Source: Amanita rubescens (taxonomy: Eukaryota; Basidiomycota; Agaricomycetes; Agaricales; Amanitaceae). Taken from it: 64,000 nt of DNA. This document shows positions 1 through 64,000 of this stretch, one piece after another. Positions within the stretch are counted from its first letter, which is position 1. The number at the start of each line of letters is the position of its first letter. Both the position numbers and the translations under genes were made by a program. The notes beneath the pieces are model-generated. The model ran no database searches. It worked only from the letters and a program-made list of their open reading frames with translations, and was not told the DNA's origin. Where the stretch lies: NCBI GenBank assembly GCA_015039365.1, contig WION01000045.1:186001-250000 (forward strand). Direction: 5' to 3'.

Positions 1-2178
1 GTAGGAGAAGAAGTGGTACTAGCGATACCGTCCGACAAAGGAAAATATCGAGTAGAAACAGACGCATCGGACTTTGCCATGGGAGCCGTATTATCTCAAC
101 AACAAGAAGACGGCACGTGGAGACCAGTAGCGTTCATCTCGAAATCGTTAAATCCCGCTGAAAGAAATTACGAAGTATACGATAAGGAACTGTTGGCGGT
201 CATGCATGCCTTATACGAATGGTCTCACTATTTGAAGGGAACGGAAGAACAAATTGAGATTCTAACCGATCACCAAAATCTCACTTATTTCCGAAAACCT
301 CAAAACATCAATCGAAGACAGGCACGATGGGTACTAGATCTACAGGAATACAACTTCGTCCTAAAGCATAGACCCGGAAAAACCAACACCAAGGCCGACG
401 CCTTATCTCGCAGAGCGGACCATGATAAAGGAGAAACGGATAACGAAGGGACGACGTTGTTGAAAAAAGAATATTTTATACAAGTATGGGAGGAAGGAGA
501 TGATCTGCATAAAATGGAAAATGAGTTGAGAAAGATAAATCAGAGACAATGGGAGGAGAAAGTCAAGAAAGCGGTGGAGAATAAAGAAGATGGGTGGCGA
601 GTAAGAGACGGAGGGTTGGTGACGTGGCAAGAGAGAGTGTACGTTCCGAAGGTCCAAAAACTGCGAGAACAATTCATAGCGGAACATCATCGTTGGGGAC
701 ACTCGGGAGTAGATAAAACGATTGAACTAATACTACGAAACTATTGGTGGCCGGGAATGAGGAAAGATGTGGAAGACTATGTACGCAGTTGCCGAATCTG
801 TCAGACAGTGAAACCAGACCGACAAAAGAAGGCGGCGCCCCTCCATCCCAACGAAGTACCTAGAGGACCGTGGAGTGTCATATCCGTAGACATGATTGGA
901 CCGTTACCTGAATCCAAAGGGTTCAACGCAATACTTGTAGTGGTAGACCGGTTCACCAAGAAAGCGTACTTCATACCCACGAATACGACGTTGTCGAGCG
1001 AAGGAGTAGCAGTACTATTCCGAGATCACGTTTTCAGAGAACACGGGATACCAGAGAAAGTAATTAGCGATAGAGGACCACAGTTCGTATCAAAATTCAT
1101 GAAGGAATTATACCACGTACTCCGGATCAAGGCCAACCCTTCAACGGCATACCACCCTCAAACTGATGGACAGACCGAACGAGTGAATCAGGAAGTAAAA
1201 GAATTCCTGACGATGTTCGTAAATCATCAACAAGACGATTGGAGTGATTGGCTGGCGGTAGCCCAATTCTGCCATAACGATCGAGTACACTCGGCGACAG
1301 GATTCTCCCCCTTCTTCTTGAATAACGGGCGAAATCCTAATAAAGGACTTGAATTGACGATAGAACGAAAGGTGCAGGCGGTAGACGAATGGGTTGATCG
1401 ACTGGTGGAAGCGTGCGATCAAGCACGACGAGGACTGAATAAAGCGGCGGAAAATATGCGAAAACAGTATGATAAAAAGAGACAGCCAACACGGGATTAT
1501 CGAGTGGGAGATAAAGTGTACATTAGCGCTCAAAACCTCCCTACACTGCGAGTGACAAAGAAGTTGGAAGGGAAGTTTGTGGGACCCTACGAAGTAATGG
1601 AGAAAGTGGGATTAGCGGCTTATCGGGTTAAGATACCGGCATCCTGGAAAATCTACAACGTCTTCAACGAAGTACTGTTGAAACCCCATACACCGGCCAA
1701 ATTCCCGAAACAGAAAGCGCAAGAAAAAGAATGGGATAAGAAGAAGGAAGAGGATTACACGAAGAGAGACGAAGAGTTTGAAGTGGAAGAAGTGATCGAT
1801 AGTAGGCAGAGGATGCAGAAAGGAAGTCGGGTGGGGAGACTGGAGTATTTAGTGAAGTGGAAAGGATACCCAAATGAGGAGGCGACATGGGAACCGGCGG
1901 ATAACCTCGAAAATGCCCATCGCAAGGTTCAGGCATTTCACAAAAAGAAACCGAGCGCGCCAAGACCACTAGCGATGCCCGCCAAGTTTTTCCAGAGGTA
2001 TCACAACTATACTGATCCGCAGGTCCCTCGACGACTATTTGGATGGGAAGACGGAAAGTTCGATGAAGGATATCTAAAGAATATGAATAAGAAGTGGGCA
2101 GAGTGGAAACATATGCGGAAGATGGCAGACGAAGATGATGATTCTCGGGACGAGAATCTTGAAGAGAGGGTGGTGTAA
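1..2178 (+). CDS. Chromovirus C Pol, C-terminal part (RNase H, integrase, chromodomain)
   Basis: The frame is open from base 1, so the 5' part lies outside the window. RNase H comes first (VETDASDFAMG near residue 20, YDKELLAVMHALYEW near 62, ILTDHQNLTY near 90, TKADALSRR near 132). The integrase zinc region follows (HHRWGHSG, then RSCRIC near 265), then the catalytic core with SVDMIGPL (about 297), ISDRGPQF (about 357) and DGQTERVNQ (about 393). A GPY-type module (KFVGPYEV, about 527) and a chromodomain (LEYLVKWKGYPNEEATWEP, about 615) end the conserved part, with a charged ~65-residue tail after it. The integrase inserts element cDNA; the chromodomain is known in this family to target chromatin. 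No frameshift or stop is seen. The stop codon overlaps the first bases of the 3' LTR. It is clearly related, base for base, to the B copy at 21577-23323. Confidence 0.93.
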   Translation, partial: VGEEVVLAIPSDKGKYRVETDASDFAMGAVLSQQQEDGTWRPVAFISKSLNPAERNYEVYDKELLAVMHALYEWSHYLKGTEEQIEILTDHQNLTYFRKPQNINRRQARWVLDLQEYNFVLKHRPGKTNTKADALSRRADHDKGETDNEGTTLLKKEYFIQVWEEGDDLHKMENELRKINQRQWEEKVKKAVENKEDGWRVRDGGLVTWQERVYVPKVQKLREQFIAEHHRWGHSGVDKTIELILRNYWWPGMRKDVEDYVRSCRICQTVKPDRQKKAAPLHPNEVPRGPWSVISVDMIGPLPESKGFNAILVVVDRFTKKAYFIPTNTTLSSEGVAVLFRDHVFREHGIPEKVISDRGPQFVSKFMKELYHVLRIKANPSTAYHPQTDGQTERVNQEVKEFLTMFVNHQQDDWSDWLAVAQFCHNDRVHSATGFSPFFLNNGRNPNKGLELTIERKVQAVDEWVDRLVEACDQARRGLNKAAENMRKQYDKKRQPTRDYRVGDKVYISAQNLPTLRVTKKLEGKFVGPYEVMEKVGLAAYRVKIPASWKIYNVFNEVLLKPHTPAKFPKQKAQEKEWDKKKEEDYTKRDEEFEVEEVIDSRQRMQKGSRVGRLEYLVKWKGYPNEEATWEPADNLENAHRKVQAFHKKKPSAPRPLAMPAKFFQRYHNYTDPQVPRRLFGWEDGKFDEGYLKNMNKKWAEWKHMRKMADEDDDSRDENLEERVV

Positions 2179-2760
2179 CGGTCGAGATTTCATTTTTATT
2201 TCATTTCATTTTCTTTCCTTTTAGTTACAAGAAATTCCCACGCTTACCTAAGAATTCCGCGGAACAACGGCGTGGGGATGACGAGTCTGAGTATATATAC
2301 CTGAACGCTAGTTACATGTCCCTTAGTCTTATGATTGTTTCTGTCGTCCATAGACGCAATCTTATTCTCATTTCCCATCCGCGTTTCTAGTCTCGAGTGT
2401 CCTAGTGATTGTGTCAGGATCACCTCCTAACACCTATGCTCGACCCCGGAGGATGATCGTTTGTGTTCGGATGCATGCACAGGCCTCGGACTCGGTGCAG
2501 GAATTGTCACATGGTCACCTCGTGCCTCCGTAGTATATATACCATTGTGTACGTAGTTGTAGTTAGCAAATTATCACCCCAGCTTTGTTCCAAGTTCGAT
2601 TCCTTTGGTTCCCTTCGTTCCTCGGTGCTTTGGACACCTTCCACTCATTTACCTTCGTCTTCGGCACTCTCTCTGCACCCGAGACACCCAAGTTCGGACT
2701 GATCTCCGTAGCCCCTTTGGCCGAACGCACTTCCGCATCGGCCTTCTTCTGATCGTTTCA
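2174..2760 (+). repeat. 3' LTR of chromovirus C
   Basis: It starts TGTAACGG right after the purine-rich tract GAAGAGAGGGTGG and ends CTGATCGTTTCA, giving TG...CA termini and 587 bp. Two TATA-like boxes lie at about 2288 and 2532. Immediately after base 2760 the sequence is minus-strand pol of element B, so C appears to have landed in B; ACGCT at 2761-2765 would be the target duplication. The matching 5' LTR is left of the window, so the right boundary is inferred from the restart of B homology. Confidence 0.72.
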
Positions 2761-3142
2761 ACGCTCCATGGTCCTCTAGGTACTTCGTTGGGATGAAGTG
2801 GCGCCGCTTTCTTTTGTCAATCTGGTTTTACCATCTGACAGGTTCAACAACTGCGCACATAATCCTCTACGTCCTTCCTCATTCCTGGCCACCAGTAGTT
2901 TCGTAACATTAGTTTGATCGTTTTGTCTATCCCTGAATGTCCCCAGCGATGATGTTCCGCTATGAATTGTTCCTGTAGTTTTGGGACCTTTGGAACATAC
3001 ACCCTTTCATGCCACGTCACCAATCCTCCTTCTCTCACTCGCCATCCATCTTCTTTGTTTTCCACCGCCTTCCTGACCTTCTCTTCCCATTGTCGTGAGT
3101 TTATCTTTCTTAACTCATTCTCCATTTTGTGTAGATCGTCTC
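2761..3142 (-). pseudogene. Chromovirus B pol fragment (integrase zinc region)
   Basis: The minus strand encodes a stretch nearly identical to C residues about 170-300 (MENELRKIN through NYWWPGMRKDV and VEDYVRSC, then PLHPNEVPRGPW). An in-frame stop follows RSC and others come after it. The left end is cut by the C LTR at 2760, the right end by the A1 LTR at 3143. Its first codons (after the GTCTC target site) continue exactly the frame that stops at 23323 on the plus strand (VWEEGD then DLHKMENEL). B was therefore one element before A1 inserted and before the large inversion. Confidence 0.88.
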
Positions 3143-3658
3143 TGTTACAAACACGGTACGGACTCCTACATTATGATTACATGACATGTCGGACATGCTT
3201 ACTTTTTCGTATATGCCTATCCCTTCGTCACATCCCCATTATGTTCATCAAATGGACCACCTCGTTCCCTTATCGATCCCCATTCCGTTTACCCTATGTC
3301 CAACCCCTTGTTCATACGCGTACCATCCCCTATGCCCCCTGTTTTACCTATACTTGCTATCACCTTTGTTCTACTTATGATACGGCTGTGTTTCCATACA
3401 TGTATATAAACCGATGTACTGTAACGTTGAACCTTAAGTTCGACTTAGTTTGTTCTTGTCAATATCACCTCATCTCACCTAAAGAACGTTGTACACACTC
3501 CGTTCATTATCGCTCTCAAGTATAAGACTTCTTCTAGTCGTCTTATTACTTAGCTTATCCGTTCACCTATTGTTTGACTTGTCCGTTGGACTTAGTCTAC
3601 TTTGTCAAGCGCTCATAGCGTGGACACATCGTAGGAGGAGATTGACGTGATCATAACA
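3143..3658 (+). repeat. 5' LTR of split chromovirus A1
   Basis: 516 bp, TGTTACAAAC...GATCATAACA. A TATA box lies at 3403-3410. The left flank 3138-3142 is GTCTC. The matching 3' LTR is at 23324-23839 on the minus strand, also 516 bp, and its outer flank is also GTCTC read in element orientation. The two LTRs differ at about nine places by my reading, all transitions and mostly at CpG. The A2 LTRs are the same family but 526 bp. Confidence 0.95.
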
Positions 3659-3660
3659 AT

Positions 3661-3673
3661 TAAGTCGAACTTA
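3661..3673 (+). promoter_or_regulatory. Primer-binding site of A1 (self-primer type)
   Basis: TAAGTCGAACTTA begins two bases after the LTR end and is the exact complement of TAAGTTCGACTTA at 3435-3447, which sits about 30 bp downstream of the LTR TATA box, where the transcript should start. That is the arrangement known from self-primed Tf1/sushi elements, not a tRNA-primed site. Confidence 0.65.
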
Positions 3674-3749
3674 TCAAAACGATACCCGAGTATTACCTCG
3701 TTGGTGAAACACAAGATAACTATCGAACTTCCGGAGAACCAGCCCGTAG

Positions 3750-4594
3750 GTTACCGGTCAGCCTGCAACAATTTTGGATCAACAGAGAACACCGCCTAAC
3801 CGTGCTACAAGAGGAACAAGAGGACATTATTATCTAGATCACATCGCTATCTACAACGACCCTAAGGACCACCTTTGGAAATATTCGAAAGACCACAGTC
3901 TTGTACCAACGTCAGAGTTTTGGATACCACAGAGAGCCAATAGACCACCCAACAACGCATTCTATCATCGATTCAACGACAAATACTACCTCCTAGGATT
4001 TGAAGTCGAATTCGACGAAAACACCAAACGTTGGGGAGGATATAACCCAGGCCCTGAATCAGAACTCACATACGAATTCATACCAGACAATTTCTTCAAA
4101 GGACCAAAGTGGATAGAAGGAAACCCAGATAACTTGCCCGAAAACCTACAGCACAGAAGCGCAGTCTCTACACCGAAAGCAGCAGTCAAAACTACACCGA
4201 AAGGTAAAACTTTTGGAGTAAAAGAAGAAAGCGAATCAGGAACTGAATCAAGTGACGAAAACCCCGATCAGCAATTCGAAAGTTCCAGTGACCTTTCCGA
4301 GTTGGAAGACAAAACTGTTCCAGACTTACTTAGCCCAATCGATTTCAACCCGTTTGAAACAGAACAGGAGAAACCGAATTCCCCAGGACTTCAGTACATC
4401 GAAGTCGATCCTAAACCCAATCCTAGTCCAGGACCACCAGTACCACCACAGAAACCGCCTACACCACCTCCAGAACCACCAATAGCTACAATGACGATGC
4501 CAGCAATACAACCGATTCCTAGTCTCTTAGGAGAAATCCCTACCTTCACAGGGAAACGATCTCAAGCACAGGATTTCATAGATCGAATGGAGCT
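3750..4594 (+). pseudogene. Chromovirus A1 gag, 5' part (cut by inversion)
   Basis: The frame opens after the stop at 3747-3749 and runs without an ATG through a long N-terminal region (HYYLDHIAIYNDPKDHLW, GFEVEFDENTKRWGGYNPG), an acidic/serine stretch, a proline-rich linker (PPTPPPEPP) and the gag core start (PSLLGEIPTFTGKRSQ, QDFIDRMEL). Homology to A2 stops at base 4594. The missing continuation (FLDLNPGRINTDRLKIG) begins at 30160 on the minus strand. Gag forms the particle that packages element RNA. How translation starts without an ATG is unclear: a spliced leader or a non-AUG start are both possible. Confidence 0.88.
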
Positions 4595-5805
4595 CAGACG
4601 CCTGGGACTTTGCAGGTATGTCCACCTCTGTTCTGCAAATCTCTTACTCAAGTGTTGATGCAGGCCATACTTTTGCTGACATACCGCACCATTGTCGTCA
4701 ATCTGGAAGTTCTGATGCATGAAAACAGAATTTTCGAGCAATTATTCAAGAATAAAACATTTATGAGCTCTGTGATAAGCATCATCATCGACGAAGCACA
4801 TTGCATATCCCAATGGGGTTCATTTTGCCCCAAATATTGTGAACTTGGACACCTACGGTACCTTCAGCGATACCCCTGCACTATAATGGCGACATCCGCT
4901 ACGCTTACTCCGAGTGTTATCAAAGACATCAAGAACGTTCTCAGCCTTCGTGAAGAAAATATATTCTTTTCTCAATGCCCTGTCGATCGCTCGAATATCA
5001 ACATTGCCATTAGACCATTTTGCAATCCCCGCAATAGTTTTTTCGATCTTAAATTCTTGCTTCGAGACTGGCAGCCTGGTTCCCCACCTCCGCCAACTTT
5101 CATTGTCTTTTTCGACAGTATCCCTGAATCTGTCAGTGCTGGTCGTTATCTCCATAGCCTTTTACCACTTGAATACAAAGACCGCATCATGTGGTTCAAT
5201 TCCGAGATGTCAGATCGATTCAAAACCCAACAAATGTCCAAGTTTGCAAAAGGCAAGGTTTGGGGCTTGATGGCCACGGATTCATTCGGAATGGTAAATT
5301 ATACTACGTATTTTTATTCTGAACATCACTGATATACGAGCAGGGAATGGATATACCAAATGTCATGACAATCATTAACTGGGGAACGTCATGTACTATA
5401 TCAACACTTTGGCAACGTTTTGGTCGATGCGTGTGTGACCAAGCGCTCGAGGGAGAAGCTATTCTCTTCACAGAGAAAGAGAACCTTGACCCAGAGCGCG
5501 AAAGGAAGGGTGAGAGAGCGAGGACACAGAAACGAGCTCCACAGCATGGCAAGACAGTCACATCCAATAAACATCAGAAGGCAGCCAATACTATCAAAAC
5601 GGAGGTGGAAGTTGTCGGCCCTGATGGATCGAGTAGCGATGAGCAGGAGGAAGTGGTAACGAAGCGGTCTGGCAAGAGCTCAAAGCAGTTAGACCGTGAC
5701 GTTGATGAGCTCATTAACGTGGGCCATCAAGGATACACTTGTCAGCGCATTCCCATCATGGCCGCATTTCAAAATGATCAAGCAGGTGTGTATCAGCAAC
5801 TGTAG
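4595..5805 (+). pseudogene. RecQ-type helicase, C-terminal half (cut by inversion)
   Basis: This is the 3' part of a RecQ-family DNA helicase gene, an ATP-driven 3'-5' unwinding enzyme. Two introns fit GT-AG: 4616-4663 and 5294-5343. Motif II is IIIDEAHCISQWG (about 4780-4815); motif III is MATSATLTPSVIKDI; the second RecA lobe follows (FIVFFDSIPESVSAGRYL, DRIMWFNSEMSDRFK); splicing the second intron gives SFGMGMDIPNV, then LWQRFGRCV, the RecQ motif VI region. A charged tail ends in a stop at 5805. There is no start codon: the ATP-binding half is at 30161-30532 on the minus strand. The two halves join in phase when 4595-30160 is flipped, sharing the bases CAG at the junction. The gene was already damaged (see the N-terminal half). 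Confidence 0.88.
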
Positions 5806-5959
5806 TCCTTCTCACTGTCCATTGTGATGCATAGCGGAGCAGTAGACAAATTGTATTCTGACATACGACGTACTACACCCAGTAGAACTATTCTTAGAAA
5901 CAATCTCCGCTCAAATGTCAGAAAATAACTTCTCTTTTTCGATCAAGTTGTGACAGCTT

Positions 5960-6065
5960 GGCAGCCCAGACGTTTGTTTACCAATGTTACATACCAGTCT
6001 CCCTGGAGCAAACATCTTACATAACATTCGTCAAGACTGCTCCGTGAGACTGGGAAGGAGTCTGA
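5960..6065 (+). repeat. RecQ-flanking repeat, copy 1
   Basis: A ~100-bp block (TTTGTTTACCAATGTTACAT ... GAGACTGGGAAGGAGTCTG) lies 150 bp downstream of the RecQ stop. Closely similar blocks sit at 30709-30810 (plus), upstream of the RecQ start, and at 7696-7810 (minus). In the pre-inversion arrangement copies 1 and 30709 face each other around the RecQ gene. The block contains the internal inverted motif CCAGTCTC/GAGACTGG. Confidence 0.75.
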
Positions 6066-6072
6066 TATATGT

Positions 6073-6560
6073 ACTGCTATCAAAACATACCTATCTCCCA
6101 AAGAAAAAGTTGAATTGCGAATGAATGAGGGCACTGATTGTCAAATGGATTGTGCAGCTGAAAAGAGCGTCGAAAAATGCTTTAAATAGAGCCCTGGTTG
6201 AAGGAGATCTGTTGAGAAACGGATGAGATATACTGCTATCAAAACATACCTATCTCCCAATGAAAAGTTGAATTGCGAATGAATGAAGGTGCCGATTGTC
6301 AAACAGATTGCGCAGCTGAAAAGAGCGTAATGCTTTAAATAGAGCCCTGGTTGAAGGAGATCCATCAAGAAACAGATGAGATATACTGCTATCAAAACAT
6401 ATCTATCTCCCAATGAAAAAGTTGAATTGCAAATGAATGAAGGTACTGATTGTCAAACGGATTGCGCAGCTGAAAAGAGTGTTGAAAATGCTCTAAGTAG
6501 AGTCCTGGTTGAAGGAAATCTGTTGAGAAATGGACAAGATGTACTGCTATCAAACATACA
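6073..6560 (+). repeat. Tandem repeat, three units of about 155 bp
   Basis: Units begin ACTGCTATCAAAACATAC at 6073, 6232, 6385 and (truncated) 6543, giving spacings of 159, 153 and 158 bp. Each unit holds GTTGAATTGC, GCTGAAAAGAGCGT and AGAGCCCTGGTTGAAGG. A single unit in the same outward orientation relative to RecQ is present at about 30820-30940, so the expansion happened on one side only. Confidence 0.85.
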
Positions 6561-6689
6561 ACATACCTGTCAAAAAAATGAAAAGTGTCACACTGTGACA
6601 ACCAGCTGCCACCTACCAGATTTGGAAGGCACGTTGAAATTTTGATGTGCTGGCCAGATTCTAACCCCTCTCCTTCCTCCTCCTTCAGA

Positions 6690-7110
6690 CAATTGCGGTT
6701 ATAACCAGTCATCATACAACCGGTTGTAACCAGTTATGTGAGGCTGACTGGACCTGTTGTAACTGGTTACAACAGTCTGGTTAGGTTACTTGGTTTGGTA
6801 AGTCATTCAATGACCAGTCATGGTCACGGTTTTCTGAAATTTTGGCAAAAAACCTGACTGGACCGGACCTGTAATCACTAATCCTAACACTACAATTAGT
6901 GGAGTATTTTTATGTCTCAATGATAGGGTTATTACAATTATTCTAAGGGTTATTACACTATATTCTAAGGGTTACAGGCATTTGGTGGGGTGGATGTATC
7001 AAAGTCATCTGGACCCTGAAATGACCAGTTACGACTGGTCATGGAGATAGACCAATTTTGTATGACTGCAACCACAACTTTGTTCAACAAAGTGCAACCT
7101 AACTTAGAAA
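6690..7110 (+). repeat. hAT-like MITE remnants and associated repeat
   Basis: The stretch is rich in ACCAGTCAT/GGTTGTAACC motifs and reaches GGACCTGTAATCACTAATCC (reverse complement starting TTAGTGATTACAGGTCC, like the ends at 31340, 37475, 44019, 54814 and 63767). It goes on through TAGTGGAGTATTTTT to AACCTAACTTAGAAAGACTAC. The same order of blocks recurs at 31160-31730. No coding sequence is seen. Confidence 0.6.
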
Positions 7111-7125
7111 GACTACCTGGACTCC

Positions 7126-7312
7126 ACAATGACTTTCAACACAAGGAGTCCTCAGGAGTTCACAATGATGCCTGATTCCCATGGTCATGTGACAGGCCAC
7201 TCTGTGCACCAGCCTACAGGTATATAAGGAGAGGGCATCTACCACATATCCCCCAGCTTGCTGCTTCCCTTGGAGATAAGATTAGATGGATAGAGGCAAG
7301 CTTAGGTAAGCT
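7126..7312 (+). repeat. Promoter-like repeat module (TATA plus splice-donor-like motif)
   Basis: Carries AGGAGTCCTCAGGAGT, CATGGTCATGTGACAGGCCA, a TATA box (GGTATATAAGGAGAGGGCAT at about 7212), CCACATATCCCCCA and TAGGTAAGCTTAAG. A very similar module lies at 34083-34330 inside E2. It could be a worn LTR-like or MITE promoter region; no gene starts from it here. The 38-bp core near 7228 is repeated directly at 7669. Confidence 0.6.
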
Positions 7313-7668
7313 TAAGCAGCACTTTACACTCCAACCTCAGTCCAAGTCCAGTCCAAGTCCAGTCCAAGTGGAGTCTGAGTTCCGTCTGAGTTCTGTCTGA
7401 GTTCCGTCTGAGTTCCATCTGAGTTCCATCTGAGTTCCGTCTGAGTTCCGTCTGAGTTCTGTCTGAGTGAGTCCCATCTGAGTTCTGTCTGAATTCTGTC
7501 TGAGTTCCATCTGAGTGAGTCCCATCTGAGTTCCGTCTGAGTTCCATCTGAGTTCCGTCTGAGTTCTGTCTGAGTGAGTCCCATCTGAGTTCTGTCTGAA
7601 TTCCGTCTGAGTTCCATCTGAGTGAGTCCCATCTGAGTTCCATCTGAATTCTGTCTGAGTTCCGTCTG
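7313..7668 (+). repeat. TIR end with 10-bp subterminal array (element E3 fragment)
   Basis: TTTACACTCCAACC resembles the E1 terminus (TTTACACTCCCCCC). It is followed by about 300 bp of a 10-bp repeat, mostly TCTGAGTTCC with C/T/A variation and occasional GAGTGAGTCCC units. All three minus-strand frames are open across it only because the unit lacks stops; the repetitive peptides (NSDGTQTELR type) are not credible genes. No matching right end was found, so this is a fragment. Confidence 0.65.
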
Positions 7669-7695
7669 AGGGCATCTACCACATATCCCCCAGCT

Positions 7696-7810
7696 TGCTG
7701 CTTCCCTGGGAGCAGACTCCTACCCAGTCTCTCATGGACAGGCGCTTGGGGCTTGACGATGTTATGTAAGCTGCTTCCTCCAGAGAGACTGGCCCTCAAC
7801 ATATGTAAAC
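7696..7810 (-). repeat. RecQ-flanking repeat, inverted copy
   Basis: Reverse complement of the block at 5960-6065 (TTTGTTTACATATG ... CTTACATAACATCGTCAAG ... GAGACTGGGTAGGAGTCTG), more diverged. It lies just upstream of the DUF6589 gene. Confidence 0.65.
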
Positions 7811-7931
7811 AAAGGTGGACCCATGCCGGGCGTCACACTCCGATCAAGTGCAGAGGTCTTTTCTGGCGTCGAAAAATCACTTTGCAGTGGAGTTTCATTC
7901 TAAAGATAGAGCCCAACATTGTGTAGCATAG

Positions 7932-9949
7932 ATGAATGATAGCGTAGTAGAGGCCATACTAGTATATGATATACACATATTTCTTTCCCTTCCAGTGTCC
8001 ACTGCCAGCAACCTGCCATCCTCGAGATCAATGGATGCTGACACCCTCGAGAAGGACTTTAGCCCTGTCATCTCTGTCCTGCTTGGGAGTGGAATCTCAA
8101 TTGTGGAACTAATCACAGCGCTGCTTAATGAAAAACAGTTCAAGAAGCATTTGTTGACAAAGGATCTGCTTGAAAATGCGAAGATAATCATACAGCTACT
8201 GCTCAGCCACACTTGCTTACCAGATGATGCTTGTGACATGGCTTGCGTGCTTGCAGAACCCATGTATGCACATGAAATTCGAGCTTTAGCCGATAAAAGT
8301 GACTGGCACTTTGGTGCACAACAAGCTGTGCCCGATGATATTGAGGACTTTGGACTGAATAGGATGGCCGAAGACTTTTCAAAGACTGCACCTAGGGTTT
8401 GGGCGCTCCTTGATGCTTTGCTTAAGGCTCGGAAACGCAAGACATCCTTGCTACTTCAGTCTGCACCTGTGGCTGTTGATACTGGTGATACAGACGAGTT
8501 ATTTGATCTTGATGAAGCAAGATTAGAAGGTTCTAGTCAACAAGGAAGTATATCACGCTCACCTCATGCCCAAGAAGCAAATGGGGGCTCAGAAAAGCGT
8601 AGTGGTGCTCTCTTGCAAATTGTATGAACACTTGCATTGAATTTTACGTGCACCATAACTTTGATGTTTGCTAGAAAAAAACAGTTCTGGTCAGTATGAT
8701 GATGCAAAGCTCAAATCAAAAGGCAAATACCTTGGCAAGCATCCTCGGGATATTTCTGCACTCTTGTTGCACACCACAAAAGGTGATAAATGCTCTCGCA
8801 CGGATGGGATTGAGCATTTCACGCACGACAATTCACTCAGCAATTAATTTGCTCTCTTCCAATATGTATCATTCATTACGAGAGCTTGGCGAGACTCGCT
8901 GCTTGGCTTTGGCGTACGACAATTTTGACGTTGATCTGAAGATATCTGTTCCAGTGGTTGAGAAGGCAGGTGATACACTGAAGCATCTTACCTCTGGGCT
9001 GGTATTCCTGCTTCAGCATGGCACGAAACCTGAGGACCTTCGCTATTCAGAATACCTTTGGGTGAAGTCAGAATATAATCCCAATAGTGACGGTGTACTA
9101 TCGACAAACAAGAAGACATACTTTGATCTAGCTATCTTGCTCGTGAACCTAGCGAGCTCAATAGTCGTGATGAGTTCAATGCCTGGGTCTTCCTTTGTGA
9201 TCTTCTTGAAAATGTTGAAGGATTCGAGTATCTGCAGAGTGAAGTTGGTCAGCCAAATATAATCGAACAAATTCCGGTTGTCAAGACTGACATATTCCCT
9301 GTGTATGCTATGGATGTCAACAACTCCACAATCAGTGGCAATATCCAGGCAATTGAACAGCTAATGCAACAAGTTGGATATGGTGGTACTGCTGGTGACG
9401 ATCAAGATACAGTCGACGTTTCCGAATATGTTGTGCCTGTCCACGGTGATCTTGGAACGGGTGAACGTATTAGCTCTATTCAAGATCAATGGGCTATTGA
9501 AAAAAACCTTTGGGAGCGTTTCCAATATGTCAAATTTTGTCCAGGCTACTTCCACGTCAAGATGGCTGCAGTGGATGCGGTATGGCACATTGCAATCAAG
9601 CCACAACTGGGGCGCAAAGATGAAACCTGTATGATGAAAGACATTGGAATAATTCGCCCAAGGGAAACAGGAACAATCACCTCAAAATGCGAATTTTGTC
9701 ACATGCATCAGGTTGCGGGTCATGTCGGAATTGCTCAGAGACTGGACTGCTGGCGGATTGTGATTCAAAGGAAGTTCCCTGAATATGACACGCTTGAAGA
9801 TTTTGCCAAATTGAAACCGGGCCTTGATGAGCTGAAAACATTGGCTTCTGAATTATCTCAAGAATTTGTGGCCAATGATCATCTGAAATATGAACATTTC
9901 AAGTCCATTGATGAGCGGGATCAGCAATTTGAAAATGCCAAGCTAATAC
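7932..9949 (+). pseudogene. DUF6589 protein, N-terminal part (interrupted by copia insertion)
   Basis: The first open part starts at ATG 7932 (alternatively 8031) and reaches an intron at 8622-8674 that splices in phase. After it comes MMMQSSNQKANTLASILGIF, then ALAYDNFDVDLKISVPVVEK and TLKHLTSGLVFLL, which I recognise as the DUF6589 family, expanded in mushrooms and of unknown function. A one-base frame change is needed near 9130-9150, after which DEFNAWVFLCDLLENVEGFE and PVYAMDVNNSTISGN, PVHGDLGTGERISS and GIIRPRETGTI continue the family pattern. The gene is cut at AATAC (9945-9949) by the copia element; the frame resumes at 18089 exactly in phase, giving ENAKLIQRYLLLYKEL. An upstream first exon is likely but not clear. 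Confidence 0.8.
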
Positions 9950-10356
9950 TGTTAAATATAGAATTATATTTATAGAATGATTAACTACTGATTGACTACA
10001 ATCAATATTACTCATATCGCTCACGTCATCCTTTATGTATGACATAGAGATGACATCATAATGACTTCATTATGATATCATGGTGACATCATGATAGACT
10101 CATGATCACACCTTATGGTGTGCTTAGCACGCCATATCTTCTCATCTATACTATACGCTTACACATATGTAGATACATATTTGTTCTCTCTTAGTATATA
10201 AACCTGTCCTGTATCGTAGAATAGGACAATCCATTCTCTTCCTCTTACTATCACTACTACGCCGAAGGGTAGTGTTAAGATCATATCGCAATAGGTAAGC
10301 TATTGCACCTGCTCATGCTGTGGACACGCTCTCGCGTAGACCTGTCTTCTTCGTCA
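9950..10356 (+). repeat. Copia 5' LTR
   Basis: 407 bp, TGTTAAATAT...TTCTTCGTCA. I find no difference from the 3' LTR at 17677-18083. The TATA box is TATATAAA at 10195-10202. The flanking duplication is AATAC (9945-9949 and 18084-18088). A splice-donor-like ATAG/GTAAGC lies at 10291-10300, within the transcribed part. Confidence 0.97.
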
Positions 10357-10368
10357 GGTTATGGGCCC
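10357..10368 (+). promoter_or_regulatory. Copia primer-binding site (initiator tRNA-Met half type)
   Basis: GGTTATGGGCCC directly follows the LTR. It is complementary to GGGCCCATAACC, the anticodon stem-loop sequence of eukaryotic initiator tRNA-Met, the internal tRNA fragment used as primer by Drosophila copia-like elements. Confidence 0.7.
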
Positions 10369-11254
10369 CGCCGTCGATATTGCCAGGACCCACATCGCTG
10401 CTCGCTTGCTCGTCATCCGACATGATGTCCCACTGGTATAGTATCGCAGCGAGCCTGATATGGTCTTATCATCTTGATATCACTAATTCCTTGATATGGC
10501 ATATGCGCTAATGACATGCGCCCGGACCCTAGGGCTTTAGGGGGATCTCCTAGACACCCAGGGATAAGGGTACTTCCTATGTTTCTCGACGCTGGCATGG
10601 CAACGTCGGCCCCCACAGAGTTATACTTGCCCTCTGTGATGTGACTGGGGTATTCATGCACGATATAACATCATAAGCCCCTAGAGGCTTTAAAATACAA
10701 TATGGCTCGTATATAGAAACTTCTAGTATAAAGGACGTGCTGACACCTCATTGTGGGTGGTACACGCAGTCTATTAAGGATGCGCCCTTAGGGACTCCTT
10801 TAGTCGGAATGATCGTTAGGATCATTCTAAGTTTGGGCTCTATGGTAATCCCATAATCCCATTTAGAAGTTTCATATTGATTACCGGTCGTGCTTATATA
10901 ATGGTCTGGGGGGTTTATGGACCAGACATTATTTCTATTTACAATCGCAACGGGTAAAACCGTGGTTCGCCCAAGAGTGCTTGAGCCAGCGATTGATTTT
11001 GCATGTCATTTACAGCATTCAGGGATAATCCGAGCTTTCAAGACCGAGTGGACCTGTGGACCTGAGCTTTATCTAAGCTTGGCTTGTAACTAAGTTACTC
11101 AGGGTCGGTTGGTTTAACCGAATATGGATTGTACTCGTAACCGAGGAACTCTATATAGTCTGACATTCTAGTCTATGGCACCCTGGTAACTTAATAAAGA
11201 CGAATTAGACTTTTAGCTTTAATTAAGCTTTAAGCTCATCAAATTCTCTTTTAG
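10369..11254 (+). other. Copia leader, probably intronic
   Basis: About 890 bp with no long frame and several ATGs. If the LTR donor at 10295 (G/GTAAGC) is joined to the acceptor TCTCTTTTAG ending at 11254, the leader is removed and the spliced mRNA has no ATG before 11808. The intron is inferred only. Confidence 0.4.
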
Positions 11255-11263
11255 GAAAGAAAA

Positions 11264-11806
11264 CTGGATTCCGAAACTAGTACTCCGTTACCAGTTTACG
11301 AAGCCGAAGGAGAATCATTTCCTCCTACCCGGAGATTACCTCCTTCTTACGACGCTCCAATCCCACCTTTTCCCTTAATCCTAGGGGATCGAACTTTTAT
11401 TGATACACCGGCACCTATCCCATCTTCGTCCTATTCCAGGACGATAGTTCGTGTTGTCAACCCTGACACCAGATTCGGTGTCACAACTCGTGGACCTGTC
11501 ACAGTTCACAATCGAAGAGATCACTTCCTAGCTGCACGACTTGAAAACGGTCGTACCTTGCAAGACGAAATAATACATCGTCGTCGACAAGAAGCTATTG
11601 AAGAAGGTGTTCCACCTACTTTAGATCTTTGGATTCCACCCAGGGGCACTTCAGTAGCCCAACACATAGCAAATAGGCGTACACGCCGTAATCTCGAAAG
11701 AGATAACCAAGAGGTCGAAAACCTCGAAAATCAAAGAAACTTTAGTTTCTTTTGGCGTCTTCTAACCGTCTATATCATAATCTTCACCTCCGCCTTCCTC
11801 GTCTAA
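11264..11806 (+). CDS. ATG-less open frame upstream of copia Gag-Pol, with hydrophobic C-terminus
   Basis: The frame opens after a stop ending at 11254 and runs to TAA 11804-11806. There is no ATG in any frame from 11221 to 11807. A CTG at 11264-11266 has a favourable context (A at -3, G at +4) and would give about 180 residues. The predicted protein is proline-rich at the start (PLPVYEAEGESFPPTRRLPP), basic in the middle (EIIHRRRQEAIEE, ANRRTRRNLERD) and ends in a hydrophobic segment (FFWRLLTVYIIIFTSAFLV), like a tail anchor. I do not recognise the family. It ends one base before the Gag-Pol ATG. Alternatives: an exon fused to an unseen upstream ATG, or a leader merely kept free of ATGs. Confidence 0.45.
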   Translation: MDSETSTPLPVYEAEGESFPPTRRLPPSYDAPIPPFPLILGDRTFIDTPAPIPSSSYSRTIVRVVNPDTRFGVTTRGPVTVHNRRDHFLAARLENGRTLQDEIIHRRRQEAIEEGVPPTLDLWIPPRGTSVAQHIANRRTRRNLERDNQEVENLENQRNFSFFWRLLTVYIIIFTSAFLV

Positions 11807-11807
11807 T

Positions 11808-14800
11808 ATGTCTAATGACTTGACGATTCCTAGTTCCATTCCCGTTTTGAATGGAACTAACTATAAAGAATGGGAACGCATGATGCGTTTCCTATTACAA
11901 ACAAAGGGACTATTTCAGTACCTTAAGGATGATTATATTCATCCTCCGCGGATTACTCTGCTACAACAATTCTTCATTGACACAGGTGTTCGTGCAGCCA
12001 TAACTGCACAACCTGCGGTAGCAGCAGTGGCCGCACATGGTGCACATCCAGCAACACCTGCAATCCCAGCCGTTGAGGGTGAACCGGCTATCACCCAACA
12101 AATGGTTGATGATGCAAAGGCCGTTAAAAAGGCTTTTGAAGATTGGGTTGTCGAGGATGATCGCATCCTCGGATCCATAAATATGAAATGTTCTGCTACC
12201 ATACAGCAGATCAATTCAGAAGTAAATGCCGCCAGAGTTTTATGGCGGAATTTAGCAAATCAATACGGTGTGACAACATCTGCCGGTATCTATAACGACT
12301 TCCAATTAGCCGTTACTTGGAAGTTTCAAGATAAAAAGGATCCCACACAATCCTTAAACGACCTCCTCGCCATTATAAACCGCTTATCATCTAGCGGAAT
12401 TGTATTGCCTGAAAATGTACAGGCAATGATTGTACTTTCAGCTGTCCCCCGTCATTGGGACAATTTTGCCGCTGTGGTTCTTGCCACAACAGAACCATCG
12501 GATCTTACGATCCAAGGGATACTTCCCTTAATTCAGAATGAGTGGCGCCGAAGGCACCCTGAATCTGCCGCGACGGCAAATACGTCGCAACAACAGCAGC
12601 AACCATGGCAACAAGTACGTGGTCGAGGACGAGGACGTGCTCGCGGACGTGGCTGCGGAGCAGGTCGAGGACGTGGGGGGAGGCCTTATTCTAGGCCTCC
12701 ACAAGGCGCTCAGACACCGGCTCCTACTGCTCCACCGGCAAATCAAAATTGGCCAGGTAAAGTTGAGGGCCAAACGCGTGGTCCTAACTGGGAGAGGAAC
12801 CGAGAACGCCGAAAGGCAGATGCAGCCGAGAAGAAGGCTGCCAAAGCCGCAGAACATACTATGAGTTCTGCGCATACCGTTGCCCGTATTGGGCCTTATG
12901 ACATCACTGAGCCAGTTGCCGGCTCTAGCAAAGGCAAACAAAGAGAAAAGGATGAACTGGACTTTGAGTCCTATAAATCGAACCAAGGAATGGGGATATC
13001 GTCAGACGATATCGACTATAAAAATATGGATATAGATCAGGAAGCTGAACTATATTATGACGATTATTACTATGAAGATAACGGCGAACAATGGTATGAA
13101 ACCATTAAGAAACTGGAAATGGCTAACTTTCTCTTTATAGAGGCAGCAATGAAAATGGTGTTCCCTAAATTGGGACATCATTGTCGTACTATAAATTCCT
13201 TCTTTGAACAATCTGTACTATATGATAGTATAAATTATAAAGAAAATTTAGACGAAAACTGCCTCATAAGAGATAAGTCGTGTGACACTGCCATTTATAA
13301 TGCAAATATGATCGAACGATCATATAATATTGGTAACATGTTTAAGAAACCTTTTACATGTTTAGCGGTCAATAAAAGAAAATTTAAGGATAAAGTACAT
13401 CCAACATGTCCTTGTCCGGAATGTGTAGAAAAACGTACTGGAGATACACTATGGATGTGTGACTCCGGTGCATCCGATCACTTTACCTTTAGTAGGAAAG
13501 ACTTCTCTGAATACAGAGAATTTCCTGCAAATGAAAACCACAGTGTTAAAACTGCTAATGGTTTAGATCGTCTTGAGGGACTTGGCACAGTTATTCTTGA
13601 ACACAAGTTATCCACAGGGGAAGTAACACTCGTAAAGCTCTTCCCGGTATTATATATGCCACGGGCAACTGCACGCTTGATTTCAAACGGCAGATTGATC
13701 CGACAAGGATTAACTTGTAAACAAGATGAAAAGATGGTAGTCTTTTCCTTTACAGACTCAGGTAGAACGTGTATCGAAGGACATTATCTTATGCCCGATG
13801 ATACATTAGTTTACGCTCGAGGTAGGATTATTATAATGAATCCTACACTGGTTTCCGGCCCTGGCTTAGCCAACAGGAATTCTAAATTAATTCTTGGAAG
13901 ACCGACAAAGAAACCAAACGCAGAGTCTATAGAAAAATTATTAGACTACGAAACCTGGCATAAACGTTTTGGTCATCCATCTAACGAAGTCTTTTCGAAG
14001 ATACCGTTAAATGTCAATGGATGGAAAGAAGTTACACTTCCAGAAGGAAAACTACGTTGTGAAGGTTGTCTAAAAGGCAAAATGAAGGCAAAACCTTATA
14101 AACTGTCTTCAAAGAGAGCTACTCGTCCCTTTGAGTTACTCCATATGGATCTTATGACCGTACCGGCCATATCTTACCACAAATACAAATATATTGGTGT
14201 TATCGTTGACGATTTCACCTCGTATACGTGGATTGGCTTATTAAAAACCAAAGATCAAACTCTAGAATATTTTACCAGATGGTATAATGAGTTTGTAGAT
14301 CCTAAACAACCTATTTCTCACCTCCGTTCTGATCGAGGGGGGGAATTTGTAAATAAAGCCTTTGAAGAATTCCTTAAATCCAAAGGAATTAAACATCAAC
14401 AGACAGCTCCTTACACCCCACAACAAAATGGTCGCGTTGAACGCATGAATCAGACTTTGTCAGACAAAGCTGAGGCTATGCGATTAGACGCAGGATGTCC
14501 GAAATCTTGGTGGGAGTTCTCATTCAGAACGGCTGTGCATGTGTACAACCGCACTCCCCTAAAACGGACTAAATGGAAGACCCCTCTTGAAAATCTTCTT
14601 AATAAAAAACCAGACGTATCATACTTTCGAGTATTTGGATGTGAAGCCTGGGTATTTATCCCTGATCAACGGAGACCGGATAAGCTGTCCGAGAAATCCG
14701 TTTTATGTACTTTTGTAGGATATGAATCAGGAACCAAAGGCTATAGGTTCATGACGTCGACAAACACACTGGTCATATCCTCCCAGGCTACATTCTTTGA

Positions 14801-17654
14801 AAACAGGTTTCCGCGCAAAGGAAAGACTGCAGATATAATTACTGAAGATCTTGGTCCGATCTGGGAGGCGATTCCTCAAGAGGAACCTAACCGCCCTCCA
14901 CAAAATTTGGATTTAGATAACTTACTCCCAGAGAACCGTAGACGTTCTCCGAGCCGTAGACGCTCACCAAGTTTGGATCGAAGGGGTGCATCTCCTGATC
15001 GACAGCAGTCAGACCCTTCTGATGATTCAAACGATGATGATGACGGTGATGAATTTGCCGATCGTCGAAGAGATTTCTTGGATGATAATATCCGAAGGCA
15101 AAGAGAAGAAAGAGAACAAGAAAGACGTGACAATTATCATAGACAACGCGATGATTGGAAAAAGGGTCAAGGAATTGATAAACAGTCTCGTTTACGAGAT
15201 CAATTCAAACGTCAAATGAGTGATATGTTTAAGAAACGTAAAACTCCTGAACCCTTTAGACGTACTCCCTCTCCACAAATAAAAGAGGAGACTCCTGTTC
15301 CTTCTAGGCCTATAACTCCGATACCATATGTATCTAGGCCACCTTCACCTCGTAGTCCTATGGATGAAGATAATCCCTTCTCTTTGAATCAAAGAGATCA
15401 TGATGAAATAGAAAACCCATTTATGACGGATCGAGAATTTGATCAATTTGAACAATGTCAAAGAGATCGTTTTAGAGAATTTGCTCAGAGACCTAGACCT
15501 CCTCCACCGATCATATCTGATCCTGGTCCACCCTCTGTACAAATAGGTCCTCGCCGTTCTGGTCGTTTTCCAGTTCCAAGGGTACAAAGAGACAACGCGT
15601 ATGGAGATAAAACTCCTGCACAGATAGAAGCTGAAATTCAGCAAAAGCGAGATGCTTTACGAGAGCAGTTAAAAGATAAAACTCCGAGTTCTTCAACTCA
15701 GGATCCACCGTCAGCAGACAGGAACCCTGATAGAATGAATGAATCTGCCTCTCTACTCAAAGAAATCTTCGCTTTAAAGTCTGAATTAAAATCTGCAGAA
15801 CAAGATCATTTAACCCGAATGATTAATGAATCTGGAAATGAATTACTTCATTTTCTTCTAAAAGCGGCTGTCCCCCTTGTGGATAATATTCCATATGACT
15901 ATAGAGATATATCTAAAATGCGCTCCAGTAATCCTCAATTGTATAAACAATGGAAGATTGCAATGGATGACGAATTTAAATCTCTTCAATCTAGAGATAT
16001 TTGGGAGTTAGTTGATCTTCCAAAAGGACGAAACCTAATCAGATGTCGTTGGGTTTTCGACTTAAAAACCGATGGACGCAAAAAAGCTCGCGTCGTAGCT
16101 AAAGGTTTTAGTCAACGTCCCGGATTAGATTACGACGAAACATTCTCGCCTGTAGCGAGATATGAAACAATCCGAATACTTCTGGCCACATCAGTGCTTG
16201 AAAACTGGGATATACAAGCCCTAGATGTAAAAACTGCCTTCTTATATGGCGATCTTGATGAAGATATTTACATGGCCCAGCCAGAAGGTTTCGTTGTAAA
16301 AGGACAAGAATCTAAAGTATATAGGCTGAGGAAAGCCATATATGGATTGAAACAGGCATCATATGCCTGGAATAAACAAGCTGATAAATCGTTGAAATCA
16401 TTGCATTTCGAGCGATGCTTGTCTGATTCTGGCGTTTACGTTCGTAAAGGCAAGAATACTATTACGATATGCATATTGTATGTCGACGATATACTCTTTA
16501 TGGGAAATGACGATTCCACCATTGTATCCATTAAAAAGAAATTTATGGAGATGTGGGAATGTCGTGATCTTGGAAAGATCAAAGAGTATTTACGAATCCA
16601 AGTCAATTACAACCGTGATTTAGGATTCTTAGTTATAGATCAAGGTCCTTATGCCTTGAAGGTTGTCAAGCGATTTGGACTTGAAGATTGCAAGTCTGTA
16701 CGCACACCGTTACCTGCTGGGTATGCTCCTATAAAGAATGAAGGAGAATGCACACCACAGGAATGTTCTTATTATCAACAGATAATAGGATCCCTTCTAT
16801 ATCTAGCCTTAGGAACTAGGCCTGATATAATCTATGCAGTAATTTTGATGTCCCAATTTTCATCAAACCCGTCCCAAGAACACATTCAAAAAGCTTTGTA
16901 TATAGTCAAATACATTGCTCATACCTTAAACGTCAAAATCGTTTATAGCGCCAAAGGCAATAATAAATTTAGAGCCTACGCTGACGCTGACTGGGCCGCT
17001 GATCGTAATACACGACGATCTATAAACGGTTATGTCTTAATGTTAGCTGGTGGTGCGGTAGCTTGGACAAGTAGAAAACAAAAGACTGTAGCTCTGTCTT
17101 CGACTGAAGCGGAATACATATCTTTATCAGATGCTGCAAGACAGATTGCATGGGTTGAAAATCTATTTTACGAAATAGGTGCACCCATTAAAAGCATCTT
17201 ACTTAGCGTAGATAACCAAGGCGCTATATTTTGGGCACAAAATCCTGCACAAGAACATCGTTCCAAACACATCGATATTTGCTATCATTTCGTTCGCGAG
17301 TTGATCGAGACTAAAAAGGTAGTCCTCGAATATATACCAACAAACGAACAGAATGCGGATCTCATGACTAAGAATTTATCCTTTGAAAAGGTCAAATTCT
17401 TTAGAGAACGATTGGGACTTTCCTTAGAAGAATATCCGACTTCTACAAATGCATTAATCAAGAGACCAGATCGATTAGAGACTGAGGAAATCCGTGATCT
17501 GACGAAATTAATTCTTGATTGGCAAAATCTTGAATTAGATGGTATTGATCGTCTATCACACAAGAAGTTGATGGAACTTCTTGATGGTCTTATTGATCAA
17601 CAGGAATCGGATATAGATCCCTTCTATGATGAGAACATCATAGACTTTAAATAA
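11808..17654 (+). CDS. Copia Gag-Pol polyprotein, 1948 aa
   Basis: One continuous frame. Gag occupies about residues 1-260; instead of a CCHC zinc knuckle there is an arginine/glycine-rich run near 270-298 (GRGRGRARGRGCG). The aspartic protease motif is CDSGASDHF near 552. The integrase zinc region has WHKRFGHPS near 717 and RCEGCLKGK near 750; the core has LLHMDLMT (about 780), LRSDRGGEF (about 841) and NGRVERMNQ (about 878), a DD35E spacing. A charged, serine/arginine-rich insert (about 1040-1300) makes the protein longer than the usual ~1400 residues. RT shows RCRWVFDLKTDG, ALDVKTAFLYGDL and LYVDDILF (about 1558); RNase H shows YADADWAADRNTRRS and VALSSTEAEYISLS. The proteins process themselves, copy the RNA and integrate the cDNA. 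No disabling change is seen. Confidence 0.97.
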   Translation: MSNDLTIPSSIPVLNGTNYKEWERMMRFLLQTKGLFQYLKDDYIHPPRITLLQQFFIDTGVRAAITAQPAVAAVAAHGAHPATPAIPAVEGEPAITQQMVDDAKAVKKAFEDWVVEDDRILGSINMKCSATIQQINSEVNAARVLWRNLANQYGVTTSAGIYNDFQLAVTWKFQDKKDPTQSLNDLLAIINRLSSSGIVLPENVQAMIVLSAVPRHWDNFAAVVLATTEPSDLTIQGILPLIQNEWRRRHPESAATANTSQQQQQPWQQVRGRGRGRARGRGCGAGRGRGGRPYSRPPQGAQTPAPTAPPANQNWPGKVEGQTRGPNWERNRERRKADAAEKKAAKAAEHTMSSAHTVARIGPYDITEPVAGSSKGKQREKDELDFESYKSNQGMGISSDDIDYKNMDIDQEAELYYDDYYYEDNGEQWYETIKKLEMANFLFIEAAMKMVFPKLGHHCRTINSFFEQSVLYDSINYKENLDENCLIRDKSCDTAIYNANMIERSYNIGNMFKKPFTCLAVNKRKFKDKVHPTCPCPECVEKRTGDTLWMCDSGASDHFTFSRKDFSEYREFPANENHSVKTANGLDRLEGLGTVILEHKLSTGEVTLVKLFPVLYMPRATARLISNGRLIRQGLTCKQDEKMVVFSFTDSGRTCIEGHYLMPDDTLVYARGRIIIMNPTLVSGPGLANRNSKLILGRPTKKPNAESIEKLLDYETWHKRFGHPSNEVFSKIPLNVNGWKEVTLPEGKLRCEGCLKGKMKAKPYKLSSKRATRPFELLHMDLMTVPAISYHKYKYIGVIVDDFTSYTWIGLLKTKDQTLEYFTRWYNEFVDPKQPISHLRSDRGGEFVNKAFEEFLKSKGIKHQQTAPYTPQQNGRVERMNQTLSDKAEAMRLDAGCPKSWWEFSFRTAVHVYNRTPLKRTKWKTPLENLLNKKPDVSYFRVFGCEAWVFIPDQRRPDKLSEKSVLCTFVGYESGTKGYRFMTSTNTLVISSQATFFENRFPRKGKTADIITEDLGPIWEAIPQEEPNRPPQNLDLDNLLPENRRRSPSRRRSPSLDRRGASPDRQQSDPSDDSNDDDDGDEFADRRRDFLDDNIRRQREEREQERRDNYHRQRDDWKKGQGIDKQSRLRDQFKRQMSDMFKKRKTPEPFRRTPSPQIKEETPVPSRPITPIPYVSRPPSPRSPMDEDNPFSLNQRDHDEIENPFMTDREFDQFEQCQRDRFREFAQRPRPPPPIISDPGPPSVQIGPRRSGRFPVPRVQRDNAYGDKTPAQIEAEIQQKRDALREQLKDKTPSSSTQDPPSADRNPDRMNESASLLKEIFALKSELKSAEQDHLTRMINESGNELLHFLLKAAVPLVDNIPYDYRDISKMRSSNPQLYKQWKIAMDDEFKSLQSRDIWELVDLPKGRNLIRCRWVFDLKTDGRKKARVVAKGFSQRPGLDYDETFSPVARYETIRILLATSVLENWDIQALDVKTAFLYGDLDEDIYMAQPEGFVVKGQESKVYRLRKAIYGLKQASYAWNKQADKSLKSLHFERCLSDSGVYVRKGKNTITICILYVDDILFMGNDDSTIVSIKKKFMEMWECRDLGKIKEYLRIQVNYNRDLGFLVIDQGPYALKVVKRFGLEDCKSVRTPLPAGYAPIKNEGECTPQECSYYQQIIGSLLYLALGTRPDIIYAVILMSQFSSNPSQEHIQKALYIVKYIAHTLNVKIVYSAKGNNKFRAYADADWAADRNTRRSINGYVLMLAGGAVAWTSRKQKTVALSSTEAEYISLSDAARQIAWVENLFYEIGAPIKSILLSVDNQGAIFWAQNPAQEHRSKHIDICYHFVRELIETKKVVLEYIPTNEQNADLMTKNLSFEKVKFFRERLGLSLEEYPTSTNALIKRPDRLETEEIRDLTKLILDWQNLELDGIDRLSHKKLMELLDGLIDQQESDIDPFYDENIIDFK

Positions 17655-17659
17655 AGGAT

Positions 17660-17676
17660 ATCTAAGCGAAGGGGTG
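17660..17676 (+). promoter_or_regulatory. Copia polypurine tract
   Basis: AGCGAAGGGGTG immediately precedes the 3' LTR and would prime plus-strand DNA synthesis. Confidence 0.6.
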
Positions 17677-18083
17677 TGTTAAATATAGAATTATATTTAT
17701 AGAATGATTAACTACTGATTGACTACAATCAATATTACTCATATCGCTCACGTCATCCTTTATGTATGACATAGAGATGACATCATAATGACTTCATTAT
17801 GATATCATGGTGACATCATGATAGACTCATGATCACACCTTATGGTGTGCTTAGCACGCCATATCTTCTCATCTATACTATACGCTTACACATATGTAGA
17901 TACATATTTGTTCTCTCTTAGTATATAAACCTGTCCTGTATCGTAGAATAGGACAATCCATTCTCTTCCTCTTACTATCACTACTACGCCGAAGGGTAGT
18001 GTTAAGATCATATCGCAATAGGTAAGCTATTGCACCTGCTCATGCTGTGGACACGCTCTCGCGTAGACCTGTCTTCTTCGTCA
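17677..18083 (+). repeat. Copia 3' LTR
   Basis: 407 bp, no difference seen from the 5' LTR, followed by the target duplication AATAC at 18084-18088. Confidence 0.97.
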
Positions 18084-18747
18084 AATACAACGGTATCTTT
18101 TACTTTACAAAGAACTTTCATATGCTATGAATGTCAGTGACATTGGACAGCTTGAGCAATGTCTACTCTTATGGATTCCCCTGTTCAAAGCAACGGGAAA
18201 GCATAAATACGCAGCAGCAATGGAGAAGCATCTAATTGAAACTCACTTTGACTATCCTGCGCCCCTTTGCCAAGCTATCAGATATAATTCGCTTGTCAAT
18301 CCTACCAGCAAAGCTGGGAAGTTCCGTGGTGTGGATTGGGTTGTAGAAGCAATGAACTGTGAAATCAAAGTCAAGCATGGTGGTCAAGGTTCCAACCGAT
18401 CTGCCGAACACATGATAGCAGAATCAGCTCTCATTGGAACCTTCCAAGCAATTAATGATTCAATTGAACACAACCTACATTTATATTCGACATCTGCACA
18501 TGGGGCACCAGACATGCGACGGACAATCGGTGAACTTCGCCGAAGCTTCTTACACTCCTCACCACGCCATTTCACTCCCAGTAGGAAAAGCTTGTATTGC
18601 GTACTGGACATGTTGAACAAAGGGTTGGAACTACTTCATAACAAGTACAGACATGGAGGGGATGCAGATGGTGCTGACAAGGATGAAAATGACATGCTAC
18701 AACCTGAATGCGATGAGTACAACCGTCGTTGGAGGATATTGCTATAG
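18084..18747 (+). pseudogene. DUF6589 protein, C-terminal part
   Basis: It continues the frame broken at 9949. Family-like segments are ELSYAMNVSDIGQLEQC, LFKATGKHKYAAAMEKHL and NPTSKAGKFRGVDWVVEAMN, then NRSAEHMIAESALIGTFQ, ending in an acidic tail and a stop at 18745-18747. The gene faces the minus-strand gene at 18786-19229 tail to tail. It carries no mutation of its own apart from the insertion. Confidence 0.8.
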
Positions 18748-18785
18748 AGTTGTTGTAATTCCTGTGATTGAAAGATAAATTGTTC

Positions 18786-19229
18786 ATCTGGAAGCTGTGA
18801 CAAATTCTGGTAATGGAACAGTGAATGAGGCGTTGGTTGAGAGAACGAGCCAGCGACAGAGCCAGAAACTATCGGGTTGGGTACAGAAATCATAGCAGAG
18901 GATGTTGATGAGCCTGCATGGGGTGTTGAACTGATACATGGTATATTCTCCTTGCCTTGCTGCGCCTTGCATTTCTTGGTGCTTCGCACTGAAAATTTTG
19001 ATTAATTACATTGCAGAGTAACAGTGGATAAATGTACTAGTATGACCTTCTTCATGGCATAGGCTGCATTTTGGTCGTTTCCACAGAGCTTTTGCTTGTG
19101 AAGGCACACTGTTTTGCCCCATAAGTGACTCGGACAGTGGTAACGTTGCAGTGGCATAAGGTATAGAGTTGATGGGAAATTGCGTAGCTGGTGGCTCAAA
19201 TGGAGTAGCTGCCAGTGGTAGCAGTACTT
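18786..19229 (-). pseudogene. Gene 3' end with zinc-knuckle-like motif
   Basis: Minus-strand coding sequence cut at its 5' side by E1. It reads LLPLAATPFEPPATQFP then LWKRPKCSLCHEEGHT; an intron at 18989-19037 (GT-AG on the minus strand) joins this to MRSTKKCKAQQGKENIP, giving a CxxC....H.......C cluster near the C-terminus, followed by a serine-rich tail. Such C-terminal knuckles are common in fungal transposases of the MULE type, but the catalytic part is missing, so the identity is a guess. Confidence 0.45.
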
Positions 19230-21575
19230 TACACTCCCCCCCCAGTATGATAAGAGTCCTATAGGAATCCCTGATTCCTATAGGATTCTGATAACAATCT
19301 GATAAGATTTTGAAAAATGCTAAAAATGTTCCCAAAGTAGATATTTGCATTTGTTTATGTTTGTTTGCACAAAATAAACAATATGGGCATCATTTGACAG
19401 CATTTTTTGAAGGTATGAGTTTGGAGGGGCTGTGGATTGTTGTTTGGTATTGTTTGGTGTTATTTATGCTTGCAATAAAATCTCAAAAATACTTTAAAAA
19501 TGCAGAAAAATCATGTGATCTAGGGCATGTAGGGATTTGGGGACCAAATAAAGCCAAACTTGAGATATTTGCAAAATACTTTTTTTCAGACAAGTCTGAG
19601 AGAATTGACAAGTAAAAATAATTAAAAATGCCAAAACTCATTTCATCAACAACATATGTCCATGTGCCATGACCACTTGCAAAGCCACAATGCAACACAA
19701 TTCAGTCAAGGATTTCTGGTGATGTGATAGTCAGTGTAGTTTGGTCTGTTGTAGGAAGTTGAGGTTGCTGATGGTTCAATGGTAGCAGAAGTCAATCACT
19801 TGCAGTGACTTGTTCAACAGTGAGTAATTGCTTCAGAGGTCAACAGTAGTGGATGTAGTCACCTATGGGTCAAGGCCAACATGATCAACTCTACCTGCAT
19901 GCCAAAAGTGGGCTCCATGTGCAGTTGCAGTGTAGAGATTGCCACTTAGTATGAATCAGATCCAGTGGTTGTGTCATGATCAATTTCCACAATGTGGCCA
20001 CTGTTGTTGCTGGCAACAGTGGCCATCAATCACCTATGACATTGCAGAGAGAGTTGTCAGAGGTCATGAACAAATGTGAGAAGGTTGTGGTTATGAGGAT
20101 TTGTGGCTACTATGTATGTATTGAAGTCAAGTTTCAACTAGGGGAGGACTCAGAACTGGGAGCAGAGATGAGTTGTTGGTTATGTTGGTTATCTGGTGAT
20201 CACATGGTGGTGAGTAGTTGTTAGCAGCATAATGACAACCAGCCTACTAAACATCCACACTAAAAACATATGTATTGAACTCCATAATCAAGAGAACAAT
20301 GACACACTGAATTAGTCAACCATACATATAGTAAAATGAGTAAGTAGAAAAATAAGTGGGCCTGTCCAACCAATCAGGTATGCATAATTTGGGAGTCCAT
20401 ACCATAAACAGATCAGTGACTCTTTAATGGTGGCTGACATGGTAATTGTCAACTTCCACCTCTCAACAATTGTCTACAATTTAGTAAACATGCCCAGTTA
20501 AATGAGAGAAACAACTAATTTGGAGACTATCATATGGGCCACCAAGTGGCAAATCCAACTCAAGGACAACCAGGATTATGTGACTAGGATCAGAGCCATC
20601 ACATGTTTCCTTTGCTTCTCACAGCATGGTCCACCTTGACATGTGGTGCTTGCCACTGCAGTGGTGTTAAAGTTGTGTTAAAACATCTTGCAGGGCTTGG
20701 GTCACATAAGACTCAGCCTCATTACATTTAACCTTGGAATAACTATGTGTCTCAAAGTGCACCTGAGGCTCATGTTTACAAGTATAGGCTATATACATAC
20801 CAGCAGTGTTACCAGAGGTACTAGTTTTCTCACAATTTAGGTGTCAAGTGGAAATGTGACAATGGCAATGTGGCCACTGCTAATGCTGGCTTCCACAGCA
20901 TTGTGATATATGTATGACTCAGCCTAATCACATTGATTTTTCCATATATTTTAAGACTTTTGAAATTTAGTCTTGTTTGGCATGTTCATTCCTGCACATT
21001 TGAGATGCCACAATTTTTTAGGCATTTTTTTGCAGATTGTTTGAGGCATGTCACAAACATGTCACACACCCCTGTCACACATGTCCATTCTCAAACATCC
21101 TAACAAATGTGGTGAAAGAAGCTGAATATTCTCCATTTTCCACCAAACATATAAACAAATATAAACAAATACAAATATTAGCACTACATAATTTTTGGGT
21201 ATTTTTCAACATTTTTTTAGATTTTTTAAGAGGGTTTTGGTGCTTTCAGCACTGTTTCTAGAGGTATTTAAACATCAGAAGTGGAGCCCACAGCACCTAC
21301 CACTTTCAAATATATGTAAATATATACAAACAAGCTCAAAATAGCAATACTACATGTCTTTCTACTGTATTTATGCATAGTCTGATTAAACTCTTATTAA
21401 ACTCCCATAGGATGAGTCCTATTCACTCCTATTAAAGTCCAATAACTCCAATAGGACTCTCATTGGAATGAAGTAGGATTTCTCAGCCAAAATGGCTGAC
21501 AACCATATGTATCGGAATCCTATAGGAATCTGACAATTCCTATAGGATTCCTATGGGTAAGGGGGGGGGAGTGTA
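19230..21575. mobile_element. Non-autonomous TIR element E1 (about 2.3 kb)
   Basis: The ends mirror each other: TACACTCCCCCCCC at 19230 and GGGGGGGGGAGTGTA ending at 21575, with TA at both ends. Just inside, both sides carry CCTATAGGAATC/GATTCCTATAGG repeats. Further in, ATTTGCATTTGTTTATGTTTG (19340s) is mirrored near 21160, so the inverted homology extends some 150 bp. No credible transposase is present in the AT-rich interior; several short frames look like chance. TA ends suggest mobilisation by a Tc1/mariner-like enzyme, which is inference. Confidence 0.7.
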
Positions 21576-21576
21576 A

Positions 21577-23323
21577 TGACCTCGACATGATTGGTTAAAA
21601 CACCACGACCCAATCGTGAATTGGAAAACAGGCTCACTCCTTATGAAAAATTGCCCAGGTACATGCCATGTAGAAGGAGAGGACAACAACGCTATAAACA
21701 CTGAGGGCGATAACGAGACCAGTGGAACACATGAGTGGGAAGAGGGAGATAGACTGTTAGCGGTAATGGAAGACGAAGGATGAGTTGGGGGATAAGAGCC
21801 CACACGACCACGGCAACCGAAATAGCAGTAGCGAATCAAATAAAACGCGATGTGAAAAATATCGTACCTGCTCACTATTTGAGTCACCGGGAAGTGTTTG
21901 ACAAGGAGACGTTTGATGAACTACCAAAACGAGGAAGATGGGATCACGCGATCGAGTTGGTGCCTGGCGCCCAAGCAGTGGACTGCAAAATCTACCTGCT
22001 GAATAAGGAAGAACAGGGACAATTAGATGCGTTCCTGAAAGATAACTTGGAAACAGGGCAGATAAGAACCAGCAAATCTCCGATGGCATCGCTGTTCTTC
22101 TTCATTAAAAAGAAAGACGGGAAACTAAGACCGGTACAGGATTACCGAAAACTGAACGAGATGATGATAAAGAACCGATACCCGCTACCACTGATATCGG
22201 AACTAGTGGATCAACTCAGTCATGCAAAGATATTCTCGAAAATGGACATCAGATGGGGGTATAATAACATACGGATAAAGGAAGGGGATGAGTGGAAGGC
22301 AGCGTTCAGAATGAATAGAGGATTGTTCGAACCATTAGTAATGTTCTTTGGACTTACAAACTCACCGGCAACCTTTCAAACGATGATGAACGACATATTT
22401 AGAGAAGAGATAGCAGAAGGATGGGTGGTGATATACATGGATGACATATTAGTGTACTCTAAGGATGAAGAGACACATAAGCTACATGTGAATCGAATCC
22501 TGGAGAAACTAAAACGGTACAAATTGTCGTTGAAAGCGGAGAAATGTTGGTTTGATCAGAAGACAATCAAATTCCTAGGATTAATAATATCGCACGACTC
22601 CATACACATGGACAAAGCCAAAGTACAAGTGATATTGGATTGGCCCAGACCTACAAGTAAACGAGAATTACAACAATTCCTAGGATTCATAAACTTCTAT
22701 CGACGATTCATACGAGGGTTTGCGAAGATAGCCAAGTCTCTCACACGACTGACGGGAAAAGAAGGATGGATGTGGACGGTACTACTGTACAAGAGGAAGT
22801 GTTTGTAGGGTTGAAGATGAGAGTAGGAGAGGAAGTGGTATTGGCAATACCATCGGACAAGGGAAAATATCGAGTAGAGACGGATGCCTCGGATTTTGCT
22901 ATGGGAGCGGTATTATCTCAACAACAAGAAGACGGTACATGGAGACCAGTAGCGTTCATTTCAAAATCATTAAATCCCGCTGAAAGGGATTATGAAGTGT
23001 ACGATAAGGAATTATTGGCGGTCATGCATGCCCTATACGAATGGTCTCACTACCTGAAGGGAACGGAAGAACAGATTGAGATTCTAACCGACCACCAAAA
23101 TCTCACTTATTTCCGAAAACCCCAGAACGTCAATCAGAGACAAGCGCGATGGGTGTTGGATCTACAAGAATACAACTTCATCCTGAAACACAGACCTGGG
23201 AAGACCAATACCAAGGCCGATGTTTTATCTTGCAGAGCAGATCATGATAAAGGAGAAATGGATAACGAAGGGACAACACTGTTGAAGGAGGAATGTTTTA
23301 TACGAGTATGGGAAGAAGGAGAC
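21577..23323 (+). pseudogene. Chromovirus B pol (protease end, RT, RNase H)
   Basis: Homology begins within the protease region (HDWLKHHDPIVNWKTGSL near 21590) directly at the E1 end. A frame change is needed near 21780. Then RT is clean: MASLFFFIKKKDGKLRPVQD, KMDIRWGYNNIRIKEGDEW, MFFGLTNSPATFQTM and VVIYMDDILVYSKDEE. A frameshift near 22775 separates it from RNase H (VETDASDFAMGAVLSQQQ). The frame ends at VWEEGD where A1 inserted (GAGAC at 23319-23323). The rest is at 2761-3142 on the minus strand. Gag and the 5' LTR are missing. It is the same family as C. Confidence 0.9.
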
Positions 23324-23839
23324 TGTTATGATCACGTCAATCTCCTCCTACGATGTGTCCACGCTATGAGCGCTTGACAAAGTAGACTAAGTCCAACGGA
23401 CAAGTCAAACAATAGGTGAACGGATAAGCTAAGTAATAAGACGACTAGAAGAAGTCTTATACTTGAGAGCGATAATGAACGGAGTGTGTACGACGTTCTT
23501 TAGGTGAGATGAGGTGATATTGACAAGAACAAACTAAGTCAAACTTAAGGTTCGACGTTACAGTACATCGGTTTATATACATGTATGGAAACACAGCCGT
23601 ATCGTAAGTAGAACAAAGGTGATAGCAAGTATAGGTAAAACAGGGGGCATAGGGGATGGTACGCATATGAACAAGGGGTTGGACATAGGGTAAATGGAAT
23701 GGGGATCGATAAGGGAATGAGGTGGTCCGTTTGATGAACATAATGGGGATGTGACGAAGGGATAGGCATATACGAAAAAGTAAGCATGTCCGACGTGTCA
23801 TGTAATCATAATGTAGGAGTCCGTACCGTGTTTGTAACA
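23324..23839 (-). repeat. 3' LTR of split chromovirus A1
   Basis: 516 bp in minus orientation, TGTTACAAAC at 23839 to GATCATAACA at 23324. The outer flank 23319-23323 reads GTCTC on the minus strand, the same five bases that precede the 5' LTR at 3143. Confidence 0.95.
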
Positions 23840-23967
23840 CTAGCTCTCCTCTACGTTGTTGACCACAACAACAATATGCGGGTATCCTCTAGGTATCAGG
23901 GTTGTGGCGGGCGTCTTCATCATCGTAAGGATGATAGCCAGCTGAGTTGTCGATGAAGACGGCGAAG

Positions 23968-24345
23968 TCATTTGTCTTGGTTCCATCCTCCTGCATTCCA
24001 GTCAGTGGGTGTGTCCGTGTACATTTGGACGAGTTCTTCGTTGTTAGCCTCAAGCGAGTTGAGGAGTTTGTGGAGAACCTTAAGGCGTTGGTTCTCTTCT
24101 TTGAGGAGCTTGATGATGCGCTCCTTTGATTCGTCGTCGGGATGAGGGACTGTTGACGGTAGGGATGTGGCGGCGAAAAGCCGGACATGGGACTGGTAAT
24201 GGAGGAAATCCGAGATTTCCTGGTGAATGCGGGCAAGGCGTTCTCGACCGTTGAAGGCGCCAATGTTAAAGGCGGTGGGGGTGGTGGACGCTGTGGCATT
24301 GGAGATGGTGGGGGTCTGTTGGGTTTGTTCTGCGTTCCCTTCCAT
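23968..24345 (-). CDS. A1 accessory frame X3, 125 aa
   Basis: Overlaps the 3' end of X2 in another frame. Same length as in A2 and only nine residues differ of 125, against about 27 in the X2 frame over the same bases, so X3 is the better-conserved reading. It contains a leucine-rich, probably coiled-coil helix (KERIIKLLKEENQRLKVLHK, LLNSLEANNEELVQ). Function unknown. Confidence 0.65.
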   Translation of the reverse strand: MEGNAEQTQQTPTISNATASTTPTAFNIGAFNGRERLARIHQEISDFLHYQSHVRLFAATSLPSTVPHPDDESKERIIKLLKEENQRLKVLHKLLNSLEANNEELVQMYTDTPTDWNAGGWNQDK

Positions 24346-24889
24346 AGTCGGTAAAGGTTGTGTTGGGGAATGAGTGAACGTCCGAGGTTCTTAAATCTTT
24401 CAGCGGTCTGGGCGATGGGTGTGGAAGGTATAAGATTCTGATGGAGATCTAATTCCATCATGACGTGGGCAACTTCTTCATAGGCGTTGTGAGAGAGTTG
24501 CTGCGGTTTAGCTCCTTTGGTAAACAGATCTTCTGTCCATGCGGTAGTTCGTCTAGAAGATTCGGCGATCTCCTTGATTTGATCTGCTAGATCAGCTAAG
24601 GCGATTGCTCTGATTTCGGTTCTATTCGTAAGCTCCAAGATATGCTGTGGATCTGGTGCGATCCTGTGAGGGTCAAAGCTGTGATGGATGGCAACAAGAT
24701 CGTTGGGGTCGTCATTAAGGATGAATGGAGGGTGTATTTCATTCCTGACGTCTAAGATGGCTTGTTCGTAGAAGCGTTCTACGTCAGCGGTGAGGATTCG
24801 GCGTAAGAGGTCAATTCCGAATTGGTGGATGGTGCATCCATGAGAGAGTTTGGTGTACCATTCCATACGATCTAGGTTGGTCCAGATTT

Positions 24890-25597
24890 CTATAAGATCT
24901 GCGCAATGGTAGTTGTATCGTTCTCGAGCGTTGACGATGATTGCCTTGGTGAGTCTTGCGTCTGAAAGAATGCGCCAGAGTCTGGTAAGTCGTTCCAGTT
25001 CCTGAGAATTGATTGGCAGGCCAGAAAGTCTTTTAACATTGTCAATAGTCTTTCGCATGAGAGCTGAGCTGTTATAGTCTGCGAATGTCGTAAAGATTGT
25101 CTGAGGTTCAAGGGGAGTGATGTCTGCCATGATTCGGCGACTGCTAGGGCTAGTTTGATCGTTATTATCGCCTCTGTCGCGAAGATTGCCAGTTGGTTCC
25201 TTGTCGAATTTGGCAAAAGAGTTGGGGTTGTGATATATCTTTCACATGTTATCAAGTATTTTCCTAGTTCTCCTTGTATCTTCATTATGTCCTCCGTTAT
25301 CTTGATCTTCTGTGGTATCGTGAGGACTCGTAGCTCGGCTTGTTCTGGGTGAATCATCAGGTCGATTCTCTTTGTCAGAATCTGAAGCGCTGATATAAGG
25401 AACGAGACGTGGCCTATTAGGTTCGGTGATCGTTGTCCTTCCGTTAGCATCTGGATTATTGGATGTATCGGGGGATTCGACGGTGGTGGTGGTGTTGTCG
25501 TTGTTGTCTGGGTAAAGACTGAGTATATTGGCGGTTCCGGTGATGGTGCTCTCGTCGTTGTTGGTGAGATCGTAGGTGAGGTTCTTGTTGATTCCAT
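24890..25597 (-). CDS. A1 accessory frame X1, 235 aa
   Basis: Overlaps the 5' part of X2. Same length in A2, about 23 differences in 235 (10%), versus about 22 in 133 for the X2 frame in that stretch. The proline/threonine-rich start (PTTTRAPSPEPPIYSVF) is followed by a helical region (ILTKRIDLMIHPEQAELRVL, RELGKYLITCERYI type). No known family recognised. Confidence 0.65.
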   Translation of the reverse strand: MESTRTSPTISPTTTRAPSPEPPIYSVFTQTTTTTPPPPSNPPIHPIIQMLTEGQRSPNLIGHVSFLISALQILTKRIDLMIHPEQAELRVLTIPQKIKITEDIMKIQGELGKYLITCERYITTPTLLPNSTRNQLAIFATEAIITIKLALAVAESWQTSLPLNLRQSLRHSQTITAQLSCERLLTMLKDFLACQSILRNWNDLPDSGAFFQTQDSPRQSSSTLENDTTTIAQIL

Positions 25598-25643
25598 GAT
25601 TCATAGGTAGTTTCTGGGCGTTGTAGGTGTAATCTTTGCTCAT

Positions 25644-28600
25644 TCAGAGTTTCCTACGTTTCTTATATTTGTCAAGGATATCCTCGGCGTTTGACAAGTT
25701 CCTTTGGGGTTCCCAAGTGTTTTCGCTTGTATCATAGCCTTTCCATTTGACGAGAAACTGTAATTGACGTCCGATCTTTCGGTGTGCGAGAATAGCTTCT
25801 ATTTCGTATTCTTCTGATCCTTCTATCAGATCGGGTGGTGGACGTGTGTCGTTAGGTCCATGGAATTCTGTTTCTTTGAATGGTGATAGTAGACATGCGT
25901 GGAAAATGCTGTGTATCTTCCATTGTTTTGGTAAGTCTAATTGATAGGTGACAGGTCCTAAGATTTTCTTTATCTTGAAGGGTCCTTCTCGTTTGGGTGC
26001 GAGTTTACGTGATTGATAAGGAATGCGTAGGTTCTTTGAATCTAGCCAAACTTTTTCTCCTTCTTTGAACGGTTTTGAGTGTTTCATCGTTCGTTGTGCC
26101 ATTTTGAGGCGTGCAAGGTCGTGTGCTGCCAGAGCTTCTTCTCTTGCTTTGATTAGGAGTCTGATGCGTTCGTCTGCTACAGGGGTAGCTGATTGTTCTG
26201 TAACCTGGGGTAACGCTACAGGGTTTGATCCATACATGAGATAAAACGGTGATTGTTTCAGTTCTTCATGCGTTCTAGAATTATGAGCGAATTGTGCGAT
26301 AGGAAGTATCTTGTTCCATTTGTCTGGTTCATAGGCACAGAATATGCGGAGGTATACTTCAAGTATGGCGTTATAGTGTTCCGTTTGTCCATCTGTTTGA
26401 GGGTGAAAGGCGGTGCTCATCTTGTGTTTGATCTGAAGTGCGCTAGTTATCCCTTTGAAGACTTTTGCTGTGAATTGCGGTCCTCTGTCAGATATCATGA
26501 TGTCTGGTAATCCAAAGTTCTTGAAAACTTCTTTAATGTAGAGGTCGGCGGTTTCAGCTGATGTAATAGTTTTATTACAGGGACATAGAATTATTCCCTT
26601 TGAAAGTCCTTGGTTGACCACGACAAAGATAGAATCAAAACCGTCACTAGGCAGTAGATCGGTGATGAAATCCATAGTAATCTGTTGAAATGGTCGGTGT
26701 GCATGGGATTTAATCGGCATTAGGGGTGCGGCGGTGGGATGTGTATTAGGTTTCATCTGTTGACAGGTGAGGCACCCATCGATAAAAATTTTGACAAGTG
26801 TTGTCATTCTAGGCCACCAATAGTGTTCTCTTAGTAGGCTAAGTGTTTTGAAGAATCCGGGGTGTCCTGCACTCGGTGCTTCATGGTATTCTTTAATAAT
26901 AGATCGGCGAAGATCGGAGTTCATTGGAATGTATGCTTTGTTTTTGAATAGAATGATTCCGTTATCTTCAGTCCAATCGGTGATTGCTGTGCGGAGGGGC
27001 GCTGTTCCTTTCTCCTTTAAGCATCTTCTAATGGTTTCAGCAAACTCGTCAGTTTGAGTTGCGTTCTTTACTTGATCTCGGAGGTCTTCGGCGATGACTT
27101 GGATGAATAATGAGTCAGGGAGCATTGTGACTGTTTCGTCATCTTCTTCTCCATTGGTGTGATCTGGTCAGCGGGATAAGGCATCCGCTTGAGTTAGTTT
27201 TGCTCCGGGTACGTGAATTAGTTGGTAATTATATCTTGAGAGATTATTCCACCATCTTGCTTGTCTAGCTGTGAGACGTTGTGGTGCGCGGTAGTAGGTT
27301 AAGTTTTTGTGATCGCAATGTATAGTGAGTGTGTGTTCTGCTCCGAGCAGTAGGTATTTCCATTCGTCAAGGGCGTAAATTATAGCAAAGAGCTCTCGGT
27401 CGTAGATTTGCCAATTTCGTTCAGTAGGCGTAAGTGCGTGTGAGAGATATCCACAAGGGTGTAGGTCTCCGTTTTCGTCTTTCTGCATTAAGGCGGCTCC
27501 GACAGCCCATTTCGATGCGTCCGTTTCGAGTATGAAAGGTTGATTAACATCTGGCATCTTTAGTACTGGTGCTGTTACGAAACTTTCCTTTAATGAGTCG
27601 AAGGCGACTCTACATTCTAGTGTCCATTCCCATATCTTGTTTTTCTTTGTTAAGTCGTGAAGGGGTCGTGCGAGGTGCACAAATCCGGATATGAAACGTC
27701 TGTAGTAATTTCCAAATCCTAGAAACGAGCGTACTTGTTTAACTGTTGTTGGAGGGGGCCAGTCTCTGATTCCAGCGAGTTTTATTGGATCCATTTTTAT
27801 CGTGTCTTTCGTGATTATCATGCCTAAGAAGTCCACTTCTTCGGCAGCAAATTTGCATTTTTCAAGTTTCAGGTAAAGATCGTGTTCTTTTAGTTTTGCA
27901 AGTACTAGCTTTGTTCTTTTCTCGAGTTCTTGTTTGTTGCGCGCATGTATCAAGATGTCATCCATGTAAATGGCGATCCATCCTTCGTTCATGAAGTCTC
28001 TGAAGTAATCGTCCATCATAGCTTGAAATGTTGCGGGCGAATTGCGTAATCCAAAGAACATAACTGTTGGTTCGAATAGTCCTTTATTCGTGATAAATGC
28101 GGCTTTCCATTCGTCTCCTTCTTTGATACGAACATTGTTGTATCCCCATCTGATGTCTAGTTTCGTAAAGTATTGTGATCCTTTAAGTTGCAGCATCAGA
28201 TCGGATATGAGTGGTAAGGGGTAAGAGTTTGGTTTCGTATGTTCGTTCAAGTATCGGTAGTCTTGGCAGGGTCTGAGTGTTTTGCTATCCTTCTTTTCGA
28301 CATAAAAGAATGGCGCTGCCTGCGGAGATTTGGATGGTCGTATGTATCCTTTAGTTAGTTGTTCTTTGATCCATTCGTCAAGCGTATTTTGTTGTAATGG
28401 TGATATTGGGTAGATCTTCCCTTTCTTTGGTATAAAATCTTCGCGAAGTTCAATTGCGTGATCCCATGATCTGCGGTCTGGGAATCGTTCTGACGCTTGT
28501 TTTTCAAATATCTCTTTCCATTCGAGATACTCAGGAGGTAGCGCGACTTCCTTCTGATCGGTGTTGTACTTGTGTTCCATTTGTTGAGCTGGTGAGTAGC

Positions 28601-29261
28601 GATTAATCGTGATCTCGTCATAATCTTCTTCAGTCCATCTTCCCATGTCTTCAAATGGTAATTTCCAACGTAGACTCTTCTCTTCTGGTCCTTTGTGTGA
28701 CAACAAATACCGAATTACGACGTCTTCTTCCCATTTAGGCATTGCTTCTTCATCGAGTCGATGCAAGATGCTCCGTATTGATGCCTTCCATTCGTCTTCT
28801 TTGGAGTTACGGAACTCCAGAGTTCTATTCCTCCAGCTTATGATTGGGTCATGCTTCTCAAGCCACGGAAGCCCCAGTATCAAGTTTTGATCGCCAAGCG
28901 AAGTGACCAGGAACCATTTGGTCATCTTCTTTCCATTAATATTGATGGTGATCAAACACTTGTCAGAAATTTCTCCATTCGTGTTATATGTGCCGTCAAC
29001 GTTCTTGACTCAGATTGGTCTTGCGAGTTTCTTCTTTCTCCATTTGTGCGCGATTGATGAATTAATAAATAAACCTTCTGCACCGCTGTCGACCAGTGCA
29101 GTCATTGATTCAGTGTTGTCTTCGGTTTCAACTTCAAGAGGAATAGATAATCGATTGCTTGAAATAGAATGTACTATTACAGGTGATATCGAAAGATCGT
29201 CCTTTGGAGTTGAATCCGAAGTTATGGGACAAGCATCCACTGATATGTGTCCCACTGTCAA
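25644..29261 (-). pseudogene. A1 Pol (protease, RT, RNase H, integrase, chromodomain), two stops
   Basis: The frame overlaps the gag end at TTTTTGA. Protease LVDSGAEGLFINSS (about 29080), a TGA at 29010-29012, RT with FFGLRNSPATFQAMMDD and WIAIYMDDILIHARN (about 27960), RNase H FILETDASKWAVGAAL, a second TGA at 27168-27170 after QADALSR, then integrase (AGHPGFFKTLSLLREHYWWP, CLTCQQ, MISDRGPQF, HPQTDGQTE) and a C-terminal chromodomain (QFLVKWKGYDTSENTWEP). A2 has arginine (CGA) at both stop positions, so both are single C-to-T changes. A pol this long with a chromodomain marks a Tf1/sushi-type chromovirus. Confidence 0.92.
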
Positions 29262-30160
29262 AAATCCGGTTTGTCCGCGTTGATAAGGAGGTTGATGCGT
29301 TGATCTGGAGAGAGTTTCTTTAACATAGCGCGTATCGTTCTGTCGCTAGTATCTTCTTCTTCTTCTTGTTCTTGCTGGTTAGACTCTTCGACATCTTCAT
29401 AGTTACTGCCATCGTCATCCCTTTTGGTTGCTTGAATATGACGACCGTGTGCGAATTTCTTTCCTTTCTTTCCATTAAACTTCTTCTTCCCTTTGTAAGA
29501 TCCTTTATCCTTCCTCATGGGGCATTGTCCTGACATGTGGTCCGCTTTATGACAGATGAAACAAAGTCCATCGCGGATGTGTCGGGTTCGTTCATCTTTT
29601 GATAACGCGCCAAGGATTATTGCATCAAGATCCATATCCCATTCGTTTCGAGGGGGTTTGTGTGAAGATGTTCCTCCTCTGTTGGTTGCTAGAATGCCAA
29701 TACGTGTTTCGGCGTTGTATGCTCTGAGTGCTCCTTCATACCATTTGTCCAAGGTTTTGGGGTCTCTCATTACGACTGCTCTGTATGTGTTGGCGTCGAG
29801 TCCTTGTCCAAACATGTGGGTAGCGGCACTGCCTGTGATTCCAGCTTTCTTTATAAGTTCTTTGAATAAACCAACGTATTTTGGGATTGAGATTCGTTTT
29901 CCTTTCTTGTCTTTACGTTTTTGTAGCTGTACTAATTCTGTGTACGCGTTTCCGGGTGAATCTATTTCTTGCCAATTGTTGAGGAATCTAGTTTTAAATC
30001 CTGTCCAGTCGTTCCATGTTATTTCCGTCTTTGCTGCATCGTTAAGATCGTCGTTTTGATTGCGTCTCCAGTTCTCAGCTTTGTCGGTTATCATAGATAA
30101 TGTCAGTCCGATTTTAAGTCTATCTGTGTTGATGCGACCTGGATTGAGATCTAGAAATAG
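29258..30160 (-). pseudogene. A1 gag, 3' part
   Basis: Picks up at FLDLNPGRINTDRLKIG, the residue after the break at 4594. It includes NWRRNQNDDLND, a basic stretch, a CCHC knuckle (CFICHKADHMSGQC, about 29530-29570), lysine-rich and acidic tails (EEEEDTSDRTIRAMLKKL), ending NADKPDF-stop. The stop sits in GATTTTTGA, where a one-base backward slip would enter the protease frame. Confidence 0.88.
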
Positions 30161-30532
30161 CTGTATCTGCCGAAAGAAAAATTCCCTTGATTCCCACCTT
30201 CCCAAGCGTCTCTATGTTCTGCTGACCGAGTATGTTGAGCGGCGTTACTACAATCTAAACGCCATATGGACGAAAAAGCAGTGGGAGCCAGAATGCCAGA
30301 ATGTGAGCGTCTTGCCCATTCCTGTCCCAGCTATTGAAATCACGTCACAGTTGCCCTCGAGAACTGCTTGGCAGACATTGGCCTGCCATAGACACGGCCA
30401 CTTCCCAAGGACGTCGAAAGCTTTGTGTCGTATGTCATTGATCAATGGGATTGGTAAAACTTGATGGCTCCCAGCCCCGGGGCTCGCCGATGGTTCAGGG
30501 ATGCTCCCCCATGTGATATTACCATCACTCAT
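30161..30532 (-). pseudogene. RecQ-type helicase, N-terminal half
   Basis: Minus-strand start at 30532. Q-motif-like KAFDVLGKWPCLWQANV precedes the ATP-binding motif SIAGTGMGKTLTFW. An 8-bp tandem duplication (CCAGAATG at 30288-30295 and 30296-30303) shifts the frame right after it; in the shifted frame LPLLFRPYG is followed by a TAG and then IVVTPLNILG, the expected RecQ motif Ia. The sequence leaves RecQ at 30161, and the next RecQ codons are at 4595 on the plus strand. The gene was therefore a pseudogene apart from being cut by the inversion. Confidence 0.85.
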
Positions 30533-30708
30533 ATCTCAATCAATGCCATCACTGTTAGCAGATAAGCAGGAAAGAGCAACACATACCGGCCAGCCTTCAG
30601 GCAGTCATACGAGCCGCGATCGGCAGAACGGCTGAATACTCGGCAAAGAAAAGAACGTAGAATAATAGTTACATAAGCTACTAAAGTCACATCACGTCAT
30701 GCCGAGCA

Positions 30709-30945
30709 TTTGTTTACCAATGTTACATACCAGTCTCCCTGGAGCAAGTGTCTTACATAACATATCGTCAAGACAAAACGCCGTGGCCGGGAGACTGGGA
30801 AGGAGTCTGGCAGTATATCTCATCCATTTTTTGACGGATTTCCTTCAACCAGGGCTCTATCTAAAGTATATTTCGACGCTCTTTTCAGCCATGCAATCCG
30901 TTTGACAAGTGGCACCCTCATTCATCTGCAATTCAACATTTCAAT
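30709..30945 (+). repeat. RecQ-flanking repeat, upstream copy
   Basis: Matches 5960-6065 (TTTGTTTACCAATGTTACAT, CCAGTCTCCCTGGAGCAA, GGGAGACTGGGAAGGAGTCTG) and then one unit of the array at 6073-6560 in reverse complement (CAACCAGGGCTCTAT, CGCTCTTTTCAGC, GCAATTCAAC). It lies about 180 bp upstream of the RecQ start, pointing away from it, as the downstream copy did before the inversion. Confidence 0.75.
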
Positions 30946-31159
30946 GCTCCTTTCAGCCAAGTCACACCATTGTGACAAAGTTAGCATTCCCCAACATCAT
31001 CCAACCTCTGAGTTGTGCATCCACCCATTTAACCCCCCAAACTCACTCCCTAACCATCCCACCTAAACATAAATCCATCCATCCATCCACTGGCACTCAA
31101 CCTCATTCAACAATTAGTTAGACATTGAGCAATATGACATTGTGACGTTTGAGCACAAG

Positions 31160-31730
31160 CTAAGGGTTGTAACCAAGTTACAACTGGTCATGACTGGTTA
31201 TCCACCAGTCACAAATATTCTAAAATTCTCCATGACCGTAACCATAACCGATCCTTGACCAGCGTAACTGTGACCGATGGTCCGGTCATAACCGGTAGCA
31301 GTCAGGTCCAGTCATAGTGACCTGACCTGTAAACACTAGTTAGGATTGGTGGAGTATTTTAGTATTCTTTTGAAGATTGGGACAGTGACATATTGGGATA
31401 ATCCACAATAAAGGTGGAAAAATACTCCGCCCATCACACCATTGGGATGGGCAGAGTATTTTCCCATTTTTTTGAATATTGGGATGGTGACATCAGGATA
31501 ATCTACAATAAAAGTAGAAAAATACTCTGCCCATCACACCATTGGGATTGGCAGAAGTGACACATCATAACCAGTCACGACCGCCAACCCCCAGCTCATG
31601 ACCGAATATGACTGGTCATGTTGGTTGGTTGCGGTTGTGGCAAATTAAAGAAATTCTGCAACAGGTTCAGTCACGGTCATGGCCATTAGGGCTGCATGAT
31701 TTAACTTAACCTAACTTGGAAAGACTACAT
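31160..31730 (+). repeat. hAT-like MITE remnants with foldback repeat inside
   Basis: Contains ACTGGTCATGACTGGTTAT and ends near GACCTGACCTGTAAACACTAGTTAGG (31318-31345). Then two tandem ~105-bp units (about 31351-31450 and 31452-31555) read GGAGTATTTT...AAAATACTC, a foldback, followed by more of the CAGTCAC family and AACCTAACTTGGAAAGACTAC. The order matches 6690-7110. 30946-31159 holds AC-rich sequence with no feature I can name. Confidence 0.6.
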
Positions 31731-31734
31731 AAGT

Positions 31735-31886
31735 CCAGGACTCCTCATCATATACAGGGACTATTGAGGAGTCCATTGAAAGTACTGGTGAGTGCAAAAG
31801 TTCTGGCTCAGTCCTCAAAATTCATGTGGAGTTTGGAACTATTGAGGAGTCCTGAAGGGCTGAGTGGGGGAGTGTAAAGAGCTCCA
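31735..31886 (-). repeat. TIR element end with GGACTCCTC repeats (E4 fragment)
   Basis: Reading inward from 31886 (minus): TTTACACTCCCCCACTCAGC, then repeats of AGGACTCCTCAATAG/CTATTGAGGAGTC. It is the same TIR type as E1, E2 and E3 but with its own subterminal repeat. The other end was not located. Confidence 0.55.
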
Positions 31887-32032
31887 CCTTCCCATATCAT
31901 TTGGGGGAGGGCAGCAGGTGTGTACCAGTCCTGCTATTGGTTCTGACCTAGGGCTACTCCCCATCTCTTAGGAGGCCCTACAATGACAAGGTTGGGGTCT
32001 ACCCATGTTGCTCCTTCAACCTTGGAAGGCAA

Positions 32033-32290
32033 ATGGTGTCATACCCCCATGTTGACACAGTTAACCTAGCGCAGTCCTGGTGCACTATTACCCCTCTCAG
32101 TTCCTTCAATTCTAAGATGGGGGGCCACCTTGTGCTAAAGGACCTAGGGCTTGTTGTAGAGTTCCCACATGGTTCCACCATCCTCATTCCCTCTGCACTT
32201 ATCACCCATGCCAACACCCCAATAAGGCCCATGAGACATGGTATTCTATAGTTCAATACAGTGCAGGGGGGCTCTTTAGGAGCATTTACT
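32033..32290 (+). pseudogene. 2OG-Fe(II) dioxygenase fragment, TET/JBP-like
   Basis: The frame reads PHVDTVNLAQSWCTITPL, GGHLVLKDLGLVVEFPHGS and TILIPSALITHANTPI, then RPMRHG. HVD...N, GGHL, and a second histidine followed by an arginine fit the iron and 2-oxoglutarate ligands of a double-stranded beta-helix dioxygenase. The pattern is like the TET/JBP-type enzymes expanded in mushrooms, which oxidise 5-methylcytosine or thymine in DNA. The flanks (31890-32030, 32291-32755) keep only traces, with stops after FTKLGELLPTK, so it is a remnant. The family assignment rests on motifs alone. Confidence 0.5.
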
Positions 32291-32755
32291 AAGTTGGGTG
32301 AGCTACTGCCTACAAAATGAAGTAGAATGCCTTGCTATCCCTTTCAAACCCATGTAGGCCTTGCCTTGTCCCTTTCCATTAAATGCTACAGGATAACATA
32401 GTTGACTGATACCACTAACAATGAAGGTCAGAAATTGATACTATGCTATCTCAACTGGGTGATATTGAATGAAAGCGGGTGATAGTGAACCATAGCAATT
32501 GAGTTCCAAACAATGAAAAAGTGGGTACGGCAAATGGTCCTTCCATTGTGATCGCCTGTACATTCCAGGTGCATTGTAGCCTAATCTTATAGCAACAGAA
32601 CCTGGACAGCTCCTGTTTTTGACTTCCCGATGTCTGTTAGCCAAGCGTAGACCCATCAACCCTTGATTACTAACACCTAACATAACCAAACAAACAATCA
32701 GGGTCTCCGAACGTGTCAACCCTCAGCCCAGCATTGGCAGCTGCACGGCCCTATG

Positions 32756-33163
32756 TGTTACAAACGTACATCATGGCCTATCTTTTCTTATCTTATCATC
32801 TATGTCATCCCTCCTATGTCATTGATTGCATATGCGTTCCTTCTGGAACATTTATCGTTTATCATATGCTATTCCATTTTATCACATGCATGTCAATTAT
32901 CACATGTAAACCGTTTCATTATCACATGCATTCCTACTTACTATATTTGTGTATATACCTTGTACTATATAAACTACGCAAATATACAACTAGACCTCAG
33001 TCTAGTTTTAACAGTCAAAATCTGTCTTGTTATCATCTAAGCTCCCTTGAGGACTTATCCGATAACACCCCTATTCTTTGAACATTCTTAAGTGCCAGAA
33101 CTCCCTTGAGGAACCTACGGTACCTGATAGGCTTGACTTATCAGTGAACGGACAAACGTAACA
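32756..33163 (+). repeat. Solo LTR, 408 bp
   Basis: TGTTACAAACGTACATC...ACAAACGTAACA flanked on both sides by CTATG (32751-32755 and 33164-33168). TATATAAA lies near 32966. About 20 bp downstream, AACTAGAC (32988-32995) and GTCTAGTT (33000-33007) form a perfect 8-bp stem. The terminal bases match family A LTRs but the interior does not, so it is a different family. A solo LTR arises by recombination between two LTRs. Confidence 0.85.
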
Positions 33164-33168
33164 CTATG

Positions 33169-33574
33169 TATCAGGCATAACTCAAAATATTTGAAGCATT
33201 GCTTTCAACATTAGGAGGTGACTCTAGGCTTTAAGAATTGAACATGGGGAAGAACTGCTACGAAAAGTGAGTTGTCAATATTACTATTATTAGGAGTGGT
33301 ACAACATTAACTAAATGAATAAAGTAGTTAAAACCAAAACTGACAAGAAAAAGAATATAATGTGAAATGAGGGATGGATGAGAGTAGACAGCCTATTGAG
33401 CTATACAGCTGCTGCTAGTGCTGAGCGGACTCAGACAAAGCACTTGAAAGTTGAAGGGCCCCGGTAATGAGCAGTGAAATTGACAAGAAAACTTTGAATG
33501 ATACAACGCAAGGTTTGAGAAAGCAACAAGAGTAGATAGCGAGTGAGGGCGGTTCTAAAGACGAAAGGCTTGGA
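33169..33574. other. No recognisable feature
   Basis: AT-rich sequence without a long frame, repeat or known motif between the solo LTR and the minus-strand fragment that follows. Confidence 0.5.
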
Positions 33575-33807
33575 TTAATTCAAGTTGAAAATAGCGTAAT
33601 CAAGAGATAACAACAAGTGAGGAGAGAGCTCAGTGAGCAAGTTGAACAATTTGATGGATTCCAGGATGGTGTTGACTGGCTGAAGGTTAGGATCAGTCAT
33701 TGGCATTGTATTCCCTTGAATTGTAGTCAGTGGGAAGGCTGAACCATTTACAAAAGAGGTTGCAGCAGTGTTTCTTCTCAAAATCACGGTGAATAGAGGG
33801 AGGTCTT
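33575..33807 (-). pseudogene. Unidentified gene fragment, left of E2
   Basis: The minus-strand frame reads FTVILRRNTAATSFVNGSAF, PMTDPNLQPVNTILESIKLF, NLLTELSPHLLLSLDYAIFN. It has protein-like composition. It may continue the minus-strand frame at 36205-36573 across E2, since both face E2 from the same strand, but I cannot prove that they belong together. No family recognised. Confidence 0.4.
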
Positions 33808-35044
33808 TACCCTCCCCCACTCATTCCTTATGGATTCCTTGCATTCCGCGTGGAGGTTCCATGGAATCCACGTGGATTCCTTGCAATTTCAAGATGGTCC
33901 AAATGGCCCAGAACACACTAAAAAAAGTCCATGGAATCCGTGTGGAATCCGTGTGGAATCCATGCATATTCCACGGAATCTCAGGAATTTGCCTGGAACA
34001 GGAGTGACAAGGAATCCACATGGACTCCATGGACTCCATGGATTCCAGGTACATTTCTGCCTGGTTTGCATAATGCTGACATACAAGGACTTTCAGCACA
34101 AGGAGTCCTCAGGAGTCCACATGGACTCCTGATTCCCATGGTCATGTGACAGGCCACTTGGTCTGTGCGCCAGCCCACAGGTATATAAGGAGAGGGCATG
34201 TACCACATATCCCCCACTGCTTCCCCCCCTTCCTTGAGGATGGGGGGGAGGGGAGTGATAAGATTAGATAGATAGATAGTGATTAGATATATGTACATCT
34301 CATAGGTAAGTAGGTAAGCTTAAGTAGCAGTATGATGATGTAGATAAGATAAGATCACAGATAAGATAATATGATTTCCTTTTATAGAATTTGTGACAAC
34401 ATGAGGTGTGTGACGCGTGACTGTGACAAAAAAGATGCACCTAGATTGTGTGATTCAGAATATACAAGAATGACAGTGCCAAACAAAGTCAAACATGAGA
34501 AACACTTTTTCACATCTGACAGAAAATTGAAAAAATCCAAAAAATTGTCAAAAATCCAAAAACATTATGTGATCACATCTCTGCAAGAATTGCAGTGCAA
34601 AACACAACCAAACACAAGATATTTTCAAAATACTGTTTTGGTGGGAATGGTGGCTGTTACAGTAATGGACTCCTACATTAGTACACAATCATGCTTGGCA
34701 GACAAGCCTCCTCATTCATCATGCCTATCCTTGCTTACTCTACCTTGATTACTTTGCTGACACATGCATTGTTACATATGTAGCTGTGGTCAGCGATCTG
34801 ATATGTAGTGGGGTGTACACACTTTACTGTATTTATTTCTGCAACACAATCAGGACCTAGCCTACTCCTTTGCAAATTTGTAGTTGTTTCCCCCATTTGA
34901 CTGGTGTGTTTGCAAAATGCTGTACCTACTAAGCTTCCACACTAGAGTGACCATCTGGCAAATGATACAATGAGACAGACTAGGGCTATGTAAGACTAGT
35001 ATGGATACATATATTGAAAGAACACCTCAAGTTTGCAATAGTGC

Positions 35045-35330
35045 CCCTTAGACAGTCAGACAGTCAGACAATAAGTGTATCAGCAGCTGACAGTGCCTTT
35101 TAGATAGTCAGACAATCAGACAACTTATGCAACAGTGTCTCTCAGATAGTCAGACAGTCAGACAATTAGTGTATCAGCATCCATCAGTGTCTCTTAGATG
35201 GTCAGGCAGTCAGACAATTAATGTGTCAGCATCTATCAGACAATCAGAAAAGCAGAAAATCAGACAAGTTATGGAGTAGTGTATCTCAGATGATTAGGCA
35301 GTCAGACAACCAGTGTGTCAGACAGAACCA
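35045..35330. repeat. Degenerate tandem repeat (CAGTCAGACAATTAGTGT type)
   Basis: Four to five units of roughly 55 bp inside E2, each with AGATAGTCAGACAGTCAGACAA and a following GTGTATCAGCA. Units differ in length and sequence, so copy number is approximate. Confidence 0.6.
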
Positions 35331-35575
35331 GATGCGATCAGACTTTTACTGTGTTAGCTGATGGTCATCCAGTAGGTCACTTCTGTACTACTGATAACTG
35401 AGATCCTTAAAGTCTGCTTAGATGCCCAGCCTTTTCAGCTAACAGATGTGGTTGCTGGAGGTATCCATAAGCTGGTAGGTGTGAGAGGGAGGTGGCAGGT
35501 GATTGCAAGTGGTTCCTTGTGATGGTAATGAGGTAGACATTGATAACTTGAATTGCTGGCATGTCAGCCACCATT

Positions 35576-35794
35576 GATCACTAGCTGTCAATATTCTGCT
35601 AACAACTGCTCACCAATGTATGTATCTCCAGATAGTCATCTCCAAACTTCAAAGCCCCCACATGATTACAGAACCCTCATGACAACCTTCTCACGTCTAT
35701 TCATGACCTCTGAGGCTCTGCAATGTTATGTCGATCACTAGCTGTCAATATTCTGCTAACAACTGCTCACCAATGTATGTATCTCCAGATAGTC
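35576..35794 (+). repeat. 62-bp direct repeat inside E2
   Basis: Bases 35576-35637 and 35733-35794 match over 62 bp (GATCACTAGCTGTCAATATT ... CTCCAGATAGTC). The 95 bp between them is unrelated, so this is a recent local duplication. Confidence 0.85.
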
Positions 35795-36204
35795 TGTGGC
35801 TTTTGAATGGTTAGCTGATACTGATCCAAGGACTATCTTGGTATTTGGACTCTATGCATGTCCTAAGATAATAAATCTTATATAGGTTTGATCTTAGGAA
35901 TTTTCTATATTTTTTGGAATTTTTTCCATATTTTTTAATGCATATATTGCTGCATGGAATCCACGGAGTCCACATGGATTCCAGACAATGTACCAGGAAT
36001 TCAGGTGTAAATCATGTTTTTGCCTGTTGCCAGGAATGTGCCTGGACTGAGCATGGAATCCACATGGACTCCATGGAATCCTGGTAGAATTTCCACAGAA
36101 ATTTCCTTTTTGCAAGGAATCCATGTGGAATCCATGTGGATTCTGTATGGATTCCATGGAGTCAGCCAGGATCCTGCCAGGAAGCGTGGGGGAGGGTAAA
36201 GTAC

Positions 36205-36573
36205 TGGATTCTGGAATTGTTTTCAACCATCATGTGGCACATTGATGGATTTTGTGACAAGTGACCCATTACTTTGCAAGTCTGAAATTACTCATTCCAC
36301 AACAACATATGTCTGCTTTGCACATATCTCAGTGGTAGTGGTTGACTTGAAGAGACAAGTTGTAGATGGTGCCAAAGGCCGCAAGCTTAAAACCACCCTT
36401 CTAATCTTTGACACCGAGAGGTCAAGTTGCAGCATTGTTGACAATGGTCTACCCAGGTAAAAGTTTTTCCCCAGCTCCTGAACTGCTGATGAGGCTGATT
36501 CACCATGTTCTTCAATCAGGTCTACCCATTCCCGATGCTCTGCAGGATAAGCCAGAACATCAAATACACTCAA
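36205..36573 (-). pseudogene. Unidentified gene fragment, right of E2
   Basis: The minus-strand frame includes FDVLAYPAEHREWVDLIEEH, GESASSAVQELGKNFYLGRP and LSTMLQLDLSVSKIRRVVLS. It has an ordinary protein look but no recognised domain, and stops lie toward E2. 36574-37069 upstream shows only broken frames. Confidence 0.4.
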
Positions 36574-37474
36574 GTCAACTATGAAAATCTCAATCTGAGT
36601 AACCTTAAGATTGGGTTTATGAATTCAAACACTTACAAAATGGGTGGATTTCCTTATTTGTAGGACATCACTGTGCTTTTAATGCCTGACTAATCTGCCA
36701 TGCAGTGGAAGAAGTTTGCAGGTCATTGTGGGATGTGTGGCTTGACATGTCATCAGCTTGGAATTTCACTTGACTTGGAGTTCCTGTTCACCGATGCTGA
36801 TCCAGTATGCGCCCATGGAGTCCTGGCAGGTGATGCAGATTGAGACTTTGCAACTGCATTGTTATCACAATTGGTTTCACTTGTCACCTTTGCATGCCTG
36901 GTTTGGGGACTCGGAGTGTCAAAAATCTCACGGTGTGAACGGGACTTGGTGAAAAGCTCAATAGGAGATTGCGGAGATGGTTGGAGCATAGGTGAGGGAC
37001 TTCACATCCGCTTCTTTCCTTTAGTCTTTGCTAACTGGTAATGGATTTCAGTAGTAGTAATATATTTCATAGTGTTTCTATTTCCAGTCTCTCAGGACCA
37101 AAAAAGACTGGACTGCAGTCTCAGGTCTTAGGAGGTCCAAGGGCAGTCCGGTCTTTTTAAATTTTTAAAACTGCAAAAAACTGCAAAAGACCAGTCTAGA
37201 CCAGTCCTAGACCACTAATTATCACATGTGACCAACACAGTCATGTTCTCCTATATTTTAGCTTTTTTTTGAGTATTAAGACATAAAAAACAGTTGAGAT
37301 TTGAGTTCACAGTAGTAAAGTTTGTCTAAAGTTATATATATATAACATGTGAATTTTGAAAACATCTGTTGTTGCAACACTCCAGGTAAGGTATTCTGAA
37401 ATTAACTAATCTAGGTATGTTCTAGTACATCCAATGGAACATAGTTGAACAGTGGGAGGGTGAGGGTCAGCAAC

Positions 37475-37585
37475 TAGTGTTGCGAGGTCCAGTTAAGTCC
37501 AGTTAATTGCCCTAAATTTGATTAACTGTAACTGGTGCAATTAACTGATGACCTAGAATTTCCCTAACCTTAACCGGACCAGTTA
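37475..37585 (+). repeat. hAT-like MITE end interrupted by Tc1
   Basis: TAGTGTTGCGAGGTCCAGTT starts here and the stretch is mirrored by 43876-44019 (CAGTTAATTG ... GACCTCTGAACACTA). It continues after the Tc1 element as TGACTGGTTAAATTATGC (42786-42803). The flanking 8-mers (TCAGCAAC and GTTACAAA) do not match, so the two ends may not be one insertion. A further small AGTCTAGACC-rich stretch at 37080-37220 may be a related remnant. Confidence 0.5.
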
Positions 37586-37802
37586 CAGTGACTGAAAAAA
37601 TTGTCCCAATGTTTGGCACTTTTTGCTTCTGTGTATCGTAGCATCACATCAAGGCCAAATAGAGCCAAAGTATAAGTGTACGTAAGAAAGGTCTACATCT
37701 TGGCTACATGACGAATCAAAAATTATGTAATTTGATGCTGTTCCCATGATGTTACAGCCAATTCAATTTGGTGACTCATTGGGACAATTATTTGACTTGG
37801 TA

Positions 37803-38128
37803 TCAGAAATACAGAAAATGCTCAATCCAGTGCTTTGTATTGCCCCCCTTGGTCTTGGTGACTGCTTTTGACCTTGTAGGCATACTTTCCATTGATATCT
37901 GACACACATCTGGCTCTATATCATCCCACATCTGCCACTCCCTCTCAAATCTCCCAATCTCCAGCTCATGGTTGCACAAGTGCAATTTGATGTGATGCCA
38001 GAGGATTAAGGTCTGGATACTATAGAAGTCAGTCCAGAAGAGTGATATTGTCCTCTTTCATCCAGTATCTAGCCTTTCTGAAGGTGTATTTGGGGTGATG
38101 GCCTTTCTTAAAAATGTGCTCCCCATCA
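37803..38128 (-). pseudogene. Tc1 transposase, C-terminal part
   Basis: WQMWDDIEPDVCQISMESMP then TRSKAVTKTKGGNTKH is the usual end of Tc1 transposases. Upstream, in broken frame, traces of the PDLNP-LWHHIK region are visible. It is separated from the N-terminal part by the hAT element at the duplication GCAATCCC. Confidence 0.8.
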
Positions 38129-38136
38129 GCAATCCC

Positions 38137-41100
38137 TAGAGATCTGCACGGGTAGGGCTCACCCGTGGCGGGTAGCGGGTACGGGTACTAACGGGTATGG
38201 GTGCAGGTTATGGAATTTGAACCCACTGACCCACGGGTACGGGTATCAGATTGTATCAGGTACCCATGTTACTTGTGGGCTGTGGCTGCTATGATTTGAT
38301 GTGGGATCAAACCTAAACCTTAATCAAACTATATCAATTCCACGTCAACTTTATTTAAAACTCTATCAACGCTCTATTCTAAATACGGCAAACTTCCCAA
38401 AAAAACAACATGAGCGACGTTGTCAGCAAAAAACGCCAACGCAAGCCAACAGCTAAGGCTTTGCAAGCCCAAGAGGAGTCTATACAAAAAGCAAACGATC
38501 GTGGAGAAGGAAGCTCGAAAACCAAAAAAGCCACTGCCACCGAGATCCATGATCAAAACGGATCTGCATCGCATGCTGAGCCAGAAACAATCGTCGATTC
38601 AGATGATGAAGCTCCAGTTCCTAAGCGCATCCGTGCAGAGGATGAAGAGGTATCCGAGTCTGAGGAATCAGAACCCGGGGAGGACTCTGAGGATGAACTT
38701 GGTAAGTTTTGAATGGTGACCTGGTTATTGTCTCAGCTCGAGCTTACATTCACAAAGAGAGGCTGCAAAGGGAGTGGAATGCACCGGTGTATGCCTTTTT
38801 TGGTAGTACTCCGATGGTAGAGTACGTAGATCAACGCCGAAGCCACGTCTTCAAGTGTCTTGGTAAAGGTTGCCAAAGAACCGTGCGGCGCTTCCTGGAT
38901 AAAGGTGATGCCAAGTCAACAGGAAACTTACTTAAACATGTGCGCACATGCAAAGGTTGGGGGGAGGACGTGTATAATCAGATCTCGAAGGCAAGGGATA
39001 TTGATGCGGCGCGCGCAGCCGTGAAAGGATATCTGGCTAATGGATCAATTGCTGCCGCATTTGGAAAGGGAAAGAACATGCAGACCTATTCGTCACGTCA
39101 GCTAACAAAAGCCGAGATCAAGTACGTGTGGCCGAGCTAAGTCAAGCGTAGTAGTGCTGAATTGATTCCATACTAGGGATGAAATTGTGCGCTGGGTCAC
39201 TGAAAACCTGCGCCTGTTTGAGATTGTGGCTGACCGAGGCTTTAAAATGTTGATGAAGACCGGGCATCCAGAATGTTACCTGCCTCACCCATCAACGGTG
39301 TCCCGGGATGTTCGATTAGTGTTTGTACGCACCTGTCAACGAATCGCAAAGTTGCTACAGGAGTATGAAGGCAGCCTCAGTTTTACCACCGATGCCTGGA
39401 CCTCTGAGGCCAGCCATCGGTCATTCGTTGCATTCATTGTTCACCTAGAACAAAATGGAAGTCCGTCAGCATTAGTTCTGGATGTTGTCGAAGTAGCACA
39501 GGTAAGTTTATTACCCCGATTCGGTCGCTTAGCTCATGTGAGACATCAGAACCACACGGGCGTTGTGCTTGCGGAGGTGTTTCGACGTGTTCTCAATGAC
39601 TTCGGAATCTCTCACAAGATCCTGGCAATCACAGCAGATAATGCGTCAAACAACAAAACAATGGTCAAAAGATTAGAAGATATGATCCCCGAGTTCGAAG
39701 GCGAGATGGCGCGTGCACGTTGTTTCTTGCATGTCATCAACCTGGTCGCAAAAAGCTTGATCAGTCAGTTTGATGCTCGCAACATGGACGAGCATGAAAT
39801 CGAAGCCATAGAAGCTCAAGGTATAGCTGTTGTCGTGGGTTTTGAAGGAGACTCGGGGGATGAAGGCGAAGGCGACGACGGTGACGACGAAAATGGCTGG
39901 ATCGATGAACTTGGGCTGCTGACGGCACATCAGCGTGCTGATCTGGATGCCTCTATTAAGCCTATGCGCCTGATTTTACTGAAGGTATGTTGTATTTTGA
40001 ACATAGAGACGATAATAGCGATGCTGACTGCCAAATAATCATCAGCTTCGCAAACTATCTAACAAAATGATCAACTCGCCTACCTCTTTGCTCCCTGCAT
40101 GGGAAGCTGCGGTCAAGGAGGCTCGCCTCGATCCTAGACGCATGCCGCGTGATGTAGCAACGCGGTGGAACTCCACCTTCGATATGTTGGATTTCGCCTT
40201 GCGTTATCGTGAGGCTATCGACGCCATCACAGATAAAGTGAGGCTAGGTGTAGACAAGCTGGGGTTGAATAATGCGGATTGGGGACTTGTGAGACAGCTG
40301 CGAGACATCTTGCAGGTGAGTAGAGCGACGCCAAGAGCGACCAATGACTTACCACGTTTTGCCGCACAACACCCACTCAACTCTCACACCTGTCACGTAC
40401 TACATTCCCAATTTCCCATTACGTCCGCCTCATGCCGCACCTCATGTTTGAACCGCACCGAACATCCGTCTAACCCCTTGCCCTATACCCCGGTTTGGTC
40501 ACTATACCCACCGTCTGCTGGCAACACCCTCTCTCGCTGGTCATCCTGTCTCCCAACTCGTCAATACTACTGAACGGCGTCGCACGCAGATTCTCAAAGA
40601 TGCGACGTTATACTTTTCACGTTCGAAACCCAATATCGCGATGGTAATCCCGGCCATGGATTACATAGATGAAACTTTCACAACCGGGATTCTTCGAGAG
40701 AAAACATTGGATCCGGCCATCCGCGCTGCCGTTGGACTAGCTAAAATAACACTCAACCAGTACTACAGCAAAACCGATAGCTCAGAATTATACAGGATAG
40801 CCATGGGTACGCCTCGGCTCACTTTCTATGACTCACATACTCAGGCTGATGACTCGTGTACCAGTCCTTCACCCTCAGCACAAGCTAGAGTATTTCAAAG
40901 ACGCGAAATGGTCTGAAGCGTGGATCTCTACTGCACGGGATCTTGTCCGAGACGCTTACGAGCGGTCCTATGCGCATCGTAACATTTCAATTGCAGAAGA
41001 ATCTGACAAGAAAATGCGTGCTACTGACGACGTGAGTATATATATATATTACGACGTTATTGATACTAATATTATCTATATGATGTTAGAAATCTAAAGA

Positions 41101-41764
41101 AAAGGAAAGCAAGAACATTTTTGACAAGCTACTGTCCCTCTCCAAAACCAAAACATCACGCGTCCGTGATGAATTGACGACCTATCTCGCAGCAGATATA
41201 GAAGCCATAGAAGACCCGATCACCTGGTGGTATGAGCGTCGCTCTGTTTACCCACGTCTTTCGCGCATGGCGTTAGATTACTTGACGGTTCCAGGTACGT
41301 CCAATTGACCTTCCATCCAGCCAAATCTATTCTAATAGATTTATTAATAGCAACATCTGTTGACGTCGAACGGCTCTTTAGCCAAGGGCGTAACCTCATA
41401 TCCCATACGCGCAATCGTCTATCAGCTCAAACGACGCGTGCTATCTTGTGTCTTGGGGACTGGAGCCTCTTAGACATGGTTTCCAATGAGGATCTTAAGG
41501 TAGTTGCTGCCATGCCTGACACAGACGCAGATGAAGTGATGCCAAATGGTTGGGATAACATCTAGACATCATAATGTAGAGTGTCGTAGTATGTAAAAAG
41601 TCATTATAAATTGACGGGTTGAACCCGTCACGGGTGTTAACCCGTTACCCATATTAGCGACCCGTCCTGCAGTTATACCCGTGAGCTCAAGGGTATAACC
41701 CGCCTGCGGGTGTGGGTACGGGTTGAACTGGCGCCACCCGCGGGTATACCTGTGCAGATCTCTA
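38137..41764 (+). mobile_element. Complete hAT transposon, 3628 bp
   Basis: TIR TAGAGATCTGCACGGGTA on the left and the mirrored TAGAGATCTGCACAGGTATA on the right. A perfect 8-bp target duplication GCAATCCC flanks it (38129-38136 and 41765-41772). Subterminal GGGTACGGGTA motifs are clustered at both ends (38150-38265, 41615-41755), likely transposase-binding sites. It carries a complete transposase gene. Confidence 0.96.
38410..41565 (+). CDS. hAT transposase, 829 aa in nine exons
   Basis: Exons: 38410-38701, 38758-39121, 39177-39501, 39550-39984, 40046-40315, 40590-40806, 40865-41031, 41090-41294, 41351-41565. All introns are GT-AG, mostly 48-61 nt (one of 274), and the lengths add up to an unbroken frame of 2490 nt. 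The acidic N-terminus is followed by a BED-like zinc finger (FKCLGKGCQRTV ... HVRTC). The catalytic region has FTTDAWTSEASH, ITADNASNNKTM and ARCFLHVINLVAK, then RDVATRWNSTFDML. The C-terminal dimerisation domain reads DPITWWYERRSVYPRLSRMA, then ATSVDVERLFSQG. The enzyme cuts and pastes the element through its TIRs. No disabling mutation is seen, so it may be active. Confidence 0.9.
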
Positions 41765-41772
41765 GCAATCCC

Positions 41773-42480
41773 AGATTCCTCTATACTGAGTAGTCAGAGG
41801 TGGTCCAAATGGACACATACTGGTCAGCATCTATCCTCCCCTCAACTTCGGTAACTTTACCCACACCATTCCAGCCCATACAACCCCATACCATGATGTT
41901 CCCACCCTCCAATGTCACAGTTCCTTGGACCTCCCTATCAATCAACCTATCCACCACTTGCTTCCACATCAACTACTCCCCATATGACCCAATACTGTTA
42001 ACCTTAGTCTCACCTGACCAAATTACCCTCTTCCAGCCCTCCACAGAACACTGGTTGTGCCTCAGAGCAAAGGCCTATTATTTCCCCCCTGTTCACATGG
42101 CTTTTCTTCTTTGTCACAGCCTTAAACAACTGCTACTTAAGCACAGTTCTGACTGTTTGTGGGTGGAGTGGATGGGAGTTGATGATGCCAACAAGTTTGG
42201 TGACCTGAACAGCATTAGCAGCCTTCCCAGTGGTGATTTGGGTGAGGATAGATAGGAGAGAGCTTGGAAGGATGACCAGCAAAGAAATTTGTTGATTAGG
42301 AAGGTGTTCCTGAATAATTGTGGAGATGGTATACTTGCCAGGACCAAGTATAGAGGCAATATGACAAGTGGGGAAACCATTGGAAACAAGGGAGAGGATG
42401 TTTTCCTGCTGAGCAGAGGAGATGGGACATGGCAGGTGTGTGGGATGATATAGAGCCAGATGTGTGTCAGATATCAATGG
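41773..42480 (-). pseudogene. Tc1 transposase, N-terminal and catalytic part
   Basis: The paired helix-turn-helix DNA-binding part is at 42133-42477 (SAQQENILSLVSNG, HIASILG, HPLHPQTVRTVLK). After a frameshift comes WSDETK-like sequence, and at 41781-41972 LEGGNIMVWGCMGWNGVGKV and GRIDADQYVSIW, the Tc1 DDE core. Several stops and frameshifts make it inactive even without the hAT insertion. Confidence 0.8.
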
Positions 42481-42810
42481 AAAGTATGCCTACAAGGTCA
42501 AAAGCATTTACCAAGACCAAGGGGGGCAATACAAAGCACTGGATTGAGCATTTTCTGTATTTCTGATACCAAGTCAAATAATTGTCCCAATGAGTCACCA
42601 AATTGAATTGGCTGTAACATCATGGGAACAGCATCAAATTACATAATTTTTGATTCGTCACGTAGCCAAGATGTAGACCTTTCTTACGTACACTTATACT
42701 TTGGCTCTATTTGGCCTTGATGTGATGCTATGATACACAGAAGCAAAAAGTGCCAAACATTGGGACAATTTTTTGAGTCACTGTATGACTGGTTAAATTA
42801 TGCAATCTTT

Positions 42811-43441
42811 TATTGATGTAATTTGGCCCAGTGGTTCATGAGATATGAAGTGTTTTGTGACAGGGTGTCAAAATTTGAGTTTCTGATTAGCAATGTTGTC
42901 CATGATGGTCATAACTGATTACTATAAGTCAGAAATAAGTTCCAAATTCCAACAGCCTGAGTCAGAAGTATATTGTTCAATACAGAATACAGTACAACAA
43001 AGTTAAACATTGTTGCAGAGCCAGGGGTCAAACTCAACACTAATAGCTGGTGTTGTAGGTGTCAGTGTTGGTCATTCTTCACCTTGGATGTGTAACATGC
43101 TGATGACAGGTCTTTAATTGATTCATGATTGCCTCCTGCCTGGGATGGAGGAGATGGAACACAATGGGGAGCATGTCATTCTGGATCAGCATAACAAAAG
43201 TTGCTCACAAATTAGTGCCTCACAGTGACAGCATGCACTGGCAAAACTTTGCTCCTTGTCAGCATCCCACCCAGAGAACCAGTGTTTCCAAGTGTGATGA
43301 AGGAAATAGCTAGCAGATTAAACAAGAGAAACTAATTGCATTCATGAATGGACAGCATGCTAAAGGGAAACCCAATAGTTTTGACATTCCTTCACAAAAT
43401 ACTTCATATCTCATGAACCACTGGGCCAAATTACATCAATA
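42811..43441. mobile_element. MITE with about 60-bp TIRs, 631 bp
   Basis: TATTGATGTAATTTGGCCCA ... CATGAGATATGAAGT on the left is mirrored by ACTTCATATCTCATGAACCA ... TACATCAATA on the right. The interior has no coding potential. TA at the ends fits either a TA duplication or part of the TIR. Confidence 0.75.
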
Positions 43442-43450
43442 CTATACTAT

Positions 43451-43757
43451 GTTGAATATTGAGTGATTAAACATCAGATATCGCTCAAATGCTTTATATT
43501 TAGTGTTACAATACTATATTCTTTGTTTTGTGTATAATGAGCTAGTTTATAGGTGTAGCAGTTGTGTCTGTGGACAAAACGCGATATAGTGGACACCTAA
43601 ACTCACGCCTGATGGGATAGGTAGTAAATAGAACCAAACAGGCCAGGTTTCCTTACATGTAGGGAACTACAGTACCTACACTTGGATATAGACTTAATAT
43701 CACTGCTATCAATTGTTATAGACCGCATTTGTGAACATCTAAAGCGTGTATTGAGTC
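43451..43757 (+). repeat. Long inverted repeat, left copy
   Basis: About 307 bp starting GTTGAATATTGAGTGATTAA, mirrored by 50667-50973 with scattered differences (shared blocks include GGTGTAGCAGTTGTGTCTGT, GGACACCTAAACTCACGCCT, CTACACTTGGATATAGACTT). Either the TIRs of a 7.5-kb element or two inverted copies of one repeat. Confidence 0.8.
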
Positions 43758-43875
43758 TATCAGAGGGCTAGACAACTACTACAACATTTGTAGTGAGTTA
43801 TAACTACACTTGGCGCATTTTCAACATACTATAGGGCTCAAAATGAAGCTAAGGACCAGCTCTACAAGATGGCAT

Positions 43876-44019
43876 AATTTAACTGGTCATAACCAGTCAT
43901 AACCAGTCTGGTTAAGGTTAGGGAAAGGGCCTAACTTTAACTGCAGTCCAGTTAATCAGCAGTTAAGTCAGGTCAGGTTACAGTTAATTGCAGTTGTGTA
44001 ACCCGACCTCTGAACACTA
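43876..44019 (-). repeat. hAT-like MITE end
   Basis: Mirror image of 37475-37585/42786-42803, ending GACCTCTGAACACTA. 44020-44290 continues with related CAGTCATGGC and AACCTAACTT motifs also seen at 7090 and 31705. Confidence 0.55.
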
Positions 44020-44299
44020 GTTACAAACAAGCTTCATTTGCTTGTTTATTGTTATCATGTAATTAGGGTTATGTTTATCCATAGCTAACACAATATATGC
44101 TCCTTTGTTGCAAAAGAAATGAAAGAAATTGACTTTTGGGCTTAATTATGCTGTTTGAGTGATACAAACAAGAACAAACAGCCATGACCGGTCGTGACAC
44201 AGGCAGTGGTTCAGTTATTTTGATCAGTTGCAGTCATGGCAAAAAATGGCTCGTAACCTAACTTAACCTAACTTCAAAAGACTACCGGCATTCCTAATC

Positions 44300-45830
44300 C
44301 CTGCAAAGATTGGCTTGGGGGAGGATGGCGTTATCTATCTTGTTGAAGAGGGACAAAATTTTTGGCATTGATGTCAGACCGGAGATTTTGATGAGTTAAT
44401 AAGAGATTCAAAGTGGGCCTTCAGTTTACTATCTACCAATTCTGATGGCAGATATATCCAATTGTAAGAAGGCAAAGCACTCCTCCAAATTTTGGCATCT
44501 CACACAAGAATAATCAATAGTTACCTCCATGCTCATTGCATGGTGATTGGGACAGATAAGCAAACAACCTATGAGTAGCATTTCAAAACAGGTATCTTCA
44601 TTAACCGCTACTGGAAGATGTACCAGCACTTTATGACCTGGTCTGCTCTTGGGCTTATCTATAACCTTGCACACATCTCCAGAGAGCATTTAGAACAGGC
44701 GGTATATCACAAGTACAATTTGACACTGAACTGAAGAAGTTGAACTGGACAGATCTCTGGGAAACCTTTTGGGCAATCTGCCACTTGGTGACCTCAAGTT
44801 ATTGGTAGAGTTGGGTGAAAACTTGGATGTTCCTGTGCCTCACCTGATGCACCTGCAAACAGTTGTTAAAGATTCTAGATTTGTGGGTGTATATCACAAG
44901 GAAGGACACAGTAACAAACTTTCATTATTTCCTTGTTTGTCTTCTTATTGTCTTCACGCTTCAATTGTCAAAAGTATCAAGTGGACAACTTAACAACATT
45001 TTCATAACATGGGGGGATGTTCTGAAGGTGGATCAAATCCTTCATCAGCTACCTCTCAGCAAAATGCACCTTGGAATCACACTCTACAAAAAATCTGAAA
45101 AATAAAGATATTCTAATCCAAGCCCTTGGCACAAAATGGTCAAACCCAGCTCCCATGTCCCACACCTCAATGATGGACTTGATTCATGAGCTGACAAATG
45201 ACATGGATAAGGATGTCAATGTGAAATCATGTGGGGGTATCAGAATCAATTCATGATTCAATAAGTTGAAGATAAATCATTATATAACAAAATCTACAAA
45301 GATTTTGAACAACTGCTGATGAACCAGGCAGATGATGATTTGGATGAGCTCCAATATTTGGACTTGTTTAATGGCAGTTTACACTCTGAAGCCATTATTT
45401 TGGCAGCTGCTGCTCTGTGTGGTCTGAAAGGGCATGTTCCCAACAATGAAGAAAATAGAAAGCTCTTGGATATTATCCAGGCATGTTGCCCATCCATATC
45501 CTTCATGCCACCAGAACTACATAACTTCCTTTCATTCAGAAAATGGACATCAAAGATCTTTCCATGTCCAAATTATATTGCCCAATCTGTTGGGATCTGT
45601 TGGAAATATTAAGAGACAGAAAGATCAATACCTTACAGGTCCAAGCCCATCATTCCATCCTTTATGATGTGGAACTTCCTTCATGACTTTCTGTTGATGT
45701 ACTAGAGAAGATGGTTGCAAAGTACACTGCCTATGCAAAGACAGAGCTCAAGAACCTCCAACCACTTGACAAAAATGGATCTCTGAAGATGCCAGGTATG
45801 ACTCAGACACAGGTGTAATCATCAGTTTCT
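44300..45830 (+). pseudogene. Decayed gene, deaminase-like C-terminal part
   Basis: Coding traces run through many stops: GDFDELIRDSKWAFSLLST, ALLQILASHTRIINSYLHAH; a better frame at 45319-45612 has LHSEAIILAAAALCGLKGHV, and in a shifted frame after 45543 SKLYCPICWDLLEIL and HSILYDVELPS. The order HSE ... CPICW resembles zinc-dependent (OTT_1508-like) deaminase domains found in mushrooms. The evidence is only these motifs; the gene is dead. Confidence 0.35.
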
Positions 45831-46560
45831 TTACTTCTACCCTTTCTTGCACTATAATATAGAATGAATACACTCATCCAACTTCCAGCTTTTGCTACCT
45901 AAAGACTGCAGTAGAATATCATAGAATCCTGTTTTGGAGTGTGCACTGAGGGGATAATTGCCTTATTTGGTAAGATGGGCAGATTCCAAATAAGGAAAGC
46001 AAGTTAGGATGCCATATTTGGAAGGTTATGAGGGTGTGTGTTCATGTTTGTACATGTTTCAATGCAAGGAATTTCCTTATTTGGAAATAGTTGCCACATG
46101 TCAAATAAGCTGAAATGGCAGGCAATGTGACCATGGGAAAGGCTTTCTAAAAAGGAAATGATGACATAATTTCAGGGTCAAATTTCTAAAAAGGAAATTC
46201 ATAATGTAATGTGCACTTTAGGATCCAGTGGCAGGTTTCCAAAAATGGAAATAGCACACTTTGGCATTGCCGTTTTGGGAAATATCTGCTCCCTGTTCAT
46301 GATGATGTGCAGCAAGAAATTGCAATATCTCCCTTAATACTGAATACTTTTGTGGTGCTTTTTTGGAATATATTCCTTATATGTATATATGTGTGCATAC
46401 CTATCCACTATGTTAGAATGTAAAAAATGCTCAGAATGCAACATTTCTTGCTCACTGTTGTTGACAGTGAGGAGCAACAAATGACAATATCTCCATCAAT
46501 ACTGGCTATGATCGCGAGCTTTCTCACACTCATACCACCACCATTGCCTTATCAATCCAA
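45831..46560. other. Non-coding stretch with TTTCC..GGAAA motifs
   Basis: Repeated short palindromic words such as TTCCAAATAAGGAAA, TTTCCTTATTTGGAAA and TTCTAAAAAGGAAA at about 45970-46270, similar in style to subterminal regions of E1 and E2, but no TIR pair found. Confidence 0.4.
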
Positions 46561-46589
46561 CATCTACAACACACCCTGCACTGCTCCAG

Positions 46590-47777
46590 ATGCCTGAGGA
46601 CACAGGATCCACCAAGAAGCAACTGAGGGTTGCTTACACCTCTATTGCTGATGATCCGACCACAACAGCGGTCAATCAAATCCTCGCACTACTCACCAAG
46701 GCTGACGCGCTTATGCTCAGCACATGCTCATCCCCCACCTTTGACAATCAGTCTGTCCAGGCCTTTTTTGGCCAGCCTGGATGGGCTGCTTGATCATCTT
46801 TGTCACACAGGGAAGGAGGCACAATGGGAGGGGCCAGTATGCTTGCAGCTGCCCATGGCTCTGTGGAGCTAAAGGGACTGGCCAAACAGGTACAGGCTAT
46901 TAACTCCAAGCTGGGACTCATACAGGCTCAAATGCAGAAGAACCCCAAGTCATATGCAGCAGTGGCCTCGGCTGCTGCTGCTACTCCCCTGCCTGTCAGT
47001 TCTCTCCCACCCAAACCCCCCTGTGAACTCCAGTCACGTGCCCGTCTGGTTCTGGTGCCTCAGGTACCACTGGACGTCACCTTCAATCCTGGTACATACA
47101 TACTGCGTGCTCACCAATTGGCTTTTGGCCAACCTGACCTTGACCCTTCCCAATCCAATTGGAGTGATACCACTACCACTGGTTCCATCACCTGCTTGAT
47201 TGTCCTCATTGAACAGGACTGCAAAGGGAAACTTAGTTGTGGTTGGTGGCCCTGGAATCTCGCAGGCCCAGCTCAATGACTCCCTACCTTATCTCAAACT
47301 GATCTTCAAATATGCTGCAGGAACCTCTGTAGAACCCTTCAGTGGGACAAAATGGAGGTGTGTGTGCATCAGTGGGGTTCCAATTCTGCTTCAGGGCTCT
47401 CTGCACAGGTTGGGGGAGATATAAAAGGAAGTTTAACCCACAACCCTTGGACCAACACCTTACATATGCCCATCCAGCCCTACTGGATCCGCCACCCATC
47501 AATCAAACCAGGCCACAGGTCGACAGTGGTGATGACATTCAAAGATGGGGGGACAGGCACATCCAGCAGGAGGTGCTTTGCCAAAAGAAAGTATTTTTGT
47601 TTGGCCAAGCCTGTACCATGTGGGCTTGGACAGAAAGGAAGCCGAGCACAAACACAAGCAAAGAGACCTCCCCAGACACCTCCACCTCCGCTGCCCACAA
47701 TACAACCATCAAAGGAAAACATAGACAAAGCAGGTCAGATTGAATGGACACAACGTAGCCTAGCTGTGCTCAAGTAG
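46590..47777 (+). pseudogene. LINE ORF1 (gag-like) remnant
   Basis: ADDPTTTAVNQILALLTKAD, then GLAKQVQAINSKLGLIQAQM, KSYAAVASAAAAT and a proline linker (about 46860-47010), and ARLVLVP. Frameshifted, NLVVVGGPGISQAQLNDSLP (47220s), TSVEPFSGTKW, ISGVP and finally FAKRKYFCLAKPVPCGLG. This series matches gag-like ORF1 proteins of mushroom LINEs, which coat element RNA. At least three frameshifts are needed; no reverse transcriptase follows. An A-run (47914-47924) lies 140 bp beyond the stop. Confidence 0.6.
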
Positions 47778-47924
47778 GGCCCTTGGTTTTTACTCACTTA
47801 TTTTACAGCTGGCCTTGTTGGGTTAGTTCCCTCTGTAGTTAAGCCATACCCATAGATACATTGTGCAGCTACACCCTACCATCCTGGCACAAAGGGGTAT
47901 AAACAAGGAGTTTAAAAAAAAAAA

Positions 47925-48830
47925 TACTGGCTATTTGTGTGGTGCATTTTTTGGTATGTCCCATTAGGGATATATAGGAAGGTATTTGGCATGTCAGAAT
48001 ACAAATAGTATGTACCAATCCTATATGTTGACACCTGATGCAGCAGCCTGTGCTGCTGCAGCCCTGGTGTTGCACTCTTCTGGGGTGCCATTGCAGCTGT
48101 TCCACTTTGGTTGTTGCAGTGATGGATCTCCTCAACTTGGGCCTTGATGCCTTGATGAGCCTGGGGATAGGTAGGTGGCTTCAAAATCTTCTGGGATGCT
48201 GTGGAAACTGGGAAATGGGTTAGTTCTCACCATCCCAAGGCTCACCATCATGCACCTGTAGTATTTGGTTGCAATCAGTTCCCACAACAGTTATTTCACT
48301 GCCACTTTCCTTCATCATCATCACACCTTGATAATCAGCCAGCTCCCAGTCCTTGAGCAGTCTTATCCCAGACTCCAGGTCTCCTTCCTCCCCTGTTGGG
48401 CAGCCTCCAGCCAGGCCTTGGGGCCTGATTTAATCTGCTTGATGAAGATGTCTGGGTGTGAGAGCAAAACAGGTGGGCTGGACACCTGCCATCTATGGGA
48501 TTGAAGGTGGGGTGGGTGCTGAAGGCTGCTGCCATGCTGTGTGACTGAGACTGATGTTGTGACAAGCAGGGCTTGATGGCAGGATCAGCTGCCTGCACTC
48601 AACATTGTGGCCATCAGTGATGCACTGGGCAACCTTGCCTGTGCTATCACAATGTGGATGGTGCTAACAAGGGTAGAGGTGAGTGAATGAAACTCAGTGT
48701 GGCTCACTATCACTATGGCCAGTCTTGTAACTTTGCAGGGAATGCATCAGGTATTTCTTCAATGTCTCAACCTGACACCTTTTAATTCATTTCAGAAAAG
48801 GAAAACATGTGGATGTGACATGTCAAAGTT
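47925..48830. other. No credible gene
   Basis: Several overlapping short frames exist on both strands (for example around 48040-48200 and 48335-48600), all low-complexity or without recognisable motifs. I treat the stretch as decayed intergenic sequence. Confidence 0.4.
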
Positions 48831-48836
48831 AATCAG

Positions 48837-50400
48837 TCAAGTGACAGGAATTGGTGCAAGAGGGGGATTGAGAATGAGTTCATCACCTATGTTTTCACCC
48901 TCTGCCCAACCTCCCCACCACCTTATGATGCTCAACAACCATGCTTGCCCAATGGAGTATGCATAAACTGGTGGTACTGGGCCCCACTCATAATCAGCAC
49001 CTGGGTCGATGTCGCCAGCAACGAGTTTGTAGCCCCACATTGAGTATTTCCCAGATTCATCACGATAACGTTTTTCAAAGCGGACACGCTTCTTTGTGTG
49101 TTCATCATTAGACTCGTTATCTGTATGAGAGGATTTACGCTTGGCATCGGGTCCATTCCACCATTTCAGCACATTATCTTGAAGCCGGATGACGTCTCCA
49201 GGAGGGATTCCCAACATGATAAGAGATTCTTCCTTGACCCAATGAAGAATGTCGGGCCCATATCCCTTTGAGCCAAGCAAGAATGTGTAGTCAGTAGCAT
49301 TAGCAACACCTAAGTTCTTCTCTGCTTATTCGAGATAGCGTTTCAGCTTCGTTAGTGTATTCATTGGGCGATCCAGCGGACTCTTTTGATTGTTGATCAG
49401 TACTAGTAGGAGTTCTTGGCGGAGGAGTGCTGCTAGTCGCAACAGTGGGTCCCTTTCCCAGGAGTGTTGCAACAGTTGACAGTATATGAGAGATGTGCGC
49501 AAGGGGCTCAGGGTTGTTACTAAGAGCAGATTGCGCAGATGAGCCTGAACCAGATGTTGAAGCTGACGTCGAACGTATGAGGCGGAGTGAGCTATGTCGG
49601 TTTGCCGGATCAAAGGTTGCAGTATGTGGTGGTTCACGTTCAGTTGCTTGGCCATCATACTAAGAAGCTAGGAGTAAGAATAGGTTTACATTTGCATGAG
49701 ATAAGAGTTGACACACCATTGCTCGTGCCCATTCCTTCATCATGAAGGGAGTGAGTGGCATTGATTCGCCATTAGGCAATATGTACATGTAGCCCATATC
49801 CTTATCATTTGCATATTTCAGTTCTATTTTGCACCGTAAGCGAGCCAATTCATGGTCAATTGGGGATATATGAGCTGATGCCTTTATCATTGTTAGGTAC
49901 AGATTGTTTGATAGGGTATATGACTATACTTCGTCGTCATCACCAGACTTGTCTTTGTCATCATCGTCATCATCCTCAGCATTAGAGGTGCGCTTTTACA
50001 GATAAATGAGGGGGACTATATGCAGTATAAATAACTTGATAGAACGTACCTTTTTCAGCGCTCGTTCAACTTGTTTTTGATTGATAGTGACGGTAACCAG
50101 CTTTGGCTTCTTTTCATTGATGAGCTTGACGATCTCACAGTACTCTGCAAAACTTTCAATGTCACATGCATCAGAAATCCTAGAAATACTGATTAGTAGT
50201 GCATATACACGAGTTCAGGAATGTACTTTGCAGGTGGGATGTGAAATTTGCAGCTAAATATGCACTCATCCGACACTTTATTCTTGACCTTGAGGCTTGT
50301 ATGCTTGACAATCATAGTATTCAAGAGGTCAACATAATTGCTCTTTGTAGGAGAGAAGCTGTACGTGAACTGCTTGACTTTCAAATCTTTTTTGGTTGTT
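48837..50400 (-). pseudogene. Mushroom-type conserved protein with SAM-like domain, nearly intact
   Basis: Minus-strand pieces in order: FSPTKSNYVDLLNTMIVKHT (50380s); SFAEYCEIVKLINEKKPK with donor GTACGT near 50052; an acidic run; ASAHISPIDHELARLRCKIE and PLTPFMMKEWARAM, donor GTGTGT, acceptor before YDGQATEREPPHTATFD; a serine/proline linker; then, after a one-base shift, LTKLKRYLE-stop-AEKNLGVANATDYTFL and a helical SAM-like part (YGPDILHWVKEESLIMLGIP, DVIRLQDNVLKWWNGPDAKR). It ends after a basic tail at 48837. One nonsense codon (49327) and one frameshift are the only lesions seen. The family is familiar from mushroom genomes; its function is unknown. Confidence 0.6.
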
Positions 50401-50666
50401 TTTGTCTTCTTCTTCGACTGGGAAGTCGTGCTAACTTCGTAGACTAAGTGGCAAGAAACAGGGATGGCCAGGCACCAGGTTGAGTAGGTTCAGGACTAGA
50501 CATTCTTGATAATACAGAGATACAGATGCGAAGCGAGAAGAGGACAACTGTGCCGCTACTCGTGACCGCCTCATATATGCTCACTTGATGAACTTGGGGT
50601 CCTGGAACCAAATAACTTGCTACACATTTTCGCAAATGACAATTCTGCAGACTTATGAAACTCGCT

Positions 50667-50973
50667 GTAATGCACACTTTAGATGTTCACAAATGCAATC
50701 TATATATAACGTTGATAGCAGTAATATCAAGTCTATATCCAAGTGTAGGTACTGTAGTTCCCTACATGTAAGGAAACCTGGCCTGTTTGGTTCTATTTAC
50801 TACCTATCCCATCAGGCGTGAGTTTAGGTGTCCACTATATCGCGTTTTGTCCACAGACACAACTGCTACACCTATAAACTAGCTCATTATACACAAAACA
50901 AAGAATATAGTATTGTAACACTAAATATAAAGGATTTGAGCAATATCTGATGTTTAATCACTCAATATTCAAC
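50667..50973 (-). repeat. Long inverted repeat, right copy
   Basis: Mirror of 43451-43757; the outer end reads CTCAATATTCAAC. Flanks ACTATACTAT (left) and ACGATGAGGC (right) show no clear target duplication. Confidence 0.8.
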
Positions 50974-50994
50974 ACGATGAGGCCATCTACCTCA

Positions 50995-51290
50995 AGTCTA
51001 TTGCCAAAACTCACTTCTCACAGTCCTGCCTCCAATGCAGGACCAATGTACTCTCCCCTTTGACTTCTATAGCTGTGGAAAAGTATCTATTCCCTTGATA
51101 CATGAAATCTCTTCCTGCAACTGACAGACCACAAAATACAAAGAGGATTTGGGTTGATGACTCAGTCATGTATTTGGCCATGATGACAAGACCAGATGTT
51201 GCGGAACCTGCAAGTGTTTTGGCTTGCTTTAACACATGACCTCCAACAACCGCTATCCTCCTTATTGGTACAAGTGGGACCCTCAATACT
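50995..51290 (-). pseudogene. Unidentified gene fragment
   Basis: The minus-strand frame reads RVPLVPIRRIAVVGGHVLKQ, AKTLAGSATSGLVIMAKYM and TQILFVFCGLSVAGRDF, with protein-like hydrophobic spacing, ending in a stop at 51011. Upstream minus frames (51304-51647) are broken. No family recognised. Confidence 0.35.
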
Positions 51291-51299
51291 CAAACAGCA

Positions 51300-52980
51300 C
51301 TTTTCAGACAAACAAAGGAGGAGAATGAATAACCCATGGAAAATTAGAGGGAGCTTGCAGGCATATAGAGGACAACAATGGCTGACAGTCTGATACAATT
51401 GAAAGTGATACCTGCCTATGATAGGAAGTACAGGAGGATGTAAAAAGTTCTTCTATGACATGACATGGTGGAAGACAACAGAGACAGAATGACAAGGCTC
51501 ACTTACACCTTGACAAGCCATGTGCCTACCGGTGAACACAATTGAAGAATGTTTCCAGAAAAATTGATGGATTGCCCAACATGCCCCCCCAGGACTTACC
51601 GAACACATGAGCAACGAGTCACAGGCATCACTTTTTTCTTTCCCCATCTCACCTTGGCCATGTTCTCCATTTTTTTTTGGGACCTTGAATGAATGACAAC
51701 CTCAACATTTGAAACAGACTGAGCAAAAAGCTCTTCCATTGATATTTCAATATTTTCTCATTCCCAAAAACGTTGGTAACATATGTGCTGATCCAATCTG
51801 TCACAGGTTGCATCACGTTGTCTCCTGATCCCAAACTCAGTTACTGCCACATAGTTCTGTATAACCGCTGTCGATGGGCATCTATTTACCGATCTCTCCA
51901 TGTAACCTTAAGAAATGAAGCAGACTGAGCAAGAAGAATGGACAGACCGGTACAGTATTGCTACACACGTGGTTAGGCATTTGTATAGTCTTCAATATAT
52001 TACTATCGTTTGGGCATGAATCTTAAGACTTACACTTGAACCAAACAATCATTGTCCAGTCCTTCGAGAATTGAAGCAGAATGAAAAATGAACAGAATTG
52101 CTATCATGCTACAAACTTTGTGATGTATTCATGACCTATCCCACATAACGCTTTCCTCCTCACAAATGTTGGGTGTAGTCCTGGATGCGGCAAATATTGA
52201 ACCTCACCTTGTTGGGCCAGTTAACACCGCCAGAGTTGTACTAGGGGTGTCAATAATGAACTTGCGTGATCCTTAGCTTCAATGACCTTAAAGTGTGACC
52301 ATTCGAGTGCGAGTGAGATCGGCTGCAAGCGCTCCTCTGAAAGCTACCTAACTTTAAAAAAAAATGGATACTTGCCTTGTTATCCCAACCGGATCTTACC
52401 CAATTACTCCATCTTCACCATAATGCCTACTCCGGCCATCATCACCACCTTTTTCAGATAAACTGGACCTCAAGCATCCTCTCTTTTGGTGGAAACGTCT
52501 TAGGTGCAGCTAGTGTGCGACACATACCCATCTTGGCAGTTGATGTTGCACTCCTCTTGGATCTGGAAAACATCCATTAGCATATCTTTGTTATCATATA
52601 TAACAGCTGTGCATTTCATCTATCTTGTGTTAGATTTGTAGTAGAAGAGAATAGGATGCTTACTGGTTGTTGCACCATTGGTCATGATTGCAATATATAT
52701 AGATCACTTCAAGGGATACTGCTTTATTGCAATTTGTCAGCCAAGTTGAACTAGCTGAAAGACAGGGTTGTTGAATATGACAACTAGGATGACTATGTCT
52801 TGGACGGTAAAGACTTCCTCTACAAGCGAAACGTTCTCCATGCAGCCTTGGCAGATGTTTTCAAGGAAATTAGGCTCATGAAGAAGCTTTGACAATTACC
52901 ATTGCTAACTTGTTTGCCTCTTCAACAACACAAATGACTTGGCATCACAGACAATGCAACTTTGGGTGCTATTCGTATTG
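51300..52980. other. Decayed sequence without a recognisable gene
   Basis: Short frames only; AT-rich with scattered remnants. No TIR pair, tandem array or motif that I can name. Confidence 0.4.
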
Positions 52981-52998
52981 TTTTTTTTTTTTTTTTTG
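52981..52998 (-). repeat. T-run of 18, possible retroposon tail on the minus strand
   Basis: Eighteen consecutive T follow GTATTG and precede GACTACATCC. A minus-strand poly(A) tail of a LINE/SINE-type insertion would look like this, but no body could be identified in 53000-53290, so a simple homopolymer is equally possible. Confidence 0.4.
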
Positions 52999-53421
52999 AC
53001 TACATCCTCAACTCTCCCTCCTTTGCCTATCATCCCTCTCAATCCAGCCACATCTGACTGCACTCACCATTGGGGCTGCATTCATCTATGACCTCCCATC
53101 CACCACCACAGCCACCACCCACCCTCCTTTTGTCTCCCGTGCACACCAATAACCCAGTTTCAGTCTACTTTTTGCACTGTGTCAGGGCAGGGTTTTGAAT
53201 GGAATGTATGTAGGCCATAGCTATTGGCTGCTATATATGCGATGGTGTTGGAAGGTGCATTACATCAGCTCCATCCCATCTCCGACTGTAAGAGCGTCCT
53301 CAATTTTTCAATTGCTTTGTACATATACATTGGATTCAGGGGTACTCTAGAACGGACATGTATGGGTGAAAATGATCAAGACCTGGTACAGGGACAATGA
53401 ATTTTATGTGCCATTTGACGT

Positions 53422-53939
53422 CTAAGTGCTCAGGAATGTAGGAAGGCAGAGAATCTCAGATGCACCTAACCCAACAAAAACTGTCACCAACTTGATGACA
53501 TTCTGACTTGCATTCGCAGTGAGCAGCTTGCAATTGGTTGTTCTCCCAACCGTGAACAATCTCCCAGCCTCTTTCCTCATATTTTTTGAAAATTTCTGAT
53601 GTTCTGCTTTCCCATGGACCACACATGAGTGTCTGTTTGTCACCCAAGGTGAGACATGGATAAAATGAATAGGCATGATATGGTGTAATGATGTTCATTA
53701 CGCATGCTAATTCTTGGGTTTCCATTTTGTCATGAAAGATTGGTTCAACACTCACTAGAATGGAAATCAAGGATGGCTAAAAGGGGCATATGCTTCATTG
53801 CTATGATTTGTACAACCTTTTCAATCATCGTCTTTTCGTAGCTGACAATCTGTTCAATTTGATTTGCTGGGTAGAAATTGACAGTGTCAGCCTCTTGCAT
53901 TCCTCCTCTCGTTTGCTCTTTCTGGTAGCCAAACTCCAA
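53422..53939 (-). pseudogene. Unidentified mushroom-type protein fragment
   Basis: Two overlapping minus-strand frames form one protein with a frame change near 53755: GMQEADTVNFYPANQIEQIV, MPLLAILDFHSSEC, then VSVEPIFHDKMETQELACVM, NIITPYHAYSFYPCLTLGDK and WEIVHGWENNQL, with cysteines CECKSEC near the end. The composition is convincingly proteinaceous; function unknown. 53940-54640 on either side holds only short frames. Confidence 0.45.
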
Positions 53940-54644
53940 CTACCATTTTTCTGTGCACCCAAACTGGTCAGAGGGCATGTAGATATCTAAATCCAATTTG
54001 GGGAAAAGGACCTGAGTGAAGAATTGCAACGCAGATGAGCTGCTTATGATAGACATGTCGAGAAAGTGCTGAACACCATCCGAGGTGTTGAAATATGGCA
54101 AAAGTACTCAGTTGATGTTAAGCGTCATTTGAAAATATGCTTTACCCAAATCATGCAAATGATGGGATGTTTGCATCAACGCAGTCAAGTCAACTACATC
54201 TATCATGTCCATGATTGTAAACCATATTTTGGCAGCACATCTGAAAATTCACTTTAGTCAGCACCCAGCAATCATCTAGAACTGAAGATGCATCAATACT
54301 GGAATGAACAGTTCATGGTGGATACGGGAATGAAACAGAAATAGGGGTTTTTGTCAGGGGCAGAGGAGGAAAGGATATGGATGTGTCTCAGGTCTCATCT
54401 CAGGGGGAACAAGACGATCACAAATGATGTTCAGGTGGACAACATACGGCAAGTGTAAGCTGTTGTGAAAATGCACAATGATCTCACATCACTGTGAGGA
54501 AAGCTTACACCAATGGGTAGGAGCCTGAGGAGCGAGGAACATGACCTCTGGGAACAAATGAAGCAAATTGCTTTAGAACAGCATATATGATTCACAGGTG
54601 AGAAATCCTGAGCTAGATCCCTTGTCGGCCTACAACCTTCACAG

Positions 54645-54813
54645 TTGATCAATCCTCAACATCCAGTGCACATGAATTTCATTCATGCGCGATTCATAGA
54701 AAAACAAACTGCCAGACCAAATCATATTCACAATCTTATTTACAACCCCGAGAACAAGACAATGGTATGTGCTTATTACAGTGATGATGTTGAAGGCATA
54801 TATGTGGTGTCCA
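54645..54813 (+). pseudogene. Unidentified gene, part left of the nested insertion
   Basis: NPQHPVHMNFIHARFIEKQ, NPENKTMVCAYYSDDVEGIY, then VVS at the target site GGTGTCCA (54806-54813). The codon split by the insertion is completed at 63776, where NTHGYQK follows before a stop. No family recognised. Confidence 0.5.
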
Positions 54814-54865
54814 TAGCGTTCAGAGGACCAGTCACAGGACCGTGACTGGACCGAATTGTGACCGG

Positions 54866-55391
54866 TGTTACAAACACGGTACGGACTCCTACGTTATGAT
54901 TACATGACACGTCGGACATGCTTACTTTTTCGTATATGTCTATATCATCATCGCATCCCCATTATGTTCATCAGATGGACTACCTCGTTCCCTTATCGAT
55001 CCCCATTCTGTTTACCCTACGCCCAACCCCTTGTCTACACATGTACCATCCCTTATGCCCCCTGTTTTACTTATACTTGCTATCGCCCTTGTTCTACTTA
55101 CGATACGGCTGTGTTTCTGTACATGTATATAAACCGATGTACTGTAACGTCGAACCTTAAGTTCGACTTAACTGTCTAGTTTATCTTTGTCAATATCACA
55201 TCTCATCTCGCCTAAAGAACGTCGTTTCTACTCCGTTCATTATCGCTCTCAGGGATAAGACTTCTTCTAGTCGTCTTATCACTTAGCCTATTCGTTCACC
55301 TATTGTTTGACTTGTCCGTTGGACTTAGTCTACTTTGTCAAACGCTCATAGCGTGGACACATCGTAGGTGGAGATTGACATGATCATAACA
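54866..55391 (+). repeat. 5' LTR of chromovirus A2
   Basis: 526 bp, TGTTACAAAC...GATCATAACA, preceded by ACCGG (54861-54865). TATA box 55126-55133. It differs from the 3' LTR at four places by my reading, all transitions with T or A in this copy, three of them at CpG. Confidence 0.97.
55126..55171 (+). promoter_or_regulatory. A2 promoter and predicted self-primer
   Basis: TATATAAA at 55126-55133; TTAAGTTCGACTTAA at 55157-55171 lies about 31-33 bp downstream, where RNA should begin. Its complement is the primer-binding site at 55393-55406. Confidence 0.6.
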
Positions 55392-55392
55392 A

Positions 55393-55406
55393 TTAAGTCG
55401 AACTTA
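55393..55406 (+). promoter_or_regulatory. A2 primer-binding site
   Basis: TTAAGTCGAACTTA, one base after the LTR, complementary over 14 nt to 55158-55171. The same pairing exists in A1 (13 nt). I do not recognise it as a tRNA 3' end. Confidence 0.6.
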
Positions 55407-55470
55407 TCAAAACGATACCTGAGTATTACCTTGTTGGTGAAACACAAGATAACTATCGAACTTCCGGAGA

Positions 55471-57246
55471 ACCGGCCCGTAGGATACCGGTCAGCCTGCA
55501 ACAATTTCGGATCAACAGAGAACACCACCTAACCGTGCTATAAGAGGAACAAGAGGACATTATTATCTAGATCACATCGCTATCTACAACGACCCTAAGG
55601 ACCACCTTTGGAAATATTCAAAAGACCACAGTCTCGTATCAACATCAGAGTTTTGGATACCACAGAGAGCCAACAGGCCACCCAACAATGCATTCTATCA
55701 TCGATTCAACGACAAATACTATCTCCTAGGATTTGAAGTAGAATTCGACGAAAATACTAAACGTTGGGGAGGATATAACCCAGGCCCTGAATCAGAACTC
55801 ATATACGAATTTGTACCAGACGATTTCTTCAAAGGACCCAAGTGGATAGAAGGAAATCCAGATAACTTGCCTGAAAACCTACAGCACAGAAGCGCAGTCT
55901 CTACACCGAAAGCAGCAGTCAAAACTACACCGAAAGGTAAAACTTTTGGAGTAACAGAAGAAAGCGAATCAGGAACCGAATCAAGTGACGAAAACCCCGA
56001 TCAGCAATTCGAAAGTTCCAGTGACCTTTCCGAGTCGGAAGACAAAACTGTTCCAGACTTACTTAGCCCAATCAATTTCAACCCATTTGAAACAGAACAG
56101 GAGAAACCAAATTCCCCAGGACTTCAGTACATAGAAGTCGATCCTAAACCTGATCCTAGTCCAGGACCACCAGTACCACCACAGAAACCGCCTACACCAC
56201 CTCCAGAACCACCGACAGTTACAATGACAACACCAGCAATACAACCGATTCCTAGTCTCTTAGGAGAAATCCCTACCTTCACAGGAAAGCGATCTCAAGC
56301 ACAGGATTTCATAGATCGAATGGAGCTATTCCTAGATCTCAATCCAGGTCGCATTAACACGGACAGACTTAAAATCGGACTAACGTTATCTATGATAACC
56401 GACAAAGCTGAGAACTGGAGACGCAATCAAAATGACGATCTTAACGATGAAGCAAAGACGGAAATAATATGGAACGACTGGACAGGATTCAAAACCAGAT
56501 TCCTCAACAATTGGCAAGAAATAGATTCACCAGGAAACGCGTACACAGAACTAGTACAGCTTCAAAAGCGCAAAGACAAGAAAGGAAAACGAATCTCAAT
56601 CCCGAAATACGTTGGTTTATTCAAAGAACTTATAAAGAAAGCTGGAATCACAGGCAGTGCCGCTACCCACATGTTCGGACAAGGACTCAACGCCAACACG
56701 TACAGAGCAGTCGTAATGAGAGACCCCAAAAACTTGGACGAATGGTACGAAGGAGCACTCAGAGCATACAACGCCGAAACACGTATCGGCATTCTAGCAA
56801 CCAACAGAGGAGGAACATCTTCACACAAACCCCCTCGAAACGAATGGGATATGGATCTCGATGCAATAATTCTTGGCGCGTTATCCAAGGACGAACGTAC
56901 CCGACACATCTGCGATGGACTTTGTTTCATATGTCATAAACTGGACCACATGTCAGGGCAATGCCCCATGAGGAAGGATAAAGGATCTTACAAAGGAAAG
57001 AAGAAGTTTAATGGAAAGAAAGGAAAGAAATTCGCACACGGTCGTCATATTCGAGCAACCGAAAGGGATGACGATGGCAGTAACTATGAAGACGTCGAAG
57101 AGTCTAGCCAGCAAGAACAAGAAGAAGAAGAAGACACTAGCGACAGAACGATACGCGCTATGTTAAAGAAACTCTCTCCAGATCAACGTATCAACCTCCT
57201 TCTATTCCCCTCGAAGTTGAAACCGAAGACAACACTGAATCAATGA
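55471..57246 (+). CDS. A2 Gag (no ATG near the start)
   Basis: The frame opens after a stop at 55468-55470 and runs to TGA 57244-57246. Order: N-terminal region (HYYLDHIAIYND), acidic/serine part, proline linker, gag core (EIPTFTGKRSQAQDF, FLDLNPGRINTDRLKIG, KYVGLFKELIKKAGITGSAA), CCHC knuckle (CFICHKLDHMSGQC, about 56926-56967), lysine run, acidic tail. The last codons (FPSKLKPKTTLNQ) come from reading across the ~138-bp deletion and differ from the A1 end. The first in-frame ATG is far inside, near 56223. An ATG at 55380 opens a different 49-codon frame, so splicing or non-AUG starting may be involved. Confidence 0.85.
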
Positions 57247-60170
57247 CTGCACTGGTCGACAGCGGTGCAGAAGGTTTATTTATTAACTCATCAATCGCGC
57301 ACAAATGGAGAAGAAAGAAACTCGCAAAACCAATCCGAGTCAAAAACGTTGACGGCAGATATAATACGAATGGAGAGATTTCTGACAAGTGTTTGATCAC
57401 CATCAATATCAATGGAAAGAAGATGACCGAATGGTTCTTGGTCACTTCGCTTGGCGATCAAAACTTGATACTGGGGCTTCCGTGGCTCGAGAAGCATGAC
57501 CCAATCATAAGCTGGAGGAATAGAACTCTGGAGTTCCGTAACTCCAAAGAAGACGAATGGAAGGCATCAATACGGAGCATCTTGCATCGACTCGATGAAG
57601 AAGCAATGCCTAAATGGGAAGAAGACGTCGTAATTCGGTATTTGTTGTCACACAAAGGACCAGAAGAGAAGAGTCTACGTTGGAAACCACCATTTGAAGA
57701 TATAGGAAGATGGACAGAAGAAGATTATGACGAGATCACGATTAATCGCTATTCACCAGCTCAACAAATGGAACATAAGTACAACACCGATCAGAAGGAA
57801 ATCACGCTACCTCCTGAGTATCTCGAATGGAAAGAGATATTTGAAAAACAAGCGTCAGAACGATTCCCAGACCGAAGATCATGGGATCACGCAATTGAAC
57901 TTCGCGAAGATTTTATACCAAAGAAAGGGAAGATCTACCCAATATCACCATTACAACAAAATACGCTTGACGAATGGATCAAAGAACAATTAACTAAAGG
58001 ATATATACGACCATCCAAATCTCCGCAGGCAGCGCCATTCTTTTACGTCGAAAAGAAGGACAGCAAAACACTCAGACCCTGCCAAGACTACCGATACTTG
58101 AACAAACATACGAAACCAAACTCCTACCCCTTACCACTCATATCCGATCTGATGCTACAACTTAAAGGATCACAATACTTTACGAAACTGGACATCAGAT
58201 GGGGATACAACAACGTTCGTATCAAAGAAGGAGACGAATGGAAAGCCGCATTCATCACGAATAAAGGACTATTCGAACCGACAGTTATGTTCTTCGGATT
58301 ACGCAATTCACCGGCAACATTTCAAGCAATGATGGACGATTACTTCAGGGACTTCATGAACGAAGGATGGATCGCCATTTACATGGATGACATCTTGATA
58401 CACGCGCGCAACAAACAAGAACTTGAGAAAAGAACAAAGCTAGTACTCGCAAAACTGAAAGAACACGATCTTTACCTGAAACTTGAAAAATGCAAATTTG
58501 CTGCCGAAGAAGTGGACTTCTTAGGCATGATAATCACGAAAGACACGATAAAAATGGATCCAATAAAACTCGCTGGAATCAGAGACTGGCCCCCTCCGAC
58601 GACAGTTAAACAAGTACGCTCGTTTCTTGGATTTGGAAATTACTACAGACGTTTCATATCCGGATTCGCGCACCTCGCACGACCCCTCCACGACTTAACG
58701 AAGAAAAACAAGATATGGGAATGGACACTAGAATGCAGAGTCGCCTTCGACTCATTAAAAGAAAGTTTCGTAACAGCACCAGTACTGAAGATGCCAGATG
58801 TTAATCAACCCTTCATACTTGAAACGGACGCATCTAAATGGGCTGTCGGAGCCGCCTTAATGCAAAAAGACGAAAACGGAGACTTACACCCTTGTGGATA
58901 TCTCTCACACGCACTTACGCCTACTGAACGAAACTGGCAAATCTACGACCGAGAGCTCTTTGCCATAATTTACGCCCTTGACGAATGGAAATACCTACTG
59001 CTTGGAGCAGAACACACACTCACTATACACTGCGATCACAAAAACTTAACTTACTACCGCGCACCACAACGCCTCACAGCAAGACAAGCAAGATGGTGGA
59101 ATAATCTCTCGAGATATAATTACCAACTAATTCACGTACCTGGAGCAAAATTAACTCAAGCGGACGCCTTATCCCGCCGACCTGATCACACTAATGGAGA
59201 AGAAGATGACGAAACAGTCACAATGCTCCCTGACTCATTATTCATTCAAGTCATTGCCGAAGATCTCCGAGATCAAGTTAAAAACGCAACTCAAACAGAT
59301 GAGTTTGCTGAAACTATTAGAAGATGCTTAAAGGAGAAAGGAACAGCGCCCCTCCGCACAGCAATCACCGATTGGACCGAAGACGACGGAATTATTCTAT
59401 TCAAGAACAAAGCATACGTTCCAATGAACTCCGATCTTCGCCGATCTATTATTAAAGAATACCACGAAGCACCGAGTGCAGGACACCCCGGATTCTTCAA
59501 AACTCTTAGCCTACTAAGAGAACACTATTGGTGGCCTAGAATGACAACACTTGTCAAAAGTTTTATCGACGGATGTCTTACCTGTCAACAGATGAAACCT
59601 AATATGCACCCCACCGCCGCACCCCTAATGCCAATTAAATCCCACGCACACCGACCATTCCAACAGATTACTATGGATTTCATCACCGATCTACCGCCTA
59701 GTGACGGTTTTGATTCTATCTTTGTCATGGTCGACCAAGGACTTTCAAAGGGAGTAATTCTATGTCCCTGTAATAAAACCATTACATCAGCCGAAACCGC
59801 CGACCTCTACATCAAAGAAGTTTTCAAGAACTTCGGATTACCAGACATCATGATATCTGACAGAGGACCGCAATTCGCAGCAAAAGTCTTCAAAGGGATA
59901 ACCAAAACACTTCAGATCAAACACAAAATGAGCACCGCCTTTCACCCTCAAACAGATGGACAAACAGAACGCTATAACGCCGTACTTGAAGTATACCTCC
60001 GCATATTCTGCGCCTATGAACCAGACAAATGGAACAAGATACTTCCTATTGCACAATTCGCTCATAATTCTAGAACGCATGAAGAACTAAAACAATCACT
60101 GTTCTATCTCATGTATGGATCTAACCCTGTGGCACTACCCCAGGTTACAGAACAATCAGCTACCCCGTAG
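57243..60170 (+). CDS. A2 Pol, 975 aa, truncated by a 1-bp deletion
   Basis: ATG overlaps the gag stop (ATGA). Protease DSGAEGLFINSS at the very start, so the upstream protease part is lost with the deletion. RT has MFFGLRNSPATFQAM and AIYMDDILIHARN; RNase H has FILETDASKWAVGAAL, YDRELFAIIYALDEW; integrase zinc GHPGFFKTLSLLREHYWWP and CLTCQQ; core TMDFITDL, MISDRGPQFAAK and HPQTDGQTERYN. The frame ends after EQSATP because one base is missing compared with A1 (CCCCGTAG instead of CCCCTGTAG). Both stops of A1 pol are arginine codons here. Confidence 0.93.
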   Translation: MTALVDSGAEGLFINSSIAHKWRRKKLAKPIRVKNVDGRYNTNGEISDKCLITININGKKMTEWFLVTSLGDQNLILGLPWLEKHDPIISWRNRTLEFRNSKEDEWKASIRSILHRLDEEAMPKWEEDVVIRYLLSHKGPEEKSLRWKPPFEDIGRWTEEDYDEITINRYSPAQQMEHKYNTDQKEITLPPEYLEWKEIFEKQASERFPDRRSWDHAIELREDFIPKKGKIYPISPLQQNTLDEWIKEQLTKGYIRPSKSPQAAPFFYVEKKDSKTLRPCQDYRYLNKHTKPNSYPLPLISDLMLQLKGSQYFTKLDIRWGYNNVRIKEGDEWKAAFITNKGLFEPTVMFFGLRNSPATFQAMMDDYFRDFMNEGWIAIYMDDILIHARNKQELEKRTKLVLAKLKEHDLYLKLEKCKFAAEEVDFLGMIITKDTIKMDPIKLAGIRDWPPPTTVKQVRSFLGFGNYYRRFISGFAHLARPLHDLTKKNKIWEWTLECRVAFDSLKESFVTAPVLKMPDVNQPFILETDASKWAVGAALMQKDENGDLHPCGYLSHALTPTERNWQIYDRELFAIIYALDEWKYLLLGAEHTLTIHCDHKNLTYYRAPQRLTARQARWWNNLSRYNYQLIHVPGAKLTQADALSRRPDHTNGEEDDETVTMLPDSLFIQVIAEDLRDQVKNATQTDEFAETIRRCLKEKGTAPLRTAITDWTEDDGIILFKNKAYVPMNSDLRRSIIKEYHEAPSAGHPGFFKTLSLLREHYWWPRMTTLVKSFIDGCLTCQQMKPNMHPTAAPLMPIKSHAHRPFQQITMDFITDLPPSDGFDSIFVMVDQGLSKGVILCPCNKTITSAETADLYIKEVFKNFGLPDIMISDRGPQFAAKVFKGITKTLQIKHKMSTAFHPQTDGQTERYNAVLEVYLRIFCAYEPDKWNKILPIAQFAHNSRTHEELKQSLFYLMYGSNPVALPQVTEQSATP

Positions 60171-60707
60171 CAGATGAACGCATCAGACTCCTGATCAAAG
60201 CAAGAGAAGAAGCTCTGGCAGCACACGATCTTGCATGCCTCAAAATGGCACAACGAACGATGAAACACTCTAAACCGTTCAAAGAAGGAGAAAAGGTTTG
60301 GCTAGATTCAAAGAACCTACGCATTCCTTATCAATCACGTAAACTCGCACCTAAACGAGAAGGACCCTTCAAGATAAAGAAAGTCTTAGGACCTGTCACC
60401 TATCAATTAGACTTACCAAAACAATGGAAGATACACAGCGTTTTCCACGCATGTCTACTATCACCATTCAAAGAAACAGAATTCCATGGACCTAATGACA
60501 CGCGTCCACCGCCCGATCTAATAGAAGGATCAGAAGAATACGAAATAGAAGCTATTCTTGCACACCGAAAGATCGGACGTCAATTACAGTTTCTCGTCAA
60601 ATGGAAAGGCTATGTATGATACAAGTGAAAATACTTGGGAACCCCAAAGGAACTTGTCAAACGCCGAGGATATCCTTGACGAATATAAGAAACGCAGGAA
60701 ACTCTGA
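60171..60707 (+). pseudogene. A2 integrase C-terminus and chromodomain, frameshifted
   Basis: Continues pol in another frame: MKHSKPFKEGEKVWLDSKNL, LAPKREGPFKIKKVLGPVTY (GPY-like module), WKIHSVFHACLLSPF and QLQFLVKWKGY. Here TATG is duplicated (60611-60618), again shifting the frame, and the rest of the chromodomain (ENTWEPQRNLSNAEDILD in the correct frame) runs to TGA 60705-60707. Confidence 0.85.
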
Positions 60708-62462
60708 ATGAATAAAAATTACACCCACAACGCCCAGAAACTACCTATGAATCATGGAATCAACGAGAATCTCGCCAACGATCTCGCCAACAACAACAAG
60801 AGCACCATCACCGGAACCGCCTATATACTCAGTCTTTACCCAGACAACGACGACAACACCACCACTACCGCCGAATCCTCCGACACACCCAGTAATCCGG
60901 ATGCTAGCGGAAAGACAACGATCACCGAACCCAATAGGCCACGTCTCGTTCCTTATCACAGCGCTTCAGATTCTGACAAAGAGAATCGATCTAATGATTC
61001 ACCCAGAACAAGCCGAGCTACGAGTCCTCACGATACCACAGAAGATCAAGATAACGGAGGACATAATGAAAATACAAAGAGAATTAGGAAAATACTTGAT
61101 AACATGCGAAAGGTATATCATAACCCCGACTCTTTTGCCGAATTCGACAAGGAATCAACTGGCAATCTTCGCGACAGAAGCGACGATAACAACCCAGCTA
61201 GCCCTAGCAGTCATCGAATCATGGCAGACATCACTCCCTCTGAACCTCAGACGATCTTTACGACATTCGCAGACTATAACAGCTCAGCTCTTATGCGAAA
61301 GACTATTGACGACATTAAAAAACTTTCCAGCCTGTCAATCAATTCTCAGGAACTGGAACGACTTACCAGACTCTGGCGCATTCTTTCAGACGCAAGACTC
61401 GCCAAGGCAATCATCGTCAATGCTAGAGAACGGTACAACTACCATTGCGCAGATCTTATAGAAATCTGGACCAACCTAGATCGTATGGAATGGTACACCA
61501 AACTCTCTCATGGATGCACCATCCACCAATTCGGAATTGACCTCTTACGTCGAATCCTCACTGCCGACGTAGAACGCTTCTACGAACAAGCCATCTTGGA
61601 CGTCAGGAATGAAATACACCCTCCATTCACCCTTAATGACGACCCCAACGATCTCGTCGCCATTCATCACAACTTTGATCCTCACAGAATCGCACCAGAT
61701 GCACAGCATATCTTGGAGCTTACAAACAGAACCGAAATCGGAGCAATCGCCTTAGTCGATCTAGCCGATCGAGTCAAGGAGATCGCCGAATCTTCTAGAC
61801 GGACTACTGCATGGACAGAAGATCTGTTTACCAAAGGAGCTAAACCGCAGCAACTCTCTCACAGCGCCTATGAAGAAGTTGCCCACGTCATGATGGAATT
61901 AGATCTCCATCAGAACCTTATACCTTCCACGCCTGTCACTCAGACCGCTGAAAGGTTTAAGAACCTCGGACGCTCGCTCATTCCCCAACACAACCTTTAT
62001 CGACTATGGAAGGGAACGCAGAACAGACCCAACAAACCCCCACCATCTCCAACGCCACATCGGCTACCACCCCGACCGCCTTCAGCATCGGCGCCTTCGA
62101 CGGTCGAGAACGCCTCGCCCGTATTCACCAGGAAATCTCGGATTTCCTTCACTACCAGTCCCACGTCCGGCTTTTCGCCGCCACATCCCTACCACCAACA
62201 GTCCCTCGTCCCGATGACGAATCAAAGGAGCGCATCATCAAGCTCCTCAAAGAAGAGAACCGACGTCTCAAGGTTCTCCACAAACTCCTCAACTCGCTTG
62301 AGGCCAACAACGAGGAACTCGTCCAAACGTATACGGACACGCCCACCGACTGGAACGCAGGAGGATGGAACCAAGACGAATGACTTCGACGTCTTCGTCG
62401 ACAACTCAGCTGGCTATCATCCCTACGACGATGAAAACGCCCGCCACAACCTCGACACTTAG
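60708..62462 (+). CDS. A2 accessory long frame X2, 584 codons
   Basis: Starts with ATG directly after the pol stop (CTCTGAATG), in the same frame, so readthrough would fuse it to integrase. Open for 1755 bp. The central third (MADITPSEPQTIFTTFADYN at 61221 to LYRLWKGTQN near 62020) is strongly conserved with A1 and not overlapped for most of its length; the N- and C-terminal parts overlap X1 and X3 and change faster. The centre looks helical and soluble (LERLTRLWRILSDARLAKAI, LIEIWTNLDRMEWYTKL). No envelope features such as a signal peptide or membrane anchor. Function unknown. Confidence 0.7.
   Translation: MNKNYTHNAQKLPMNHGINENLANDLANNNKSTITGTAYILSLYPDNDDNTTTTAESSDTPSNPDASGKTTITEPNRPRLVPYHSASDSDKENRSNDSPRTSRATSPHDTTEDQDNGGHNENTKRIRKILDNMRKVYHNPDSFAEFDKESTGNLRDRSDDNNPASPSSHRIMADITPSEPQTIFTTFADYNSSALMRKTIDDIKKLSSLSINSQELERLTRLWRILSDARLAKAIIVNARERYNYHCADLIEIWTNLDRMEWYTKLSHGCTIHQFGIDLLRRILTADVERFYEQAILDVRNEIHPPFTLNDDPNDLVAIHHNFDPHRIAPDAQHILELTNRTEIGAIALVDLADRVKEIAESSRRTTAWTEDLFTKGAKPQQLSHSAYEEVAHVMMELDLHQNLIPSTPVTQTAERFKNLGRSLIPQHNLYRLWKGTQNRPNKPPPSPTPHRLPPRPPSASAPSTVENASPVFTRKSRISFTTSPTSGFSPPHPYHQQSLVPMTNQRSASSSSSKKRTDVSRFSTNSSTRLRPTTRNSSKRIRTRPPTGTQEDGTKTNDFDVFVDNSAGYHPYDDENARHNLDT
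60754..61461 (+). CDS. A2 accessory frame X1, 235 aa
   Basis: Overlaps X2 in the +1 frame. It starts MESTRISPTISPTTTRAPSP; the helical part includes HPEQAELRVLTIPQKIKITE and SLPLNLRRSLRHSQTITAQL. Open over the same 235 codons in A1 and about 90% identical, better than X2 in the shared stretch, so probably a real product. Confidence 0.65.
   Translation: MESTRISPTISPTTTRAPSPEPPIYSVFTQTTTTTPPLPPNPPTHPVIRMLAERQRSPNPIGHVSFLITALQILTKRIDLMIHPEQAELRVLTIPQKIKITEDIMKIQRELGKYLITCERYIITPTLLPNSTRNQLAIFATEATITTQLALAVIESWQTSLPLNLRRSLRHSQTITAQLLCERLLTTLKNFPACQSILRNWNDLPDSGAFFQTQDSPRQSSSMLENGTTTIAQIL
62006..62383 (+). CDS. A2 accessory frame X3, 125 aa
   Basis: Overlaps the C-terminal part of X2. It contains FDGRERLARIHQEISDFLHY and a leucine-rich helix (RIIKLLKEENRRLKVLHKLL), compatible with a coiled coil. 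Same length and 93% identical to A1. The X2 frame over the same bases is serine/proline-rich and changes about three times as often, which favours X3 as the coding frame here. Confidence 0.65.
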   Translation: MEGNAEQTQQTPTISNATSATTPTAFSIGAFDGRERLARIHQEISDFLHYQSHVRLFAATSLPPTVPRPDDESKERIIKLLKEENRRLKVLHKLLNSLEANNEELVQTYTDTPTDWNAGGWNQDE

Positions 62463-62511
62463 AGGATATCCACATATTGTTGTTGCGGTCAACAACGTAG
62501 AGGAGAGCTAG

Positions 62512-63037
62512 TGTTACAAACACGGTACGGACTCCTACGTTATGATTACATGACACGTCGGACATGCTTACTTTTTCGTATATGTCTATATCATCATCGC
62601 ATCCCCATTATGTTCATCAGACGGACTACCTCGTTCCCTTATCGATCCCCATTCCGTTTACCCTACGCCCAACCCCTTGTCTACACATGTACCATCCCTT
62701 ATGCCCCCTGTTTTACCTATACTTGCTATCGCCCTTGTTCTACTTACGATACGGCTGTGTTTCTGTACATGTATATAAACCGATGTACTGTAACGTCGAA
62801 CCTTAAGTTCGACTTAACTGTCTAGTTTATCTTTGTCAATATCACATCTCATCTCGCCTAAAGAACGTCGTTTCTACTCCGTTCATTATCGCTCTCAGGG
62901 ATAAGACTTCTTCTAGTCGTCTTATCACTTAGCCTATTCGTTCACCTATTGTTTGACTTGTCCGTTGGACTTAGTCTACTTTGTCAAACGCTCATAGCGT
63001 GGACACATCGTAGGTGGAGATTGACGTGATCATAACA
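62512..63037 (+). repeat. 3' LTR of chromovirus A2
   Basis: 526 bp, preceded by the purine tract GTAGAGGAGAGC and followed by ACCGG (63038-63042). Confidence 0.97.
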
Positions 63038-63775
63038 ACCGGTCTTTTTAAGACCAGCAGTCACGGTCCTACTGGTTTTGAATAATGATCAGTTACGGTC
63101 CTTGAAAATGTTGACAATACTGTGACCGATGACCAAGGATTAAACATCAGCCCTCTGTTATGCTACTGAGTGTGCTGGATTTGAATGGTTACCTGACTCA
63201 TTCACTGTGATGGTCATTGAAAAGTGTCAAAAATGCTGTGACTGATGTAGACCAACAATTGTCATATGACAATGTATCCTATACTACCCTTGCAAAGAAA
63301 AAACAATTTGTCCAAATTGGCCATGTTTTGACCAAGTTATCTTCAAAAACTATATTTGACTGACCATAACTGCATCTAGACATCTGACATTCTTCAATGC
63401 CTCTAACCTGCTGTACCTAGTAATATAACTAGTCATCATGTCACATGACAATTTACTTCTATATTTCCCCTCAACAACATTCAAATTGGGCATGTCTTGG
63501 CCAAGTTACCTTCAAAGCAAGATTTGGGTATATCTCAGTCATTTCTGGGCCAAATTTGATAAATCTTTTTTTGACATGATCGTGGGAACATTTTATGGGT
63601 CATGACCGGTCCTATGACCAGTCACAGACTGTAAATGAGTGCAAAAGACCGGTCATAAGTGGTCCAGTCCAGTTTTTTCCATTTCTGGAAATTTCTGTGA
63701 CCAGTCATGGTTACAGTCCTTCCAAAAATGGAAAAATAACTGGACTGGACCTGACCTCCGAACGCTAGGTGTCCA

Positions 63776-64000
63776 ATACACATGGTTACCAAAAATGAAT
63801 CGAGGGAAGACACATTCATATGCCTCATGGATGATTTTTCTTGTCACATACTGTCAGATATGATCCACAATGACAAGGTGAAAAAAACTTGAGACGAGCT
63901 ATTCAAGTGACTCACAACATTGTCTACTAGATGCCTTTCATCGACAGTTGTTTGTATGGAGCCCAGTGCACGAGGCCTATCATGGTTCCAATTCCCAAGC
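63776..64000 (+). pseudogene. Unidentified gene, part right of the nested insertion
   Basis: Continues the codon broken at 54813. After NTHGYQK and two TGA/TAG-type stops, coding traces go on: IEGRHIHMPHG, FFLSHTVRYDPQ, LRRAIQVTHNIVY, MPFIDSCLYGAQCTRPIMVP, running to the window edge. Each stop could be a G-to-A change of a tryptophan codon. No family recognised. Confidence 0.5.

Follow-up and report, generated by a model that had tools for sequence, protein, structure and literature searches.

The locus and its features

The window analysed is the 64,000-nucleotide stretch C385:186001-250000 of an Amanita rubescens assembly (75.7 Mb in 786 contigs), and coordinates without a contig name refer to it. 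All comparisons were made between assembled contigs of this one assembly (C385, C236, C760, C245, C515 and C112). One copy of an LTR retrotransposon, A1, is found in two pieces on opposite strands, each of which abuts one part of a RecQ-like pseudogene. The features of the locus are as follows.

2764-3142, minus strand: older copy of element B, left of A1
3138-3142, plus strand: TSD of A1 (GTCTC), left copy
3143-4594, plus strand: 5' piece of A1 (5' LTR and start of gag), Ty3/gypsy with chromodomain
4591-4594, plus strand: junction J1, AGCT common to the gag and RecQ break sites
4591-5332, plus strand: 3' part of the RecQ-like pseudogene, with the DEAH box
4595-30158, no strand: inverted segment (equivalent break placements 4590/30162 to 4594/30158)
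21584-23322, plus strand: older copy of element B, part to the right of A1, flipped along with the segment
23319-23323, minus strand: TSD of A1 (GTCTC), right copy, inverted and 20 kb off
23324-30162, minus strand: remainder of the split A1 (rest of gag, pol, 3' LTR)
30159-30162, minus strand: junction J2, AGCT
30159-30442, minus strand: 5' part of the RecQ-like pseudogene (Walker A region, frame shifted)
33798-40808, no strand: second inversion, inverted in C760 (27528-34538) and C245, uninverted here and in C236
54866-63037, plus strand: unsplit copy of A1 with TSD ACCGG, used as the yardstick

A1 has the integrase core, H2C2 zinc finger, chromodomain, LTRs (TGTTAC..ATAACA) and 5-bp TSD of a Ty3/gypsy chromovirus, and it occurs at dozens of places in the genome among the matches listed. 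The organisms named among the best 120 of 3858 matches to its pol protein were the mushroom-forming fungi Lyophyllum, Sparassis, Moniliophthora and Candolleomyces; the same 120 included one metagenome bin labelled Stellaceae (bacterial). The RecQ-like protein contains a DEAD/DEAH domain (profile match to PF00270, E 1.4e-7) and matches structure chains of RecQ, RECQ5, BLM, WRN and RECQ1, as a relative of these helicases should.

A separate array of tandem repeats with an 11-base unit and some 15-base steps lies at 7365-7681.

A single flip mends four features

At J1, the plus-strand gag of A1 gives way to plus-strand RecQ, and at J2 minus-strand RecQ gives way to minus-strand gag. The plus-strand piece of A1 (3143-4594) aligns to 54866-56327 of the unsplit copy (93.6%), whereas the minus-strand piece, read from 30162 to 23324, aligns from 56324 of that copy onward. 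Hence, the break between the two pieces falls at a single point of A1, where they overlap by 4 bp (56324-56327). The RecQ halves behave in the same way: C760:40741-45284 (98%), and also a paralogue on C515 (93-96%), has minus-strand 30159 contiguous with plus-strand 4591.

The two LTRs of the split A1 are 98.3% alike. When the 5' LTR was searched against the genome, the only sequences to score above its partner among the best 40 of 434 candidates were the counterparts of this LTR on C760 and C236, and the next-best other copy was 96% alike. GTCTC adjoins both outer LTR ends. With a single copy of this TSD retained, the joined flanks of A1 align as one block to a young copy of the gypsy-like element B (875/875 bases, 86%, 2 gap columns), and both flanks are parts of one older copy of B that had served as the insertion site of A1. 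The alignments show that one flip of the segment restores A1, the RecQ-like reading, the GTCTC duplication and the older copy of B.

The young B element itself is 6.3 kb long (C385:182143-188432, the window part being 1-2432), has 259-bp LTRs that are 99.6% alike, and is absent from C236 and C760.

The first-pass annotation had placed the junctions at these sites and proposed that a single inversion had split a retrotransposon and a RecQ gene, both of which one flip would make contiguous. The alignments bear this out, and the proposal is strengthened by the split TSD, the split host element B and the contigs C236 and C760. The break pair that it gave, 4594/30160, is right as to location, but misses the diagonal of equivalent placements by 2 bp.

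Inverted and uninverted copies in the assembly

A 401-base probe across J1 matched at full length only C385 and C236 (99%) among the best 40 of 54 candidates; its RecQ half alone was found in C760 (100%) and C515 (96%), and its gag half alone in many places. The J2 probe likewise matched C385 and C236 (99%) at full length among the best 40 of 54, with the RecQ half alone in C760 (99%) and the gag half alone in many contigs.

C236 has the inverted order with both junctions, and its later insertions differ from those of C385. C760 has the uninverted order with RecQ contiguous, and its flanks are colinear apart from the second inversion in the right flank. Read in reverse, C760 runs through the left flank and A1 to window position 4218, continues with 113 other bases and then from 21585 down to 4591, and goes on from 30159 upward. 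Small insertions private to C760 lie within this arrangement. Window 4219-4594, the remainder of A1 and its flank to 21586 are absent and the 113 other bases stand in their place, part of the segment, including the gag side of the break, having been lost by deletion. As that side is gone from C760, the unsplit gag reading was taken from other A1 copies.

The same segment thus stands in opposite orientations in C760 and C236 between colinear flanks, and the uninverted order that the earlier reading had proposed to look for elsewhere is present in the same assembly. Since other contigs carry both the flipped and the unflipped order, the inversion does not appear to be an artefact. To judge from the contig sequences, it is a real and polymorphic inversion of an ordinary rearrangement kind.

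The inverted segment measures 25,564 bp in C385, in agreement with the 25.6 kb reported earlier for its present size, but without later insertions it comes to 17,425 bp in C385 and 17,485 bp in C236. An 8.1-kb copia-type element within it is absent from C236 and C760. This element was inserted after the flip, at which time the segment was about 17.4 kb long. The element (9950-18083) has a 1948-aa ORF and LTR stretches that are 100% alike over 407 bases, and its insertion is probably recent. C236 has a mobile element of its own, 2.4 kb long, inside the 3' LTR of A1 (C236:30927-33349; window 33798-36209). C385 lacks this insertion, the flanks of the element overlap by 10 bp, and more than 20 related starts are found in the genome.

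A search of the contigs for the RNA polymerase domain PF00562 gave three gene loci as contig pairs and two contigs singly. This mostly paired occurrence suggests a two-haplotype assembly. Near-identical copies of the flanks of the inversion locus number three on the left and four on the right, whereas window 51700-53200 has two copies. The flank copies, which are distributed among C236, C385, C760 and C245, outnumber the twos of the three polymerase gene loci. One possibility is a duplicated locus, with C385 and C236 as the alleles of one copy and C760 and C245 as those of the other; alternatively, more than two nuclear types may be present.

The state of the RecQ-like gene

We read the RecQ frame in the window, in C760 and in C515. 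A single open frame crosses the break region in C515, whereas the window and C760 have the Walker A part in a different frame, followed by stops at the same place. Because the frame shift and the stop are common to the uninverted C760, the damage predates the inversion. The earlier claim that a RecQ gene was cut therefore holds as to the cut, but what was cut was, by this comparison, already a damaged gene.

We do not propose fusion proteins at the joints. The gag frame ends 64 bases beyond J1, and at J2 the RecQ frame has a stop at 30122-30120, while the gag frame is open only for a short distance up into RecQ.

The joint at base level

The uninverted RecQ of C760 reads GATAC-AGCT-CAGACG, in C515 AGCT precedes TGGACG, and the unsplit gag reads GGAGCT-ATTCC. 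J1 reads GGAGCT-CAGACG and J2 reads GATACAGCT-ATTTC. Relative to the C760 RecQ and the unsplit A1, AGCT is kept once per junction and no base has been gained or lost. Nine other A1 loci were examined at the gag break, and the exact probe was present in seven of them, with AGCT in six and AGTT in one; the unsplit copy in the window also has AGCT. By these alignments, the joint is a lossless one with 4 bp of microhomology.

A few matching base pairs at both joints, here AGCT, are what is expected of microhomology end joining. When break pairs were drawn at random from three sequences, 200,000 times each, 1.7-1.8% had a match of at least 4 bp. A joint guided by homology is therefore favoured, although a chance of 1.7% is not extreme. 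Long inverted homology of the kind that mediates inversion between repeats was not found at the two break sites, which match over 4 bp. Ectopic recombination between A1 copies was also considered and rejected, as the second break is in RecQ and the sites share 4 bp only.

A second inversion of 7 kb

The left break of the second inversion lies inside a 1.8-kb stretch that is present in C236 and missing from C385. The bases shared at its breaks are ACCC/GGGT, with no gain and no loss, and a C run beside the joint eases short matches. Its junction in C760 is identical in C245 (401/401). C112 is continuous across the break stretch (93%), from which it follows that C760 and C245 are derived with respect to this inversion.

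In the same region, C760 near 33968-33976 (window 40205-40250) has a 29-bp deletion between two copies of GTGAGGCTA.

Discussion

The comparisons establish the order and orientation of the pieces, the junction letters and the ancestral status of the uninverted order. The explanation that we favour, with a probability of about 0.9, is that a single intrachromosomal inversion split the gag of A1 and the RecQ-like pseudogene, and that the ends were rejoined crosswise at AGCT without gain or loss. One break fell inside gag and the other inside the pseudogene, about 10.6 kb past the 3' end of A1. The distance today, with the later copia-type element included, is 18.7 kb. As to the pathway, two double-strand breaks joined by end joining through the 4-bp match would be the most likely course.

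An assembly misjoin that flipped the segment in C385 deserves attention in a region so rich in repeats, with A1 at the many places noted above. However, both junctions are also present in C236 together with private insertions and SNPs, and one of these SNPs, at window position 4584, separates C236 from C385 only 10 bases ahead of J1. A base-identical misjoin in two contigs is unlikely, and we consider this explanation very improbable. Still less credit is due to staggered breaks with fill-in, which the first-pass annotation had preferred, taking CT and CAG to be doubled at the junctions. These letters do stand there, but AGCT was already present at both sites before the flip, as seen in the RecQ of C760 and C515 and in the unsplit A1, so that nothing was duplicated. 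The proposal would be saved only by supposing changes in all of C760, C515 and the other A1 copies. A breakpoint duplication that is single in the ancestor was accordingly not found, AGCT standing once per site both before and after the flip. The lossless joint speaks against that mechanism in the same way. Two independent events, such as translocations or ectopic exchanges, come last in our estimate and can practically be discounted. Nothing favours them directly, whereas one flip mends A1, RecQ, the TSD and the older B copy together, the unflipped order stands in C760, and both junctions occur in C385 and C236 while no other contig has either in full (best 40 of 54 per junction).

The manner of rejoining is less certain. 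Topoisomerase II leaves 4-base 5' overhangs. Instead of ordinary end joining, the inversion could have arisen by template switching in the course of replication (two switches with 4-bp microhomology) or by an exchange of two topoisomerase II breaks whose 4-base overhangs match. We regard this as possible, if rather doubtful. Both inversions resolved at the locus are lossless and share 4 bp, which is in its favour, but they are two events only, neither pathway's specific sign was seen, and several diagonals have 4-bp matches at the C run that adjoins the second joint. Furthermore, one joint cannot separate end joining from template switching. A more general idea starts from the 4-bp inverted identity and zero loss of both resolved inversions: lossless inversions would arise in this fungus through the exchange of two breaks whose 4-base overhangs match, such as two topoisomerase II cleavages. 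We treat it as an improbable conjecture.

Single inversion with end joining, the reading that we prefer, has parallels elsewhere. PMC5080602 names cut-and-paste as one of three inversion mechanisms, and such two-break inversions are, like the present one, lossless with breakpoints outside long repeats. The present breaks differ in that they lie in a fungus, one in the gag of a retrotransposon and the other in a helicase pseudogene, and in that both joints have a 4-bp match. According to the same paper, inversions of Drosophila subobscura are similarly polymorphic, with sequenced breakpoints and cut genes. However, the staggered breaks described there leave duplications at the breakpoints, in contrast to the inversion described here, which has none. 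Human structural variants with 1-15 bp of microhomology are described in PMC12350158; the figure given there, 25,311 of 30,449, is for deletions, whereas the present case is a balanced inversion. In a literature search on fungal inversion breakpoints, no paper combining all the terms was found.

With respect to timing, the inversion would have followed the insertion of A1, whose LTRs are 1.7% apart, and would fall after the C760 line had split from that of C385 and C236, but before the latter two separated. Eight aligned segments with 32,858 sites were counted, indels and window 21586-30158 (missing in C760) being excluded. C385 and C236 differ at 69 of these sites, C385 and C760 at 151, and C236 and C760 at 146; private differences number 37 in C385, 32 in C236 and 114 in C760. 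Counts of this kind would be expected from a single origin of the inversion. The exception among the eight segments is the 5' part of A1 (1786 sites), in which C236 has 11 differences from C760 but 15 from C385. A single origin is most simply assumed, and gene conversion could blur the timing.

No new mechanism is established by these data, and the inversion is probably of little consequence, as the two things broken were a retrotransposon and a gene that was already damaged. Its value is that a polymorphism is resolved to the base within a single assembly that contains both orientations, that LTRs and SNPs allow relative dating, and that the joint is clean. The case illustrates how an inversion can be proved and dated through a transposon that it split.
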